Positions 1 to 64,000 of a stretch of 64,000 nt of DNA are shown one piece after another; positions within the stretch are counted from its first letter, which is position 1, and each line of letters begins with the position of its first letter. A program made the translations under genes and the position numbers. This DNA is from Xanthomonas hortorum (GTDB taxonomy: Bacteria > Pseudomonadota > Gammaproteobacteria > Xanthomonadales > Xanthomonadaceae), in the NCBI RefSeq assembly GCF_024339125.1, contig NZ_CP101417.1, forward strand, positions 3,111,001 to 3,175,000. Direction: 5' to 3'. The notes below the pieces were generated by a model. It saw only the letters and a list, made by a program, of their open reading frames with translations. It was not told where the DNA came from and did no database searches.

Positions 1-946
1 TCGGCATAGCCGCTGTCGATAGCCTTCTCGGACAGCGCCTTGTCGTAGCTGTTGTTGGCGATCCAGGCACCGTCGAACTTCCCGCGCAGCGCGGCGTAGT
101 CGAAGGCCACGTTGTCGCGCGGACCGCCGGTTGCACCTTCGATCACGTGCACGAAGGCCAGCCCGCCGATCAGGTTGAGACGCTCGACCGCACGCTCGAA
201 CAAGGGCTGCGGATCGGAGTCGTGCATGCCGTACACCGGTGTGACCGGCGACAGGCGCACACCGGTGCGCTCGGCGCCAATCTCGTCGGCAATGGCCTGC
301 ACCACTTCGGCCAGCAGACGGGTGCGGTTTTCGATATCGCCGCCGTACGCGTCGGTGCGCTGGTTGGAACCGTCACGCAGGAACTGGTCGAGCAGGTAGC
401 CGTTGGCTGCATGCACTTCCACGCCGTCAAAGCCCGCATCGATGGCGTTGCGCGCGGCGATGCGGTAGTCCTCGATCAGGGCGGGGATTTCGTCCAGCCC
501 AGTGCGCGCGGCTCGGACACATCTTCAAAGCCGTTCTTGGTGAAGGTCTTGCCTTCGGCACGGATGGCGCTGGGCGCAACCGGCGATTCGCCCGGCGGCA
601 GCACGCTGGTATGCGACACGCGGCCCACGTGCCACAGCTGCAGCACGATCTTGCCGCCGCGGCGATGTACTTCCTCGGTGACCGCCCGCCAGCCTTCGAC
701 TTGTTCCTTGCTGTGGATGCCGGGTGTGTCGAGATAGCCCTGACCGAGCGGGCTGATCTGGGTGCCTTCGGCCACGATCAATCCGGCGCTGGCACGCTGG
801 CCGTAATACTCGGCGGCGAGCGGCGAGGGCACCTGACCGGCGACGGCGCGGTTGCGCGTCAGCGGCGCCATGATCACGCGGTTGGCAAGATCCAGCGCGC
901 CCAGGCGTACCGGGGAGAACAACGGAGATTCAGTGGATTTGGACAT
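1..946 (-). pseudogene. Old-yellow-enzyme family alkene reductase, frameshifted, 3' end outside window
   Basis: This is an FMN-dependent NAD(P)H:flavin oxidoreductase of the NemA/old yellow enzyme family, which reduces activated C=C bonds or nitro groups. The first part (SPVRLGALDLANRVIMAPLT, later LQLWHVGRVSH) is in one frame and ends in an early stop after EPRALGWTKSPP. One base away the protein continues as LDEIPALIEDYRIAARNAID, then GFDGVEVHAANGYLLDQFLR, and stays open to the left edge. A single base is therefore missing near position 498, where the codon between GCACTG and CTGGAC has only two bases. The start is set at MSKSTESPLF. It could be a real inactivating mutation or a sequencing error. 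The C-terminus is off the window. Confidence 0.85.
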
Positions 947-1190
947 CAGCAACCAGTTGAAGTTGATCACGCGCCAGGCGCGACACCGCGCCGATCGCGA
1001 GTGCCCCTAGCGATGGTGGCGGACCCAAGCGGATTCGAGCGATGCCGATAGGACACAGCGTCTTTCATTGCAGTAGAAGGCGCTGAACTGTGACGTGTTG
1101 GGGCTTGGCGCTGAATCGCTGCAAGCGGCATCCTTTCGCTCGATGCTGCATTGCACAATAATAAGCCGCCCCGTCATTCTGGAGTCGGGC

Positions 1191-2396
1191 ATGTCCGATA
1201 TCGCTCTCTCACCGCCGCCCGTCTCGCGGCGCGATTACGTGCTGATCCTGTTTGCGCTGGCAATGGGCGGCTTTGCGATCGGCATCAGCGAATTCTCGAC
1301 CATGGGGTTGATGACACAGATCGCGCAGGGGCTGCAGATCAGCGAGCCGCAGGTCGGTCACATCATCAGTGCCTATGCGTTAGGTGTGGTGGTCGGGGCA
1401 CCGTTGCTGGCGATTCTTGGCGCGCGCTGGCCGCGGCGCACCTTGTTGCTGCTGTTGATGGTGTTCTACGCGTTGGGCAACCTGGCCAGTGCGTTGGCGC
1501 CGAGCTATCACACGATGTTGCTGTGCCGCTTTATCGCCGGTTTGCCGCATGGCGCTTACTTCGGCGTGGCCTCGTTGGTGGCCGCATCGATCAGTCCGCC
1601 CCATCAACGCGCCACTGCGGTGGGCCGCGTGTTGATGGGCCTGAGCATCGCCTTGCTGGTAGGCAACCCGCTGGCGACCTGGCTGGGCCAGATCGTGAGC
1701 TGGCGGTGGGCGTACGCGGCGGTGTCGGTGCTTGCGCTGTGCACGGTTGCCGCAGTGGCAGCGCGCTTGCCGCCTGCGCCGGACGAGCCACGTCAACAGC
1801 CGTTGCGCGAGCTGCGCGCGTTCAATCAGCCGCAGGTGTGGCTGGCATTGGCGATCGGCGCAGTGGGTTTTTCCGGCATGTTCTGCGTCTTCAGTTATCT
1901 GGCGCCGACCTTGACTGCCGTCACCGGCGTGGAGCCGGCGCTGATTCCGTTGGCCATGGTGGCGTTCGGTGTTGGCGGCGTGCTCGGAAGCATCCTGGGC
2001 GGCTGGTTGTTCGATCGCATGCAGTTCCGCGCGGTGCCGGTGCTGTTGGTGTGGTCGGTGGTGGTGATGCTGACGTTTCCGTTGGCCGCGCAATCGGGCC
2101 TGTGGGTGTTCGTCTCCATCGTGGCCGTCGGCACCATGGGCGCATTGGCCCCCGCATTGCAGACCCGTTTGATGGATGTGGCGGCCGAAGCGCAGACCCT
2201 GGCGGCAGCATCCAACCATGCGGCGTTCAATACCGCCAATGCCTTGGGCCCGTGGCTGGGTGGCATGGCGATCACCGCAGGTTGGGGCTGGACGTCCACC
2301 GGGTATGTGGGCGCGGCAACCGCGCTGGGCGGTTTGTTGGTGTACGCGCTGGCGGTGTGGCAGGAGCGTCGGCAACGTGTGTTGGTGGCGAGCTGA
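1191..2396 (+). CDS. MFS transporter, DHA1/AraJ-type drug or sugar exporter
   Basis: A 401-residue major facilitator protein of the inner membrane with about twelve hydrophobic segments. The first helix carries GFAIGISEF, typical of the AraJ/NepI/SotB exporter branch. The loop after helix 2 has the motif-A-like GARWPRR (residues 77-83), and a HGAYFGVA segment follows helix 4. The substrate cannot be read from sequence; relatives export drugs, purine ribosides or arabinosides. The start at MSDIALSPPP has GGAG seven bases upstream and is preferred over the longer open frame from 1095. It diverges from the broken alkene reductase gene, with about 240 bp between the two starts, so the two may share a control region. 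Confidence 0.9.
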   Translation: MSDIALSPPPVSRRDYVLILFALAMGGFAIGISEFSTMGLMTQIAQGLQISEPQVGHIISAYALGVVVGAPLLAILGARWPRRTLLLLLMVFYALGNLASALAPSYHTMLLCRFIAGLPHGAYFGVASLVAASISPPHQRATAVGRVLMGLSIALLVGNPLATWLGQIVSWRWAYAAVSVLALCTVAAVAARLPPAPDEPRQQPLRELRAFNQPQVWLALAIGAVGFSGMFCVFSYLAPTLTAVTGVEPALIPLAMVAFGVGGVLGSILGGWLFDRMQFRAVPVLLVWSVVVMLTFPLAAQSGLWVFVSIVAVGTMGALAPALQTRLMDVAAEAQTLAAASNHAAFNTANALGPWLGGMAITAGWGWTSTGYVGAATALGGLLVYALAVWQERRQRVLVAS

Positions 2397-2545
2397 TCCG
2401 CATTGCCACGGTCGGTAGCTCGTTTTTCTGGGGCTTCAACGGCAATCGGTAACGCGATGCAGCACAGACGCGCAGCGTATCCACAGCCACCTCACGGCAT
2501 CGCACCGAGACTGCAGGCTTGAACACAAGCGGACCGAACAGCGCC

Positions 2546-2716
2546 ATGACCGAGTTCACTCCACCGCCGTGGAAGCGCCCCAATCCCAAGCGTAAATCTG
2601 CCTCCACGCCACTAAGCGATGCGCAGAAAGCCGCGGCCAAACAACGTGCGGAAGAAGCCGGGCGGCCGTATCCCAATCTGGTCGACAACATGTGGGCAAG
2701 CCGGCAACCCAAGTGA
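2546..2716 (+). CDS. Small basic hypothetical protein
   Basis: A 56-residue protein beginning MTEFTPPPWKRPNPKRKS and ending in DNMWASRQPK. It is rich in Lys, Arg, Pro and Ala and has no signal peptide or membrane helix. I do not recognise a family. The region has coding-like composition and an upstream ATG at 2519 (in frame, nine codons earlier) is an alternative start. No function is assigned. The gene sits alone between the MFS exporter and the DUF2383 gene, all on the same strand but with wide gaps. Confidence 0.6.
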   Translation: MTEFTPPPWKRPNPKRKSASTPLSDAQKAAAKQRAEEAGRPYPNLVDNMWASRQPK

Positions 2717-2942
2717 GTTTTGACTTCGCGTTGGCATGGATGAATCGCTATTCATTGCCTGCATGACCGCGTGAGGAAGCGGCCCACATAACTCACATGC
2801 GGATTATGCGCGCAACGCCACTATGGGGCCGTACACCACATCACTGCAGCGCAATCAACGCATCGATTGCCTCATCCCAAAGTCGGCGCGACCGCATCTG
2901 CTAGACGACGCAGCGCTGGCCCATCGCAACAAGGAGCGATAC

Positions 2943-3398
2943 ATGAGCATTCAGAGCAAGACCGAGCATAGCCTCAACGACCTCATCGCCATTTCCCGCG
3001 ACGGCAAGGACTTCTACGATGAAGCCGCAGCCAAGGTCGACGATGCAGAACTTGCGACGCTGTTCCGCCGCATCGCTGGCGTCAAGTCCGACATCGTCAG
3101 CAATCTGAGCACTGTTGTCGCAGCCGCCGGCGGCGAGCCGAAGACCAGCGGCACCCTGGTCGGCAGCATGCAGCAGTTCTACGGCAAGGTCCGTGCAACG
3201 CTGGGCGACACCAAGTATGGCTACGTGGCCGAGCTGGAAGAGTCCGAAGACCGTCTGTTGAAGGCGTTCGATGAAACCATTGCCGACCAGGATACGCCGG
3301 CCGCTGCACGCGACGCCGCACTGCGCCTGCTGCCGGAAGTGCGCGCATGTCACGACGTAATGCGTAACCGCAAGCACGCGATGAAAAGCGCCGCATAA
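2943..3398 (+). CDS. DUF2383 / PA2169-type four-helix-bundle protein
   Basis: A 151-residue all-helical cytoplasmic protein matching the ferritin-like DUF2383 (PA2169) family: LNDLIAISRDGKDFYDEAA near the N-terminus, FYGKVRATLG in the middle and a final helix ending RNRKHAMKSAA. Members are small stress- or stationary-phase-associated helical bundles without an agreed function. The start is set by the AAGGAG ribosome-binding site six bases before ATG at 2943; the longer open frame from 2823 has no such site. It is monocistronic and is followed by a clear intrinsic terminator. Confidence 0.85.
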   Translation: MSIQSKTEHSLNDLIAISRDGKDFYDEAAAKVDDAELATLFRRIAGVKSDIVSNLSTVVAAAGGEPKTSGTLVGSMQQFYGKVRATLGDTKYGYVAELEESEDRLLKAFDETIADQDTPAAARDAALRLLPEVRACHDVMRNRKHAMKSAA

Positions 3399-3460
3399 GT
3401 TGCGTGCGTGACCGCAGCGCATCCAGGTGATGCAGCTCGCGGAGTAAACCGATAAAGGCG

Positions 3461-3493
3461 GAAACGGGTAGCGCAAGCTGCCCGTTTCTTTTT
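3461..3493 (+). terminator. Intrinsic terminator after DUF2383 gene
   Basis: Eight-base arms GAAACGGG and CCCGTTTC enclose a 12-base loop and are followed by TTTTT. It ends the transcript of the DUF2383 gene. Confidence 0.8.
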
Positions 3494-3666
3494 GTGTCGC
3501 GCATGCAGGCGCGCATGCAGATACGGCGCACGTGTTCTGTTCCACGCAACCTTGCGCGTTCCACATTGCCAGCCATGTTTTTGCGTATGTCGGACACCCG
3601 CCCGGTCTGCTAGTATCCGCCGCCCTTCCTCCGGCAGGCCCGCATGCGCGGTCGTGGACTCACCCC

Positions 3667-4269
3667 ATGAAACAGCAGTTCCTGTACCTGTCGTCGGCCG
3701 AGGCGCAGTTGTCGCTGGGCCTGGGGGAAGAGAAGACCACCGAGCGTCTGTTTTTTGCGGTGATGGCCGATGCGCGCACTGCCGAGCATGCGGCCATCAT
3801 CGCCGAAGGGTTGCTTGGTAATGGTCAGGTCGATGGCAAGCCGCTTGCGCGCGAGCGGCTGCATGTGACCTTGCATCATCTGGGCGATTACGCAGGCGGT
3901 TTGCCGCCGTCGTTGGTGAGCCGCGCCAGCCAGGCGGCCGAGCGCGTGGTGCTGGATGCATTCGACGTGGTGTTCGATCGGGTTGGTACCTTCGGTGGAC
4001 GGCGTTCGCAGTTGCCGTGCGTGTTGCGCGGCGAAGAACAGGTGCGCGGCTTGTATGAATTGCAAGGTGCATTGGGTCGGCAACTGGCGCATGTGGGCAT
4101 TGCCGGCGATGCGCAGTACACCCCGCATATGACGCTGCTGTATTGCAATCAGGCGTTGCCACAACGGCGCTGCGATACGCTCGCCTGGACGGTGCGCGAG
4201 TTCGCGCTGGTGCGCAGCTTTCTCGGCCAGTCGCGTTACCAGATCGAAGGGCGCTGGTCGCTGCGCTGA
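3667..4269 (+). CDS. thpR: 2'-5' RNA ligase / RNA 2',3'-cyclic phosphodiesterase family
   Basis: A 200-residue member of the 2H phosphoesterase superfamily. Both catalytic HxTx motifs are present: HVTL at 66-69 and HMTL at 154-157, with the usual spacing of about 90 residues. LigT/ThpR enzymes hydrolyse 2',3'-cyclic phosphate RNA ends in vitro and can also join 2'-5' tRNA halves; the physiological substrate is unsettled. The N-terminus has about 20 residues more than the compact family core, which begins near ERLFFAVM. A start nearer that core is possible, but no better ATG is seen. It is followed at short distance by the HD-domain gene. Confidence 0.88.
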   Translation: MKQQFLYLSSAEAQLSLGLGEEKTTERLFFAVMADARTAEHAAIIAEGLLGNGQVDGKPLARERLHVTLHHLGDYAGGLPPSLVSRASQAAERVVLDAFDVVFDRVGTFGGRRSQLPCVLRGEEQVRGLYELQGALGRQLAHVGIAGDAQYTPHMTLLYCNQALPQRRCDTLAWTVREFALVRSFLGQSRYQIEGRWSLR

Positions 4270-4304
4270 TGTGCAGGCGGGCGCGCACGCGGTAGCCTGC
4301 GTGC

Positions 4305-4910
4305 ATGGACGTCACCACACCACTGCCATTGCAGGCCGAGCACCTGGCCGCGCTCGAACAGGCCTATGCCACGCCACCGCGCGCCTACCATCACTTCGGC
4401 CATGTGCGCGCGCTGCTGCAGCATTACGCCGAGGTCGCCGCCGGGCCGGGCTGGCAGCAGCCGGCCGAGGTCTGGCTGGCGGTGTTGTTTCACGATGCGG
4501 TGTATCAGCCCGGACGCAGCGACAACGAGGCGGAATCTGCCAACTGGGCGGCGCAGTGCATTCCGCGCTGGTGGCCGCAGGCGCAGGTGGATGTGGAGCG
4601 CGTGCAGAGCCTGATTCTGCTGACCGCACGTCATGGGCAACTGCAGCCGCAGGATGTGGACGCCGAAGCGGCGTTGTTTCTGGATTGCGATATGGCGATT
4701 CTGGCCGCACCGGCAGCGGTGTTCGATGCGTACGACCGTGCCATTGCCGCCGAATACTGCGGACATGTGCCAAGCGTGCTGTTCCGGCTCAACCGCCGGC
4801 GTTTTCTGGCCGGCCTGCTCAAGCGCCCGCGCATCTTCTTGAGCGATGACTTCCATGCGCGCTGTGATGCGGCTGCGCGGGCCAATCTGCGCCGGCGGCT
4901 GGGTCGCTGA
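4305..4910 (+). CDS. HD-superfamily metal-dependent phosphohydrolase
   Basis: A 201-residue protein of the predicted HD phosphohydrolase group. It has RAYHHFGHV (residues 26-34) followed by LFHDAVY (61-67), in which the tandem His-Asp is the metal ligand pair, and ARHG further on. Such proteins are annotated as nucleotide or phosphoester hydrolases, but the substrate is unknown. It begins 35 bp after the thpR stop on the same strand, so the two may be co-transcribed. A role with thpR in RNA-end or nucleotide clean-up is only a guess. Confidence 0.85.
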   Translation: MDVTTPLPLQAEHLAALEQAYATPPRAYHHFGHVRALLQHYAEVAAGPGWQQPAEVWLAVLFHDAVYQPGRSDNEAESANWAAQCIPRWWPQAQVDVERVQSLILLTARHGQLQPQDVDAEAALFLDCDMAILAAPAAVFDAYDRAIAAEYCGHVPSVLFRLNRRRFLAGLLKRPRIFLSDDFHARCDAAARANLRRRLGR

Positions 4911-4971
4911 TCCGCCTGGATGATCCTGGCGGTTTATCCAGGCACAGCAACAGCGCACGCTACAATGGCGC

Positions 4972-5154
4972 ATGCACGACAGCGCCGTTTCCGCCACCGA
5001 TCCACGCCCGCAACCCCCCGAGCCGCCTGCGCCCAATGAGTGCTGCGAAAGCGGTTGTCCGTTGTGCGTGCATGATCTGTACGCCGAGGAACTGGCGCGC
5101 TACCGGCAGGCACTGGCAGCCTGGGAAGCGCGTCAGCAAGCGGGTGCGCCGTAA
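4972..5154 (+). CDS. Small oxidoreductase-like domain protein
   Basis: A 60-residue protein with a Pro-rich N-terminus and the conserved block ECCESGCPLCVHDLYAEEL (residues 24-42). This cysteine pattern, CCxSGCxxCVxDxYxEEL, is the signature of the oxidoreductase-like N-terminal domain (Pfam Oxidored-like). The four closely spaced Cys could bind a metal or carry redox chemistry. Function is not established. It stands between the HD hydrolase and acvB genes, 61 bp from the former. Confidence 0.8.
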   Translation: MHDSAVSATDPRPQPPEPPAPNECCESGCPLCVHDLYAEELARYRQALAAWEARQQAGAP

Positions 5155-5223
5155 GCGAAGCGTCGCGCTTCGCGCTGCAGCCTGGAACGATTATCTTTGA
5201 ACCACTTTTTCCGATGGTGCGAC

Positions 5224-6597
5224 ATGCGACGACTTGAGATGTGGAGCGCGCTCTGCGGCGCGGCGGTGTTGGCGCTATCGGGCGCGGTCGCCGCACAGGC
5301 ACCGCAACCGGTAAGCCATGGCCGTTTCGAGCAGGTGCCGGTGCTGATGCCCAAGGGCGAGCCGCAGCGTGTGGTGATCTGGCTGAGCGGTGCCGGCAAT
5401 GCCGCCAAGCGCCAGGCGCAGGCAGAAAGCTTGCGTGCCGATGGCGCGATGGTGGCGATGGTGGACACCGCGCATCTGTACGCGGTGCTACGCAAGGCCG
5501 GTGGCAGCTGCGCGTTCTCGGTGGGCGATGTGGAGAACTTTTCCCGCTATCTGCAGGCCTTCTATCACATCCCCACCTACCGTCTGCCATTGCTGGTCGG
5601 CGACGGCGACGGAGCGGCACTGGCTTATGCGATCGGGGCACAAGCCAAGCCGCATGTGCTGGCCGGCGTGCTCACCGATGGGCTGTGCCCGGCGGCGGTC
5701 TCCGACCAGGCGATCTGCCAGCCGGGCGTGCGTCCGGGCAGCAACACGCTGCTCCCGGTGCCGCTGCAGATTCCCTGGGTGCTGGCCGGCAGCCAGGACA
5801 AGCGTTGCCCGGCCGCGACCGAGAACGCCTTCCTCAAGCAGGTGCCGCAGGCGCGTACGTTCACGCGTTCTGCCCAGGGCGATATTCTGCCGGGCCTGCG
5901 CGCCGCCGCCCGCTCGTTGGGCGAGCAGAAGGGCGTGGCGCTGCCGCCGCCGCCGGGCGGTCTGGCCGATCTGCCAGTGGTGGAAGTGCCGGCCAAACCC
6001 GACGGCGACAGCGACGACGACACCTTTGTGATCTTCGTCTCCGGTGATGGTGGCTGGGCGGGTCTGGACGAAGAAGTGGCCGACGCGTTGGCGGCGCAGG
6101 GCATTCCGGTGGTCGGCCTGGATTCGCTGCGTTACTTCTGGACCGAACGCACGCCGCAAGGCTTCGCGACCGATCTGGACCGCATCGCGCGCTTCTATGC
6201 GCAGCGTTGGCAGCGTCAGCGGGTGGTGCTGATCGGCTTTTCGCAAGGCGCAGACGTATTGCCCGCAGCGATCAACAAGCTACCGGCGCAGACCAGGCAG
6301 AACGTCCGCATGACGGCGCTGTTGTCGGTGGGCAAGCTGGCCGACTACGAGTTCCATGTCAGCAACTGGCTGGGTTCGGACGACGATGGCTTGCCGATCG
6401 CACCGGAAGTGCAGCGCCTGCCGGCCGGCACCACGGTGTGCATCTACGGCCAGGACGATGAGGACGCGCTTTGCCCGAGCCTGCCGGCGCAGGCGGCCAA
6501 GCGGGTCGCGTTGCCGGGCGATCATCACTTCAAGGGCGATTACGCCACCTTGGCCAAGGTGATCATGGAGCAGTTGCACGGGCTGTCGAAGCCGTAA
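5224..6597 (+). CDS. acvB: AcvB/VirJ-type periplasmic hydrolase
   Basis: A 457-residue exported protein with a signal peptide (cleavage probably after AVAAQA, residue 26) and two alpha/beta-hydrolase halves. The C-terminal half opens with FVSGDGGWAG (271-280), has the nucleophile elbow GFSQG (Ser340) and a histidine in GDHHFKGDY (432-440). The N-terminal half has GDGDG (126-130) at the matching position, without a serine, so it is probably not catalytic. AcvB of Agrobacterium has been shown to hydrolyse lysyl-phosphatidylglycerol and is needed for virulence; VirJ is its Ti-plasmid relative. The facing neighbour here is mprF, which makes that lipid, and this supports the same role. ATG at 5224 is chosen over an upstream TTG at 5197. 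Confidence 0.85.
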   Translation: MRRLEMWSALCGAAVLALSGAVAAQAPQPVSHGRFEQVPVLMPKGEPQRVVIWLSGAGNAAKRQAQAESLRADGAMVAMVDTAHLYAVLRKAGGSCAFSVGDVENFSRYLQAFYHIPTYRLPLLVGDGDGAALAYAIGAQAKPHVLAGVLTDGLCPAAVSDQAICQPGVRPGSNTLLPVPLQIPWVLAGSQDKRCPAATENAFLKQVPQARTFTRSAQGDILPGLRAAARSLGEQKGVALPPPPGGLADLPVVEVPAKPDGDSDDDTFVIFVSGDGGWAGLDEEVADALAAQGIPVVGLDSLRYFWTERTPQGFATDLDRIARFYAQRWQRQRVVLIGFSQGADVLPAAINKLPAQTRQNVRMTALLSVGKLADYEFHVSNWLGSDDDGLPIAPEVQRLPAGTTVCIYGQDDEDALCPSLPAQAAKRVALPGDHHFKGDYATLAKVIMEQLHGLSKP

Positions 6598-6654
6598 GCG
6601 AGCGGTGCATCTTTCCATCCGCAGCTTTTCCTTCAGCCGCCAACAATATCCGAA

Positions 6655-6762
6655 GGTGCTTGCGCGCGTGCCGGCATGGGACCTTACGCGGCATGGATGC
6701 CGCGTAAGAGCCTACACGGACGTACTTGCGGCGTGTCCCATGCCGGTACGCGTGCAAGTGCC
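6655..6762 (+). repeat. Structured intergenic repeat, class A, copy A1
   Basis: Outer arms of about 28 bases (6655-6682 and 6735-6762) are imperfect reverse complements containing GCCGGCATGGGAC and GTCCCATGCCGG. An inner hairpin at 6684-6707 has arms TTACGCGGCAT and ATGCCGCGTAA. Between inner hairpin and right arm lies a conserved unpaired stretch beginning GAGCCTACA. It lies between the convergent acvB and mprF genes. Confidence 0.9.
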
Positions 6763-6821
6763 CGCAGCAAACCGAAGCATTCCCACGAAACCAGCTGACT
6801 TCGTCTGCTTGTTCGGCTTGC

Positions 6822-6928
6822 GCGCGGTGCCGCATCCAGTGTCGGGACACGCCGCAAGTACGTCCATGTAGGCTCGGTGGCGGCATCCATGCCGCCACAC
6901 GGTCCCGCCCCTGGACGCGGCACCGCGC
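6822..6928 (-). repeat. Structured intergenic repeat, class B, copy B1
   Basis: Same architecture as class A but in the opposite orientation and with different stems. The inner hairpin is GTGGCGGCAT/ATGCCGCCAC type. The outer arms read GCGGTGCCGCATCCAG on one side and CTGGACGCGGCACCGC on the other. The single-stranded stretch starting GAGCCTACA is shared with class A. Confidence 0.88.
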
Positions 6929-7116
6929 TGCCACTTTTCGCGACTGCTGATCGGCAAGCAATGACTTTATGTAGTCGAATGCCTGCGGATTCCGCAGTCG
7001 ATACTCGACGCTGCCTTGTCTATCGCTTTGTCATGACTTCGCCAGCGAAGGCCACGCTTCAAGGCATGATCAATCAACCAGGCGACGCTGTTCCTTCAGC
7101 GACCGAAACGACTGAA

Positions 7117-7224
7117 GGTGCTTGCGCGCGTGCCGGCATGGGACCTTACGCGGCATGGATGCCGCGTAAGAGCCTACACGGACGTACTCGCGGCGTGTCC
7201 CATGCCGGCACGCGCGCAAGCGCC
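7117..7224 (+). repeat. Structured intergenic repeat, class A, copy A2
   Basis: Near-identical to copy A1, including the locus-specific outer arms with GTGCCGGCATGGGAC and its complement. The inner hairpin is at 7146-7169. It is preceded by a further small hairpin, CCTTCAG (7093-7099) with CTGAAGG. The array A1-B1-A2 fills the 675-bp gap between acvB and mprF; nothing coding is seen there. Confidence 0.9.
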
Positions 7225-7272
7225 CCTCAGTAAACCGAGCATTTCGCACAAAGGCGCAGGCATCACGCGATC

Positions 7273-9837
7273 TTATTCCTGCCGACCAGGATCCACCGAG
7301 ATCAAGCGGGTCACATCCAGCAACGCCGCCGGCAAGTGCATGCCGCCCGGCGCGACCAGATAGCGCGGGCGCCAGGTCGGCGCGAACTTCGACTTGAAGC
7401 GGCGCAGGCCGCTGAACCCGTAGAAGCGTTCGCCGTGCCGCGCGACCAGGCTGGCGAAGCGGTTCCAGCGGCCGGCCAGGCGATGCTCGGCCATGCCCGA
7501 CAGTGGCGCCATGCCCAGCGAGAAGCGCGTGTAGCCATTGGCCTGGCCCCACAGGAACAGCTCGATAAACAGGAAGTCCATGGTGCCCTTGGGCGCCTGC
7601 GCACTGTGGCGCATCAGATCCACCGACAGCTCGCCGCCGGCCGGCGCCCACCACACGTTGGCGAAGGCCATGATCTGCCCTTCCGCCTCGGCCACCGCCA
7701 CCGGAAACCGACGCAGGTACTCCGCATCGAAGCTGCCCAACGAAAAGCCTTTCTCTTCGCCGGCTTTTTCTTCCAGCCACTGCTCGGAGACCTCGGCCAG
7801 CTGCGGCAGCACCGCCTCCACTTGTTCGGGCTGCAGCATGCGGAAGGTCAGGCCGCCGCGCTTGCCGCGGTTCCAGGCCTGGCGCAGGTCGGCACGGTCG
7901 CGGCCTTCCAGGGTGAAGCCTTCCAGCGGCACGATCGCTTCTTCGCCCAGCTTGACCAGGGTCAGGCCCATGTCGAGATAGGTCTGCCAGTATTTTTCGC
8001 CGACCTGGTAGAACACCGGGCGCAGGCCCATGTGGTCGGCCTCTTCGCGGAAACGCCACATCAATGCGCGCGCGACCTCCGGCGGGCCGACCGGGTCGCC
8101 CATCGAGATCAGCGAGCCGCCGTAGCGCTGCATCATCACAAACCCACGCCCCTGCTCATCGAGCAGAAACGCTTTGTCGCCGGTCAGCGCCAGGCAGGCC
8201 TGGGTGTCGGTGCTGATGGCCAGAATCGGTGCCAACGTCTGCAGCGTCTGCGCATCGGCGGCCGGCATCGGGCGGCGCCCGCCACGCAGCAGGCGCGCCA
8301 TGCCGAACACGATCACGCCTACGCACAGGATCAGCGCGGCGCGCAACGCACGCGGCGCATTGGCCGAGGTGGCGAACTGCCACCACAGGTCATTGCTGTA
8401 TTCGACATGGCTGTAGACGAAGAACAGCAGCCAGAACGTGGCCACCAGCACCAGGCCTAGATTGCTCAGCCAGCGCCACGACCAGGCTTCGTCCAGCAGC
8501 GCGCCCTGGCGATAGAACTCGCGGCGTGCCGCCCACAGCGCAACCGCCGCCAATGCCGCCGACAGCGAGACCGAAATATGGCTGCCGCGTAACAGAGACA
8601 GCGGCGGCAACAGCACGCACACACCCAGCGCCAGCGCCCAGGCCGCATGGCTGCGGCGTTGCAGGCCCTGGCCGATCAGCAACAACAACATGCCGCCCAG
8701 GCTGACCAGCAGATGCGAGGTTTCGATCAGCGGCAGCGGCGCCACTTCCTGGCGCGCGCGCGGGGTGGGCAAGGTGCCGTCGATCATCAGCGCCGCGCCC
8801 ACCGCAAACACTGCCAAAGCCAGAATCTGTGGCAGCCACGGGCGAAACGCCTTCCATACTGTGCGTGCGGTGCTCGCACTGGCGCGCACTGGCGCCCCCA
8901 GGCCGGAAGCCGCCGCCATTGCCACCGAGATCAGCAACGGCACGATGTAGTAGGTGACCCGGTAGGCCAGCGCCGCAGCCAGCACCGCCGCGGGAGTGAC
9001 ATGCGGCAGCAGCTTGAGCAGGCTCCACTCGAACACGCCCAGCCCGGCCGGCACGGTGGAGATCAGCCCGGCCACCACCGCCACCAGCCAGATGCCGATA
9101 AAACCGAAATAGCCGGTGCCCGGATCCGGCGGCAGCAGCACGTAGAACGCGGCCGCAGCCAGGCCCAGTTCGACCACGCTCAGCGCGGTCACGCCGAGCA
9201 CCGTGGTGCGATCGGGCAGCCAGAAGCGATGACTGCGGATGCCGAATTCGCGGCCCTGTCTGCCGACCAATACCAGCATCGCCACATAGCCGACCAGCAG
9301 GGCGATGCCGGCAATGCGGATGCCTTCGGCAGCGATCGGCAGGGCGCGTGCGGCCGCTTCAGGTTCCAGCATCAAGGCCAGGCCAAGCAGCACCCATGCG
9401 CCGAAGATGAAGCCCAGCGTGCTCATCAGCACCACCTGGCCGATCTCGGCCAGGGTCAGCCCCACGCTGCCATAACCGCGCAAGCGCACCGCGCCGCCGG
9501 TCAGTGCAGCAAAGCCCAATGTCTGCCCGACCGCGTGCGCCATGAATGCAGTGATGCCCACCCGCGCCGGGTGCAAGCGCTTGCCGGTGCGCTTGAGCCC
9601 CACCCAGTCAAAGCCCACCAGGCAGGCGTAGCTGCTCAGGCCCAGCAGCAGGGTGAGCGCGATCTGGCCGACCCCCAGTTCACGGAACGCCTGGCGGATC
9701 TGCCGATAGCCGTGGTCAGTGAACTGAGAGGACAGCGCGTGCAGCGCCATCGCCAGGATCGCCAGGCTGATGATCACCGGCAGGGCGCGACGCCAACCGC
9801 TGGCGGGCGTTTCGGAAGACACGGGGGTATCCGTCAT
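7273..9837 (-). CDS. mprF: Bifunctional lysylphosphatidylglycerol flippase/synthetase
   Basis: An 854-residue inner-membrane protein. The N-terminal 500 residues or so are a multi-helix flippase domain (LISTVPAGLGVFEWSLLKLL is typical). The C-terminal part from about residue 540 is the DUF2156 aminoacyl-transferase domain with TGDKAFLLDE, YQVGEKYW and RFSLGMAPLSGM. MprF moves lysine (or alanine) from aminoacyl-tRNA to phosphatidylglycerol and flips the product outward, lowering surface charge and giving resistance to cationic peptides. The start is MTDTPVSSETP at 9837; the frame is open further upstream to 10020 but that extension is not hydrophobic and lacks a ribosome site. It faces acvB across a repeat array. 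Confidence 0.92.
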   Translation of the reverse strand: MTDTPVSSETPASGWRRALPVIISLAILAMALHALSSQFTDHGYRQIRQAFRELGVGQIALTLLLGLSSYACLVGFDWVGLKRTGKRLHPARVGITAFMAHAVGQTLGFAALTGGAVRLRGYGSVGLTLAEIGQVVLMSTLGFIFGAWVLLGLALMLEPEAAARALPIAAEGIRIAGIALLVGYVAMLVLVGRQGREFGIRSHRFWLPDRTTVLGVTALSVVELGLAAAAFYVLLPPDPGTGYFGFIGIWLVAVVAGLISTVPAGLGVFEWSLLKLLPHVTPAAVLAAALAYRVTYYIVPLLISVAMAAASGLGAPVRASASTARTVWKAFRPWLPQILALAVFAVGAALMIDGTLPTPRARQEVAPLPLIETSHLLVSLGGMLLLLIGQGLQRRSHAAWALALGVCVLLPPLSLLRGSHISVSLSAALAAVALWAARREFYRQGALLDEAWSWRWLSNLGLVLVATFWLLFFVYSHVEYSNDLWWQFATSANAPRALRAALILCVGVIVFGMARLLRGGRRPMPAADAQTLQTLAPILAISTDTQACLALTGDKAFLLDEQGRGFVMMQRYGGSLISMGDPVGPPEVARALMWRFREEADHMGLRPVFYQVGEKYWQTYLDMGLTLVKLGEEAIVPLEGFTLEGRDRADLRQAWNRGKRGGLTFRMLQPEQVEAVLPQLAEVSEQWLEEKAGEEKGFSLGSFDAEYLRRFPVAVAEAEGQIMAFANVWWAPAGGELSVDLMRHSAQAPKGTMDFLFIELFLWGQANGYTRFSLGMAPLSGMAEHRLAGRWNRFASLVARHGERFYGFSGLRRFKSKFAPTWRPRYLVAPGGMHLPAALLDVTRLISVDPGRQE

Positions 9838-10095
9838 GAGGGCAACGGGATCTGCTTGAGGGAAAGAGGGTGCATGCACGGAATGTGCCGCGCGCGGAGG
9901 GTCTGCATGGGCCGGTCGATTGAAGTGCGTGCAGCGTGATCGCGTCAATGCAGAAATGAAGTGAACGCTAAGGTTCGGCCATACCGATATTTGTCCGCGC
10001 ATGGCGGCCGCGCGCATCATAGGGCAAAGCCACGCGTACGTGCCGTCGGGGAGCCGGATGGATCAGATGACAGTTGCAGGGGAGACAGGCTGTTG

Positions 10096-10803
10096 ATGGG
10101 GAATGCATGCGATCACCGCGCTGCTGCGCAAACCCGGCAGCCATGTCCGCCACGCTGGAGCGGTTACGCCGGAGCGATCACCGCAGCGACGGGCGTGGCC
10201 TTCATCGCTCTGGTGGTGTTGCTGCAATGGCTGCGCGGCGATCTGGACTGGATCGATGCACAACTGAGTGCCTACCTGCACGGCGCTTACGGCTTGCTGC
10301 TGCGCACCGCCTATTGCCTGCTAGCCGCAGCCATGGTGTGGCTGGCGCTGGGCCTGTACGCGGCGCTGGCGCCGGTCGTATGCAGTCGCACGGTGGTGGG
10401 CTTGTTCTGCATGGCGGCAGTAGGCCTGAGCGCGGTGGCGATCGGCGACAGCTGGATGCCGGTGCTCGCACCCGACGCGGCGACGATGGTGCATCTGTTG
10501 TCGGCCAATACCGCATTTCTGTGCGTAATTGCAGCGATATTGCTGCAATCCTGGTATTTCCGTCGTGATCGTTGGTGGCGCCAGCATTTCGTACCGGCAT
10601 TCGGTCTGGGCTTGGTGGCATTTGCGCTGTTGTTGTTCCACGTCAGCGTGACCAGCGCGCCGCCGGGTATCAGCCAGAAGAGTGCCATCGTGGCGATCGT
10701 GTCCTGGATGGTGCTGGTTGGGCGGTGGCTAGCGCGCGACGTACATGCGCAGGCTGCATGTTTGCCGCATTCGCGGGACAATGCCCGGGTCAATCAACCG
10801 TAG
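10096..10803 (+). CDS. DUF998 family membrane protein
   Basis: A 235-residue protein with about six hydrophobic segments, beginning at MGNACDHRAAA with GGGGAG eleven bases upstream. The order of helices, the HLLSANTAFL segment and a short polar C-terminus fit the DUF998 family of uncharacterised integral membrane proteins. It diverges from mprF and ends 10 bp before the ridA-type gene, so the two are likely one transcript. No function can be assigned; the mprF neighbour suggests an envelope role but this is inference. Confidence 0.75.
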   Translation: MGNACDHRAAAQTRQPCPPRWSGYAGAITAATGVAFIALVVLLQWLRGDLDWIDAQLSAYLHGAYGLLLRTAYCLLAAAMVWLALGLYAALAPVVCSRTVVGLFCMAAVGLSAVAIGDSWMPVLAPDAATMVHLLSANTAFLCVIAAILLQSWYFRRDRWWRQHFVPAFGLGLVAFALLLFHVSVTSAPPGISQKSAIVAIVSWMVLVGRWLARDVHAQAACLPHSRDNARVNQP

Positions 10804-10813
10804 GAAGTCTGAA

Positions 10814-11161
10814 ATGGTGCAGCGATTCGATACAGGTCCGCGGATGTCCGAAATGGCCGTGCATGGCGGCGTGTGCTATCTGGCCGGCCAGATTGCCGAG
10901 GACACCAGCGAAGACATCACCGGGCAGACCCGCCAGGTGCTGGGCGAAATCGACAAATTGCTGGCGCAGGCGGCCAGCGACAAGACCAAGATCCTGCGTG
11001 CGGAAATCTTCCTGGCCGACATCGCCGATTTCGACGGCATGAACAAGGCCTGGGACGAGTGGGTGCCGCATGGCTTTACGCCCGCACGTGCCACTGTCGA
11101 AGCCAAACTGGCGCGGCCGGAGTGGAAGGTGGAAATCGTGATCACCGCTGCGGCGGGCTGA
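10814..11161 (+). CDS. RidA/YjgF family protein
   Basis: A 115-residue cytoplasmic protein of the Rid family. It has GVCYLAGQIAEDTSEDITGQ, then ILRAEIFLADIADFDGMN, and the C-terminal block ARATVEAKLARPEWKVEI. RidA proteins are trimers that hydrolyse reactive enamine/imine intermediates from PLP enzymes. In RidA proper an Arg in a TRxxV context near the C-terminus binds the carboxylate; here the block is ARATVEAKL, which keeps the Arg. It resembles the Rid subgroup common next to metabolic genes rather than canonical RidA. AGGAAG precedes the ATG. A strong terminator follows at 11336. Confidence 0.85.
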   Translation: MVQRFDTGPRMSEMAVHGGVCYLAGQIAEDTSEDITGQTRQVLGEIDKLLAQAASDKTKILRAEIFLADIADFDGMNKAWDEWVPHGFTPARATVEAKLARPEWKVEIVITAAAG

Positions 11162-11335
11162 TCGCCTGGCGGCGCGCGGATCGCCGAGCGATCGCGCGCT
11201 GCGACCCTATGATCTGCAACATTGCAGCCGCCTCAGCAGCCGGTTACGAAAACCTGCTTGCGTGCCGAGCTGGCATTGCCAGCCAACGCGCTGATCTGCG
11301 TGCCAGCGTTGTTGAAGAGCCGAGTGGAAGCCGAC

Positions 11336-11370
11336 ACATCGCGGCCATCTGCTGGCCGCGATGTCGTTTT
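11336..11370 (+). terminator. Intrinsic terminator downstream of the ridA-type gene
   Basis: Perfect 12-base arms ACATCGCGGCCA and TGGCCGCGATGT enclose TCTGC, followed by CGTTTT. It lies about 175 bp after the ridA-type stop and 36 bp before the convergent CFA-like gene ends, with the T-run on the plus strand. Confidence 0.7.
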
Positions 11371-11405
11371 GACGCGCGCTCCTGCGTCGATCAGCCTTGC
11401 TTCGA

Positions 11406-12476
11406 TCAACGCTTGACGAAGCGATAGTGCGCCACGCCCCATTCGCGGCCCTGGTCGTAACCGAACAGCTCCGCGCAGGCCAGCCAGAACATCCGCCAGC
11501 GTTGCCACCAGCGCTGCGCATCCTCGCCGTAAGTCTGCTTCAGCAGCGGCATGATCTGCTCGCGGTGGCGGTCCTGATTCTCCAGCCAGGCATTGGCGGT
11601 TTTTTCGTAATGCTCGCCCGACAGCACCCAACGCTGTTCGATCACGACATCCTGCTGGAAATGCAGCAAGGTATCGGTGGCCGGCATCAGCCCGCCGGTG
11701 AAAAAGTGCCGCCCCATCCAGTTATCTTCGCCGGCCACTTCGAACGGGTAGGCCAGATCGCGATGACAGAAGACATGCACGAACAGCTTGCCGCCCGGCG
11801 CCAGCCAGCTGCCGACGCGCGCCAGCAGCTCGCGGTAATTGCGCATGTGCTCGAACATTTCCACCGACACCACACGGTCGAAATTGCCCGGCGGCAGCGC
11901 CAGCGCATTGACGTCGGCAGTGATGACCTGCACGTTGCTCAAGCCGCGTACGCGACACTGTTCTAGAATATGCGCGCGCTGCGGGCGTGAGTTGGACACC
12001 GCGGTGATGGTGGCGCCGGGATAGCGTTCGGCCATCCACAGGGTCAGCGAGCCCCAGCCGCAGCCCAGTTCCAGAATGCGCTGGCCGTCGGCCAGCTCGG
12101 CACGCTCGCCGTACAGCGCCAGCATGCGTTCTTCGGCGGCATCCAGATCCGGCGTGGTCGCGTCCCAATAGCAGCTGCTGTATTTGAGCCGGCGCCCCAG
12201 GCACAGGGTGAAGAACTGCGGCGGCAACTCGTAGTGCTGGCGATTGGCGGCATCGGTTTCGATCGCGATCGCGCTGGCACGCAGGCTGTCGATAAACGCG
12301 CGTTGACGTTCGCCGCTGGCATCGGCGCCGTCGCCGCGCTCATCGCGCAGGCGCTGTGCGCACAGTCGGCGGATGCCGTAGCGCAGCGCTGCATCGGGCA
12401 GCAGGCCGGATTCGGCCAGCCGGGTGGCGAAGGATTCTTCGGGCAGCGAGGAGGGCGGGATGGTAACGGTGGACAT
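11406..12476 (-). CDS. CFA-synthase-like SAM-dependent methyltransferase
   Basis: A 356-residue cytoplasmic methyltransferase of the cyclopropane-fatty-acid synthase superfamily. SAM motif I is ILELGCGWG (134-142). HYELPPQFF (81-89) replaces the HYDLGN-type segment of true CFA synthases, and the lipid-binding N-terminal domain is shorter. VSVEMFEHMRNY and GGKLFVHVF follow. It is the last gene of a seven-gene operon that already holds a canonical CFA synthase, so it probably acts on a different or already modified acyl chain. Related enzymes methylate unsaturated fatty acids. The upstream gene ends 17 bp before its start. Confidence 0.85.
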   Translation of the reverse strand: MSTVTIPPSSLPEESFATRLAESGLLPDAALRYGIRRLCAQRLRDERGDGADASGERQRAFIDSLRASAIAIETDAANRQHYELPPQFFTLCLGRRLKYSSCYWDATTPDLDAAEERMLALYGERAELADGQRILELGCGWGSLTLWMAERYPGATITAVSNSRPQRAHILEQCRVRGLSNVQVITADVNALALPPGNFDRVVSVEMFEHMRNYRELLARVGSWLAPGGKLFVHVFCHRDLAYPFEVAGEDNWMGRHFFTGGLMPATDTLLHFQQDVVIEQRWVLSGEHYEKTANAWLENQDRHREQIMPLLKQTYGEDAQRWWQRWRMFWLACAELFGYDQGREWGVAHYRFVKR

Positions 12477-12493
12477 ACGACTCTCCAGGCGAC

Positions 12494-13276
12494 TCAGGAC
12501 GAAGGGGGGAACGGAAAAAATGCGCTGGTGCTGCGTTGGTACTGCGCATAGTCCTCACCACGCGAGCGCAGCGCCTGCTGTTCGGTGTAGGGAATGCCGG
12601 TGAAGCGATACAGAAACACGAACATCACCACCGGCCCAAGCGCGCACAGCGCGACCGGCCACGGCCCGGCACCGACAGCCAGCGCCAGATAGGCAAACCA
12701 ATGCACGAACTCGAAGAAATAATTGGGATGGCGCGAATACCGCCACAGCCCGCTGCGGCAGGTGACGCCGCGATTGGCCGGATTGGCCTTGTGCGCAGAT
12801 AGTTGCTGGTCCGCCAGCGCTTCACCGCCGACCGCGATCAACCACACGGCGATTGCCAGGCTGCTCCACATGCTCCAGGCCGGATTCGGGTTGCTGGCAG
12901 CGGCCAGAAACGGCACCGAAAACAGCACCACCACCACCGCTTGCGCCAGGAAAAAGCCCAGGAATTTGCGCTGGTCGCCATTCCAGTGTTCGCGCAGTGC
13001 GCGATAGCGGCCATCTTCGTGCGGGTCGCCGAACACGCGCACGCCCAGATGCAGCGCCAGGCGCGCACCCCACACGCCGCCGAGCACGGCCACCAGCACG
13101 CGCGGTAGCAGCGCGCCATCGGACATCCACGCGCAATACGGTGCAGCGACGGCCAGGCACGCGGCCCACAGCACATCCACCGGGCCGGCATTGCCGCTGC
13201 GGCGCTGCCACAGCCAGCCGATCACCATCACCACGCTCGCAAACACGCCTACATGCAGCAGTGGCCAGACAGTCAT
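12494..13276 (-). CDS. DUF1295 family membrane protein (steroid 5-alpha-reductase-like)
   Basis: A 260-residue integral membrane protein of the DUF1295 family, related to steroid 5-alpha reductases and isoprenylcysteine methyltransferases. It carries SGLWRYSRHPNYFFEFVHW and GIPYTEQQALRSRGEDYAQYQ, the family's C-terminal NADPH- or SAM-site region. In this operon it probably reduces or modifies an acyl or lipid double bond in the membrane; the exact substrate is unknown. It overlaps the upstream DUF2878 stop by four bases (ATGA), showing translational coupling. Confidence 0.88.
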   Translation of the reverse strand: MTVWPLLHVGVFASVVMVIGWLWQRRSGNAGPVDVLWAACLAVAAPYCAWMSDGALLPRVLVAVLGGVWGARLALHLGVRVFGDPHEDGRYRALREHWNGDQRKFLGFFLAQAVVVVLFSVPFLAAASNPNPAWSMWSSLAIAVWLIAVGGEALADQQLSAHKANPANRGVTCRSGLWRYSRHPNYFFEFVHWFAYLALAVGAGPWPVALCALGPVVMFVFLYRFTGIPYTEQQALRSRGEDYAQYQRSTSAFFPFPPSS

Positions 13277-13818
13277 TGCAGTTCTCCAGTGATGTGCTCA
13301 GGCGATGGTCGCGCCAGGCGGCGTGCATACAGCGACAACACGCCGCAGGCCACGCCCCAGCCGATGCCGACCGCAACCACTGCGTGCAGCTGTGGCGGCT
13401 GGAATTCCACTGCCTGCCAGCTGCGCTGCGCCAACCAATACGAGAACGGCCCGAAGATGGCGCCCAGCAGTACCGCCAGCCATGGACGTTGCATCACCGT
13501 GGCCAAGGAATGATTGAGGGTGAGCGCAAAGCCCAGCCACAACGCCAGAATCCACGGCGGTGCCAACGGCGTGCCCGGCCACGGTGCGGCGTAACGCACC
13601 CAACCGCCTGCAGCCAGCGTGGTATCCAGCAGCAAGCCCAGCGACAACGCGGCGATCAACAATTGCAGATCGCCCGGCGCGCGCCGCGACGGCCACAGCT
13701 GATACAGCGCAAATAGCGCCAACACCAGCAGTGTCGGCCAGATGCGCGCCTGCGCGGCGGCGCTGACCGCCACCACCCATAGCACCTGCAAACCGAGATA
13801 GTTGCCGAGCTGCTTCAT
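13273..13818 (-). CDS. DUF2878 family membrane protein
   Basis: A 181-residue protein with about five or six hydrophobic helices, starting MKQLGNYLGLQVLW. The segment LHAVVAVGIGWGVACG and the overall size fit DUF2878, a family I know mainly from clusters with CFA synthase and DUF1295 genes. It overlaps both neighbours by four bases (CFA synthase upstream, DUF1295 downstream). No reaction is known. The gene context makes a membrane-lipid role likely. Confidence 0.8.
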   Translation of the reverse strand: MKQLGNYLGLQVLWVVAVSAAAQARIWPTLLVLALFALYQLWPSRRAPGDLQLLIAALSLGLLLDTTLAAGGWVRYAAPWPGTPLAPPWILALWLGFALTLNHSLATVMQRPWLAVLLGAIFGPFSYWLAQRSWQAVEFQPPQLHAVVAVGIGWGVACGVLSLYARRLARPSPEHITGELQ

Positions 13819-15110
13819 GCGTCGGCAGGCAGGCCAGGCACGAACTGCGGCGGACGCGCGCCCGGCTTGCTCAGCCACAGATGCACATCGCCGATCGAGC
13901 GCTCCAGAAAACCGGCTTCGCAATAGGCCAGATAGAACTCCCACATGCGGATGAAGCGCTCGTCGTAGCCCAGCGCGCGCACCTGCGGCAGCTGCGCTAT
14001 GAAGCGCTGCCGCCAGGCACGCAGCGTCAACGCATAGCTCGGCCCGATGTCTTCCAGGTTGAACAGGCGCAGGTCGCTGGCGCGTGCGATCGCGCCGGTC
14101 ATCGCCGCCACCGAGGGAATGAAGCTGCCGGGGAAGATATGCCGCTTGATGAAGTCCACCGAGTGCAATGCCTGCGCATAGCGATGGTCTTCGATGGTGA
14201 TGGCCTGGATCAGCGCCTCGCCATCGTCGGTGAGCAAGCTGCCGACCTTGGCGAAATAGGTGTCCAGATACTGATGGCCGATCGCCTCGATCATCTCGAT
14301 CGACACCACCCGGTCGTAGCGGCCGTCCAGATCGCGATAGTCGCGCAGCAACACCGTCACACGATCGCTCAAACCGGCTGCAGCGATGCGTTGGGTTGCC
14401 AGATCGAACTGTTCGCGCGAGATGGTGGTGGTGGTGACGCGGCAGCCGTGCTCGCGCGCAGCATGCAGCGCGAATCCACCCCAGCCGGTGCCGATTTCCA
14501 CCACATGGTGCTGCGGGCCGAGCCGCAGTTTCTGGCAGATGCGTTCGAGCTTGCGGGTGGCGGCGCGTTCCAGTGCCGCTTCGCCTTGCGCTTCTTCGCC
14601 ATCGACGAAGATCGCCGAGGAATACATCAGGTTTTCATCGAGAAACAGGCTGAATAACGGATTGCCCAGATCGTAATGCGCGGCGATATTGCGCCGGCTG
14701 CCGCTGCGGGTATTGCGCGCAAAGGTGTGCAGGCTGCGCATCGCCCAGCCACCCAGACGTGCGGTGCCGGTTTCCATCGCATCCAGGCGGTCGCGATTGC
14801 GCAACAGCAGGCGCATCAGGCCGACCAGGTCGTCGCACTGCCATTGCCCATCCATGTACGACTCGCCGGCACCGACGCTGCCATTGAGCGCGGCCTGCCG
14901 ATAGAAGCCCGGATCGGTGACGCGCAACTGCAGTTGCAAGGCATCCGCGCCGCTGGCATTGCCGAGGGTGGTGATGCCATCGGCCTCGTGCAGCTGCAAT
15001 TGCCCATCGCGCAGGTCGCCGATCGTGGCAAGCAGGCGCTTGCGCAACAGGCGATCCGTCCAGGAAGCTGCGCGCGGGGCAGTGGTGTCGGGCAGGGACG
15101 TGGCGTTCAT
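13815..15110 (-). CDS. cfa: Cyclopropane-fatty-acyl-phospholipid synthase
   Basis: A 431-residue enzyme with an N-terminal lipid-binding domain and a SAM methyltransferase domain. Key features are HYDLGN (145-150), SAM motif VVEIGTGWGG (203-212), RDYRDLDGRYDRVVSIEMIE, and the C-terminal FYLAYCEAGFLERSIGD. CFA synthases add a methylene across the cis double bond of phospholipid acyl chains, making membranes more resistant to acid and oxidative stress. The start at 15110 overlaps the DUF1365 stop by four bases. Its operon position after a desaturase supplies the unsaturated substrate logically. Confidence 0.93.
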   Translation of the reverse strand: MNATSLPDTTAPRAASWTDRLLRKRLLATIGDLRDGQLQLHEADGITTLGNASGADALQLQLRVTDPGFYRQAALNGSVGAGESYMDGQWQCDDLVGLMRLLLRNRDRLDAMETGTARLGGWAMRSLHTFARNTRSGSRRNIAAHYDLGNPLFSLFLDENLMYSSAIFVDGEEAQGEAALERAATRKLERICQKLRLGPQHHVVEIGTGWGGFALHAAREHGCRVTTTTISREQFDLATQRIAAAGLSDRVTVLLRDYRDLDGRYDRVVSIEMIEAIGHQYLDTYFAKVGSLLTDDGEALIQAITIEDHRYAQALHSVDFIKRHIFPGSFIPSVAAMTGAIARASDLRLFNLEDIGPSYALTLRAWRQRFIAQLPQVRALGYDERFIRMWEFYLAYCEAGFLERSIGDVHLWLSKPGARPPQFVPGLPADA

Positions 15111-15985
15111 CGGCGTTCTCGCACAGGCGGATGGGGGGTGTCGTGCACAGGGTTGCCGCGCAGCCACAGGCGCAAGGCCTGCCAGTGGATGGCGACCACC
15201 ACCTGCACGGTCATCAAGGGGTAGGCCAACAGCGTGCGCGCCAGGGTGCGCGCAGTCAGCGGCTGGCGCTGCAGCACCAGGGTGGCGTCGAAACGGCGGG
15301 CTCCGCTGTCGTTGCCTGCCGCGTCGGCATCGGGCGCATCCAGCACCTCCATATGTACGCGCAATTGCGCGTCCGGCACGCTGAAACGCCAGTCGTACTG
15401 GTGCTGCATGCCCATGAAGGGCGAGACGTGGAAGCGCTTGTCGAAACGCCAGGCATGCACGTCGCGATGGGTACGCGCCTGCGCGACCGGCAGCACGTAG
15501 GTGTGGCGCTGCTGCCAGGGCGTGTTGGTGATCTCGGCAACGATCCAGCGCAGGCCGTCGTGACGATCGAAACAGTAGTAGAAGCTGACCGGATTGAACA
15601 CATGGCCGAAGTAGCGCAGATGCGTGAGCAGGCGGATCGCGCCGTCGGGGCGCTCGCCGGTGTGGGTCTGCACGCAATCGCGCACTGCTTCATCCAGTGG
15701 AATAGTTGGGTCGCCGAGATAATCGCTGCGACGGAACTGCGCCAGGTTCGTGCGCCCCACCGACCACAGCCAACGCTGCGCAAACACCCGATCCAGTTCG
15801 GACAGATCCAGATACATCAAAAACAGCTTGTAGCGAAAATCCAGCGGTTTTGGCGCAAACCGGCGATGCCGCACCCAACCGGTATAGATCGCGCTGCGCA
15901 ACGGTGCGGCCACGCTGCCGGCGCCGCTGCCCTCGGTCGGGGGCAACGGCACCGCATCGTTGCTGGCTTCGCGCAACAGCTGCAT
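15107..15985 (-). CDS. DUF1365 family protein
   Basis: A 292-residue protein with the DUF1365 signatures AIYTGWVRHRRFAPKPLDFR near the N-terminus and RLLTHLRYFGHVFNPVSFYY. Later blocks are HVSPFMGM and YDWRF. The family is nearly always encoded between an FAD amine-oxidase-like gene and a CFA synthase. Its biochemical role is not established. Start and upstream stop share one base (TGATG at 15983-15987), so translation is coupled to the FAD oxidoreductase. Confidence 0.9.
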   Translation of the reverse strand: MQLLREASNDAVPLPPTEGSGAGSVAAPLRSAIYTGWVRHRRFAPKPLDFRYKLFLMYLDLSELDRVFAQRWLWSVGRTNLAQFRRSDYLGDPTIPLDEAVRDCVQTHTGERPDGAIRLLTHLRYFGHVFNPVSFYYCFDRHDGLRWIVAEITNTPWQQRHTYVLPVAQARTHRDVHAWRFDKRFHVSPFMGMQHQYDWRFSVPDAQLRVHMEVLDAPDADAAGNDSGARRFDATLVLQRQPLTARTLARTLLAYPLMTVQVVVAIHWQALRLWLRGNPVHDTPHPPVRERR

Positions 15986-17231
15986 CACCACGGCACTCCT
16001 AGCCCATGCGCTACGTCCACACCGCTGCGCAGGCCGTCCTCGTGGAAGCCGAAGCCCCACGCCGCACCGGCAAACCAGGTGTGCTGGACGCCTTGGATAT
16101 CGGCCTTGCGCGTCTGCGCAGCGAGTGCGGCTGCGTTCTGCACCGGATGGCGATAGCGCATGCGGCGCAGCACCTTGTCCGGGTCGATATCGTGGTCGCG
16201 ATTGAGGCTGACGATGAACGGCTGTGGCGCTTCGATCGACTGCAGCGCGTTCATCCAGTAACTCACCGTGCACGGCGCCTGCGGGTCGGCCGGCACATGC
16301 GCGTTCCACGCTGCCCAGGCGCGGCGATCGCGCGGCAACACGCGCGCATCGGTATGCAGCACGGTGTCGTTGTTCTGATAGGTGATGCCGCCCAGGATCT
16401 GTTGCTCGGCCGGTGTGGAGTCGCTGAGCAATGCCAAGGCATCGTCGGCGTGACAAGCCAGCACCACGTCGTTGAAATGTTCTTCGCCGCGCAGCGAGCT
16501 GAGCACCACGCCATTGCCGACGCGCCGGATCGCATGCACCGGGGTGGACAGCCGCTCCAGCACCTGCCAGCGCCGCCGCAGCGCGCGCACATAGCTATTG
16601 GATCCGCCACGCACCACCTGCCACTGCGGCCGCCCGCTGAGTTGCAGCATGTGGTGGTTGGCCATGAAGCCGATCAGCTGGCCCATCGGAAATTCCAGGA
16701 TGCGCTGCGAGGGCGAGGACCACAGCGCCGAGGCCATGGGCACCAGATGCTGGTCGCGAAACGCCGACGAGTAGCCATGCCGCTGCAGATACTCGCCCAG
16801 CGTGCTGAACTGCTCGTCGCTGTGCAGCACCGCCGGTGCCTGACGATAGAAGCGGCGCAGGTCGGACAACATGCCCCAGAAGCGCGGGCTGAGCAGATTG
16901 CGGCGCTGGCAGAACAGCCCGCCCAGGCTGCCGGCGTTGTATTCGAGCCCGCTGCGCGCATCGTGCACGGAGAAGCTCATCGTGGTCGGCTGCGCGGCCA
17001 CGTCGAGCTCGGCGAACATGCGCGTGAGCAACGGATAGTGCTGCGGGTTGAACACGATGAAGCCGCTGTCCACCGCGTAGCGCTGGCCTTGCAGCTGGAT
17101 GTCGTGCGTGTGCGTATGCCCGCCGAGATAATCGGCTGCCTCGAACAGAGTGACTTCATAGCGCCGCGACAACAGCCACGCCGCGCCCAGGCCGGCGATG
17201 CCACTGCCGACCACGGCAATCCTGCCCTCGC

Positions 17232-17235
<4 letters not shown>
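15985..17235 (-). CDS. NAD(P)/FAD-dependent oxidoreductase (amine-oxidase-like)
   Basis: A 416-residue flavoprotein. The Rossmann FAD motif [10 protein letters not shown] (8-17) is followed by [15 protein letters not shown], the second part of the dinucleotide site seen in amine oxidase/phytoene desaturase-like enzymes. The C-terminus has [18 protein letters not shown], where FAD is also contacted. Members of this cluster type are thought to oxidise or desaturate modified acyl chains. It overlaps the desaturase stop by four bases and DUF1365 by one. A direct role in furan or other unusual fatty-acid formation is inference from gene context. Confidence 0.88.
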
Positions 17236-18230
<995 letters not shown>

Positions 18231-18316
18231 GCGTGGTTCTCCGTCGTTGGTCGTGACCCTTTACGAACGCTGCCGGCAAACAGATGCACCAGCGCGCATG
18301 ATCGTCGCATGCGTGT

Positions 18317-18333
18317 GTAAGGTTCGTCTGATC
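18317..18333 (-). promoter_or_regulatory. Candidate shared site GATC-N6-ACCTTAC upstream of the desaturase operon
   Basis: Read on the minus strand the site is GATC, six bases, ACCTTAC, about 85 bases before the GTG start. The same arrangement occurs upstream of the ECF sigma gene at 19863-19879. It may be part of an ECF-dependent promoter, but spacing to the two starts differs and the assignment is tentative. Confidence 0.3.
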
Positions 18334-18404
18334 ACACTGATAATTCGCGCAATCGCGCACACAATTGACCACACGCCGTATCGCTGGCGCGCATGAGGTC
18401 GTTC

Positions 18405-18444
18405 GTGAAACGAGCTTGCCTGCGAGAGCCTCGCAGGCAAGCTC
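18405..18444 (-). terminator. Hairpin terminator after the anti-sigma gene
   Basis: Perfect 14-base arms at 18412-18425 and 18431-18444 (GAGCTTGCCTGCGA and its complement) enclose a five-base loop. On the minus strand it is followed by GTTTC, a weak T-run. It starts ten bases after the anti-sigma stop and separates that transcript from the desaturase operon. Confidence 0.65.
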
Positions 18445-18453
18445 ATAGCCGGG

Positions 18454-19287
18454 TCAGGGCGCCATTGCCAGCGTGCTGATGCCGCCCTTGGCCACCACGG
18501 TACCGGTGGGGATGCCACCCGGCGCACCGCCCAGTGGTTCCAGGGTGACGGCCAACAGAGCCTCGTTGCTGAGCATGGGCATCAGCTGATCGGGGATCTG
18601 CGCGCGGCGTGCGCGTTGATCGTCGAACGTGCCCATCGAATGCGGCTTGCCGTCTGCGGTGATCAACCACAGTTCGGGCACCTTGTCGGCGGTGGCGGTG
18701 CGATCCAGCGGCGTCACCGTGATGGTGTGCTTGTCGGCATCCATCAAGGCCACGTAGCCCGGCCGGCCGTCTTCGGTCGCCAGCGTGGCGGTCATCGCGA
18801 TGCCGGTGGCAGGTGGTGTGGCCGGGGTTGCTGGAGTCGTGACCGGCGGTGCCTGTACCACCGGGCCAGTGGCTGGCGGCTGCACCGGTGCGGGCGGCGT
18901 GTTCACGTTCAATAACGCCAGCACGCACACCGCAGCAGTGGCCAGGCCACCGGCACTGGCCCAACGCCAGAAGCGCACGCTGTTCCACAGTGGCGTGGCC
19001 GATGTGGTGGTGGTCGATGCAGCCGGCACTGCGCGCAATGGCGTATCGAAGCCCAGCGTCTGGCGGATGCGCGGCCAGAGCTGATCGGACGGGGTCACCG
19101 CCGCGATTTCGTCCAGCAGCGGCATCAGATGTTGCTGCCATTGCAGAACCGCCTGATCGAACTGGCTGTCGGTGGCGATGCGTTGTTCGGCCGCCAGGCG
19201 CTCGTCGGCGCTCAGCAGGCCCAGCACGTATTCGCCGGCAAGCACGTCGCGCGGCGGTTCCTGGTCGATGGGGAATGGCGTGCTCAT
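18454..19287 (-). CDS. RskA-type membrane anti-sigma factor
   Basis: A 277-residue single-pass membrane protein. The cytoplasmic part (1-105) contains DVLAGEYVLGLLSADERLA, typical of the anti-sigma domain of RskA-like proteins. One helix spans about 109-127, a Pro/Thr-rich linker follows, and the C-terminal periplasmic RskA domain (about 155-275) includes PELWLITADGKPHSMG and LAVTLEPLGGAPGG. It should hold the adjacent ECF sigma factor inactive until its outer domain is cleaved or displaced. I see no HxxxCxxC zinc site, so it is not a ChrR-type sensor. Its start overlaps the sigma stop by four bases. Confidence 0.88.
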   Translation of the reverse strand: MSTPFPIDQEPPRDVLAGEYVLGLLSADERLAAEQRIATDSQFDQAVLQWQQHLMPLLDEIAAVTPSDQLWPRIRQTLGFDTPLRAVPAASTTTTSATPLWNSVRFWRWASAGGLATAAVCVLALLNVNTPPAPVQPPATGPVVQAPPVTTPATPATPPATGIAMTATLATEDGRPGYVALMDADKHTITVTPLDRTATADKVPELWLITADGKPHSMGTFDDQRARRAQIPDQLMPMLSNEALLAVTLEPLGGAPGGIPTGTVVAKGGISTLAMAP

Positions 19288-19847
19288 CGTTCCAGACATG
19301 CCTTGAGTTTGGCCAGGCCACGACGGATCCAGCTCTTGACCGTGCCGATCGGCGTGTCGGTGCGCGCCGCCAGTTCTTCGTAGGTGATGCCATCGAAGAA
19401 GGCGGTGCGGATCAATTCGCTGCGCGGCGGTTCGAGTTCGGCCAGACAATGGTCGATGCGGTGGCGCGTGCTGGCGCGCTCGGTGCGCTCCAGCGGTGAG
19501 GCATCGCTGGCACGCAGGTCGCCGGCATCGTCCAGGGTCACGTTGCGGCGCTGCGGTGCATTGGCGCGCAGATGGTCGATCGCCTTGTTGCGCGCAATCA
19601 TCGCCAGCCACGTCAGCCCGCGTGCACGCGCCGGATCGAACTGCCCGGCCTTGTGCCAGATCAGCGTGAACACGTCCTGCAGCACTTCTTCGGCTTCGGC
19701 GCGTTGCGGAATCATGCGCAAGCACACCCCGAACAGCTTGGCCGAGGTCTGCCGATACAGCGCTTCGAAAGCATGCCGGTCGCCGCCCGCAGTTGCGGTG
19801 AGCAGGCGTCCGGTTTCATCGTCGTCGTGGCCAGGAATGGCACTCAT
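19284..19847 (-). CDS. ECF-family RNA polymerase sigma factor (SigK/RpoE-like)
   Basis: A 187-residue group 4 sigma factor. Region 2 spans about residues 22-92 (ALYRQTSAKLFGVCLRMI, then LQDVFTLIWHKAGQFDPARA). Region 4 spans about 130-185, with the helix-turn-helix TYEELAARTDTPIGTVKSWI. It directs polymerase to stress promoters when released by the downstream anti-sigma factor. The pair is directly upstream of the fatty-acid modification operon on the same strand, which makes that operon the first candidate target. The start at 19847 gives the usual length for the family. Confidence 0.92.
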   Translation of the reverse strand: MSAIPGHDDDETGRLLTATAGGDRHAFEALYRQTSAKLFGVCLRMIPQRAEAEEVLQDVFTLIWHKAGQFDPARARGLTWLAMIARNKAIDHLRANAPQRRNVTLDDAGDLRASDASPLERTERASTRHRIDHCLAELEPPRSELIRTAFFDGITYEELAARTDTPIGTVKSWIRRGLAKLKACLER

Positions 19848-19862
19848 GCGGTCGGGCGTTGA

Positions 19863-19879
19863 GTAAGGTGGCGCCGATC
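19863..19879 (-). promoter_or_regulatory. Candidate shared site GATC-N6-ACCTTAC upstream of the sigma gene
   Basis: Minus-strand GATC, six bases, ACCTTAC, ending 15 bases before the ECF sigma start codon. It matches the site before the desaturase operon (18317-18333). A control site of the ECF regulon is possible; chance has not been excluded. Confidence 0.3.
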
Positions 19880-19905
19880 CTACCGGACTGGCTACAGCGT
19901 GTCTT

Positions 19906-20274
19906 TCACTTGTGCCGGAACCACAGCAGCACAGCGGCGAGCAGCAACAGGATTTCCACGCCTGCCAGCGCAACCGTCGGTGCAGAGACCGGCCACAGCC
20001 GCGAGAGCGCGACAGTGCGGAACAGTACGATCGGGACGTAGAAGGCGAGTGCCACCAGCAGCCCGGTGCGCGGTTGATCGATCCAGGCGAAGTAACCGAA
20101 CAAAAACGCCATGCCCAACTGCAGGCCGCCGTAGATGACCAGGTATTCCGACTGCCCGGCCGGCGAAAGCTGGGTGTAACCGACCGCATTTGCGGTCTTG
20201 GCCGGTGAGAGCGTGCACCAGATCGCCAGGACGACATAGAGCACTGCGTTGATCCAGAGATAGGCCTTGGCCAT
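19906..20274 (-). CDS. Small four-helix membrane protein (DUF4345-like)
   Basis: A 122-residue protein with four predicted membrane helices, beginning MAKAYLWINAVLYVVLAIWC and ending VLLWFRHK. The segment SEYLVIYGGLQLGMAFLFGY is typical of small DUF4345-type membrane proteins. Function is unknown. It lies 58 bp upstream of the ECF sigma gene on the same strand and may be read through into it, but the spacing leaves room for a separate promoter. Confidence 0.75.
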   Translation of the reverse strand: MAKAYLWINAVLYVVLAIWCTLSPAKTANAVGYTQLSPAGQSEYLVIYGGLQLGMAFLFGYFAWIDQPRTGLLVALAFYVPIVLFRTVALSRLWPVSAPTVALAGVEILLLLAAVLLWFRHK

Positions 20275-20359
20275 GAGGATGTTCCTGCGTGGGGAATGGG
20301 TGCCCGGGCCGTTTTACGCAACGGCGCGTGGTCGAACGTGAAGATGGCACGTGTCTGGT

Positions 20360-21145
20360 TCACGGGGCGCTGCAGCGCTTGGCCAGCGGCTGCTCGCGTG
20401 CCTGGCGCAACTCGTCCGCACTGGCGGCACGCGCAGCGGTGTCCGGGAAAACGATGCGCACGTGCGGATAGCGGCCGCGTTCGTCGCGCAGATTGCCGAC
20501 GCCGCGGAATTCGAGCAGGCGCTTGTCGGCGATGGAATAGCGCACTTCCAGCGACGGCACTGCGGCGCCGTACCAGGCATCCAGGCTGAGCCGATAGCGA
20601 CGCTGGCCGGCGCTGTCGCCGATCCGTTCGACCTTGAAGGCCAGCTGGCGCTGCAGACTCGGCAGCACGAAGTCGACGCGCTGCGTTGCGCTGGCGAGTG
20701 CGTCCCATTGGGTGCGCAGATAGGCATCGAAACCGGCATCGATCACGCGCGCGCCTTCGCTGGCCGGCAGCGCGGTGCGGCGTTCGGTCTTGCCGGGTTC
20801 CTGCTGGAACATCTCGCGCACGCCATCGCGTTGGCGCACGCCTTCGCGGTAGCCGTCGCGTCCATCGAGCAGGCTGAAGTTGGGCGAGGGGCCGCCGCCA
20901 TCGACCAGTTTGCGCGCGAACGGGCGCCCGTCCGTGCAGCGATACAGCACCACCCGGCCGCCGTCGTCGAGCAACCAGTGCGACTCGCGGTAACGCAGCG
21001 CGCCGCTGTCGCCGTCTAAGGCATCGCCGTCCACACGGGTGACGGCTGCGGCGTTGAGCGGCGAACAGCCCAGCACCAGCAACAACAACGGCGGGATCGG
21101 CCGGCAGCGTGCGGCGAGCGTGGCAAGGGCGGCGAATGGGCGCAT
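20360..21145 (-). CDS. Exported protein of unknown function
   Basis: A 261-residue protein with a hydrophobic N-terminal signal (PPLLLLVLGCSPLNAAA). The Cys at about residue 27 could be a lipoprotein site, though the preceding VLG is not an ideal lipobox; cleavage by signal peptidase I after NAAA is the alternative. The mature part is a mixed alpha/beta domain with RYRESHWLLDDGGRVVLYRC and RYRLSLDAWYGAAVPSLEVR. I do not recognise a named family. It is on the same strand as the DUF4345-like gene, 85 bp upstream of it. Confidence 0.7.
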   Translation of the reverse strand: MRPFAALATLAARCRPIPPLLLLVLGCSPLNAAAVTRVDGDALDGDSGALRYRESHWLLDDGGRVVLYRCTDGRPFARKLVDGGGPSPNFSLLDGRDGYREGVRQRDGVREMFQQEPGKTERRTALPASEGARVIDAGFDAYLRTQWDALASATQRVDFVLPSLQRQLAFKVERIGDSAGQRRYRLSLDAWYGAAVPSLEVRYSIADKRLLEFRGVGNLRDERGRYPHVRIVFPDTAARAASADELRQAREQPLAKRCSAP

Positions 21146-21262
21146 CGGCGGATTCCTCGATGGGAGTACACACCAATACGAGCGCGTCCGCAGCACGGAT
21201 GCGCCGGATGCGTCAGGACGTTCCTGACGGAAGGTAGGAGTTGGAGGCCTTTTGCGAGCCGT

Positions 21263-21694
21263 CTAGCCGATTGTGCGCAGCTCGATGCAATCCACCGGGC
21301 AGGCTGGCAGGCAGAGCTCGCAGCCGGTGCACAGCGGCGCGATCACCGTGTGCATGTGTTTGGCGCCGCCGACGATGGCATCCACCGGGCAGGCCTGGAT
21401 GCATTTGGTGCAGCCGATGCAGTCGGCCTCCACGATCCACGCCACTTGCGGTGGCGTGTGGGTACCGCGGGTGCGGTCGTACGGGCGTGCAGGAACCTGC
21501 AGTGCGTGCGCCAGCGCGCGGGCACCGGCGTCGCCACCGGGCGGGCAATGATCGACGTCGGCGTGCCCATCGGCCATCGCTTGCGCATACGGGCGACAGC
21601 CGTCGTAACCGCACTGGCCGCATTGGGTCTGCGGCAGCAGGCGGTCGAGGCGTTCGACCAGATCGTGCGTGGGGGCGGGCGTTGCAATGGGCAT
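21263..21694 (-). CDS. rnfB: RnfB-type ferredoxin / electron transport protein
   Basis: A 143-residue iron-sulfur protein. The N-terminal part has the Fes-type cluster motif [16 protein letters not shown] (with a later Cys in DHCPPGG). Two ferredoxin motifs of CxxCxxCxxxCP form follow: [16 protein letters not shown] and [17 protein letters not shown]. This is the RnfB cytosolic architecture, but the usual N-terminal membrane helix is missing and no rnfA, C, D, G or E gene is nearby. It may be a soluble electron carrier rather than part of a sodium- or proton-pumping complex. Start at 21694 sits one base from the HAD stop. Confidence 0.85.
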
Positions 21695-21695
21695 G

Positions 21696-22286
21696 TCAGT
21701 GCAACAGATTGCCGCGATACCAGCGCTGCTGCGCCAGTGCCAGCATCGGCGTGTCTTCGCGGCTATCGCCATAGGCATGCACGCACTCGTACTGCGACAG
21801 GTCGTAGCGCAGGCGGATCTGCGTGGCCTTGTGCGGTCCGCAATCGCCATTGGCATAGCGCCCGCTCAACACGCCGGCGTGGTGTTCCAGCCGATTGCAG
21901 ATCAACGACAGGTCATGCTGCGCACACCACGGCTGCAGATATAGGTCCAGCGAACCGGACACCACCACCACTTCATGCCCCTGCGCCTGGTGCCAGTCGA
22001 TGCGCTGCATCATGTTCGTGCGCAACATGCCAGGCAGCTCGTTGCGTGCATACGCCGCCCCGTGCATGGTCATTTCTTCCAGCGAGCGAGCGCTGAAGAC
22101 CAGGCGCGTGACGCGTGCGCGCAAGGCCTGCGCGGAGATCAACCCAACCCGATAGCCCAACACCCACGGACCCACCTGCCACCTCGCCGCCGCCAACTGC
22201 GCCGGCGTTGCCACCTTGCGCAGGAAGCGCGCATAGGTGTCGCAGGTGGTGATGGTGTGATCGAAGTCGAACAGGGCGAGCTGCAT
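21696..22286 (-). CDS. HAD-IB family phosphatase (SerB-like)
   Basis: A 196-residue haloacid-dehalogenase phosphatase. Motif I is FDFDHTIT (residues 6-13, Asp7 the nucleophile and Asp9 the acid), motif [13 protein letters not shown], and motif [13 protein letters not shown]. Subfamily IB includes phosphoserine phosphatase and related phosphomonoesterases; the substrate here is not evident. RnfB starts one base after it, so the pair is probably co-transcribed, although no functional link is known. Confidence 0.88.
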
Positions 22287-22304
22287 GGGGCTGGGAGTGG
22301 GGCG

Positions 22305-22747
22305 TGGGATTGGGGATTGGGGATTAGAGATTGGTTAAAGGCGCGGTGTTTTGCCTTCTCCCACCGGGAGAAGGTGCCCCATAGGGGCGGATGAGGGTAC
22401 GGGCGAAGCCACGTGCAGTTGGAACGACACCAGGGCTTCGCACCGTACCCTCACCCCAACCCCTCTCCCGCAGGAGAGGGGCTTAGCCTCTTCCTTCTCC
22501 CATCGGGAGAAGGTGCCCCGAAGGGGCGGATGAGGGTACGGGCGAAGCCACGTGCAGTTGGAACCACACCAGGGCTTCGCCTCCGTACCCTCACCCCAAC
22601 CCCTCTCCCGCAGGAGAGGGGCTTAGCCTCTTCCTTCTCCCACCGGGAGAAGGTGCCCCGTAGGGGCGGATGAGGGTACGGGCGAAGCACTCGTGTCAGG
22701 TCTCCCTCAACAATCAGGTCTTGCTTTTACGATTCCCGATTCCCGCC
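22305..22747. repeat. Inverted pair of short GGGATT-type repeats around the tandem array
   Basis: The left array (22305-22334) reads GGGATTGGGGATTGGGGATT and the right one (22730-22747) reads GATTCCCGATTCCCGC, in inverted orientation. They bracket the 140-bp tandem repeat between the HAD gene and metG. Six such inverted pairs occur in the window. Confidence 0.7.
22352..22690 (+). repeat. Tandem multi-hairpin repeat, period about 140 bp, 2.4 copies
   Basis: Units begin at 22354, 22493 and 22633. Each full unit has four hairpin parts in order: CTTCTCCC/GGGAGAAG, GCCCC/GGGGC, a long stem GAGGGTACGGGCGAAGCC with its complement, and CCCCTCTCC/GGAGAGGGG. A further single copy lies in reverse orientation at 48121-48250. 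No coding potential is seen in this 460-bp gap. Confidence 0.88.
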
Positions 22748-24838
22748 TCACCGAACCGGCATCCCCGGCTGCGCGCCTGTATCGGCATCCAGCAACGCCA
22801 ACGCGCCGCCATCGAAGCCGGCCGACAAAATCATGCCTTCGCTGATGCCGAAGCGCATCTTGCGCGGTGCCAGGTTGGCGATGAACACCACGCTGCGGCC
22901 GACCAGCGTTTCGGGTTCGCCGTAGCTGGCGCGGATGCCGGAGAAGATCTGGCGCTTGCCCAGCTCGCCGGCGTCCAGTTCGAAGCGCAGCAGCTTGTCG
23001 GAGCCTTCCACGAACTCGCACACCAGCACCTTGCCGATACGCAGGTCGAGCTTGGCGAAATCGTCGATGCCAATAAGACCTGGATTCGAGACGGAGGCGG
23101 GGGGATTGGCCGGCGTAGCCGCTTTTGCATCGGTTTTGGTCACCTTTGCAGCGCTGACGGTGGCCGCAGCCGGTGCTGCGGGCGCAGAGAGAGTGTCTTT
23201 TGAAGCGTCGGTCATGGCGTCGATCAGTTTGGGGTCGATACGGGTGAACAGGGCGGTGTAGGGCTGGATCGTGTGTGCGGTCAGCGGGCGCGCGACGTCT
23301 TCCCAGCTGGTCATCGGTGCCGACAGGAAAGCCTCGGCCTCGGCGCAGGTGCGCGGCAGGATCGGCTTGAGTGCGGCGACCAGAATGCGGAACAGATTCA
23401 AACCCTGCGTGCATACCGATTGCAGTTGCGCATCGGCACCTTCCTGCTTGGCGATCACCCATGGCTTGGTGTCGTCGATGTACTTGTTGGCCTCGTCGGC
23501 CAGCGCCATGGTCTGGCGGATCGCGCTGGCCGCGTCGTTGCGCTCGTAGGCCTCGCGGATCGGCGCCAACGCGGCGACGAAGCGCTCGTATTGCGCCAGG
23601 TCGGGCAGGGTGTCGGCCAGCTTGCCGTCGAAGCGCTTGCCGATGAAGCCGGCGCAGCGGCTGGCCAGGTTGACGAACTTGCCGACCAGATCGGAGTTCA
23701 CCCGCGTGACGAAATCGCCCAGATTGAGATCCAGATCATCCACACCGCCAGAGGACTTGGCCGCGAAGTAGTAGCGCAGCGCTTCCGGCTCCAGGCCCAC
23801 GTCCAGGAAGGTCCGCGCCATCACGAAAGTGCCGCGCGACTTGGACATCTTGGCGCCGTCCACCATCAGGTAGCCGTTGACATGTAGACGGGTCGGCGCG
23901 CGATGGCCGGTGCCGTGCAGCACCGCCGGCCAGAACAGGCCGTGGAAATTGACGATGTCCTTGCCGATGAAGTGATGCAGCTCGGTCTGCGTGCCGGCGA
24001 CCAGATGCGCGTCGAAGTCCTCGCCCATCTGCGCGCACAGCGTCTTGAAGCTGCACAGGTAGCCGATCGGCGCGTCCAGCCACACGTAGAAATACTTGCC
24101 CGGCTGGCCGGGAATCTGGAAGCCGAAGTACGGCGCATCGCGCGAGATGTCCCACGCGCGCAGGCCGCCTTCGGTATCCAGCCATTCCTTGAGCTTGGCC
24201 TTGACGCCGGGCAGTGCCACATCGCCGGCCAGCCACTCGCGCAAGAAACCGTCGAAATGGCCCACTTCGAAGAAGAAATGCTCCGAATCGCGCAGTTCCG
24301 GTGTGGCGCCGGAGATCACCGATTTGGGCTCTTTCAGCTCGGTCGGCGCATAGGTGGCGCCACAGACCTCGCAGTTGTCGCCGTATTGGTCGGCGCTGCC
24401 GCAGTTGGGGCAGATGCCCTTGATATAGCGATCCGGCAGAAACATGCCTTTGGCCGGGTCGTAAAACTGTGCCACCGAGCGACGGCTGATGTGACCGGCG
24501 GCCTCGAGCTTGGTATAGAAGACTTCGGTGAGCTCGCGATTGACCGGCGAATTGGTCGAATCGTAATGATCGAAGGTCACCCCGAACGCGGCGAAATCGC
24601 GCTCATGGCTGGCCTGGATGTTGGCGATGAAGGCTTCCGGGGTCACGCCGGCCTTTTCGGCGGCGAGCATGATCGGCGTGCCATGGGTGTCGTCGGCGCA
24701 GACGAACCAGGTCTTGTCGCCGCGCAAGCGGCGCGCGCGCACCCAGATGTCGGCCTGGATATAGCCGACCATATGGCCAAGATGCAGCGGGCCGTTGGCG
24801 TAGGGCAGGGCGGTGGTGACGAGTGCGGTGCGGGTCAT
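22748..24838 (-). CDS. metG: Methionine-tRNA ligase
   Basis: A 696-residue class I aminoacyl-tRNA synthetase that charges tRNA-Met. The HIGH-type motif is HLGH (19-22) and KMSKS is at 330-334. A single zinc knuckle uses Cys143, Cys146, Cys156 and Cys159. The catalytic and anticodon-binding core is followed by an Ala/Pro/Lys-rich linker (about 555-590) and a C-terminal EMAP/Trbp111-type tRNA-binding domain (about 595-696, with DLRIGKVLVCEFVEGSDKLL) that supports dimerisation. Full length for the MetG1 type. GC-repeat arms lie just outside both gene ends. Confidence 0.97.
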   Translation of the reverse strand: MTRTALVTTALPYANGPLHLGHMVGYIQADIWVRARRLRGDKTWFVCADDTHGTPIMLAAEKAGVTPEAFIANIQASHERDFAAFGVTFDHYDSTNSPVNRELTEVFYTKLEAAGHISRRSVAQFYDPAKGMFLPDRYIKGICPNCGSADQYGDNCEVCGATYAPTELKEPKSVISGATPELRDSEHFFFEVGHFDGFLREWLAGDVALPGVKAKLKEWLDTEGGLRAWDISRDAPYFGFQIPGQPGKYFYVWLDAPIGYLCSFKTLCAQMGEDFDAHLVAGTQTELHHFIGKDIVNFHGLFWPAVLHGTGHRAPTRLHVNGYLMVDGAKMSKSRGTFVMARTFLDVGLEPEALRYYFAAKSSGGVDDLDLNLGDFVTRVNSDLVGKFVNLASRCAGFIGKRFDGKLADTLPDLAQYERFVAALAPIREAYERNDAASAIRQTMALADEANKYIDDTKPWVIAKQEGADAQLQSVCTQGLNLFRILVAALKPILPRTCAEAEAFLSAPMTSWEDVARPLTAHTIQPYTALFTRIDPKLIDAMTDASKDTLSAPAAPAAATVSAAKVTKTDAKAATPANPPASVSNPGLIGIDDFAKLDLRIGKVLVCEFVEGSDKLLRFELDAGELGKRQIFSGIRASYGEPETLVGRSVVFIANLAPRKMRFGISEGMILSAGFDGGALALLDADTGAQPGMPVR

Positions 24839-24878
24839 GGCAGGCGTAATGCGGGGGACGGGCGATTATCGCATTAGT

Positions 24879-25093
24879 CGGGAATGGGGATTCGGGAATC
24901 GGGAATCGGTCAAAGCAGGGTCAGGCGGCCGTGTTGTTGAGGCGCGCAGGCATTTGGCTGTCCATTGGGCGTCATTGGCTGGCGATCGTCGCCTGCCAGG
25001 TCTCGCCGCACAGATACGCGCGGATGGACACGCACAAAAAAGGCGCCCTTGCGGGCGCCTGCTCTTACCGATTCCCCAATCCCGATTCCCGAT
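24879..25093. repeat. Inverted pair of short GGGATT-type repeats
   Basis: The left array (24879-24909) reads GGGGATTCGGGAATCGGG and the right array (25070-25093) reads ATTCCCCAATCCCGATTCCC. They bracket most of the 255-bp gap between metG and the DUF2147 gene. The right arm touches the stop codon of the DUF2147 gene. Confidence 0.7.
25035..25061 (-). terminator. Intrinsic terminator after the DUF2147 gene
   Basis: On the minus strand AGGCGCCC, GCAA, GGGCGCCT is followed by a T-run of at least six. It ends the DUF2147 transcript about 35 bases after the stop. Confidence 0.8.
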
Positions 25094-25543
25094 TTACTCG
25101 CGAATCCAGGTCTGAGTGCGGCCCAGCGCCTCGATACCCACATAGCCGCGCATCTGCAGCTTCTTGCCGCCGTCGGTCAGGGTGACCTTGGCCTTGTAGG
25201 TCTTGCCCTTGGCCGGGTCAAGCACCGAGCCGCCGCTCCACACCGCGGTGCCGTCGGGCTTGAGGCCCCACAGGATGGTCATGCCCTTGATCGGCTTGCC
25301 TTTCTGGGCGCCATCGCATTTGTCGCAGAGCGGGTTCGGGCCCTTGTCCGATTGCAGGATGTCCACCACCTTGCCGCTCAGCGTGCCGTTGCCGGTCTGT
25401 TCGATCTGCACCACCGACTTGGGCCTGCCGGTCTCGTCGTCGATGGTCTTCCAGCGGCCCACCGGCGAGTCGGCGGCCTGGGCCAGCAGCGAGGCGGCGG
25501 CCAGCGGCAGGGCCAGCATCAGGGTCTTGAAGGTCTTGCGCAT
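25094..25543 (-). CDS. DUF2147 family periplasmic protein
   Basis: A 149-residue exported protein. The signal peptide MRKTFKTLMLALPLAAASLL ends near AQA (residue 23-24). The mature domain has the DUF2147 hallmarks SPVGRWKTIDDETGRPKSVV, NPLCDKCDGAQKGKP, GMTILWGLKPDG and the C-terminal QMRGYVGIEALGRTQTW. The family is a small beta-barrel-like fold of unknown function, widespread in proteobacteria. The start has a strong GGGAGGGG site; the frame is open further upstream to 25636 without support. A terminator follows. Confidence 0.88.
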   Translation of the reverse strand: MRKTFKTLMLALPLAAASLLAQAADSPVGRWKTIDDETGRPKSVVQIEQTGNGTLSGKVVDILQSDKGPNPLCDKCDGAQKGKPIKGMTILWGLKPDGTAVWSGGSVLDPAKGKTYKAKVTLTDGGKKLQMRGYVGIEALGRTQTWIRE

Positions 25544-25648
25544 GTGTCCCCTCCCAGGGATTGCTGTGGCCGCCGTCGGCGGCCTGATCGCAATGTATAC
25601 CGTGGAGTATGGTGGCGGAAAGACGCGCTGCGGCATGCGTTCATTCGG

Positions 25649-28600
25649 CTATTGCAGCGTCACCTGCTTGCGGTTGTCCGCCGGCACGCGGTCGATCAGC
25701 TTGTTGTCTGGGTCGAAGCCGGCTTCGGCAGGCAGGCCGTCGACCATGACCGTGAAACTCGGCGCGACGCTGGTGATGTGCTGACGCTGTAGATACAGCA
25801 CCGGTGCTTGCGCGTCCTTGCCAGCGGCCTTCCCGTAAATCGCCACCTCGATCCAGTCATCCAGTGGCACTGCGTGCTCCTTGCCCTTGCCGTCGGCCTG
25901 CAACTTGGCCGCATGCGTCTGCACGGTGACCTCATAGCGCCCATCGGGGCGCTTGCGTGCCTGCGCGCTCACCACGCGGTTGTCGTAGAAGGTGATCTTC
26001 TCGAACAGGTCGGTGATCAGCCCTTGCTGGTCCGGGCGCGCCTCGGCCCGAATGGTCTGCAGCAGCTCGGCCGAGGTGGTGTAAGGCGGTTGTTCGAACG
26101 CCTTGGCGGCCAGGAAGCGCTGCAACGCGCGGTTGAGCGCCTGCTCACCGATCTCTTCGCGCAGCCGGTAAAACACCAGCGAGCCCTTGCGGTAGTGGAT
26201 GTATTGCTGGTCTTCCACGCGATACAGCGGCAATTCCTCGATGGTTTCGCCACCACGGCCTTCCAGATAGCGGTCCAGTTCGTACTTGAGAAAGCGGCGC
26301 ATGTGGGCGCGTCCGTACTCGCGTTCCATCACCATCAACGCCGAATACTGCGCCAGCGATTCCGACAGCATGGTGGCGCCTTGCACGTTCGCGCCGATCA
26401 CCTGATGCGCCCACCATTGATGCGCCACTTCGTGGGCGGTGACATAGAACACGTAGTCGATATCGTTCTTGTCGCGCAGATCGGCAATGAAGCCGATCGA
26501 TTCGGAGTAGGGAATGGTGTTGGCGAACGACTGCGCAAATCGCGCGTAGCCGGGGAACTCGATGATGCGCACCTGATGGTGCTGATACGGGCTGAAATTG
26601 GCTTCGTAATAGGCCAGCGATTTCTGCACGCTCTCGATCATGCGTTGCACGTTGTATGGGTGCTTGGGGTCGTAATAGATTTCGATCGGGATGTTCTTGT
26701 AACGCGCCTTGCGCACTTCCCAGCGTGCCGACAGGTAGGCGTAGAAGTTGAGCATCGGGCGGTCCATCACGTAGCGGAAGCAGCGCCTGCCATCGCGTTG
26801 GAATTCTTTCTGCAGATAGCCCGGTGCCAGGGCGATCTGATCCGGTGCGGTGCAGACGGTGCTGGCAAAACCGAGCCAGTCGGCATCGTTGCTGACGTAG
26901 CTGTTGGCACGCGCGGCCTGATCTTCCAGCTTGGGCATGCGCGTGGGTTCGCCCAGGCCGCGCTTGCGGCGGTCGTTGCGGTCGGTGATCTCGGTCTGCG
27001 TGTTGTAGCCGAACCAGGGCAGCAGGGTATTGTTGAAAAAGCTGCCGTTGGCGACCAGTTCGGTTTGCGCCTGTTCGGCGGTGAGGCCGTGCGGATGCTG
27101 GTCCACGCGGAAGCGGAACACGCGCTCTTCGCCAGGTTGCAGCGGCTTTTGCAGGCGATAGATGCGATAGCCGGCCGGGACGTCGTGCGTGGTCAGGGTC
27201 TGCCCGCCCAGATCCACCTTTACCAGGCTGCGGTCGCCAGTGCGGCCTTGCATGCCGATGTGCACCTCGCTGATCGGCGCGGTGTGGGTGTTGCGCACTG
27301 TCCAGGTGGCATCGATAACGACCGACTGGGTGTCCGGATGCAGATCGACATGGTTGTCGATCGCGACGATGCGCGGCTGCGGCAGATCCTTGTACTTGCG
27401 GTAATCGCGCTCGTAGCGCGCCTGCAGGTCCAGCCGCTGTTCCGGCGACAGGAAGCTGTTGTAGACGTTGGTGTTCCAGTACAGCCAGCCGCCGACCGCC
27501 GCGAAGCCGAGCAGGGTGGCCGCCAATGCCGCACCGGTCGGGCTGCGCAGGCGCCGCAACGCCAGCCGCACACGCTGTCGCAACCCGTGGCCCACGCCGC
27601 GCGGCCAGAATGCCGAGGACAGCAACAGCAAGGCCAGCAGGAACACGCCCCAGTAGCCCTGAAACCACAACTGGCCGGGCAAAAAGTGCCCGTAGCCGTT
27701 CATGTCCGAATACGGTGCGTTGGGCCAGCCACCGAAGGTGTAGAGGTTCTGGGTGTAGTCGAGCATCGACAGCACCGATTGCCCGATCAACACCAGCATC
27801 AGCAGCGCATAGCCGACGAACTTGTTGTTGCTCAGCACCTGCAGCGCCAAGGCCATGCCGCCCATCAGCACGTACAGCACCGAGCCCAGTGCCAGGGTTT
27901 TGAGATACAGCAGCGGTTCGATGCTGGTGTAGCCACGGCCAAGCTGCAGCGCGATCGAGGTCAGCGCACCGGCGAGCTGGAAACTGGCGATCACCGCCAG
28001 CAAAGCGACGAATTTGCCAAGCAGCGGCACCCAATCCGGGACCGGCATCGCGTCGGTGATGCCGTCGATGCGGTTGCTGCGCTCCTTCCACACCAGTTCG
28101 CCGGCATAGAACAGCACCACGATGATCAGCAGAAAGCTGTAGCTGTTCTGCAGCGCCTCCAGCATCAACGAGGTCACCGGCAGCACGGCGGTGCCGTAAT
28201 TGCGCGAATTGAACAAGGCGGTCGGGATGAAGTTGGCCAGGCCCAGCATCAGCAGCACCACGAACGGCGCACTGCGCAGCACGCCGAGCGTGTCGAAGCG
28301 GATCTGCCGCAGCAGCTGCTTCCAGGCGGTGGCCACGCCGAAGCTCGGTGTGACCGTCAGGCGCGTGGTGGTGGCGCGTGTGCTGGTGGGCGCCGTATCG
28401 GCAGGCGCAATCGCGCCAGCGCCACGGCGCCGACGCGTGCCGCTGCGCTCGGTGCGAAACAGCGCGAAGGTGGCAGCGAACAGCACACCGCTCATGCCCA
28501 ACCACACCGCGCGATTGGCGAGCAGATAACCGGTCAGTGGCGGCAACTGGTGATTGCGCTGGTCCACCGACCAGTAGCGCAGCGTCTGCGACAACGCGCG

Positions 28601-29239
28601 GATGCCGAGCGGGTCGGACAGCGTGGCGATCCACACATTGTCCAGGTCGGCCATCAGCGCACGGCTCACGCCATACAGCACGAAGAACACGATCACGCCG
28701 ATATAGACCCACAGGATGCTGCGCGTGGTCACCGCCAGCACCGACAGCAGCGCGGTGGTGAACAGCAGATTGGGCAGCACCAGCACCAGCAACGACCACA
28801 GATAGGGCAGCACTGCGACCGGGCCGAGCCGTGCCTGATCGATCCACGGCATGAATTGCGCCGCGAACATGCCCAGCGCGATCACCACGTACATCACCAT
28901 GCCGGCGATCAGCGCCGCGCCGATGCGGCCAAGCAGATAGTCACGCCGCCGCACCGGTGTGGAAAACACCAGCTCGGCAGTGCCCAGGTCGAAGTCACGC
29001 AGCAAGGCATTGCTGACGAACAGGGTGATCACCAGCAGACCGAGCAGGCTGAAAAGCCCCAGCAGCGTAGCGATCACGGTCGGCGCATTGCGCAGCACGT
29101 TGCCGATGCCGCCACCGATCTGCACCGCATCGCTGGACAGTGCGGCAAACGCCAGCAACGCATACAGCGCAGCCAGCAGCCACAGGAAGGGCGAGCGCAG
29201 TTGTTCGCGCAGCTCGAAGCGCAGGAACGCCAGGATCAT
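25649..29239 (-). CDS. ABC transporter permease fused to M1-family metallopeptidase
   Basis: A 1196-residue membrane protein. Two ABC-2-type permease modules (about 1-265 and 310-600) are joined by a short basic linker (TRRRRGAGAI). A single membrane helix near 590-610 leads into an external M1 aminopeptidase-like domain (about 620-1196). The zinc site is HEVAH (936-940) with Trp-Trp following, and the downstream Glu in LSESLAQY lies at residue 960. By my count this gives 19 residues between His940 and Glu960, one more than the usual M1 spacing of 18. The GxMEN-type exopeptidase motif is not obvious. The partner ATPase is encoded 12 bp upstream. The substrate is unknown; peptide processing coupled to transport is a plausible reading. 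Confidence 0.9.
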   Translation of the reverse strand: MILAFLRFELREQLRSPFLWLLAALYALLAFAALSSDAVQIGGGIGNVLRNAPTVIATLLGLFSLLGLLVITLFVSNALLRDFDLGTAELVFSTPVRRRDYLLGRIGAALIAGMVMYVVIALGMFAAQFMPWIDQARLGPVAVLPYLWSLLVLVLPNLLFTTALLSVLAVTTRSILWVYIGVIVFFVLYGVSRALMADLDNVWIATLSDPLGIRALSQTLRYWSVDQRNHQLPPLTGYLLANRAVWLGMSGVLFAATFALFRTERSGTRRRRGAGAIAPADTAPTSTRATTTRLTVTPSFGVATAWKQLLRQIRFDTLGVLRSAPFVVLLMLGLANFIPTALFNSRNYGTAVLPVTSLMLEALQNSYSFLLIIVVLFYAGELVWKERSNRIDGITDAMPVPDWVPLLGKFVALLAVIASFQLAGALTSIALQLGRGYTSIEPLLYLKTLALGSVLYVLMGGMALALQVLSNNKFVGYALLMLVLIGQSVLSMLDYTQNLYTFGGWPNAPYSDMNGYGHFLPGQLWFQGYWGVFLLALLLLSSAFWPRGVGHGLRQRVRLALRRLRSPTGAALAATLLGFAAVGGWLYWNTNVYNSFLSPEQRLDLQARYERDYRKYKDLPQPRIVAIDNHVDLHPDTQSVVIDATWTVRNTHTAPISEVHIGMQGRTGDRSLVKVDLGGQTLTTHDVPAGYRIYRLQKPLQPGEERVFRFRVDQHPHGLTAEQAQTELVANGSFFNNTLLPWFGYNTQTEITDRNDRRKRGLGEPTRMPKLEDQAARANSYVSNDADWLGFASTVCTAPDQIALAPGYLQKEFQRDGRRCFRYVMDRPMLNFYAYLSARWEVRKARYKNIPIEIYYDPKHPYNVQRMIESVQKSLAYYEANFSPYQHHQVRIIEFPGYARFAQSFANTIPYSESIGFIADLRDKNDIDYVFYVTAHEVAHQWWAHQVIGANVQGATMLSESLAQYSALMVMEREYGRAHMRRFLKYELDRYLEGRGGETIEELPLYRVEDQQYIHYRKGSLVFYRLREEIGEQALNRALQRFLAAKAFEQPPYTTSAELLQTIRAEARPDQQGLITDLFEKITFYDNRVVSAQARKRPDGRYEVTVQTHAAKLQADGKGKEHAVPLDDWIEVAIYGKAAGKDAQAPVLYLQRQHITSVAPSFTVMVDGLPAEAGFDPDNKLIDRVPADNRKQVTLQ

Positions 29240-29251
29240 CGCAGCGCTCCG

Positions 29252-30145
29252 TCAGGCAGCCAGCGCTTGCTTGCGCAGGCGCTGGAAATAGACATCCTCA
29301 AGATCGGGAGCGACCTGTTCGAAACCCGGCTCCGGGCAGTCGGCGCTGAACACGTGGATCACCGGATGCCCGGCAATCAGACGCGTGGACAGCACGGTGA
29401 AGCGTGCCTCGTAATCGGGCAGCGCCTGCTTGGCGACCTGTTTGCGCCAGACCTGCTGTTGCAGCATGTCGATCGCATCGGCGGGCCGCCCGGTCAGCAA
29501 CACCTGGCCCTTGTTCATGATGGCCATCGTCGGGCACAGGTCGGTGACGTCTTCGACGATGTGGGTGGACAGGATCACCACCACGTTCTCGCCGATTTCG
29601 GCCAGCAGATTGAGAAAGCGATTGCGCTCTTCCGGATCCAGCCCGGCCGTCGGCTCATCGACGATGACCAATTGCGGGTTGCCCAGCAGCGCCTGCGCAA
29701 TGCCGAAACGTTGCCGCATGCCGCCGGAATAGGTGCCGAGCTTGCGCTTGCGTGCGTCCCACAGATTCACTTGCTGCAACAGCCGCTCGACCACCTCCTT
29801 GCGCTGGCCGCGATGGCTCAGCCCTTTGAGCACGGCAAAGTGATCGAGCATGTCCAGCGCGCTGACCTTCGGGTACACGCCGAAATCCTGCGGCAGATAG
29901 CCCAGCCGGCGCCGCAATGCGTCCTTGTCGGTGAGCACATCGATGCTGCTGCCGTCGGCACCGGTCAGGCTGACGCTGCCCGAATCGGGTTCCTGCAGCG
30001 TGGCCAGCGTGCGCATCAACGACGACTTGCCGGCGCCGTTTGGCCCAAGCAATCCGAACATGCCGCGAGGAATGTCGAGGGTGACGCCTTGCAGCGCATG
30101 CACGCCATTGGCGTAGGTCTTGGACAACGCACGGATCTGCAGCAT
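29252..30145 (-). CDS. ABC transporter ATP-binding protein
   Basis: A 297-residue ATPase. Walker A is GPNGAGKS (34-41), the Q-loop lies in YLPQDFG (84-90), the signature is YSGGM (139-143), and Walker B with the catalytic Glu is LVIVDEP (159-165). STHIVEDV follows as the H-loop. The C-terminal 80 residues are an accessory domain as in ABC-2 exporters. It ends 12 bp before the fused permease-peptidase gene and clearly forms one transporter with it. Confidence 0.93.
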   Translation of the reverse strand: MLQIRALSKTYANGVHALQGVTLDIPRGMFGLLGPNGAGKSSLMRTLATLQEPDSGSVSLTGADGSSIDVLTDKDALRRRLGYLPQDFGVYPKVSALDMLDHFAVLKGLSHRGQRKEVVERLLQQVNLWDARKRKLGTYSGGMRQRFGIAQALLGNPQLVIVDEPTAGLDPEERNRFLNLLAEIGENVVVILSTHIVEDVTDLCPTMAIMNKGQVLLTGRPADAIDMLQQQVWRKQVAKQALPDYEARFTVLSTRLIAGHPVIHVFSADCPEPGFEQVAPDLEDVYFQRLRKQALAA

Positions 30146-30352
30146 GTACGGTTCCTGTGTCCTGGTGTGGTTCGATCTTCATGGCGTTACCGCATCGCCG
30201 CATCCGCCGAAAGTCACAGCGACCATCGACTACCAGCGGCTCACAAAACATACCGAGCGCCCGCCTGGCGGCCGCGCAGTAGCTTTGGTGATCGCTCTGA
30301 CTCTTCGACGTGCCTCCGTGGCAGATGTGACCGAACCTGCCCGGTCTGCTGT

Positions 30353-30742
30353 TCAACCGACTTCGTAGAGCTCCAGCGGCAAGTCGTCCGGGTCGGCAAA
30401 GAAGGTGAAGCGGCGGCCGGTGTACTCGTCGATGCGGATGTCTTCGGTGACCACGCCGTGCGCGTTGAGATGCGCGACGGCCGCGTCCAGCGCTTCGACC
30501 CGGAAGGCAAGATGACGCAGCCCGCGCGCTTCCGGGCGGCTGGGGCGCAGCGGTGCGTCGGGAAACGAAAACAGCTCGATCTGGCCGCCGTCGGGCAGCG
30601 CCAGATCCAGCTTCCAGGAATCGCGCGGCTGCCGGTAATGCTCAGCGAGTACGCGCAGGCCCAGGACGTTGCAATAGAACTGCTTGGAGCGCGCATAGTC
30701 GCCGGCGATGATCGCCACGTGGTGGATGCCGGCGAGCATCAT
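30353..30742 (-). CDS. VOC family protein (glyoxalase/YaeR-like)
   Basis: A 129-residue vicinal-oxygen-chelate protein with [20 protein letters not shown] at the start, GLRHLAFRV in the middle and [13 protein letters not shown] at the end. These supply the His and Glu metal ligands of the paired beta-alpha-beta-beta-beta fold. The sequence is closest in style to YaeR/SMU1112c proteins, which bind a divalent metal but whose substrate is unknown. Two adjacent ATG codons (30742 and 30739) are possible starts. It is separated from the ABC genes by 207 bp and appears monocistronic. Confidence 0.85.
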
Positions 30743-31152
30743 GCGGCGCCTCGCACGCGATGGGGGAGCTGGCGCTGCCCCGCGTCGCTAGCGGCCAGCA
30801 TGGATGCGCGACACGCGGCGACAGCGATGGCGATGGCGTCTGCGATACGTGCAGGCAGCGAGGATGCACTCCAGCGCTGCGTCTGCGCGTAGGTGCGTGT
30901 GTGCAAGTCGTGTGGCATGTCAGCGGTCCGGATGAGCAGTGGCGAGGATACCGCCCGGGTGCCCGGAGCGTGTCGTGCAGACCAGGCCAGGCCGGGCGCG
31001 GCGCGCGCTGGAGCGCATCGAGGCAGAACGCCCCGCGCGGTATCGCCGCACGGCATCCCGGATTGTTGGTGCCGCGTCACGGCTGGCCAACGCGTGGCTG
31101 TGCTCGCCTGCGCGCGCATGGCAGGATGCTGGGCCACCGACCCGTCCTGCCG
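30743..31152. other. Gene-free stretch between the VOC gene and mmuP
   Basis: These 410 bases separate divergent genes. I see no coding region with a recognisable product, no intrinsic terminator and none of the window's repeat families. It must hold the mmuP promoter and probably that of the VOC gene, but no site is obvious. No SAM-riboswitch-like fold was recognised. Confidence 0.5.
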
Positions 31153-32550
31153 ATGCCCGAACCCACCTCCAACGCCGCACCGCAATTCCAGCGCAGCATG
31201 CAGGTGCGCCATCTGGTGATGCTGTCGCTGGGCGGTGTGATCGGCACCGGGTTGTTCTTCAACACCGGTTACATCATCGCCAGCACCGGTGCGTTGGGCA
31301 CGGTGATGGCGTATCTGATCGGCGCATTGGTGGTGTATCTGGTGATGCAATGCTTGGGCGAGCTGGCGGTGGCGATGCCGCAGACCGGTGCCTTTCACGT
31401 GTATGCCGCGCGCTATCTCGGCCCGGCCACCGGCTACGTGGTGGCGTGGTTGTATTGGCTGACCTGGACGGTGGCGTTGGGATCGAGCCTGACCGCTGCC
31501 GCGTTCTGCATGCAGTACTGGTTCCCGCACACACCGGCATGGCCGTGGTGTCTGTTGTTCTGCGCGCTGATCTTCGGCTTGAACACGGTGTCGGCGCGCT
31601 GGTTTGCCGAAGGCGAATTCTGGTTTTCGCTGATCAAGGTGATCACCATCCTGGTGTTTATCGTGCTTGGTGGTGCGGCGGTGGTCGGCGTGTTGCCGTT
31701 GGCAGATGGTTCGCCGGCCCCCGGGCTGCGCCACCTGCGCGCCGATGGCTGGTTTGCGCAGGGCACCTTGCCGATTTTGATGACGATGGTGGCGGTGAAC
31801 TTCGCCTTCTCCGGCACCGAGTTGATCGGTGTTGCCGCCGGCGAAACCGCGCAGCCTGCGCGTGCGATTCCGCTGGCGATCCGCACCACGCTGGTCCGGT
31901 TGGCGGTGTTGTTCGTTGGCACCGTGCTGGTGCTGGCCGCACTGTTACCGGCCGAGCAGGCAGCAGTGGAGACCAGTCCATTCGTGCGCGCCTTTGAATT
32001 GCTGGGCATTCCGTATGCGGCCGACATCTTGAATGCGGTGATCCTCACCGCGATCCTGTCGGCGGCCAATTCCGGCCTGTACGCAGCCGCGCGCATGCTG
32101 TGGTCGCTGGCCAACGAAGGCACGCTGCCGGCGCGGCTGGCGCGCCTGACCCGGCGCGGCATCCCGTTGCCGGCATTGGCGTTGAGCATGCTCGGTGGCC
32201 TGTTGGCGCTGCTCACCGGCGTGTACGCGGCCGACACCGTGTTCGTTGCGATCTCGGCAGTATCGGGTTTTGCGGTGGTAGTGGTGTGGCTGAGCATCTG
32301 CGCCTCGCACTACTTTTTTCGGCGCCAGTTGCTGCGCGATGGCATCGCGCCGGAGAGCCTGGCGTATCGCGCGCCGTGGTATCCGTGGACGCCGATCCTG
32401 GGGTTTTCGCTCTGTCTGCTGGCCTGTATCGGGCTGGCATTCGATCCGCAGCAACGCATCGCGCTGTGGTGCGGCATCCCGTTTGTGGCGCTGTGCTACG
32501 GCGCCTACGCACTCACGCAATGGCTTGCGACCCGGAGACAGCACGCATGA
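31153..32550 (+). CDS. mmuP: S-methylmethionine / amino acid permease
   Basis: A 465-residue transporter of the amino acid-polyamine-organocation superfamily (amino acid transporter, AAT group) with about twelve helices. The first helix region [20 protein letters not shown] carries the substrate-binding GTGLF motif, and [11 protein letters not shown] in helix 6 is typical. Its stop overlaps the start of the homocysteine methyltransferase gene by four bases. That pairing defines mmuP, importer of S-methylmethionine, a plant metabolite. An ATG at 31126 is an alternative start. No strong ribosome-binding site is visible for either. Confidence 0.88.
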
Positions 32551-33509
32551 CGATTCTTCCCCGCCGGCCGCGTGCCGACGCGCCTTTCAGCCAGGCCCTG
32601 CAGCACGACGGCTATGTGCTGCTCGATGGCGCACTCGCCACCGAACTGGAACAACGCGGCTGCGATCTCAACGATGCGCTGTGGTCGGCGCGCGTGCTGA
32701 TGGAGCAGCCGGAGCTGATCTACCAGGTGCATCGCGACTACTTCGCCGCCGGGGCGCAATGCGCCATCACCGCCAGTTACCAGGCCACGCCGTTGGGCTT
32801 TGCCGCGCGCGGGCTGGATCTGGCGCAGTCGCAAGCGCTGATCGCACGCAGCGTGGCGTTGGCGGCGCAGGCGCGGGCCGATCATCTGCTTGCCCATCCA
32901 CAGGACGTGCCGTTATGGGTGGCCGGGTCGGTCGGGCCGTATGGCGCGTATCTGGCAGATGGTTCGGAATATCGCGGCGACTACGCTCTGCCGTTGGCGC
33001 AGTTGCTGGACTTCCATCGTCCACGTATCGCCGCGTTGGCCGAGGCGGGTGTGGATGTCCTGGCCTGCGAGACGCTGCCGTCGGCTAACGAGATCGTCGC
33101 GCTGCGCCTGCTGCTGGAAGAATTTCCACAGCTGCATGCATGGTTTTCCTTCACCTTGCGCGATGCCGCGCATCTGAGCGACGGCACGCCGTTGGCGCAG
33201 GTCATCCCGGCGCTGGATGCCTGCAAGCAGGTGATCGCAGTGGGCATCAACTGCATCGCGCTGGAACACGTCACCGCCGCATTGCAGACCCTCTCTGCAC
33301 TGACAGCGCTGCCGCTGGTGGTGTATCCCAATTCGGGCGAGCACTACGATGCCAGCGACAAACGCTGGCATGCCGGCAGCACGACGGCATGCAGCTTGGC
33401 CGACCAGCACGCACAGTGGCTGGCGGCCGGTGCGCGGTTGATCGGCGGTTGCTGCCGCACCACGCCGCGCGACATCGCCGCGCTGGCGGCTGCGCGCGCG
33501 GCGGGCTGA
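32547..33509 (+). CDS. mmuM: Homocysteine S-methyltransferase
   Basis: A 320-residue zinc enzyme that transfers a methyl group from S-methylmethionine to homocysteine, giving two methionines. The TIM-barrel start is [18 protein letters not shown] (24-41). Zinc ligands are Cys236 in GINC and the adjacent Cys302 and Cys303 in [25 protein letters not shown]-like residues (127-142) form the substrate region. It overlaps mmuP by four bases and forms a two-gene operon. The next gene converges on it only 6 bp away. Confidence 0.95.
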
Positions 33510-33515
33510 GCTGGC

Positions 33516-35456
33516 TCAGCCTTTTTGCGTGGCGATCCAGCGCTGGATCTTGTCCTGCAGGATCTCCAGCGGCACCGAGCCGTCCTTGAGCACTTCGGTG
33601 TGGAAGGCGCGCACATCGAAGCGTGGCCCAAGTTCGCGTTGCGCCTGTTCGCGCAGCTGCGCGATCTTCATCTCGCCGACCTTGTAGGCCAGCGCCTGGC
33701 CGGGGATGGCCATGTAGCGGTCGACCTCGGCTTCGGCATCGGTGCGGCTCATGCCCGAGTTGTCCAGCATGTAGTCGATCGCCTGGGTGCGGCTCCAGCC
33801 CTTGCTGTGCAGGCCGGTGTCAGCCACCAGGCGAATCGAGCGCCACAGCGCGTTCTGCAGATAACCGTAGGTGTTGTACGGATCCTGATACAGCCCCAGC
33901 TCGCGCCCCAGCGACTCTGCATACAGGCCCCAGCCTTCGATATACGCCGTCTCGCCGCCCAGGCGGCGGAACTTGGGCAGATCGGTCAGCTGCTGCTGCA
34001 GCCCGAGCTGGTAGTGATGGCCGGGAATCGCTTCGTGCAGGTACAGGCTCTCGGCCTCCCAGGTCTTGCGCGAGGGCAGGTCGGAGGTGTTGACGTAGAA
34101 GATGCCCGGCGTACTGCCGTCGCCGTTGGGGCGCATGTAGGAGCCACTGGCGGCCGCTTGCGCGCGCTGCGCTTCCACCACACGCACTTCCAGCGCCGGC
34201 ATGCCCTGGACATTGAACAGGCGCGGCACCGCCAGCTGTACACGGCCTTGCAGGCCACGGTAATAACCCAGCAATTCGGTGTCGCTGCGGAAGGCGAAGC
34301 GCCTGTCGGTCTGCATGAACTTGTAGAACTTGGGCAGGTTGCCGCGGAACTTGACCTGCTTGGCCAGCGCGGCGATCTCGCCCTGCAGGCGCGCCACCTC
34401 ATCCAGCCCGATCTGATGGATCTGGTCCGGGGTCAGCTCGGAGGTGGTGCTCTGGCGCACGTCGTAGGCGTACCAGGCCGCGCCATTGGGCAGCGCCGTC
34501 AGTCCGTCGGTATCGCGGCAGGCCGGCAGGTATTCGGTGGCGATGAAGCCACGCAGCTCCCGGTAGGCCGGCATGATGCGCACTTCGATCAAGCGCTTGT
34601 ATTCGGCGGTGATGCGCTGCTTGTCGGCCTCGGGCATGTCTGCCGGCAGGTTGCGCACCGGGCCCCAGAACAGGCTGTCTTCCGCGTTGCGCGCGATGAT
34701 CGCGTCCAGCTGCGGCAGCACTTTTTGCATCAGCACCTTCGGCTGCACCACGCCGGCCTGCATGCCGGCGCGCATATTGCTGATCGCCTGGTCGAACAGC
34801 TCGGGGATGCCGACCGCACGCCGCGACCAGTTGTCGTAGTCCTTGACCGTCTTGAACGGCTGCGCGCCGGTGCCCGAGCCCAGCACCACCGCGATGCTGG
34901 CGATGTTGTAGAACTGGTTGATCGGCAGCATCCAGCTGGGGAACTGCTCGGCCGCCAGTGCGCTGCGCGCGTCGCGCACGAAGATCTGGTAGCTGAGCAG
35001 GTCCTGCCCGCTCAAGCCGTCCGGCCCCAACGCTTCGGCCTTGCCCAGCCACAGCACGGTGAAATCGTGCGACTGTTGCCGGAACGCCGGCGACAGGAAG
35101 TTGGGCAACTGGTCGTTGTAGCGGGTTTCGCCCTGGAAGGTGGCCTGCAGCGGGTTGAGCTTGAGCGAGGCATCCCAGTACTGGTCGTAAAGCAGGTTGA
35201 GCTGCTGCGCCTTGGTCAGCACCACGGGCGGGGCGACCACGCGCGGCTTGGCCCTGGCGGCTTTGCCCCCTTTGGCAGCCTTGGTGGTCCTGGCCGCCGG
35301 CTTGGCGGTCTTCTTGCCTTTGCTCGCCTTCGCGCGCGTTTGCGAGGTCTGTGCCTTGCCGGTTTTCTTCTTGGCCGCATCGGCGGGCACTGCCAGCGAC
35401 AGGCTCATGATGGCGGCCATGGCCAGGGACAGCAGGCGGGAAAAGCTGAGGGGCAT
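33516..35456 (-). CDS. DUF885 family exported peptidase
   Basis: A 646-residue secreted zinc-peptidase-like protein. The signal peptide (to about residue 27, AVPADA) is followed by a long Lys/Ala-rich low-complexity stretch (28-70). The DUF885 domain fills the rest and contains the metal-binding motif LHEAIPGHHYQ and the downstream GWGLYAESLGRELGLY. DUF885 proteins are related to carboxypeptidase Taq/M32-like enzymes and some are dipeptidyl hydrolases. The start at MPLSFSRLLS gives a normal signal peptide; the frame is open six codons further. Confidence 0.9.
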   Translation of the reverse strand: MPLSFSRLLSLAMAAIMSLSLAVPADAAKKKTGKAQTSQTRAKASKGKKTAKPAARTTKAAKGGKAARAKPRVVAPPVVLTKAQQLNLLYDQYWDASLKLNPLQATFQGETRYNDQLPNFLSPAFRQQSHDFTVLWLGKAEALGPDGLSGQDLLSYQIFVRDARSALAAEQFPSWMLPINQFYNIASIAVVLGSGTGAQPFKTVKDYDNWSRRAVGIPELFDQAISNMRAGMQAGVVQPKVLMQKVLPQLDAIIARNAEDSLFWGPVRNLPADMPEADKQRITAEYKRLIEVRIMPAYRELRGFIATEYLPACRDTDGLTALPNGAAWYAYDVRQSTTSELTPDQIHQIGLDEVARLQGEIAALAKQVKFRGNLPKFYKFMQTDRRFAFRSDTELLGYYRGLQGRVQLAVPRLFNVQGMPALEVRVVEAQRAQAAASGSYMRPNGDGSTPGIFYVNTSDLPSRKTWEAESLYLHEAIPGHHYQLGLQQQLTDLPKFRRLGGETAYIEGWGLYAESLGRELGLYQDPYNTYGYLQNALWRSIRLVADTGLHSKGWSRTQAIDYMLDNSGMSRTDAEAEVDRYMAIPGQALAYKVGEMKIAQLREQAQRELGPRFDVRAFHTEVLKDGSVPLEILQDKIQRWIATQKG

Positions 35457-35607
35457 TACCGGCTCCGGGAACAAGCGAGCGGGGAGCTTGCCCGATCCGC
35501 ACCGTTCAAGCCACCCACCCGCGACACCTGGCCCGCCTGAAATTCATGAAGCCCGCGCTGCAGATGGGCGGCGCACACGCATGTTGCAGTGCGATAGTCT
35601 TGCGCGC

Positions 35608-36504
35608 ATGCAACAGGATGAATCGACACGCGGGACGCAGTTGCCCCTGCAAGGCGGGCAGGGGTTCTGGCGCGATGCGGCATTGCCCTTCGTCGAACTC
35701 CGCCAGGTGATCAACAGCCGCACGCTCTGTTATGCGGCGCATACGCACGAACAATGGTCGGTGGGTGCGGTGGATCGCGGGCTTGCGCGTTACCGCAATG
35801 GACGCATGCGGGCGCAGGTGGGCGCGCAGTCGCTGACCTTGATCAACCCCGGCGATGTGCATGCCTGCAATCCGGATCCGCAGCAGGACTGGTCGTTCCG
35901 CATGCTGTATCTGGACGTGGCGTGGCTGCGCGAACAACAACGCGCACTCGGCCTGGCCGCCAATACGGATGTGCATATGCTGGCAGCGCCGTTGTGCCAG
36001 ACGCCGGCAGCCTACGCCGCTTTCGACCGCATGCATGCGCTGCTGATCGACGACAACGCCGATGCGCTTGCACGCGAGAGCGCGTTGATCGCGTTCGTGG
36101 CGCGCCTGCATCTGCACGTGGAGCCGATGAGCCGTGCGGTTGCGGTCGATACCGGGCCGATGCAGCAGGTGGCCGAGTATCTGCAGACCCATCATGCGCG
36201 TGCGGTGTCGCTGCGCGAACTGTGCACGCTGGCCGGGATGCCCGCGCCGCGCTTGATTCGCGGTTTTCGTCAGGCCCATGGTCTGACCCCGCACGCGTAT
36301 CTGCTGGACTGCCGGTTTCAGCGTGCGCGTGAGGCCTTGCGTCGCGGTGGTGGCATTGCCGAGGTCGCCTATGCGCACGGGTATGCCGACCAGGCGCATC
36401 TGCAGCGCAGCTTCAAACGCGCCTGGGCAGTGACACCCGGGCACTATCGCAATGCCGGACCCCATGTCCTCAGCAGAAGTCCCTCAACAGATAGACGGCG
36501 CTGA
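35608..36504 (+). CDS. AraC-family transcriptional regulator
   Basis: A 298-residue regulator. The N-terminal cupin-like ligand domain has YAAHTHEQWSVGAVDRG and LINPGDVHACNPD, the sugar or amino-acid sensing style of this subgroup. The C-terminal DNA-binding domain (about 190-290) has two helix-turn-helices, VSLRELCTLAGMPAPRLIRG and IAEVAYAHGYADQAHLQRSF. The adjacent gene is a LysE exporter on the opposite strand, with 35 bp of 3' overlap. AraC regulators of this type commonly control such exporters, so it is the likely regulator, though not proven. Confidence 0.9.
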   Translation: MQQDESTRGTQLPLQGGQGFWRDAALPFVELRQVINSRTLCYAAHTHEQWSVGAVDRGLARYRNGRMRAQVGAQSLTLINPGDVHACNPDPQQDWSFRMLYLDVAWLREQQRALGLAANTDVHMLAAPLCQTPAAYAAFDRMHALLIDDNADALARESALIAFVARLHLHVEPMSRAVAVDTGPMQQVAEYLQTHHARAVSLRELCTLAGMPAPRLIRGFRQAHGLTPHAYLLDCRFQRAREALRRGGGIAEVAYAHGYADQAHLQRSFKRAWAVTPGHYRNAGPHVLSRSPSTDRRR

Positions 36505-37060
36505 GTACGAGCAGGGCGGCCAATACCCGGTTCAACCGGCGTAGCTGTTTCGGCGCCTGCACATGCCGCCGCAGCACTGCACCGGCCAGCAACCAGCACG
36601 CCAGCGAGGGATAGCAGATCAGCGCATACACCGCCGCAAAGCCGGCCAGTTGCGTGCTGCCTGCCGTTGCATACAGGGCCACGCCGGAGGTCGCCGCCAG
36701 CCAGGCTTTGGGGTTGAGCCATTGCATTGCCGCGCCGTTCCAGAACGAGGCGCTCGGGCGCGGCCTGGCAGCGTCGATGACGCCATCGTCGCGCAGCAGG
36801 CGCCACGCCATGTAGAGCAGAAACGCCACCCCGGCCAGATGCAATGCGCGTCCGAGCAGCGGCCAGCGCACCAATACCTGCTGCAGCCCCATGCCGACCA
36901 ACAACAGCAGCGCTACGAAGCCCACGGTGGCCCCGATCACATGGGTATGCCCGGCACGCGCGCCGGCGCTGGCGCCGGTGCTCAGCGCGACCAGGTTGAC
37001 CGGGCCGGGCGAAATCGAACACACCAGCGCGAAGCTCGCCATTGCCACAAGATGATCCAT
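36470..37060 (-). CDS. LysE/RhtB family amino acid exporter
   Basis: A 196-residue inner-membrane protein with six predicted helices. SISPGPVNLVALSTGASAGA in the first helix and loop is the LysE family signature, and AMQWLNPKAWLAATSG is the second conserved block. Family members export basic or neutral amino acids or their analogues. The 3' end overlaps the convergent AraC gene by 35 bp. The exported compound is not predictable. Confidence 0.9.
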   Translation of the reverse strand: MDHLVAMASFALVCSISPGPVNLVALSTGASAGARAGHTHVIGATVGFVALLLLVGMGLQQVLVRWPLLGRALHLAGVAFLLYMAWRLLRDDGVIDAARPRPSASFWNGAAMQWLNPKAWLAATSGVALYATAGSTQLAGFAAVYALICYPSLACWLLAGAVLRRHVQAPKQLRRLNRVLAALLVLSAVYLLRDFC

Positions 37061-37292
37061 TGCGCGACGTCCATAGCGGGGCGCAACAGCATGGCCAGCG
37101 AGGGCGATGACGGATTGAACAAAATTTCGACGGGCGACTTTCGTCCGCTAGAAGTTGCTGACAAATCGTAGCTGGCAGTCGTGATGTGCACGGAAGCGTG
37201 TTCTCGGAAACACGGCGGTCGAGTGCGACACGCCGTTGCGGGCGCCAACTGCGCGTACCCGGCGGTGAGCACGTTCGTCTTGCCGGCCACGC

Positions 37293-38069
37293 TCAGTCGG
37301 CAGCGGCTTCCTCACGCAACTGCTCGGCGCGCGCAGCGCCCAGATACGCGCCGATGGCGCGCCGGGCCAGATACAGCAGCGGGATCAGCGCGATCGCAAA
37401 GCCCATTTTGTAGACGTAGTTGAGCGTGCTCACCGCCAGAAACTGGTCGGTGGACCAATGCTGCGGGCCAAGCACGAAGGCGATGTAGATCACCACAAAG
37501 CTGTCCACCAACTGCGACACCGCCGTGGAGCCGGTGGCGCGCAGCCACACGTGTTTTTCGCCGGTGGCGCGGCGGATGCGGTGGAACACCGAGACATCGA
37601 TCAATTGGCCGAACAGAAACGCCACCAGCGACCCACCGATCGTCCACAACCCCTGCCCGAACACCGCCGCAAACGCCGCCTGATAATCGGGCACGCCCTG
37701 GCTCTGCGCCGCAGTGACCCACCAACCGGCCGGCGCCAGCGCGATCGCGGCGAACGCAAACACAAAGCCGTAGCCGATCAGCGCCACCGCCACCCACGAG
37801 ATGAAACGCACCCCGCGGCTGCCGAAGAACTCGTTGATGGTGTCGGTCATGATGAACACCACCGGCCACAGCAAGGTGCCGGCGGTGAAGCTGAGCGAGC
37901 CGGTCTGGCCGAACAGATTCCAGTTCAACGGCGCGATGCCGAGCGTGTCTTCCAGCGCAAAGATCTTGACGCCGATGAACTCGGCCAGCGCCGCGTTGAC
38001 GCAGAAGAACGCCGCCAGCGCAATGAACAGGCGGACCGCAGGATCGTCGAGGGTACGCACCTGTGTCAT
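37293..38069 (-). CDS. yhhQ: Queuosine precursor transporter
   Basis: A 258-residue membrane protein of the YhhQ/COG1738 family with six or more helices. Diagnostic segments are FIMTDTINEFFGSRGVRFIS, GQLIDVSVFHRIRRATGEKH and STAVSQLVDSFVVIYIAF. YhhQ imports preQ0/preQ1 for queuosine tRNA modification. The gene ends in a charged tail (EQLREEAAAD). Its start lies 4 bp after the DUF502 stop on the same strand, so the two are co-transcribed. Confidence 0.92.
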   Translation of the reverse strand: MTQVRTLDDPAVRLFIALAAFFCVNAALAEFIGVKIFALEDTLGIAPLNWNLFGQTGSLSFTAGTLLWPVVFIMTDTINEFFGSRGVRFISWVAVALIGYGFVFAFAAIALAPAGWWVTAAQSQGVPDYQAAFAAVFGQGLWTIGGSLVAFLFGQLIDVSVFHRIRRATGEKHVWLRATGSTAVSQLVDSFVVIYIAFVLGPQHWSTDQFLAVSTLNYVYKMGFAIALIPLLYLARRAIGAYLGAARAEQLREEAAAD

Positions 38070-38073
38070 GGCG

Positions 38074-38748
38074 TTAGCGATCCGCAGTACGGGTGAAGGG
38101 CACCGACTCCGGCGCCACCGCGCCGCCGGAGATGATGAAGCTCATTGCCTGATCCACGGTCCAGTCGGTCGGTGTGAGCAACTCCACCGGCACGATCTCC
38201 AGATAGCCGGAGGTCGGGTTGGGTGTGGTCGGCACATACACCGCCGCCAGCTCGCGGCCGGTGCCTTGTTCCTTGATCACGCGCGTGACCAGGCCCACCG
38301 ACTTCATGTCGCGATGCGGGAAGTCGATCAGCACCACGCGTTGGGTGCTGCCGGGCTGGGTCTGCAGGATGTCGAGCAACTTGCGCGCGCTGTCGTAGAC
38401 CACGCTGGCCAGCGGGATGCGCCGCATGATCGCCTCGAACCAGCGCAACAGGCGCTGGCCGATCACGCGCCGGCTCAGGATCCCGACGAACAGGATCACG
38501 CCCACGGTGGCAATCAGCGCGATGGTGTTCTGCACCCACAGCGCCTTGATCCAGCCCAGATAGTCGGGGAACGAGGCCGCGATGCGTTCGGACAACGGCA
38601 CCACCCACGGGCTGCTGATGCCAGAGAGCAGCGAGAACACGAACTTCACCACCACCCAGGTCAACCAGACCGGCAGCAGGGTGAGCAAACCGGTCAGAAA
38701 GACCCGTTGCAGGGAAGGGCGGGGATGCGGAGTGGGGGATTCGGACAT
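38074..38748 (-). CDS. DUF502 family membrane protein
   Basis: A 224-residue protein with two membrane helices near the N-terminus (FLTGLLTLLPVWLTWVVVKF and ALIATVGVILFVGILSRRVI), followed by IPLASVVYDSARKLLDIL and a cytoplasmic or periplasmic domain with VVLIDFPHRDMKSVGLVT and VYVPTTPNPTSGYLEIVP. These are the DUF502 hallmarks. Function is unknown. Start at MSESPTPHPR; the open frame continues 45 codons upstream without support. It is the first gene of the pair with yhhQ. Confidence 0.88.
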   Translation of the reverse strand: MSESPTPHPRPSLQRVFLTGLLTLLPVWLTWVVVKFVFSLLSGISSPWVVPLSERIAASFPDYLGWIKALWVQNTIALIATVGVILFVGILSRRVIGQRLLRWFEAIMRRIPLASVVYDSARKLLDILQTQPGSTQRVVLIDFPHRDMKSVGLVTRVIKEQGTGRELAAVYVPTTPNPTSGYLEIVPVELLTPTDWTVDQAMSFIISGGAVAPESVPFTRTADR

Positions 38749-38903
38749 CCGCGCATTGTAGGCACTCGGCCGGGTCCGGTGCAGACCCGAGGCAGGGCTT
38801 GTTCGCCCGGGAGACGGCAAGTGCGCATATGCGTTATGGCACGCGTGAGCCGGTGCCTGCCGCTCTAAGATGGCGCAGTTCATCCACGGAAGGTTGCAAA
38901 CGC

Positions 38904-40271
38904 ATGCTCGCCAGATTCCTCAAGTCGGCCCTGCTGGGGCTCTGCATTCTGGTTGCCCTACTGGTGGCCCTGTACGCGATCTCCGCACGCTGGCCGATTC
39001 CTGAGGCACAACGCCAGGCGTTGGCGCAACTGCGTCAACCGCCGCTGCCGCTGCGTGGGCCCAACATGTTTGTCGCGCTATGGTCGTTGCCGTACGCGGT
39101 GCCGGATGCACAGCGTGAGGCGCTGCTTGCGCAGGACGTGCAGCGGTTCGAACGCCTGCCTGCCGGCATGCCGTTGCAAAGCGCCGCCACACGCTATCCA
39201 CGCCGGCCGAATTGGCCTGCGTCGGCCCCGGAACTGTGTACGCGCTATGACGGGTGCCTGGACCGCGTGCGTCAACGGCAGCAAGCCTATGCCGACGCGC
39301 TAGCCGCGCATAGGCCGCAGTTGATCAAGTCGCGCGATCTTGCGGGCTATGCAGATTACCGCAGCCCGTTCCCGCCCAGCGCCACGGCCCCGCTACCGAC
39401 ACTGCCGCAGTTCAAGCTGTCGATGACCAGCAACGCGCTGGACTTCGTCCAAGGACGCACCGAGCAGGCGCTGGCGGGCGTCTGCGCCGATGCACGGATT
39501 GCGCGGGTACTGCTGCGCAGCGGCGACAACCTCATCATGCCGATGGTTGGCGCGGCGATGCTGCGTACCAACGCGCATCTGTTTGCTGAAATGCTGTCCG
39601 AGCTGCCTGCAAAGCATCCATTACCCGCGCAATGCCTCGCTGCATTCGCGCCGCTTGCGGTCGATGAGGTTTCGCTGTGCAATGCCTTGCACGGCGAATC
39701 GCGAATGGTGCTGTCGATGCTCGAGACAGAGGTTCGCAAGGACCCGGCAACCGACCTGTCCTGGGACGAACGGTTGTCGCTGCGTCTGCTGGACCACAAG
39801 CGTACCCGTGCGCTGATGGCGCCGACCTATACCTGGGCGTGTAGCGCGCCGGTGCGGACCTTGCTGGCGCAGGATCAAGCGGTGCCGCAGGCAATGATTC
39901 CGGTGCCGGACACTATGTCGATGGGCTGTATTGCCAATGCGGTTGGGTGTGTGTTGGCGGGTATGGCAAGCCCTGACTATGCGCATTATCAGCACAAGCT
40001 CCAGGACGCCGCGGCTGCATTGCGCGCGCTGTCGGCAGTGCTGTGGTTACGCGATCATCCCAATGATGCGCAGACACTTGAGCAGCGTCTTGCCAGCTTG
40101 CCGCCAGCGCTGCGCGGACAAGCGCGACCACTCCAGCCCGGTGCCGATGGCCGGAGCGTGCAGCTGCGTCAATACGCCAGGCGCGAGGAGAATGTAGTGG
40201 AAGATCAGTGGCCGCTGGCCGGCAGCAAGCGGCCGCCTGAGCCGGCGGCGATATCGATCAAACGGAGTTAG
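38904..40271 (+). CDS. Membrane-anchored protein of unknown function
   Basis: A 455-residue protein starting MLARFLKSALLGLCILVALL, one N-terminal hydrophobic helix, then a large soluble domain presumably in the periplasm. Conserved-looking blocks include LCTRYDGCLDRV, PQLIKSRDLAGYADYRSPFP and MGCIANAVGCVLAGMASPDY. Several Cys (in ELCTRYDGCL, CNAL, WACSAP, MGCIANAVGC) could form disulfides. I do not recognise a domain. It may be a Xanthomonas-type lineage protein. It diverges from the DUF502 gene; the start has an AAGG-like site upstream. Confidence 0.75.
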   Translation: MLARFLKSALLGLCILVALLVALYAISARWPIPEAQRQALAQLRQPPLPLRGPNMFVALWSLPYAVPDAQREALLAQDVQRFERLPAGMPLQSAATRYPRRPNWPASAPELCTRYDGCLDRVRQRQQAYADALAAHRPQLIKSRDLAGYADYRSPFPPSATAPLPTLPQFKLSMTSNALDFVQGRTEQALAGVCADARIARVLLRSGDNLIMPMVGAAMLRTNAHLFAEMLSELPAKHPLPAQCLAAFAPLAVDEVSLCNALHGESRMVLSMLETEVRKDPATDLSWDERLSLRLLDHKRTRALMAPTYTWACSAPVRTLLAQDQAVPQAMIPVPDTMSMGCIANAVGCVLAGMASPDYAHYQHKLQDAAAALRALSAVLWLRDHPNDAQTLEQRLASLPPALRGQARPLQPGADGRSVQLRQYARREENVVEDQWPLAGSKRPPEPAAISIKRS

Positions 40272-40309
40272 TGGCGTTTAGATGCAGTCAAAAACTGAGT
40301 CGGTCGAGT

Positions 40310-40414
40310 GCGCGGTGCCCTCACCGCTCGCGGGACACGCCGTGAATCCGTCCGTGGAGGCTCGGTGGCGGCATCCATGCCGCCACACGGTCCCGCAAGC
40401 GGTGAGGACACCGC
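40310..40414 (-). repeat. Structured intergenic repeat, class B, copy B2
   Basis: Outer arms contain CTCACCGC and its complement GCGGTGAG, the inner hairpin is the GTGGCGGCAT/ATGCCGCCAC form. The shared single-stranded stretch is diverged here (GAGCCTCCACGGACGGATTC instead of the usual form). It is 136 bp before copy A3 in the opposite orientation. Confidence 0.88.
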
Positions 40415-40550
40415 ACCAGAAAGTTTTTAGGTTGCTTTGTTGAAAGCCTGCCCATTGTTTTGACTGCATTGAGAAGATGATCGGACACGCCGTTATCTAA
40501 GCAACGCACGTCATGCATTGCTTGCACCATGCATACCGACACTCTCGACT

Positions 40551-40658
40551 GGTCCTTGCCCGCCTACCGTCGCGGGACCTTACGCGGCATGGATGCCGCG
40601 TAAGAGCCTACACGGACGTACTTGCGGCGTGTCCCGCGACGGTAGGCGGGCAAGGGCC
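40551..40658 (+). repeat. Structured intergenic repeat, class A, copy A3
   Basis: The 28-base outer arms pair with only one mismatch, a possible G-U pair. They contain CCTACC and GGTAGG where copy A4 has CCCACC and GGTGGG. The inner hairpin is TTACGCGGCAT/ATGCCGCGTAA. Confidence 0.9.
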
Positions 40659-40775
40659 GTGCAGCCAAGCCGAAGATCGTCGGCTCTACAAGCGATCTAT
40701 CCGCAATGTCCAACTACTCAAAGCCAATCAATCTTTCGATTCGGTGCGTCGTCGTAGGTGCAGTCAAATGCTTAG

Positions 40776-41933
40776 GGAAGGTCTGAATAACGCGGCCTGA
40801 GAGCGCGGAATGTCGCGTCGTTGCGGAGAGTCGCGTTTGGATCTTCGGAGTTTGGCCATTTCTGGCGCTTTCCGTGGGAATTCCCCGGGTTACAGGCGCA
40901 CGCTCCCCATAGCAGGAAGTAACTGCTTTCGCTTCATCCACAGGTTTGACAGCGCAAACAACGTCAGCACCTGCGCGGTGTTCTTGGCCAGGCCGCGATA
41001 GCGGACCTTGGTGTAACCGAATTGGCGCTTGATCACCCGGAATGGATGCTCCACCTTCGCGCGCACGCTGGCCTTGAAGTGTTCCCAACGCTGTTCCCGA
41101 GCACGCTCGCGGTTGTTGCCGATGGCTTGCGTCGTCGAGGGCCTGGCGGCGATGAAGAATGCTGCCTTGCAGGTCTGCAGTTCGTCGCGTTTGTCCGCGC
41201 CGGTGTAGCCGCTGTCGCCGAACACGCTGTCTTCGTTGCCATGCAGCAACGTGTGCGTCACCGTGACGTCGGCGACATTAGCCGCTGTGCAATGGACGTG
41301 GTGCACCAACCCGGAAAACTCATCCACGCCGATGTGCGCCTTCATCCCGAAATACCACTGATTGCCCTTCCTGGTCTGATGCATTTCAGGGTCGCGCGCG
41401 TGATCGGCATTCTTGGTCGAACTGGGCGCAGCGATCAGTGTCGCATCGACGATCGTGCCCGACCGCAGGCTCTGACCCTTGCGCGCCAGATGCGCATTGA
41501 CCGCGTCCAGCATCCGCGCGGCAAGGCCATGGGTCTCCAGCAGGCGCCGAAAGTTCAAAATCGTGGTCTCGTCCGGAACGTTGTCCAAGCCACCGAGCTG
41601 GGCAAACCTCCGCAAGATCGGGATCTCGTGCAACGCTTCTTCCATCGCCGGATCGCTCAACGCATACCACTGCTGCAGCAAATGAATCCGCAACATCGTC
41701 GCCAGTGCGTATGGCTGTCGACCAGGGCGCCCCGACACCGGATAGTGCGGTTCGATCAGACCGAGCAAGTGCTGCCACGGAACGACCTGCTCCATCTCGG
41801 CCAGGAAGATCTCCCGGCGGGTCTGCTTACGCTTGCCCAGGCCTTCAGCGTCACCGAACGTCAGTTGCATGGATCACTCCTCAACATGAGGCGGGTAGTG
41901 TCGCGTATCTATGGTGCGTTGTTCAGAGGTTCC
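40776..41933 (-). mobile_element. IS5-family insertion sequence, complete, 1158 bp
   Basis: The ends are imperfect inverted repeats: GGAAGGTCTGAATAACGC at the left and, read inward from the right, GGAACCTCTGAACAACGC. Both sides are flanked by TTAG (40772-40775 and 41934-41937), a 4-bp target duplication of the YTAR type used by the IS5 group. The single transposase gene on the minus strand is intact, so the copy may be active and recent. It sits between two copies of a composite B-A repeat unit. Confidence 0.93.
40890..41870 (-). CDS. IS5-family transposase
   Basis: A 326-residue DDE transposase of the IS5 group. The N-terminal domain has GRPGRQPYALATMLRIHLLQ, then VPDETTILNFRRLLETHGLA. Catalytic residues fit IVDATLIAAPSS (first Asp), VFGDSGYTGAD (second Asp) and RAKVEHPFRVIKRQFG, the YREK-type box with Glu. 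It is full length and has no internal stop. Its start lies 63 bp inside the right terminal repeat of the element. Confidence 0.95.
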   Translation of the reverse strand: MQLTFGDAEGLGKRKQTRREIFLAEMEQVVPWQHLLGLIEPHYPVSGRPGRQPYALATMLRIHLLQQWYALSDPAMEEALHEIPILRRFAQLGGLDNVPDETTILNFRRLLETHGLAARMLDAVNAHLARKGQSLRSGTIVDATLIAAPSSTKNADHARDPEMHQTRKGNQWYFGMKAHIGVDEFSGLVHHVHCTAANVADVTVTHTLLHGNEDSVFGDSGYTGADKRDELQTCKAAFFIAARPSTTQAIGNNRERAREQRWEHFKASVRAKVEHPFRVIKRQFGYTKVRYRGLAKNTAQVLTLFALSNLWMKRKQLLPAMGSVRL

Positions 41934-41960
41934 TTAGGTCAAAAGCCTGGTTAGTCGAGC

Positions 41961-42067
41961 GCGCGGTGCCCTCACCGCTCGCGGGACACGCCGCAAGTAC
42001 GTCCATGTAGGCTCGGTGGCGGCATCCATGCCGCCACACGGTCCCGCAAGCGGTGAGGACACCGCGC
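41961..42067 (-). repeat. Structured intergenic repeat, class B, copy B3
   Basis: It resembles copy B2 in outer arms (CTCACCGC with GCGGTGAG) but keeps the usual conserved single-stranded stretch. The adjacent bases GTCGAGCGCGC before it match those before B2, so the shared unit extends beyond the hairpins. Confidence 0.88.
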
Positions 42068-42208
42068 CATAAAGTTGGTCGGTGGTTGGATGAAAAGCGA
42101 GCCATCTCGTTGCATTAGCTTGCTGTTGCGGTTCGCACCCACATGAGAGCTGGCGAATCAGAAGCGCGTCATGCACTGCTTGCACCCTGCACACCAACCA
42201 TCTCGATT

Positions 42209-42316
42209 GGTCCTTGCCCGCCCACCGTTGCGGGACCTTACGCGGCATGGATGCCGCGTAAGAGCCTACACGGACGTACTTGCGGCGTGTCCCGCGATGG
42301 TGGGCGGGCAAGGGCC
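42209..42316 (+). repeat. Structured intergenic repeat, class A, copy A4
   Basis: Outer arms carry CCCACC and GGTGGG, the compensated form of the CCTACC/GGTAGG pair in A3. The spacer to B3 (142 bp) contains the same TGCACTGCTTGCACC-like stretch as between B2 and A3. The remaining 115 bases to the porin stop hold nothing else recognised. Confidence 0.9.
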
Positions 42317-42431
42317 CTGCAGCCAAGCCGCAGCCAAGCCACAGATCAGCCGCTATGCAACCGACACATTCATCGCGTCCGATCCTAGTGCGCAGATCAG
42401 TGCAGAACAACGATCGGACCGTACCGCTTAC

Positions 42432-44006
42432 TCAGAACCGGAAGTTCAACCACCCCATCACGAAGGTCGAATCGCCGTAACCGGCCTTGGTCAGCGCGGG
42501 GCCGGCGATCAGGTGTTCGGCGCGGAAGGTCACCGACCAGTTCGGGTCGATGTTCCAGGTCGCGTTGATGCGCGGCATGGTGCCGATGCGCCGCTCGCCG
42601 GTGCTCTGCGTACGTGCATAGGCGCGCGCCTGGTTGTTGTAGATCGCATCGCTGGTGGTCTGGCGCCACAAAGTTTCCCACTCCAGGTTCACGGTGAGCT
42701 TGGGCGTGGGCGAGAAGATCAGCGTTGGCGCGGCAGTGACCAGGTTGACCGGGCCGAAGAACGTCGCCCAGCTGAAATAGATCGTGTTGCCGTAGAGAAA
42801 ATTGTTGTTGCGCAAGGTGCCGGTGCCGGAGGTACCGCCGCCACCGGATGCGATTTCGCTATGAAACCCCACGCGTGGCTTCCAGCCGCTGTCGCTCAAC
42901 GTCCAGGCATTGGAGGTGCTCGCCATGTACGCGCGCAGGTCGCGTCCGCCAAAACTGCCGCGCTGCACGGTCACGAACGAATCGGTGCGCAGCTTGCCCA
43001 CATTGCCCCACAGGCGCAGGCCGTAGTAATTGCGGTTTTCTTCGGCGGTCTGCCGGCCCCACACCTGATTGTCGTTGCGGAACTGATAGAAGAACGGCTC
43101 CAGATACATCGGCTTGGCGGTCGGCAGGCGATATCCGCCAACCACGCCGCGGAAATGCCGCGAGCGGTCGATGCGATCGTCGCCCAACCCTTCGGTGCCA
43201 TCCAGATTGAAGTTGAAATCGAACACGTCCACACGGGTCTTTTCGCCGATCGCCCAGGCGCGCACACCGTTGAAGGTCACGAAGATATCGGTGTTGTCGC
43301 GCAGCGCCATCAATGTGGTCGGGCCGTCGACGAACACCTGACGGCCCACACGCAGACCGGTGTCGGCGCCGCCGATGTTGCCCTTCACGTCGAAGAACAC
43401 CTGCTGCAGGATCGCGTTGTTTTCCTGGGTACCGGTCTTGGTACCTTCGTTGCGCCCATCCAGGCTGCCGTGCGCCAGTTCCGTATACAGACGGAAGTGC
43501 TCGCCGACATGGAAGTCGGCGCCGAAGAATGCACGGAACAGATACTGCTGCTGCGAATGGCTGCCCGGAATCAGGCCGGGATTGGTGATGGTGTTGCTGC
43601 GTATGCGCAGCTCGTTGCTGAGCGACACGTAGACATCGCCGGATTCGCTGAGCGGGATGTACTTGAGCGGATCGAACGGGCTCTTGCGCTTGGACGGATC
43701 TTTCAGATATGACCAGTCTTCGACCCAGCGCACCTGCCACATATTGCCGCCCTGTTTGGCACCCCAACCCTGCGCTTCGAGCGGGTAACCCTTGGATGCA
43801 GCGGGCGCTGCAGGGACAGCAGGTGCTGCAGCAGGCGCTTGCGATTTGCTGATGTCCGGCTGGGTCTGCTCGGCATTGACCGGCGCTGTCTGCGCCTGTG
43901 CAACGCTCACGCCAGGCAGCGACAACCCGATCGCAAGGCAGAGGCGCCGGGTGGTACCAAAGGAAGTGTCAGCCATGGCCGGTCGTGCCAAACGCGCAAG
44001 TCGCAT
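42432..44006 (-). CDS. Alginate-export-type outer membrane porin
   Basis: A 524-residue outer-membrane beta-barrel. The signal sequence ends near SVAQAQ and an Ala/Pro-rich linker (about 45-70) follows. The barrel repeats have alternating aromatic residues and the protein ends GWLNFRF, with a C-terminal Phe for BAM recognition. Segments such as FRLYTELAHGSLDGRN and LRVGRQVFVDGPTTLMALRD are typical of the alginate export (AlgE) domain family. No alginate or other exopolysaccharide genes are adjacent, so the substrate is open. The start at 44006 has an AGGGCG-like site; ATG at 43976 is the alternative. Confidence 0.82.
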   Translation of the reverse strand: MRLARLARPAMADTSFGTTRRLCLAIGLSLPGVSVAQAQTAPVNAEQTQPDISKSQAPAAAPAVPAAPAASKGYPLEAQGWGAKQGGNMWQVRWVEDWSYLKDPSKRKSPFDPLKYIPLSESGDVYVSLSNELRIRSNTITNPGLIPGSHSQQQYLFRAFFGADFHVGEHFRLYTELAHGSLDGRNEGTKTGTQENNAILQQVFFDVKGNIGGADTGLRVGRQVFVDGPTTLMALRDNTDIFVTFNGVRAWAIGEKTRVDVFDFNFNLDGTEGLGDDRIDRSRHFRGVVGGYRLPTAKPMYLEPFFYQFRNDNQVWGRQTAEENRNYYGLRLWGNVGKLRTDSFVTVQRGSFGGRDLRAYMASTSNAWTLSDSGWKPRVGFHSEIASGGGGTSGTGTLRNNNFLYGNTIYFSWATFFGPVNLVTAAPTLIFSPTPKLTVNLEWETLWRQTTSDAIYNNQARAYARTQSTGERRIGTMPRINATWNIDPNWSVTFRAEHLIAGPALTKAGYGDSTFVMGWLNFRF

Positions 44007-44133
44007 CGTGTCGCCCTATCTAAAAGTGAGTCGCCTGAGCACGGTGTATCGGCTCAGTGACCAAGGACTGTAGTGGAGCCATGCCGTAAAGGCAGTAACC
44101 CAATGGTTCTAAGTACATGAGCCGGAATTTGTC

Positions 44134-44256
44134 ATTGGGGATTGAGGATTCGCACCAGCAGGCGTGTCGATTGGTGTGCCAATTCTTCTTCAGTTCGCTT
44201 GAGTCGATGCACGGAAATTCTCGGCCGGCATGCTTTTGCGAATCCCGAATCCCGAC
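44134..44256. repeat. Inverted pair of short GGGATT-type repeats upstream of the padR gene
   Basis: The left arm (44134-44153) reads TTGGGGATTGAGGATTCGC and the right arm (44238-44256) reads GCGAATCCCGAATCCCGAC. They can pair over about 18 bases. The remaining gene-free bases 44007-44341 hold the two divergent promoters; a candidate PadR half-site pair ATAC/GTAT is separated by 14 bases near 44295-44316. Confidence 0.65.
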
Positions 44257-44341
44257 TGACATAACCCGGCTCCATGACTAACAGCACATCCGCTATACCT
44301 AACTTCTCACTAGTATCGTCTTCGACCTAGCGGAGATGGCG

Positions 44342-44704
44342 ATGAGCGAGCCGGATGCCTACCTACGAAAATTTCAGAAAGAGCTGAGCGCCGGCACCGT
44401 GTCGCTGGCGTTGCTGGCAGTGCTGGGGCAGGCCGACGAGCCATTGTATGGCTACCTGATCGCCAAGCGCCTGGAGCGATTGGACGGCGTGCTGAGCGGC
44501 AAGCAGAGCGCGCTGTATCCGGTGCTGCGCAATCTGGAAGCGGCAGGGCTGCTGCAGAGCCAGGTCGAGCCCTCTGCGTCCGGTCCGCCGCGGCGCTACT
44601 ACCGCATCACCCAAACAGGGCGTGATTGCCTACGCGACTGGACCGCCGCCTGGCGCGCCACCCGCGATTCCGTTGATTCAGTGCTGGAGGGGACTCACCC
44701 ATGA
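44342..44704 (+). CDS. PadR-family transcriptional regulator
   Basis: A 120-residue winged-helix repressor. AGTVSLALLAVLGQADEPLY opens the family domain, LSGKQSALYPVLRNLEAAGL is the recognition helix region and GPPRRYYRITQTGRDCL forms the wing. The start is ATG at 44342, with GGAG six bases upstream; the ATG at 44336 would be too close to that site. It overlaps the next gene by four bases (ATGA). PadR proteins paired with HAAS-domain membrane proteins usually act as one signalling unit. Confidence 0.92.
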   Translation: MSEPDAYLRKFQKELSAGTVSLALLAVLGQADEPLYGYLIAKRLERLDGVLSGKQSALYPVLRNLEAAGLLQSQVEPSASGPPRRYYRITQTGRDCLRDWTAAWRATRDSVDSVLEGTHP

Positions 44705-45612
44705 CGACCATTGCGCAGACACGTCCGTTGCCGACCACCATTCCCGATTACCTGACCCAGTTGCGCCAGGCCCTGGCCGGCGCGGACCCGGCGATGATCC
44801 AGGACGCACTCTACGACGCCGAGGAATACCTGCGAGCCGAACTGGCCGAGCACGCTGACAAGAGCGAGGCGGAAGTGATCGCGGCGGTGGCCGGTAGCTA
44901 CGGCGCGCCGGATGAAGTGGCCGAGATCTACCGCGAGACGGAAGTGACGGTGACGCGCGCACTGCGTCCGCCGCTACCGCCCAAACGCAGTTCCTGGGTG
45001 GGCAGGTTCTTCGGCGTCGCGGCCGACCCGCGCACGTACGGCGCATTGTTCTACATGCTGCTGTCGCTGGTCACCGGCGTGTTCTATTTCACCTGGGTGG
45101 TGACCGGCGCGAGTCTGTCGGCGGGCCTGTTGATCCTGATCATCGGTGTGCCGCTGCTGGTGCTGTTTTTCGGGTCGGTGCGTGTGCTGTCGCTGGTGGA
45201 AGGCCGCGTGGTGGAGACGCTGCTCGGTGTGCGCATGCCGCGTCGTCCCGCCCATCCCGGGCCGCAAGGTGGCTGGCTGCAACGCATCGGCGCGATGTTC
45301 ACCGATGCGCGCACCTGGAGCACGATGCTGTACTTCCTGCTGATGCTGCCGTTGGGCATCATTTACTTCAGCGTGTTCACCACCTTGTTGTCGTTGTCGC
45401 TGGGCTTGGCCGCTTCACCGTTGGCGCTGTTGTTCGACAACACGGCGGTGCTGACCTGGGACGGCGTGGATGTCACCAGCCCCTGGCTGACGCTGCCGTC
45501 GTTCGTCGTGGGCGTGCTGCTGCTGTTCGTCACGCTGCATCTGGCACGCGCCTTCGGCAAGCTGCATGGCATGTTCGCCAAGCACTTGCTGGTCAAAAGT
45601 GGCGAAAGTTGA
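44701..45612 (+). CDS. HAAS/sensor-domain membrane protein
   Basis: A 303-residue protein. The N-terminal helical region (about 15-75, YLTQLRQALAGADPAMIQDA and DAEEYLRAELAEH) is a HAAS/DUF1700-like signalling domain. Two four-residue-separated clusters of membrane helices follow (about 115-170 and 215-285), interrupted by the repeated pattern DPRTYGALFYMLL and DARTWSTMLYFLL, which shows an internal duplication of a putative sensor domain. It overlaps padR by four bases, so it probably controls or reports to PadR from the membrane. The stimulus is unknown. Confidence 0.85.
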   Translation: MTTIAQTRPLPTTIPDYLTQLRQALAGADPAMIQDALYDAEEYLRAELAEHADKSEAEVIAAVAGSYGAPDEVAEIYRETEVTVTRALRPPLPPKRSSWVGRFFGVAADPRTYGALFYMLLSLVTGVFYFTWVVTGASLSAGLLILIIGVPLLVLFFGSVRVLSLVEGRVVETLLGVRMPRRPAHPGPQGGWLQRIGAMFTDARTWSTMLYFLLMLPLGIIYFSVFTTLLSLSLGLAASPLALLFDNTAVLTWDGVDVTSPWLTLPSFVVGVLLLFVTLHLARAFGKLHGMFAKHLLVKSGES

Positions 45613-45786
45613 GTGCACTGCGTGATTGCGTGTTGTGCGACACGCGGCTGCGATCGCTGCAGTACCGCGTGGTCTGCAGTGCAGAACCTGAAAGACGCTA
45701 CGACTTGAAATCCCGGTTGTCGTGGAAGTGATTGGACAGTGCGGATAGATCAGTTGCAGAGCGGGTGATCTGTGGCTTGGCTGTAG

Positions 45787-45894
45787 GGTCCTTGCCCGCC
45801 CACCATCGCGGGACACGCCGCAAGTACGTCCGTGTAGGCTCTTACGCGGCATCCATGCCGCGTAAGGTCCCGCGACGGTAAGCGGGCAAGGACC
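45787..45894 (-). repeat. Structured intergenic repeat, class A, copy A5
   Basis: Full class A element in reverse orientation. Its outer arms are close to those of A4 but one pair (CCCACC opposite GGTAAG) is partly uncompensated. It opens a 1-kb gene-free region between convergent genes that holds four elements. Confidence 0.9.
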
Positions 45895-46031
45895 AATCAA
45901 GATGGTCGGTATGCATGGTTGCAAGCAAGGCATGACATGCGCTGTCTGGATAACTGCGCGTCCGATCAGCTTCGCAACGCAACGAGATCAACAGGCAGGC
46001 TTTCAACAAAGCAGCCGACTAACTTTCTGGT

Positions 46032-46134
46032 GCGGTGTCCTCGCCGCTTGCGGGACCGTGTGGCGGCATGGATGCCGCCACCGAGCCTACATGGACGTAC
46101 TTGCGGCGTGTCCCGCGAGCGGCGAGGGCACCGC
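46032..46134 (+). repeat. Structured intergenic repeat, class B, copy B4
   Basis: Outer arms contain CTCGCCGC and GCGGCGAG, the compensated form of CTCACCGC/GCGGTGAG in B2 and B3. The inner hairpin is GTGGCGGCAT/ATGCCGCCAC. The 137-bp spacer to A5 is the reverse complement of the kind of spacer between B2 and A3. Confidence 0.9.
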
Positions 46135-46259
46135 GCGCTCGACTAACTAGCTTGTGACTGTATCTAATGACGCTACGACTCGAAATCTCGGTTGTCTTGA
46201 ACGCATGGAGAGTGCGGATAGATCAGTTGCAGAGCGGTTGATCTTCCACTTGGCTGCAG

Positions 46260-46367
46260 GGCCCTTGCCCGCTCACCATCGCGGGACACGCCGCAAGTAC
46301 TTCCGTGTAGGCTCTTATGCGGCATCCATGCCGCATAAGGTCCCGCGACGGTGAGCGGACAAGGACC
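46260..46367 (-). repeat. Structured intergenic repeat, class A, copy A6
   Basis: The inner hairpin is TTATGCGGCAT/ATGCCGCATAA, compensated at one pair compared with all other class A copies. The outer arms have CTCACC with GGTGAG, a third compensated variant of this position. Confidence 0.9.
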
Positions 46368-46423
46368 AGTCGAGATGGTCGGTGTGCAGGGTCTTCAATA
46401 AAACAGCCGGCAAACTGTCCGGT

Positions 46424-46526
46424 GCGGTGTCCTCGCCGATTGCGGGACCGTGTGGCGGCATGGATGCCGCCACCGAGCCTACACGGACGTACTTGCGGCG
46501 TGTCCCGCGGGCGGCGAGGGCACCGC
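46424..46526 (+). repeat. Structured intergenic repeat, class B, copy B5
   Basis: Forward class B element with arms GCGGTGTCCTCGCC and GGCGAGGGCACCGC. A5-B4 and A6-B5 form a tandem duplication of the composite unit; flanking bases such as GTGCGGATAGATCAGTTGC precede both. Confidence 0.9.
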
Positions 46527-46584
46527 GCACGCGACCGCGCGATCACGCACTACTCTGTCTTCGCATGAACCAAGAATCTGTCCA

Positions 46585-46627
46585 TAAAAAAAGCGCCTTG
46601 ATCGAGATCGATCAAGGCGCTTTTTTT
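46585..46627. terminator. Bidirectional intrinsic terminator
   Basis: Long perfect arms centred on AGCGCCTTGATCG and CGATCAAGGCGCT with a four-base loop; runs of seven A on the left and seven T on the right allow termination from both strands. It directly follows the phaZ stop on the minus strand. Confidence 0.9.
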
Positions 46628-46634
46628 CACCTGA

Positions 46635-47942
46635 TCAAGCGCGTTTGCCGCGCTTGCGGATCGGGGTGACGGTGGCCGGATCGCGGTTGCCGACCGGGTC
46701 TGCGTCGTAGCGGCCGATGAATTCGCGCACCTGCGGATATACCACTTCGCGCCAGCGACGGCCGCTGAAGATGCCGTAATGGCCGGCGCCTTCCACCACC
46801 AGATGACGGCGATGCGCCGCATCGATGCCGGTGCACAGATCGTGCACGGCTTCGGTCTGACCGAGGCCGGCAATATCGTCCAGTTCGCCCTCGATGCTGA
46901 GCAGCGCGGTGTTGCGGATCGCCGATGGCTTCACCAACTGACCGTCCACTTTCCACTTGCCCTGCGGCAGCAGGAAGTCCTGGAACACCACGCGAATCGT
47001 GTCCAGGTAATACTCGGCCGGCATGTCGAGCACGGCGTTGTATTCGTCGTAGAACTGCCGGTGCGCCTGCGCATCCTGCAGGTCGCCCTTGACCAGATCG
47101 GTGTAGAAATCCCAGTGCGACATCACGTGCCGGTTGGGATTCATCGACAGGAAACCGGCGTGCTGCAGGAAGCCCGGATACACCTGCCGGCCATGTCCCG
47201 GATACGGGAACGGCACGGTGTGGATCAGGTTGTTCTGGAACCACTCGATGCCGTTCTCGGTGGCCAGGTTGTTGACCTGGGTCGGGCTGCGGCGTGCATC
47301 GATCGGCCCGCCCATCATCACCAGCGAGCGCGGCGTGGGCTCATCGTTGGTGGCCATCAGCGATACCGCCGCGAGCACCGGCACGGTGGGCTGGCACACG
47401 CTCACCACATGCAGGCGGTCGGCGCCGATGTGGCGGATGAACTCCTGGATGTAGCTGATGTAGTCCTCGAGCCGGAACGCGCCGGCTTCCAGCGGCACCA
47501 TGCGCGCGTCGACCCAGTCGGTCACGTAGACCTTGTGGTTGCGCAGCAGGGTACGCACGGTATCGCGCAGCAGGGTGGCGTGGTGGCCGGACAACGGTGC
47601 CACCACCAGCACGGCAGGCTGCTGCTTCATCGTGCCGATCAGCTCGACATGGTCGCTGAAACGCTTGAAGCGCAGCAGGCGGCAGAACGGCTTGCTCAGG
47701 ACTTCGCGTTCGATGATCGGCAGCGAGTGGCCATCGACCTCGACATCGTCGAGCGCCCAGGCGGGTTTTTCGTATTCCTTGCCGAGGCGGTGGAACAGCT
47801 CATTGCTGGCCGCCATGCGTTCGGCACCCGGGAGCGAGGCCCACAGACTGTCGGGGTCGGAGAACATCTTGGCGTTCGCCTGGGCCTGATGCACCCAGGG
47901 GGCTAGCAGATTGCGGGTTAGCTCGTGCAGTTGATAAAGCAT
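46635..47942 (-). CDS. phaZ: Intracellular polyhydroxyalkanoate depolymerase
   Basis: A 435-residue cytoplasmic protein of the PhaZ family that breaks down stored poly-3-hydroxyalkanoate. The lipase-like box has Cys in place of Ser: VSVCQPTVP with Cys183, as in the Ralstonia depolymerase. Other family segments are PLSGHHATLLRDTVRTLL, VYVTDWVDAR and GAGHYGIFSGRRWR. The start at MLYQLHELTR is the usual one for the family; ATG at 47951 and 47978 are upstream alternatives. No PHA synthase gene is in the window. Monocistronic, with a strong terminator. Confidence 0.92.
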   Translation of the reverse strand: MLYQLHELTRNLLAPWVHQAQANAKMFSDPDSLWASLPGAERMAASNELFHRLGKEYEKPAWALDDVEVDGHSLPIIEREVLSKPFCRLLRFKRFSDHVELIGTMKQQPAVLVVAPLSGHHATLLRDTVRTLLRNHKVYVTDWVDARMVPLEAGAFRLEDYISYIQEFIRHIGADRLHVVSVCQPTVPVLAAVSLMATNDEPTPRSLVMMGGPIDARRSPTQVNNLATENGIEWFQNNLIHTVPFPYPGHGRQVYPGFLQHAGFLSMNPNRHVMSHWDFYTDLVKGDLQDAQAHRQFYDEYNAVLDMPAEYYLDTIRVVFQDFLLPQGKWKVDGQLVKPSAIRNTALLSIEGELDDIAGLGQTEAVHDLCTGIDAAHRRHLVVEGAGHYGIFSGRRWREVVYPQVREFIGRYDADPVGNRDPATVTPIRKRGKRA

Positions 47943-48120
47943 TCCACCCATCCGTGCGGCTTTGCTGCCACGCAGCATACCCGCTTTGGCGCATTTGCAC
48001 CTTAATGGGGCTGGGGACGGTAGAGGTTGTCATAGGAGCTATGGCAGGCGTAGGCGACGTATCTGCGGCTAATTGTGATCTTCGAGCGGCTGCGTGCGGC
48101 CAGAAGATCGCGACCATGAA

Positions 48121-48250
48121 AGCCCCTCTCCCTCCGGGAGAGGGGTTGGGGTGAGGGTACGGGGCGAAGCCACATGCACTCGAACTCCACCAAGCTTCGC
48201 CCGTACCCTCATCCGCCCCTGCGGGGCACCTTCTCCCGGTGGGAGAAGGG
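48121..48250 (-). repeat. Single multi-hairpin repeat unit, reverse copy
   Basis: The reverse complement of the 22352-22690 tandem unit: CCCCTCTCC hairpin, GAGGGTACGGGGCGAAGCC long stem with complement, GCCCCT/GGGGC and CTTCTCCC/GGGAGAAG. A decayed partial copy follows to about 48450 (GATTGGGGTGAGGGTAGGGA). The 543-bp gap between phaZ and the methyltransferase gene holds nothing coding. Confidence 0.85.
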
Positions 48251-48485
48251 ACAGCTCCGCGCGGATGATAGACCGCGTTCGCCGGTACGCTATGGACGGC
48301 CTGCGCAAACCTGCAGAAACAAGTCCCTCTCCCTGCGAGGCGAGAAGACACTGCTTGCTCGCCATGGCGCGCGTGCCTTGGAGCGCCCGCGCCGCAAGCG
48401 CGGGCCGGGGCGCGGAGCGAGGATTGGGGTGAGGGTAGGGAGCGAAGCTGCACGCAATGAATGCCTCAAGCAGCCCACTCACCCG

Positions 48486-49088
48486 TTAACTGCGCTCCAA
48501 CGCCGACGTCTCCCCACCCAACTGCGGCGACAACCAGCAATGCGACCCCAGCGCCGTAAAGCCCACGCTGGCGAAGCGGCGCCGATACCAGCGTGCCGGC
48601 CGCGCCTGAAAACCTCCGTGGTCGCCTTCGAAGGCGTCTTCTTCGGCGAAGGTCTCCAGAAACGCCACGCCTGCGCACATCTCGGCCAGTCCGGGCAGGC
48701 CCTGATTGAACTCACGCGTGGGTACGTAGTGCAGCACGTCCGAGCAGATCAGCAGATCCACCGGCGCGCACGGGCGCAGCCAGGCGAAGTCGCCGAAGCG
48801 GGCAGGGTGGATCTGCCGGCTGCGCCCGTAGCGCTGCACTGCATAGGCGCTGCTGTCGAAACCCAGATAACTGAGCTTTGGCCGCAACGCCAGCAACGGT
48901 GCGCGCCACGCGGCCTCGCCACAGCCGATATCCAGCACGCTGCGGATCGGGCGCTCCAGGTAGTACTCGGCCTGGCTTACTGCGAGTGCGACCTTGCGTC
49001 GCAGACGCGCCGGGTCGGCTAGCCCTGCATCGCGATACCAGCGGCTGAAATAGTGGGCGTCGTACTGTTTGTCGTCGGGCTGATGCAT
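48486..49088 (-). CDS. Class I SAM-dependent methyltransferase
   Basis: A 200-residue methyltransferase. SAM motif I is VLDIGCGEAAWRAPLL (about 51-66), followed by the acidic residue in YLGFDSSAYAVQRYG and motif IV VDLLICSDVLHYVP. The overall size and the VLDIGCGEA form resemble NodS-like and other small-molecule N- or O-methyltransferases. No partner gene identifies the substrate. It diverges from hemJ with a 73-bp gap containing both promoters. Confidence 0.82.
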   Translation of the reverse strand: MHQPDDKQYDAHYFSRWYRDAGLADPARLRRKVALAVSQAEYYLERPIRSVLDIGCGEAAWRAPLLALRPKLSYLGFDSSAYAVQRYGRSRQIHPARFGDFAWLRPCAPVDLLICSDVLHYVPTREFNQGLPGLAEMCAGVAFLETFAEEDAFEGDHGGFQARPARWYRRRFASVGFTALGSHCWLSPQLGGETSALERS

Positions 49089-49161
49089 GGACGGATGTGC
49101 TTTCGCGCAAGCGGATAGGTGAAAATGCGGGCCATCCTACGCCAGCCAGCGAAGCCAGCCC

Positions 49162-49608
49162 ATGACCCTGTATCTGTGGATCAAGACCTTCCACCTGTTG
49201 TTCGTCATCGCCTGGATGGCCGCGGTGTTCTACCTGCCGCGCATCCTGGTCAATATCGCCGAAGCCGGCGCCGAACCCGCAGTGCGCACGCGCCTGGTGC
49301 TGATGGGGCGGCGCCTCTACAAGTTCGGCCACAGCATGCTGGGTCTGGCGCTGGTGCTGGGTGCGGTGTTGTGGCAAGGCTATCGGGTGATTCCTGACTT
49401 TCCGACGATGGTGGCTGGCGGCTGGATGCACGCGAAACTCTTTGCAGTGGCGCTGATTCTGGCGCACTACATCGTGTCCGGGCGCTGGTTGAAGGGCTTG
49501 GACCAGGGGCGCGCCGTGCCCAGCGGCCGCGCGCTGCGGTTGTTCAACGAAGTGCCGGTGTTCTTGTTGGTCGGCGTGATCTGGCTGGTGCTTGCCAAGC
49601 CGTTTTGA
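49162..49608 (+). CDS. hemJ: Protoporphyrinogen IX oxidase HemJ
   Basis: A 148-residue membrane protein with four helices that oxidises protoporphyrinogen IX in haem synthesis. LWIKTFHLLFVIAWMAAVFY at the N-terminus contains the conserved haem-ligand His11, followed by LPRILVNIAE. GGWMHAKLFAVALILAHYI is the second conserved block, and FNEVPVFLLVGVIWLVL ends the protein. The CopD-domain family is related, but length and motifs fit HemJ. Monocistronic. Confidence 0.9.
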   Translation: MTLYLWIKTFHLLFVIAWMAAVFYLPRILVNIAEAGAEPAVRTRLVLMGRRLYKFGHSMLGLALVLGAVLWQGYRVIPDFPTMVAGGWMHAKLFAVALILAHYIVSGRWLKGLDQGRAVPSGRALRLFNEVPVFLLVGVIWLVLAKPF

Positions 49609-49677
49609 GCGCTGTTGACGAACAGACGGCGTGTGCCGAGGCGCTGGCCGACGCAGGGTGATTGGGTCAGGTAGCAA

Positions 49678-50433
49678 TTACGCGTCGACGCCCAGCTCGC
49701 TCAGACCTTTGCGTGCGATGTCGATCCAGGCGCGTTGTTCGCGCTGGTAATGCTTGGGCGAGGCGGCCGCGTGGCGTAGCACCTGCTCGAAGATGGCCTT
49801 GGCCTCCTGCTGGCGCGCAGCGTGCAGCAGCAATTGCGCATAGCGCACGCGTGCTTCTTCGCCCGGATAGCCTTGCGCAAGCGTCTCGTACTCGTGCAGC
49901 GCCTCGTCGATGCTGCCGCTGTCTTCAACCGCGCGTGCATACAGCAGATGCCCGTCGTGCGAACGGTAGTTGGGATTGGCGGCGATCAATGCGTCCAGGG
50001 TCTTGCGTGTTTCCGCTGCCTGGCCCAGCCCGTACTGCGCCTTGGCCAGGCCCAGCATCAAGTCTGGATCGTCGCGGTAGATGCCACGCAGTGCGCCCTG
50101 GTAGAGCTCTGCCGCACGCGTGTAATCGCCTTGTTCCAGCAGCGTCTGCGCGAGCCGACGGCGGTTTTCCGGAGTGTCGGCCACATCCAGTTGCCGCGAG
50201 GCGTCGCGTTGTTCGCGTTGCGGATCGATGCGCTGACGCACCTTGCGCAAACCGCGGCGCGCGGTCGGGTCGTTGCGCAGATCCGGAATCACCGCCACCA
50301 CGATGTAGACCAGCGTGGCCAGAAAAGGCAGCACCAGCAGGATGAAGATCCAGTACAGCGGGCGGCCGCTGCGGACCACGTGCACGCAGCAGGCGGCCTG
50401 TAACACCAGCGATAAAAGCAGCAGCGGGCTCAT
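49678..50433 (-). CDS. Membrane-anchored TPR protein
   Basis: A 251-residue protein. Two N-terminal helices (about 2-18 and 26-48) resemble the short membrane region found before PLD-type domains. Residues 85-240 form about four tetratricopeptide repeats, for example LAQTLLEQGDYTRAAELYQG and LMLGLAKAQYGLGQAAETRK. TPR domains bind other proteins, so it is probably an envelope scaffold; the partner is unknown. Start at MSPLLLLSLV; an open frame extends 22 codons upstream. Confidence 0.82.
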   Translation of the reverse strand: MSPLLLLSLVLQAACCVHVVRSGRPLYWIFILLVLPFLATLVYIVVAVIPDLRNDPTARRGLRKVRQRIDPQREQRDASRQLDVADTPENRRRLAQTLLEQGDYTRAAELYQGALRGIYRDDPDLMLGLAKAQYGLGQAAETRKTLDALIAANPNYRSHDGHLLYARAVEDSGSIDEALHEYETLAQGYPGEEARVRYAQLLLHAARQQEAKAIFEQVLRHAAASPKHYQREQRAWIDIARKGLSELGVDA

Positions 50434-50506
50434 TGTGCGGACATCCTTTTCATGCGTGCCTGGCGGTGCGATGGCGCGTTCTGCGCCATCGTGAGTCAAC
50501 CGCCGA

Positions 50507-51466
<960 letters not shown>

Positions 51467-51542
51467 GCAGTGGTGTCGTCAACGTAAGGCGGGAAGTGTA
51501 GCTGAAGCGGTGCGCCCGACCCGTACGGAACCGTTCGGATGC

Positions 51543-51640
51543 GGGGATTCGGGATTGGGGATTCGCAACAGCGGTCCAGAGCAACCCGAACGTAGCAGCG
51601 CCGCTCTTGCCAATCCCGAATCCCCAATCCCCAATCCCGG
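51543..51640. repeat. Inverted pair of short GGGATT-type repeats between dnaE and accA
   Basis: The left arm (51543-51565) reads GGGGATTCGGGATTGGGG and the right arm (51609-51640) reads CCCGAATCCCCAATCCCC. They can pair over 20 or more bases with a loop of about 43. It could act as a terminator-like or attenuating structure in the dnaE-accA transcript. Confidence 0.75.
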
Positions 51641-51644
51641 CCCC

Positions 51645-54600
51645 TCACGCCCACGGTGGGCTGTACTTGATCTTCAAGGTGCGCACTGCCGGGTCGGCGC
51701 GCAGGCTGTCCATCAGGTGCTGGTCGATGCGCACCGAGTGGCTGCCGTTGAGGTCGAGCATGCCGGCGACGCCGCCGCTTGGGGCGCGTAGCAGCAGGTC
51801 CAGGCGCAGCGGCGTCTTGCCGGGGCGGTGCTTGGCCAGCAGTGCGTCGATGCGCTTCCAGGCCTGCTTTTCGCGTAGGTCCAGGCGCAGCGACAGCCGT
51901 TGCGCGTGGTCGGCGCAGATCTGCTCGTAGTCCCAGCACTGGCGGATGCGCAGGCTGTAGCCGCCGTTGAATTCGTCCTCGCGCAGGCCGCCCTTGACGA
52001 TCAGGATGCGGTCGCGGGTGAGCAGATGCCCGAACTCGGCCATCGCATCGGAGAACGCGCTGCACTCGACCCGGCCACGGCCGTCTTCCAGTTGCACGAA
52101 CACCTGGCTGTCGCCCTTGCGGCGCACGCCGACCACCAGGCCAGCGAGAATGGCGCTGACTTCCGGGCGCCAGGCACGTTTTTCGCCATCGCCGCCGCCC
52201 CCACCGCCGCCACGCTGTTGCGAGGCGAGAATCTTTTCCAGCGCCCCCAGATCGCAGCCGACCAGTTCGCGCACTTCGTCGCGGTGCGGGTCGAACGGGT
52301 GGCCGCTGAGATAAAAGCCCAGCGTTTCGCGCTCGCCGGTGAGCAGTTGGCCCAGCGGCCATTCCTTGCTTTCTGGCAGGTCCAGACGCAGCGCCGGTGC
52401 ACTCGGGTCCGGCCCGCCGAACAGCGAGTTCTGCCCCGAGGCGCGCTCGCGCGCCATCTGCTCGGTGGCTTTCATCACCTCCGGCAGCTGCAGCATCAGC
52501 GAGGCGCGGTTCTTGCCCAGGCCGTCCATCGCGCCGGCATTGACCATCGCCTCCAGCGTGCGCCGGTTGAGCTTTGCGGTGCCCACACGCGTGCAGAAAT
52601 CCAGCAGCGTGGTGTAAGGACCGCCGCGCTGGCGTTCTTCGATGATCGCCTCGCACGCGCCCTGGCCGACGCCCTTGATCGCGCCCAGGCCGTATTGAAT
52701 CGTGTCCGGGGTGGCGGCCTCGAACATGTAGGCCGATTCGTTGACGCGCGGCGGCTTGACGGTCAGGCCGAGATTGCGCACCTCATCGAGGAAGCCGACC
52801 ACCTTGTCGGTGTTGTCCATGTCCGAAGACAGCGTGGCGGCCATGAACTCGGCCGGGTAATGCCGTTTCAGCCAGGCGGTCTGGTAACTGACCAGCGCAT
52901 AGGCGGCGGCGTGCGACTTGTTGAAGCCGTAGCCGGCGAACTTCTCCATCAGGTCGAAGATTTCGTCGGCCTTGTGCGCGCTCACCCCGCCCTTGGCGGC
53001 GCCCTCGCGGAATATCTCGCGGTGCTTGGCCATTTCGGCCGGCACTTTCTTGCCCATCGCGCGGCGCAGCAGGTCGGCACCGCCCAGCGAATAATCGCCG
53101 ACGATCTGCGCCATCTGCATCACCTGCTCCTGGTACACCATGATCCCGTAGGTGTCCTTGAGGATGGCCTCGGTGCGCGGATCCGGGTAGATGATCTCCT
53201 GCTGGCCGTGCTTGCGCGCGTTGAAGTCCGGGATCAGGTCCATCGGGCCGGGGCGGTACAGCGACACCAGCGCGATCAGGTCTTCGAAGCGGTCCGGGCG
53301 CGCGTCCTTGAGCAGGCGGCGCATGCCCGAGGATTCGAACTGGAACACCGCGCCGGTATTGCCCGAGGCGAACACGCCCTTGTAGGTTGGCACGTCGTCG
53401 AGCGGAAGCGTGGTGATGTCGACCGGGTCGATGCCGGCGCGCGCGTGGCGCACGTTGATCGCCTTGACCGCCCAATCGATGATGGTCAGCGTGCGCAGGC
53501 CGAGGAAGTCGAACTTCACCAGGCCGACCGCTTCGACGTCGTCCTTGTCGAACTGGGTGACCTGATTCTTGCCGCGCCCGCCCTCGTCGTGTTCGGCGAA
53601 CAGCGGGCAGAACTCGGAGAGCGGCTCGGGCGCGATCACCACGCCGCCGGCGTGCTTGCCGGCGTTGCGGGTGAGGTCCTCGAGCTGGCGCGCCAGGTCC
53701 ATCAGGTCGCGCACGTCGTCTTCGACCTGATAGCGCTGGATCAGGTCCGGCGAGGCCATCTCCGAATCCTTGCCTTCGCCCATCGCATCCTTGAGCGTGA
53801 TGCCCAGGATGTTGGGGATCAGCTTGGCCACGCTGTCGACCAGGCCATAGGTGAAGCCGAGCACGCGCCCGGCGTCGCGCACCACCGCCTTGGCCGCCAT
53901 GGTGCCGTAGGTGATGATCTGGCTGACCCGCTCGCGCCCGTACTTGCGCGCCACGTAGTCGATCACCTCGTCGCGGCGATCCATGCAGAAGTCGATGTCG
54001 AAGTCGGGCATCGACACGCGCTCTGGATTCAAGAAGCGCTCGAACAGCAGGTTGTACGGCAGCGGATCCAGATCGGTGATCTGCAACGCCCAGGCCACCA
54101 GCGAGCCGGCACCGGAGCCGCGGCCCGGGCCGATCGGAATACCCTGGTTCTTGCCCCACTGGATGAAGTCGGCCACGATCAGGAAGTAGCCGGGGAAGCC
54201 CATCTTGATGATGGTATCCAGCTCGAATTCGAGCCGGTCCACATAGTCCTGACGGGTCTTGCCGGGTGCGATCGGGCTTTTTTCCAGGCGCGCGGCCAGA
54301 CCGTCGCGCGCCTGGCTGCGGATCCAGCTGTCCAGCGTCTCGTCTTCCGGCACCGGATAGGCGGGCAGGAAGTAGGTACCCAGGCGCATCTCGATGTTGC
54401 AGCGTTGCGCCAGCGCGTGGGTGTTGTCGATCGCGTCGGGCACGTCGGCGAACAGCGCGGCCATCTCGTCGGCAGACTTCAGGTACTGCTGGTCGCTGTA
54501 CTCGCGCGGGCGCTTGGGATCGTCGAGCACGCGGCCGGACGAAATGCACACACGCGCTTCGTGCGCATTGAAGTCGCTGGCGTACAGAAAGCGCACATCG

Positions 54601-55235
54601 TTGCTGGCCACCACCGGCAGGCCACGTACGCCGGCTGCATGCAGTGCGAACTGGTTGAAGCGTTCTTCGCCCTCGCGCCCGGTGCGGGTGAGTTCCAGAT
54701 GCAGGCCATCGCCGAACACGCGTTGCCAGTCGGCCAGCTGCTGCTCGGCCAGATCGGCGCGGCCTTCGCCAAACAGGCGCCCGGCCAGGCTGTCGCGGCC
54801 GGCCAGGGCGAACAGGTTGGCGTGGCCGCTCTGCAGCCATTCGGGGTGGATCGCCACGCCGCCCTCGGGGCGGTGGCCTTCCATCCAGGCGCGGGTGAGC
54901 AGGCGCGACAGGCTCAAGTACCCTTCGCGGTCTCGGCACAGCAGGGTCATGCGCCAGGGCGTCATGTCCGGTGTGGCGATCATCACGTCGGCGCCGGCGA
55001 TCGGCTTGATGCCCACACCTTCGGCGGCCTTGTAGAACTTGACCAGCGCGAACAGGTTGTTGAGGTCGGTGACTGCCAGCGCGGGCATGTCGAGCTCGAC
55101 CGCGCGGCTCAGCAGGTTGGCCTGCTTGGCCTTTTTCGGGTCAGCCTGATCCGGTTTCTCGGGCACACGGATGGTGGAATCCGCCAGCGAGAACTCGGTG
55201 TGGACGTGCAGATGGACGAAGCGGGAAGTGGACAT
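51645..55235 (-). CDS. dnaE: DNA polymerase III subunit alpha
   Basis: A 1196-residue replicative polymerase. The PHP domain begins at VHLHVHTEFSLADSTI (7-22). The palm contains IGPGRGSGAGSLVAW and the catalytic Asp pair in PDFDIDFCMDRRDEVI. The thumb and fingers region includes YGIMVYQEQVMQMAQIVG and FAGYGFNKSHAAAYALVSYQ. A helix-hairpin-helix follows (LGAIKGVGQGACEAIIEERQ) and an OB domain lies near 1010-1090. A Gly/Gln-rich stretch (QQRGGGGGGGDGEK) precedes it. Start at MSTSRFVHLH; the open frame extends 84 codons upstream without support. Confidence 0.98.
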   Translation of the reverse strand: MSTSRFVHLHVHTEFSLADSTIRVPEKPDQADPKKAKQANLLSRAVELDMPALAVTDLNNLFALVKFYKAAEGVGIKPIAGADVMIATPDMTPWRMTLLCRDREGYLSLSRLLTRAWMEGHRPEGGVAIHPEWLQSGHANLFALAGRDSLAGRLFGEGRADLAEQQLADWQRVFGDGLHLELTRTGREGEERFNQFALHAAGVRGLPVVASNDVRFLYASDFNAHEARVCISSGRVLDDPKRPREYSDQQYLKSADEMAALFADVPDAIDNTHALAQRCNIEMRLGTYFLPAYPVPEDETLDSWIRSQARDGLAARLEKSPIAPGKTRQDYVDRLEFELDTIIKMGFPGYFLIVADFIQWGKNQGIPIGPGRGSGAGSLVAWALQITDLDPLPYNLLFERFLNPERVSMPDFDIDFCMDRRDEVIDYVARKYGRERVSQIITYGTMAAKAVVRDAGRVLGFTYGLVDSVAKLIPNILGITLKDAMGEGKDSEMASPDLIQRYQVEDDVRDLMDLARQLEDLTRNAGKHAGGVVIAPEPLSEFCPLFAEHDEGGRGKNQVTQFDKDDVEAVGLVKFDFLGLRTLTIIDWAVKAINVRHARAGIDPVDITTLPLDDVPTYKGVFASGNTGAVFQFESSGMRRLLKDARPDRFEDLIALVSLYRPGPMDLIPDFNARKHGQQEIIYPDPRTEAILKDTYGIMVYQEQVMQMAQIVGDYSLGGADLLRRAMGKKVPAEMAKHREIFREGAAKGGVSAHKADEIFDLMEKFAGYGFNKSHAAAYALVSYQTAWLKRHYPAEFMAATLSSDMDNTDKVVGFLDEVRNLGLTVKPPRVNESAYMFEAATPDTIQYGLGAIKGVGQGACEAIIEERQRGGPYTTLLDFCTRVGTAKLNRRTLEAMVNAGAMDGLGKNRASLMLQLPEVMKATEQMARERASGQNSLFGGPDPSAPALRLDLPESKEWPLGQLLTGERETLGFYLSGHPFDPHRDEVRELVGCDLGALEKILASQQRGGGGGGGDGEKRAWRPEVSAILAGLVVGVRRKGDSQVFVQLEDGRGRVECSAFSDAMAEFGHLLTRDRILIVKGGLREDEFNGGYSLRIRQCWDYEQICADHAQRLSLRLDLREKQAWKRIDALLAKHRPGKTPLRLDLLLRAPSGGVAGMLDLNGSHSVRIDQHLMDSLRADPAVRTLKIKYSPPWA

Positions 55236-55521
55236 GCGAGACCGGAATAATGCGCGGTCAGGGTAGCGACCGTGGCCGGGCCGAACAAGGCTTGACAGCA
55301 CCGGTACGGGGCTGCGGCCAGACGCCACGGGGGCTGGCCGGTGCAGCCGATTCAGGGTTCGGCTAGCTGCGTGGAGCGCGCTGACGGCGATTGCGCGGAT
55401 CGGGGGGCGTGCGGGGCTGCGCGAGTGCAACGTCCGCTCCGCGAAGCCACGGCCGAAGCGGGCCGCATGCGCGCGGATGGACGGCACCGATACCGGGCCA
55501 GGTCCCCTGAACTGCGGTCAG

Positions 55522-56262
55522 TCAATCGGCCAGCAGCAGGCCATCGGCCGGGGCCACGCAGGGCACGTCCCAGTTCGACGGGGCGGCGGTCTCGATTCCC
55601 AGCGCACGCCGCACCGGTGCGAAACTGCGGCGATGCTGCGGGCAGGGCCCGTGCGTCTGCAATGCGGCCAGATGCACCGGGGTGGCGTAGCCCTTGTGCT
55701 GGTCGAAGCGGTATTCGGGATGCTGCGCGTGCAACTCATGCATCAAACGGTCGCGGGTGACCTTGGCCACGATCGAGGCCGCCATGATCGCGCGGTCGAG
55801 CGCATCGCCACCGATCAAGGCCTCGGCCGGGCAGGGCAAGCCCTTGGGCACGCGGTTGCCGTCGATGCGCGCGAACCCGGCCACATGCGCCACCCCTTCC
55901 ACCGCGCGGCGCATGCCGAGCATGGTGGCCTGATAGATGTTGATGCGGTCGATCTCCTCGCTGTCGATCAGCACCACCGACCACGCCAGCGCCCGCTCGA
56001 CGATGCGCGCGTACAACTGCTCGCGCCGCTGCGCACTCAGTTGCTTGGAATCATCCAGCCCGTTGATGCGCGGCTTGCTCGGGTCGAACACCACCGCAGC
56101 CACCGCAACCGGGCCAGCGAGCGGGCCGCGGCCGGCTTCGTCGACGCCGGCGATCAAGCGCCGGGATTCGGCATTCGGGATTGGGGATTGGCCGAACAAG
56201 GACGACTGGCGCGCCTCGGTGCTGGCGCTATCGGCTTGTGCGCACGGAGCCAGGATTTTCAC
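55522..56262 (-). CDS. rnhB: Ribonuclease HII
   Basis: A 246-residue endonuclease that cuts RNA in RNA-DNA hybrids and at single ribonucleotides. The core starts at [15 protein letters not shown] (36-50) with catalytic Asp and Glu, followed by LDDSKQLS and [18 protein letters not shown]. The GTG start at 56262 overlaps the lpxB stop by four bases. The first 35 residues are an extension not seen in E. coli RnhB; residues 24-34 ([11 protein letters not shown]) are encoded by a GGGATT-type repeat arm. The domain is otherwise complete. Confidence 0.93.
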
Positions 56263-56306
56263 GCCTTTGCTCCTGACGAATCCCGAATGCCCACTCCCGA
56301 ATCCCT
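56162..56306. repeat. Inverted pair of short repeats spanning the lpxB-rnhB junction
   Basis: The left arm (56162-56191) contains ATTCGGGATTGGGGATTGG and encodes part of the RnhB N-terminus; the right arm (56278-56306) contains AATCCCGAATGCCC and ACTCCCGAATCCC and encodes the LpxB C-terminus ([12 protein letters not shown]). Confidence 0.75.
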
Positions 56307-57563
56307 GCCCTCCAGCAACCCGGCCACCGCATCGGCCGCGCGCGCCGATGCATCGCGGCGCAGTTCTGCGTGCAGGGCCAGATACCGCGGCTGCAGCGCG
56401 GCGACTTTCTCCGGGTGCTTGAACCAGTCCAGCAGGGCCACGCACAGGCGCTCCGGGGTGCAGTCGTCCTGCATCAGCTCGGGCGCCAGATCGTCGTTGG
56501 CCAGGATGTTGGGCAGCGCATAGCGGTTGACCTTGAGCAGACCCAGTGTCTTGACGATGCGGTAGGTGAGCGGGGCGACCTTGTAGCCGACCACCATCGG
56601 GCGCTTGACCAGCATCGCCTCCAGTGTGGCAGTGCCGGAGGCCAGCAACACCACGTCGGCAGCCAGCATCGCGGTGCGCGCCTGGCCGTCGAGCAGGTGC
56701 GAGCGCAGCACCGGCAGCGACGAGTGCGACAGCTGTTCGGCCAGCAGTTGCTTGCAGCCAGGGTTGGCTGCCGGTACCAGCACGTGCAGGTTGGGCAGAT
56801 GTTCGGACACCAGCCAGGCGGCCTGGAAAAACGTATCGCCGAGCTTGCTGATTTCGCCATGCCGGCTACCTGGCAACACCGCCAGCACGGTGCTGGAGGC
56901 AGACAGGCCCAGCTTGGCGCGCGCGGCCGCGCGATCGGCCTGGTAGGCGATGTCGTCGGCCATCGGGTGGCCGACAAACCGCGCATCGATGCCGTGCCGG
57001 GCGTAGATCGGCGGCTCCATCGGAAACAGGCACAGCACCAGGTCGGCGCTGGCACCGATCTTCTCGGCACGCTTCTCGCGCCATGCCCACACCGAGGGAC
57101 TGACGTAATGCACGGTACGCACGCCACGCTGCTTGAGCCAGCGCTCGACCGAAAGATTGAAATCGGGCGCGTCGATGCCGATGAACACATCCGGCTTCCA
57201 GGCCAGCACGCGCTCGCGGAAGGCGCGGCGCAGCTTCAACAGCCGCGGCAGATGCTGCAGCACTTCGGTCAGGCCCATCACCGCCAGCTCGCTGGCATCG
57301 AACCAGGTCTGGCAGCCGGCGCCGCGCATCGCATCGCCACCGATGCCGACGAACTCGGCAGTCGGATAACGGCGGCGCAATTCATCGATCAACCCGGCAC
57401 CCAGGATGTCGCCGGAGGCTTCGCCGGCGATCAGCGCGATGCGTGGGGAGCGGAGATTGGGGATTGGGGATTGGGGATTGGCCAGCGCGTCGTGCACGAC
57501 GTCGCCCGGTGTGGTGTGGACGCTTTGCATCTCCAATCCCGAATCCCGAATCCCGGCCTTCAT
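56259..57563 (-). CDS. lpxB: Lipid-A-disaccharide synthase
   Basis: A 434-residue glycosyltransferase that joins lipid X and UDP-diacylglucosamine in lipid A synthesis. The conserved core begins at [19 protein letters not shown] (41-59). Further blocks are [35 protein letters not shown] and GTATLEAML. The first 40 residues precede the normal N-terminus; residues 4-10 (GIRDSGL) and 29-37 (NPQSPIPNL) come from repeat arms, as do the last dozen. The start overlaps the lpxA stop by four bases. Confidence 0.95.
57454..57556. repeat. Inverted pair of short repeats inside the 5' end of lpxB
   Basis: The left arm (57454-57480) reads GATTGGGGATTGGGGATTGG and the right arm (57532-57556) reads CCAATCCCGAATCCCGAATC. 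Both are translated as part of LpxB, separated by about 50 coding bases. Confidence 0.75.
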
Positions 57564-58351
57564 CGCAACAACGGCCTTTCCGCCGCTTCGATGAACTCGA
57601 GCAGCCCGCGCACGTCCTCGCTGCTCTTGGCCTGTTCGGCCAGCTGCAGTTTGGCCTCGCTCAGCGGCAGGCCGGCGACGTACAGCGTGCGGTAGGCGCG
57701 CTTGATCGCGGTGATGCGCTCGGCATCGAAGCCGCGGCGCTTGAGCCCTTCGCTATTGATGCCGCGTGGGCGGCCCAGCGATTCGCTGCCGACCATGGTG
57801 AACGGCGGCACGTCGCCATTGGTCAGCGCGCCCATGCCCAGGAAGGCGTGCGCGCCGATCCGGCAGAACTGATGCGCGCCGGCAAAGCCGCTGATGATCA
57901 CGTAGTCGCCGACGGTGACGTGGCCGGCCAGCGTGGTGTTGTTGGAAAACACGCAGTGGTTGCCGACATGGCAGTCGTGCGCCACATGCGTATAGGCCAG
58001 CATCCAGTTGTCGTCGCCGACCACGGTGATGCCGCCACCGCCGCCGGTACCGCGATTGATGGTGACGAATTCGCGGATCACATTGCCGTCGCCGATCACC
58101 AGTTCGGTGCGCTCGCCGGCGTACTTCTTGTCCTGCGGCTCGCCGCCGATCGCCGCGTGGCCGATGAAGCGGTTATTGCGGCCGATCCGGGTCGGGCCAT
58201 GGATCCAGCAATGCGGCCCGACCTCGGTGCCCGCGCCGATCTCCACATCGGCGCCGATCAGCGAAAACGCGCCGACGCGGACGTCGTCAGCCAGCGTTGC
58301 CGAGGGATCGATGACCGCCGTGGGATGAATCAAAGGTGTCGAATCACGCAT
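57560..58351 (-). CDS. lpxA: UDP-N-acetylglucosamine acyltransferase
   Basis: A 263-residue trimeric enzyme that adds the first 3-hydroxyacyl chain to UDP-GlcNAc. The left-handed beta-helix of hexapeptide repeats runs from [20 protein letters not shown] to about residue 190, with [20 protein letters not shown] and [12 protein letters not shown] near the catalytic His. A C-terminal helical domain follows. Full length. It is coupled to lpxB by an ATGA overlap and is 25 bp from fabZ. Confidence 0.97.
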
Positions 58352-58376
58352 CGTGTCTTACTCCGAAAGCGGGTTA

Positions 58377-58835
58377 TTACCTGGCGCCGGCGCACATCAC
58401 CTCGGCACTGGCCACCACTTCGCCATCGACCTTGGCCTCGCCGTAGAAGCATCCCACGTTACGGATCAGGCGCTTCATCTTCACCTCCATGATCAACACA
58501 TCGCCCGGGATCACCTGCTTGTTGAAGCGGGCGTTGTCGACCTTGACCATGTAGAACAACTGCGACAACGCATCGCGGCCCAAGCCGAGTTGGGTCATCA
58601 CGCCACCGACCTGCGCCAGCGCCTCGATGATCAGCACGCCAGGCATCACCGGGCGGTTCGGGAAGTGGCCCTGGAAGAACGGCTCGTTGATGGTGACGTT
58701 CTTCTGCGCCACGATCCACTTGGTTTCCAGATCGAGTTCGAGGACCCGGTCGACCAGCAGAAACGGGTAACGATGCGGGAGCAGCGTCTGGATCTGACTG
58801 ACGTCGATCGGCAGCTCATACGTGGGGTAACTCAT
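58377..58835 (-). CDS. fabZ: 3-hydroxyacyl-ACP dehydratase
   Basis: A 152-residue hot-dog-fold enzyme that dehydrates beta-hydroxyacyl-ACP in fatty acid elongation. [18 protein letters not shown] is the N-terminal signature. The catalytic His is in [14 protein letters not shown] and the Glu in [10 protein letters not shown]. The start [10 protein letters not shown] overlaps the lpxD stop by four bases; an open frame of 26 codons further upstream lies inside lpxD. Its place among lpx genes reflects competition for 3-hydroxyacyl-ACP. Confidence 0.97.
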
Positions 58836-59845
58836 TCTTTCTCCTTGCCCACAGCCAGAATGCGCCTTGCCAGCACATCGAGTTGTTTGAAGCGCGCGGC
58901 ATTCTTGCGCCACGTGCGATTGTCGGTGAGAGGGGTGCCGGACGAATACTCGCCCGGCTCATGGATGGAATTGCGCACCACCGATTTGCCGGTGATCACG
59001 ACCTTGTCGCAGATCTCCAGGTGGCCGACCACGCCGACGTGGCCGCCGAGCAGACAGTAACGGCCGATCTTGGCGCTGCCGGCAATGCCGGTGCAGCCGG
59101 CGATCGCGCTATGCGCACCGATATGGCAGTTGTGCGCAATCTGCACCAGGTTATCCACGCGCACGTCTTCTTCCAGCACGGTGTCTTCCAGCGCGCCGCG
59201 GTCGATGCAGGTGTTGGCGCCAATCTCGCAATCGTCGCCGATCACCACACCGCCCAGTTGCGGCACCTTGATCCAGTGGCCGGCATCCATCGCCAGGCCG
59301 AAACCATCGGCGCCGATCACCGCGCCGGGGTGAATGCGCACCCGCTTGCCCAACCGCACGCGGGTCACCAGGGTGACGCGGGCGATCAGTTCGCTGCCGG
59401 CATCCACCACGCAGTCTTCGCCGATGATGCTGCCGGTGCCGATCACGCAGCCATCGCCCACGCGGCTGCGCGCACCGATGCTGACGAACGGGCCGACATG
59501 CGCGCTCGGCGAGACCTGAGCGGTGGGGTCGATCACCGCCAAGGGATGGATGCCCGGTTCGCGCACCGGCGCCACATCGAACAAGGCGGCGATCTTGGCG
59601 AACGCGGTATAGGGATCCTTGGCGACCAACGCGGTGCCGCGTGCGGCTTGCGCATCCTCGGCACGCAGGACAACGATGGCTGCCTGAGTGTCAGCCAGCT
59701 GCGGCCGATAGCGTGGGTTGGACAGGAAGCTCAGCTGCCCCGCGCCGGCATGCGCCAGGGTGGCGACACCGGTGACTTCGGTGGTGCCGTCGCCAACGAC
59801 GGTCAACCCAAATTGTTCGGCAATCGCACTGGCGGTCAAGCGCAT
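58832..59845 (-). CDS. lpxD: UDP-3-O-acylglucosamine N-acyltransferase
   Basis: A 337-residue acyltransferase, third step of lipid A synthesis. The N-terminal uridine-binding domain includes AGQLSFLSNPRYRPQLADTQ. The left-handed beta-helix follows from about residue 105, with the catalytic His region QIAHNCHIGAHSAIAGCTGI. A C-terminal helix ends [14 protein letters not shown]. It is the first gene of the lpxD-fabZ-lpxA-lpxB-rnhB run and must have its own promoter in the 127 bp before the divergent small gene, because a terminator isolates it from bamA. Confidence 0.96.
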   Translation of the reverse strand: MRLTASAIAEQFGLTVVGDGTTEVTGVATLAHAGAGQLSFLSNPRYRPQLADTQAAIVVLRAEDAQAARGTALVAKDPYTAFAKIAALFDVAPVREPGIHPLAVIDPTAQVSPSAHVGPFVSIGARSRVGDGCVIGTGSIIGEDCVVDAGSELIARVTLVTRVRLGKRVRIHPGAVIGADGFGLAMDAGHWIKVPQLGGVVIGDDCEIGANTCIDRGALEDTVLEEDVRVDNLVQIAHNCHIGAHSAIAGCTGIAGSAKIGRYCLLGGHVGVVGHLEICDKVVITGKSVVRNSIHEPGEYSSGTPLTDNRTWRKNAARFKQLDVLARRILAVGKEKE

Positions 59846-59972
59846 CAGGGTGAACCTCGCGTAAACAGTAAGTAGCTGGTTTTACGGAAAAAAAACGTTG
59901 CCAAACGTTTGCCAAACAGTCGGGCGTATCTCTGACTGGGCCGCAACTGTGCGGCGAACCCAGGAAAAGCAT

Positions 59973-60164
59973 ATGAAAACTGTCCTCTCCATTTTCGGAA
60001 GCGTGATCCTGCTGGGCGCGGTTGCCAGTGCCTCGGCCGACGACTTCGCAGAACAGCGCGCCAACGCTCAGGGCTTCTGGGACCAGCAGATCCAGTGCGT
60101 GGACTCGTCCGATTGGGGCGCCACCGCCACCTGCCTGGGCAACGTCTGGAACACCTACTTCTAA
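59973..60164 (+). CDS. Small secreted protein of unknown function
   Basis: A 63-residue pre-protein with a clear signal peptide, MKTVLSIFGSVILLGAVASA, cut probably after ASA (residue 22). The mature 41 residues begin DDFAEQRANAQGFWDQQIQC and contain two Cys that could form a disulfide, plus several Trp. AGGAAA lies before the ATG. It runs against the bamA-lpx genes and occupies the place where skp is often found. It is not Skp-like in length or sequence. No family is recognised. Confidence 0.75.
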   Translation: MKTVLSIFGSVILLGAVASASADDFAEQRANAQGFWDQQIQCVDSSDWGATATCLGNVWNTYF

Positions 60165-60199
60165 GTCCGGGTTTCAGACAGGAAGCAGTTCAAACAAAC

Positions 60200-60235
60200 A
60201 ATGGCGGCCCGAAGTTCGGGCCGCCATTGTTTTGC
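60200..60235. terminator. Bidirectional terminator between small secreted gene and bamA
   Basis: Perfect 13-base arms AATGGCGGCCCGA and TCGGGCCGCCATT enclose AGT. GTTTTG follows on the plus strand, and the minus strand runs into TTGTTTGTTTG. It can stop both the small gene and bamA transcripts. Confidence 0.85.
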
Positions 60236-60244
60236 CTGCATTGA

Positions 60245-62611
60245 TTAGAACTGGCCGCCGAAGGTGAACTGCAGACGTTCGATCTCGTCGTTGTCTTCCT
60301 TCTTCAGCGGGAACGCGTAGCTGATCGAGATGGGGCCGACCGGTGCGCGCCACAGCAACGCCACGCCGGTGGACGCGCGCAGTTCGTTGGCCTTGAAGTT
60401 GTCCACGCCGCTATACACGTTACCGAAGTCGAAGAATGCCGATACGCGCGCCGACGGGCTGTCGAACAGCTTGGGGAAATACATTTCCACCGAGCCCACG
60501 GTCTTGAACGAGCCACCCAGCGGCTGGCCGCGATTGAATCCGTTGATGGTTTCCGAACGCGGGCCCAGGGTGTTGTCTTCGAAGCCGCGCACCGAGTTGG
60601 TGCCGCCGGCGTAGAAGTTCTCGTAGAACGGCAGGCCGGTGGCGGTGATGGTGCGTGACACGCCATTGCCATCGGTCACCACACGCGTGCTGTCATTGCC
60701 GTAGCTGTCGCCATAGCCCAGTTCGAAGCGCGTGTTCAACACGATTGCCGGAATGATCGGCCAGTAGTTGGAGATCTGGTAATTGAGCTTGTAGTACTCG
60801 ACCGTGGAGCCGGGCAGGGTGGTTTCCAGGCCGACGCGCTGGTACATGCCGCGGGTCGGCATGAAGAAGTCGTTGCGGGTATCGCGCGCCCAACCCAGCT
60901 CGGTCCGCCAGGCGTGGAAGGTACGGGTGCCGATCGCATCGATGTAATCGATGATCGCCCGAGGCGTGGTGCCCGGGAAGGTGGTGATCTGATTGCTGTC
61001 GATGCCGACCATTGCCGAGACGGTATCGTTCTCGGTGATCGGCACGCCGAACACCACCTGCGCCGAACCATTCTTGCTGTTGAACTGCGCGGTGTTGAAG
61101 TCCGAGTAGTCCAGTGCGCGCCAGGACAGGTTGTAGCCCAGCGACACGCCGTCGTCGGTAAAGAACGGGTTGGTGTAGGAGAACGCGTAACGCTGCTGGA
61201 AGGTGCTGCGCGAGGCCTCCACCGCCACACGGTTACCGCCGCCCAGGAAGTTGTTCTGCGACAACTGCACGGAGGTGGTCACACCAAAGCTCTGCGAGTA
61301 ACCCAGGCCGAACACGAAGCTGCCGGAGGTGGTTTCCTTGACGTTGTAGACCACATCGACCTGGTCGTTGCTACCCGGCACGGCCGGCGTTTCCACGTCC
61401 ACGCTCTCGAAGTAGCCCAGGCGTTGCAGACGGATCTTGGAGCGGTCGATCGCCGCCTGCGAGTACCAGGTGTTTTCGAACTGGCGCATTTCGCGGCGCA
61501 ACACTTCGTCCGAGGTACGGCTGTTGCCCTTGTACAGGATGCGGCGCACGGTCACGCGCGGACCCGGCACTACTTGCAGGTTCACCGCAACGGTGCGGTC
61601 CTCGCGGTTCGGCGTCGGGATCGGGTTGACCTTGGCGAACGCGTAACCGACGTTGCTCAGCGTGTTGGTGATCGCATCGGAGGTGTATTCCAGCAACGCG
61701 CGCGAGAAGATGTCGCCGGCCTTGGGAATGACCAGGCGCTCGATGTCGGCCTGCGGCAACACGGTGTCGCCGGTGACCTTGATCTCGGAAATCTTGTACT
61801 GCTCGCCCTCGGTGACGCCGGCGCTGACGAACATGTCGCGCTTGTCGGGGCTGATCGCCACCTGGGTGGAGTCGATGCTGAAGTCCACGTAGCCGCGGTC
61901 CAGGTACCAGGAGTTGAGCTTCTCCAGGTCGCCGGACATCTTTTCCTTGGAGTACTGGTCGTCGCGGCGATACCACGAGGCCCAGTTGTGCTCCTTGGAT
62001 TCCCAGTTTTCCAGGATGTCCTCGTTGGCGAACTTCTCGGTACCGATCAGGTTGACGTGGCGGATCTTGGCCGCCTTGCCTTCCTTGATCGCGATGGCCA
62101 CGTCGACGCGGTTGCGATCCAGCGGGCTCACCGTCGGAGTGATCTCGACGTTGTACTTGCCGCGGTTGTTGTACTGGCGGGTCAGTTCCTGGGTCACGCG
62201 GTCCAGGCTCAGCCGGTCGAAGGTGCCGCCTTCGGTCAGGCCGATATCGCCCAGGCCCTTGAGCAGCTCTTCGGACTTGATGTCCTTGTTGCCGGTCACG
62301 GTGAGCTTGTTGATCGCCGGGCGCTCCTTGACCGTGATCACCAGGATGTTGCCCTGGCGATCCAGCTGCACGTCTTCGAAGAAGCCGGTGCGGTACAGCG
62401 CACGGATCGAGTCGGCAACCTTGCCATCGTCCACGGTGTCGCCGCGATTCACCGGCAGATAGGTGAACACGGTGCCGGAGGCAATGCGCTGCAGGCCGTC
62501 GACGCGGATGTCGCTGGCAACGAACGGCTCGGCCGCCAGGGCCAGGGCTGGCAGGCTGAGGCCGGCGGCAAGAGCGAGGGCAAGCAGGCGGCGAGTGGGA
62601 AGACGCGTCAT
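60245..62611 (-). CDS. bamA: Outer membrane protein assembly factor BamA
   Basis: A 788-residue outer-membrane insertase. A signal peptide ends near ALALAA (residue 27). Five POTRA domains span about 28-425 and the 16-strand barrel runs to the C-terminal Phe. POTRA 1 starts FVASDIRVDGLQRIASGTVF. The barrel holds the loop-6 motif in GGTNSVRGFEDNTLGPRS, and the last strand is RLQFTFGGQF. The protein inserts beta-barrel proteins such as the porin encoded at 42432. The gene follows rseP by 83 bp and is cut off from lpxD by a terminator. Confidence 0.97.
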   Translation of the reverse strand: MTRLPTRRLLALALAAGLSLPALALAAEPFVASDIRVDGLQRIASGTVFTYLPVNRGDTVDDGKVADSIRALYRTGFFEDVQLDRQGNILVITVKERPAINKLTVTGNKDIKSEELLKGLGDIGLTEGGTFDRLSLDRVTQELTRQYNNRGKYNVEITPTVSPLDRNRVDVAIAIKEGKAAKIRHVNLIGTEKFANEDILENWESKEHNWASWYRRDDQYSKEKMSGDLEKLNSWYLDRGYVDFSIDSTQVAISPDKRDMFVSAGVTEGEQYKISEIKVTGDTVLPQADIERLVIPKAGDIFSRALLEYTSDAITNTLSNVGYAFAKVNPIPTPNREDRTVAVNLQVVPGPRVTVRRILYKGNSRTSDEVLRREMRQFENTWYSQAAIDRSKIRLQRLGYFESVDVETPAVPGSNDQVDVVYNVKETTSGSFVFGLGYSQSFGVTTSVQLSQNNFLGGGNRVAVEASRSTFQQRYAFSYTNPFFTDDGVSLGYNLSWRALDYSDFNTAQFNSKNGSAQVVFGVPITENDTVSAMVGIDSNQITTFPGTTPRAIIDYIDAIGTRTFHAWRTELGWARDTRNDFFMPTRGMYQRVGLETTLPGSTVEYYKLNYQISNYWPIIPAIVLNTRFELGYGDSYGNDSTRVVTDGNGVSRTITATGLPFYENFYAGGTNSVRGFEDNTLGPRSETINGFNRGQPLGGSFKTVGSVEMYFPKLFDSPSARVSAFFDFGNVYSGVDNFKANELRASTGVALLWRAPVGPISISYAFPLKKEDNDEIERLQFTFGGQF

Positions 62612-62694
62612 GTCACATCCGGTTGGAGTCGATTTCGGGTGTTGCTGGATGCCGACGTATGACGACGACAACAGGCGGAAAGGGTGGAGCAGTT

Positions 62695-64000
62695 TCATCG
62701 TGGAAGCAGGCCGAGGATGTCGTTGTAGAACGCCAGTCCCATCAGCCCTGCCAGGAGCGCCAGGCCGACATATTGCCCGGCAATCATGGCCCGTTCGCTG
62801 ATCGGGCTGCCCTTGATCAACTCGATAAGGTAATACAGCAGATGCCCACCGTCCAAGATCGGGATGGGCATCAGGTTGATGATCGCCAGGCTGAGCGACA
62901 GCAATCCCAGGAAATACAGGAACCAGTCGAGCCCGCGTTCGGCCGAGGCATTGGCGGCGCGCGCAATTGTGACTGGGCCGGAGATGTTTTTCACCGAGGC
63001 CTGGCCGGTCAGCATGCGCTTCATCATGCCCAGCGAATCGGCAGTCATCTTGCCGGTTTCGCGGATGGCGGCAGGGACGGCGGCGAACAGGCCGTACTGC
63101 TGGCGGCTGTCGTAGGCCGGGGCTGGTGCGGGGGCAAACCCCACGCCCAGCATCCACTGTCCTTGCGGCGACTTGCGCGGGGCAATTTCCAGCGCCAGCC
63201 GGTCTTCGCCGCGTGCGACCTCGATCATGCCTTTCCCGCCCTGCGCGCCCAGCGTCTGCAGCTGGGCAGGAATCTCGTCGGCCGAGCGGATCGGCTGGCC
63301 ATCGATGGCCACGATGCGGTCGCCCGGCTTGAGCAGGCCCTCGGCCGCAGAGCCGGCGACCACCTGACCCACCACCGGCGGCTGCAGCATGAACTGCCAG
63401 CCGATGCCGGCCAGCGCGGCCACGCGGCGCTCGTCGAAACCGGCCGGCAGCTGCGACAGGCGCAGGGTGTGCTCGCTGTTGCCGGCGCCCTCGGCGGCGG
63501 TCAGCACGCGGATATCGCGCCTGTCCATCGCTGCGGTGGTGAGCTGCATGCTCGCATCGCTCCAGCTGCTCACGTTGCGGTCGTCGATCCGCACGATGCG
63601 CTCGCCAGGCGTCAGCCCGGCTTCGGCGGCCAGGCCATCGGCACGGCCGACGGTGGCCGAATAATCCTGCTTGCCGACCACGAACATCGCCCACAGCATC
63701 GCCATGCACAGCAACAGGTTGGCGATCGGGCCGGCCGCGACAATCGCGATGCGTTGCCACACCGTCTTGCGATTGAAGGCCTGATCCTGCTCGGCCGGAT
63801 GCACCTCGCCTTCGCGCTCGTCGAGCATCTTGACGTAGCCGCCCAGCGGAATCGCGGCGATCGCGAACTCGGTACCGTGGCGGTCGCGGCGCATCCACAA
63901 CGGCTTGCCGAAACCCACCGAAAACCGCAGCACCTTGACGCCACAGCGGCGCGCGACCCAGAAGTGCCCGAATTCGTGAAACGTCACCAACACGCCCAGG
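62695..64000 (-). CDS. rseP: RIP zinc metalloprotease RseP, 5' end outside window
   Basis: An inner-membrane site-2 protease that cleaves RseA-type anti-sigma factors and signal-peptide remnants. The zinc motif TFHEFGHFWVARRCGVK is near the N-terminus, two PDZ domains lie in the periplasmic region (PGERIVRIDDR; KPGDRIVAIDGQ), and NLMPIPILDGGHLLYYLIEL supplies the C-terminal Asp ligand. The window ends a few codons before the start codon; the frame is open to position 64000. Upstream of bamA, as usual. It could also act on the RskA-like anti-sigma factor at 18454, but that is inference. Confidence 0.96.
   Translation of the reverse strand, partial: LGVLVTFHEFGHFWVARRCGVKVLRFSVGFGKPLWMRRDRHGTEFAIAAIPLGGYVKMLDEREGEVHPAEQDQAFNRKTVWQRIAIVAAGPIANLLLCMAMLWAMFVVGKQDYSATVGRADGLAAEAGLTPGERIVRIDDRNVSSWSDASMQLTTAAMDRRDIRVLTAAEGAGNSEHTLRLSQLPAGFDERRVAALAGIGWQFMLQPPVVGQVVAGSAAEGLLKPGDRIVAIDGQPIRSADEIPAQLQTLGAQGGKGMIEVARGEDRLALEIAPRKSPQGQWMLGVGFAPAPAPAYDSRQQYGLFAAVPAAIRETGKMTADSLGMMKRMLTGQASVKNISGPVTIARAANASAERGLDWFLYFLGLLSLSLAIINLMPIPILDGGHLLYYLIELIKGSPISERAMIAGQYVGLALLAGLMGLAFYNDILGLLPR

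Follow-up and report, generated by a model that had tools for sequence, protein, structure and literature searches.

YPAL, the Yersinia palindromic sequence, was reportedly described by De Gregorio in 2006. YPAL/RU-2 elements measure 167–168 bp, contain internal inverted repeats that form a long hairpin, carry target-site duplications of 3–26 bp, and vary in presence and absence between relatives. The RU-2 sequence of Yersinia, at 168 nt, is printed in PMC2759123, and YPAL targets lie at or beside dyad symmetry (PMC2229807). No mention of CsrA or RsmA together with YPAL was found in the YPAL literature searched by term. CsrB-type RNAs are single sRNA genes and in this differ from the dispersed mobile repeats considered here. 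These repeats share two like GGA hairpin loops with CsrB/RsmZ-type sponges and with TwoAYGGAY (RF01731), which is proposed in PMC4333381 as CsrA-binding. With REP elements they share the form of dispersed, intergenic palindromes in alternating orientation. Table 1 of PMC2817692 gives the RAYT-linked REPs of Xanthomonas as GTAGGAGCGC..., and the same paper calls REPs species- or strain-specific, unlike the present core, which is common to many genera.

We analysed a 64,000-nt window of the Xanthomonas hortorum genome in which the initial annotation had described eleven repeat elements of two classes, A and B, for which it knew no named family. Core family identity, copy number, spread, fold, loop constancy, presence or absence between relatives, and GGA-strand wobble were computed directly. 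All 11 copies were present at the claimed positions, and covariance model R1, whose training set took in 5 of them, returned the same 11 and no others (E 3e-24 to 5e-20). The A elements lie at 6655–6762 (plus strand, R1 90.4 bits), 7117–7224 (plus, 92.2), 40551–40658 (plus, 94.5; our reference copy, A3), 42209–42316 (plus, 91), 45787–45893 (minus, 89.7) and 46260–46368 (minus, 90.1), and the B elements at 6822–6928 (minus, 80.8), 40310–40417 (minus, 87.2), 41961–42070 (minus, 86), 46032–46139 (plus, 86) and 46424–46530 (plus, 79.5). The plus strand carries six copies and the minus strand five, with A and B alternating in orientation. Each class has two arm types, since the A copies at 6655 and 7117 (A') differ from the remaining A copies and the B copy at 6822 (B') from the remaining B copies. 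The division into A and B is local to Xanthomonas-type genomes; elsewhere, each genus shows arm and stem families peculiar to it. A DDE transposase gene (DDE_Tnp_1, DUF772) at 40890–41870 on the minus strand lies between two B–A pairs; we take it to be IS5-like, and it is not thought to be the mobiliser of the repeats.

The GGA strand of the repeat folds as a three-way junction composed of a long outer stem, P1, and two hairpins, P2 and P3, the latter with a 5-nt bulge. In A3 (plus strand throughout), the modelled inner part of the P1 5' arm at 40564–40578 pairs with the modelled 3' arm at 40631–40645, and the arms extend outward to about 40552/40657. P2 occupies 40580–40603 with the loop AUGGAU at 40589–40594, and P3 occupies 40606–40628, reading GCC-UAC-ACGGAC-GUA-CUUGC-GGC, with an ANGGAY loop at 40612–40617 and the bulge at 40621–40625. 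P3 of RU-2 (GCC UAC AUGGAU GUA UUUAC GGC, PMC2759123) is the same as here, and its P2 loop is AAGGAU. Window copies and YPAL/RU-2 have in common P2 with a GGA loop, GAGCCUACANGGAYGUA, UUUACGGCGUC, the internal inverted repeats that fold into a long hairpin, and presence/absence between relatives. The window copies differ in their arms and P2/P3 stems, in hosts far from Yersinia, in having two variants, and in forming inverted pairs at set spacings. Their conserved span of about 150–165 bp per variant, with soft ends (by eye, from about 60 A and 40 B copies of the X. hortorum genome), compares with 167–168 bp for YPAL/RU-2. By their core, the repeats almost certainly belong to the YPAL/RU-2-type family; since the core is the same, they are not a new family, and the absence of a named family suggested in the initial annotation is not supported.

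Rfam contains one sRNA of this repeat family that we found, the Yersinia sRNA Ysr224 (RF02770), which spans P3 and P2 and is modelled on the strand complementary to the GGA strand. It matched copies from other genera (best E 3.2e-5, up to 38 bits) and gave three matches in the window (E 0.97–4.9, best 19.4 bits), all matches found falling well short of the gathering score of 70. At gathering thresholds no Rfam family matched the window, and RF01731 gave no match at E up to 5 in positions 40000–46700. The RAYT-linked sequence GTAGGAGCG was absent from the window. The copies lack the REP-type arrangement of a GT(A/G)G head immediately followed by a short palindrome; the antisense strand reads GTAG, then GCTC, then P2.

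Covariation across many genera indicates that the fold is kept rather than the stem sequence, as had been proposed. The quoted outer-arm changes CCTACC/GGTAGG, CCCACC/GGTGGG and CTCACC/GGTGAG, together with CTCACCGC/GCGGTGAG and CTCGCCGC/GCGGCGAG, were confirmed by eye, as was the inner-stem change TTACGC/GCGTAA vs TTATGC/GCATAA. We aligned 37 copies (alignment A1), leaving out 23 of 60 candidates (L039, the second L054 copy, and near-duplicates); the 60 did not include every locus from the class search, L032 and L033, whose P2 is degraded, being two of those absent. The structure exceeds chance: in this alignment 86.3% of the pair cells pair, vs 60.9% when shuffled and 35–46% with partners slid, and the covariation score was 0.647 vs 0.184 shuffled (0/500) and 0.126–0.154 slid. 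Double changes occurred in 27 of 30 pairs, in copies from many genera; at position 48/66, for example, 29 copies have CG, 2 AU, and one each GC, UA and UG, with 3 unpaired. RNAalifold recovered the same three-way junction from the alignment without being supplied with it. Folding energies of two window copies had z values of -10.7 and -5.3, and energy folding of single copies often missed P3. The stretch annotated as conserved and single-stranded is in fact this third helix, which varies with compensation (UAC/GUA, UCC/GGA, CCC/GGG) around a constant loop. Nor does it always begin GAGCCTACA: the copy at 40310 has GAGCCTCCA, its second hairpin stem being UCC/GGA rather than UAC/GUA. Stems in general vary with compensation, and loops are constant.

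The repeat family reaches far wider than described, into many Gammaproteobacteria beyond Yersinia. With 2 mismatches or fewer, about 273 places were matched in the X. hortorum genome, vs 0 for the reversed control. Including this genome, 24 of 274 sampled Gammaproteobacteria genomes contained the core, the methanotroph Methylotuvimicrobium buryatense 5G having about 440 copies, and a covariance model matched 37 of 398 phylum genomes (a set for which the number outside the class is not given), all 37 being X. hortorum itself or of the same family or class. The pattern search of the X. hortorum genome covered blocks totalling 1,264 kb, many of them picked for elements already listed, so that no density is claimed; 33 of 133 pattern matches lacked an A or B inner hairpin and were dropped, by eye mostly chance matches with some degraded copies. 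An apparent strand bias in this genome was also set aside, as the place list is incomplete and omits a minus-strand copy at 1231005. A blastn search with A3 gave no match in plasmids and phages. The RU-2 core was found in 15 plasmid records and in 5 of 5426 E. coli genomes, where plasmids carried it in 4; its context was unremarkable in the one record examined. A 49-nt core query had no match in phages, and the core pattern matched 2 stretches in viral contigs.

The hairpin loops are mostly A-N-GGA with a C-G closing pair. A-N-GGA was present in P2 of 33/37 aligned copies and in P3 of all 37; CANGGANG was read in P2 of 28 and P3 of 37, and ACANGGANGT in P3 of 33. The gap between the two GGA motifs was 20 nt in 27/37 copies and 19–21 nt in 36/37. 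With a search pattern that fixed only P3 and its 3' side, an automatic pick found GGA in the P2 loop of 82/93 elements vs 48/499 control hairpins. The A, G, G and A of the P3 loop had no changes in 104 X. hortorum copies and 0, 1, 3 and 0 changes in 103 copies from M. buryatense, counts that skip 34 and 102 anchor matches with >5 mismatches as non-elements. The CsrA consensus is RUACARGGAUGU, with ACA and GGA invariant and an ANGGAN hexaloop, and a CsrA dimer bridges sites 10–63 nt apart. Both loops agree with the CsrA/RsmA consensus, P3 of A3 matches the SELEX core ACA-N-GGA-N-GU, and the repeat has two ANGGAN-type GGA hairpin loops at bridging distance. P2 has about 9–10 pairs, whereas CsrA SELEX hairpins mostly have four or fewer, which counts against a CsrA reading, as do the modelling of Ysr224 on the other strand and the frequent loss of P3 when single copies are folded by energy. 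On balance the RNA would probably bind CsrA/RsmA in vitro. Co-occurrence with csrA was uninformative, as the gene does not track the element: it was detected in 22/24 element-bearing genomes and 213/250 others (read from two lists), and the two element-bearing genomes where it was not detected are drafts (G069, G196).

We favour the reading, with a probability of roughly 0.6, that these are miniature mobile elements whose transcript would bind a CsrA/RsmA dimer. A YPAL/RU-2-type element, here as variants A and B sitting mostly as inverted pairs, would be transcribed on its GGA strand and fold into P1, P2 and bulged P3, so that the P2 and P3 loops, 19–21 nt apart, would have the arrangement that the dimer binds with its two faces. 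Any transcript that crosses a copy would then acquire an RsmA site, and such sites would be scattered over the genome. In a B–A pair the sense strands face outward, so that one sense copy is made whichever side transcription comes from. We raise only tentatively the possibility that the repeats regulate host functions and not just the element itself.

Among the alternatives, the repeats may act in message stability, as robust hairpins protecting 3' ends downstream of genes whatever protein binds, as proposed for YPAL in Yersinia. The 47 clusters in the X. hortorum genome fit this, as they avoid gaps between divergent genes: 26 are in convergent gaps, 21 in tandem gaps and none in a divergent one. 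M. buryatense copies, however, occur in gene contexts at background proportions. In tandem contexts the elements did not favour the sense orientation of the flanking genes in either genome (22/46 in X. hortorum, 27/65 in M. buryatense), which speaks against a straightforward role in 3'UTRs. Where genes converge, the element is antisense to the nearer one in 44/54 X. hortorum cases, as expected from outward-pointing pairs, and in 17/23 cases for the single copies of M. buryatense (p 0.035). As this proposal also leaves two constant GGA loops unexplained, we consider it somewhat unlikely.

Which strand folds can be read from the wobble pairs. On the GGA strand, the G·U:A·C ratios in P1 were 51:4, 59:15, 76:9 and 49:5 in four sets, after 54/100, 65/114, 19/94 and 19/72 elements were dropped by an arm filter or as duplicates. 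With one element per locus (68 loci) the P1 ratio was 70:9, about eightfold, and over all stems in the 28 rows of alignment A1 from other genomes it was 35:15. No mutation bias matching this excess was found in the X. hortorum flanks or arms, in a test leaving out 7/60 A and 3/40 B copies for arm type or nearness to a block end. The excess of G·U therefore indicates that the GGA strand folds, most simply as RNA. Selection very probably acts on this folded strand, and we infer that the folded molecule is RNA. Because G·T is also the mildest DNA mismatch, the strand may also fold as single-stranded DNA.

That possibility underlies a second alternative, in which the repeats are a transposition signal only: the GGA strand would be recognised as folded single-stranded DNA by an HUH-type or other transposase, with the loops as landing pads and the likeness to CsrA sites coincidental. 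IS200/IS605-type ends also work by strand-specific folding, and the hundreds of copies, the absence of sense bias and the mobile behaviour would suit such a signal. Copies are present or absent between relatives, and sites without the element were found, though a search for target duplications gave no clean junction pair. We searched for Y1_Tnp genes in the X. hortorum genome, a set of nine genomes (eight with matches, none in G239) and a set of eight (all with matches). Of 49 fetched loci, 47 from 17 element-bearing genomes were used (L084 and L085 were left out); none was flanked by copies, some loci being shorter where contigs end, and one had a copy within 1.5 kb, cut by a contig end. The RAYT gene of X. 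hortorum had no copy within 1.5 kb, and linkage to RAYT/TIRYT was rejected on these loci. Nor was an autonomous copy seen in a 1,015-bp gap that separates an A from a B element, where the ORF, presumably a host-type methyltransferase, has by eye no transposase-like features. Since loop, closing pair and spacing all match a known RNA-binding protein and G·U exceeds A·C about eightfold, we judge the signal-only explanation unlikely. The initial annotation had offered selection or hairpin-driven copying between arms, and the wobble excess favours the former, acting on one folded strand. That arm complementarity arises without selection, through template switching or gene conversion, is very improbable: gene conversion among copies is likely, and at one X. 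hortorum locus the P3 type differs between close relatives (L186 vs L187), but copying predicts no strand preference, whereas the leftover mismatches are G·U on one strand in four sets without a mutation bias in the X. hortorum genome, and it leaves the constant loops unexplained.

The analysis unites the Yersinia repeat, which has received little study, an sRNA family from Rfam, and repeats numbering in the hundreds from Xanthomonas, Stenotrophomonas, methanotrophs and others as one family under one defined fold. The wobble-asymmetry test tells the folded strand of a palindromic repeat from sequence alone and could also be used on other repeats. More doubtfully, a mobile family with ready-made paired CsrA/RsmA sites, numbering up to hundreds in one genome, could, by spreading, scatter RsmA sinks and RsmA-dependent 3' ends and shift the dosage of a global regulator, with the inverted B–A pair guaranteeing one sense copy in either reading direction. 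If CsrA/RsmA does bind, mobile repeats would hold a store of binding sites for a global regulator and offer a route for rewiring Csr networks.

The eleven A and B elements claimed in the initial annotation were present when the sequence was read directly, with A elements at 6655, 7117, 40551, and 42209 on the plus strand and at 45787 and 46260 on the minus strand, and B elements at 6822, 40310, and 41961 (minus) and at 46032 and 46424 (plus). Gene prediction placed all three groups between convergent genes: group 1 between a plus-strand gene ending at 6597 and a minus-strand gene from 7273, group 2 between 40271 (plus) and 42432 (minus), and group 3 between 45612 (plus) and 46635 (minus). A DDE transposase gene, presumably IS5-like, lies at 40890–41870 between two B-A pairs of group 2, and the array of B-A pairs is probably older than this gene. 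A long A/T-flanked palindrome at 46586–46626 (GCGCCTTGATCGAGATCGATCAAGGCGC), changed but kept in three relatives whose spacers were compared, resembles a terminator for the minus-strand gene.

An alignment of 37 copies (28 from other genomes and nine from the source genome) led us to propose a structure with an outer stem, P1, and two hairpins, P2 and P3, the latter consisting of GCN/NGC, a 5-nt bulge, and UAC/GUA. The earlier claim of covarying stems was borne out, as 27/30 pairs had changed on both sides and the covariation score was 0.647 vs 0.184 in shuffled alignments (0/500 shuffles as high) and 0.126–0.154 with partners slid out of register. RNAalifold returned the same junction from the same alignment. 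The stretch described as conserved and single-stranded is instead hairpin P3, whose upper stem (UAC/GUA, UCC/GGA, or CCC/GGG) was paired in 37/37 copies. Energy folding of six single copies recovered P1 and P2 and often missed P3, so P3 rests on comparative evidence.

Since a G-C pair may decay to G·U or A·C, we read P1 mismatches on the GGA strand. The ratio of G·U to A·C was 51:4 in the source genome (46 distinct arms), 59:15 in Methylotuvimicrobium buryatense (49 arms), 76:9 in GTDB loci (75 arms), and 49:5 in loci from the class and phylum genome samples (53 arms). Using one element per locus it was 70:9 over 68 loci, some sharing a genome or genus (p = 8e-13), and over all stems in the 28 aligned rows from other genomes it was 35:15. 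Arms paired at ≥12/18 positions in 79/92 elements, vs 1/89 for control arms 60 nt further down. The G·U excess, with no matching substitution bias in flanks (p = 0.28, 0.68) or arms (p = 0.40, 1.0) of the source genome, argues that the GGA-strand fold is what matters. The simplest reading is that the folded molecule is RNA; the folded GGA strand may instead be single-stranded DNA.

The core GAGCCTACANGGACGTA occurred at 273 places in the single 5.44-Mb contig of the source genome (≤2 mismatches), and its reversed control at none. Across ten Xanthomonas contigs, 16/18 core matches had an A or B inner hairpin and 17/18 had arm types as in the source genome. The core is not private to Xanthomonas: at ≤1 mismatch it was present in 24/274 genomes of the class, source included, and in 23/222 genera, with the highest copy number (443) in M. 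buryatense. A scan of GTDB contigs listed 80 loci of 116 stretches, and the matches listed included Xanthomonas, Stenotrophomonas, Rheinheimera, Idiomarina, Halopseudomonas, Marinobacter, Microbulbifer, M. buryatense 5G, Methylomonas, Yersinia similis, Ectothiorhodospira, others, and a few records titled just "Proteobacteria".

The initial annotation gave no named family for this architecture. The same core lies inside the 168-nt RU-2 of Y. pestis, alias YPAL, as printed in Table 1b of PMC2759123. The Rfam Ysr224 model scores under its threshold on copies from other genera, which it matches on the complementary strand. The shared core and this sub-threshold match place the window elements in a broadly defined YPAL/RU-2 family. 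A plasmid copy at 82% of the RU-2 core (e.g. NZ_CP067312.1:71650–71704) recurs in 15 plasmid records from Citrobacter, Klebsiella, Escherichia, and Shigella, 14 of them typed conjugative; in the one record examined, typed mobilizable, the RU-2-like copy has genes for an IS26 transposase and an alcohol dehydrogenase on its two sides.

Both hairpin loops resemble sites of the global regulator CsrA/RsmA. According to PMC7652899, the CsrA SELEX consensus is RUACARGGAUGU with ACA and GGA invariant, most ligands pair AC/GU around a six-base loop, the RsmE loop is ANGGAN, and one dimer bridges sites 10–63 nt apart, best >18. P3 was ACANGGANGU in 33/37 aligned copies and P2 was CANGGANG in 28/37, with a GGA-to-GGA gap of 19–21 nt in 36/37. 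These loops and their spacing match the consensus and the bridging range, and we therefore read them as paired predicted CsrA/RsmA sites on a mobile repeat. GGA was in both loops of 37/37 copies, as A-N-GGA in 33/37 for P2 and 37/37 for P3. Because aligned rows had been chosen by the P3 pattern, P2 was re-tested with a pattern fixing only P3 and its 3′ side. Automatic picking found a GGA loop in 82 of 93 assessable cases (94 matches; ANGGA 74, AGGA 4, GGA 4), vs 48/499 random windows with a hairpin of ≥6 pairs, unmatched for stem length. By eye the other 11 comprised six mis-picked GGA hairpins and five without. With anchors outside the P3 loop, its A, G, G, A had no changes in 104 source-genome copies (other fixed positions 0 to 19) and 0, 1, 3, and 0 in 103 M. 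buryatense copies (others 2 to 11), changes that are not independent events since copies within a genome are related. One Halopseudomonas copy, upstream of a match at 913–937 of its locus (L295), has the P2 loop TCCC, and its P2 hairpin reads as if flipped relative to P3.

RsmU of X. campestris is a 3′UTR-derived RNA that binds RsmA, and changing all four predicted GGAs did not abolish binding (PMC7694677); it is both an in-genus precedent and a caution for predicted RsmA binding. Among papers that deal with or mention the YPAL repeat, neither CsrA nor RsmA appears in PMC3733652 and PMC2267715, nor CsrA in PMC5193452, and a term count registered neither name in PMC2759123 and PMC2229807.

Presence and absence were scored at loci across 35 genomes of the genus. 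At least one copy was present at locus 1 in 20/29 scored genomes, although two of these 20 had only a motif lacking the ATGGAT hairpin, and at locus 3 in 7/28. Another locus had a copy in the source genome and 1/9 relatives, a half copy in 1/9, and none in 7/9. The half copy (close relative G294, locus L418, plus coordinates up to ~1388) breaks within the P3 region, close to the antisense-strand GTAG, and runs into IS110-type sequence in which DEDD_Tnp_IS110 and Transposase_20 fall on different ORFs; its missing half was absent from the stretch retrieved. The element's hairpin may be a target of IS110-type elements. No Y1 transposase was tied to the element, with one cut copy among 47 loci. 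In the source genome, A/B neighbours in opposite orientation preferred spacings near 176 and 257, sense strands pointed outward in 37/47 such couples, and the conserved span per element was about 150–165 bp. Behind one A element of the source genome, C1:3897564–3897876 is a tandem run of 98–100-bp units (GAGAGTGCAGGGACGTA together with A's 3′ arm). Several chimeric copies in M. buryatense (e.g. C1:27553, 97187, 160566), with a 5′ half from another repeat carrying GCCATCCATGGC or a near form, suggest that insertion was partial or that recombination took place within the element.

Gene contexts weighed against a simple 3′UTR role. Elements between tandem genes had no sense bias (sense in 22/46 in the source genome and 27/65 in M. 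buryatense), and between convergent genes the nearer gene read the element antisense in 44/54 and 17/23 cases, respectively. Source-genome clusters avoided divergent gaps (26 convergent, 21 tandem, and 0 divergent of 47, vs background shares of 0.20, 0.57, and 0.23); M. buryatense copies did not (23, 65, and 24 of 112). csrA was detected in 235/274 class genomes and does not discriminate element-bearing genomes (22/24, not found in G069 and G196, vs 213/250 others). Ysr224 is temperature-responsive in Y. pseudotuberculosis according to a list in PMC9029176; if that listing is right, the strand opposite the GGA strand would be expressed in that species.
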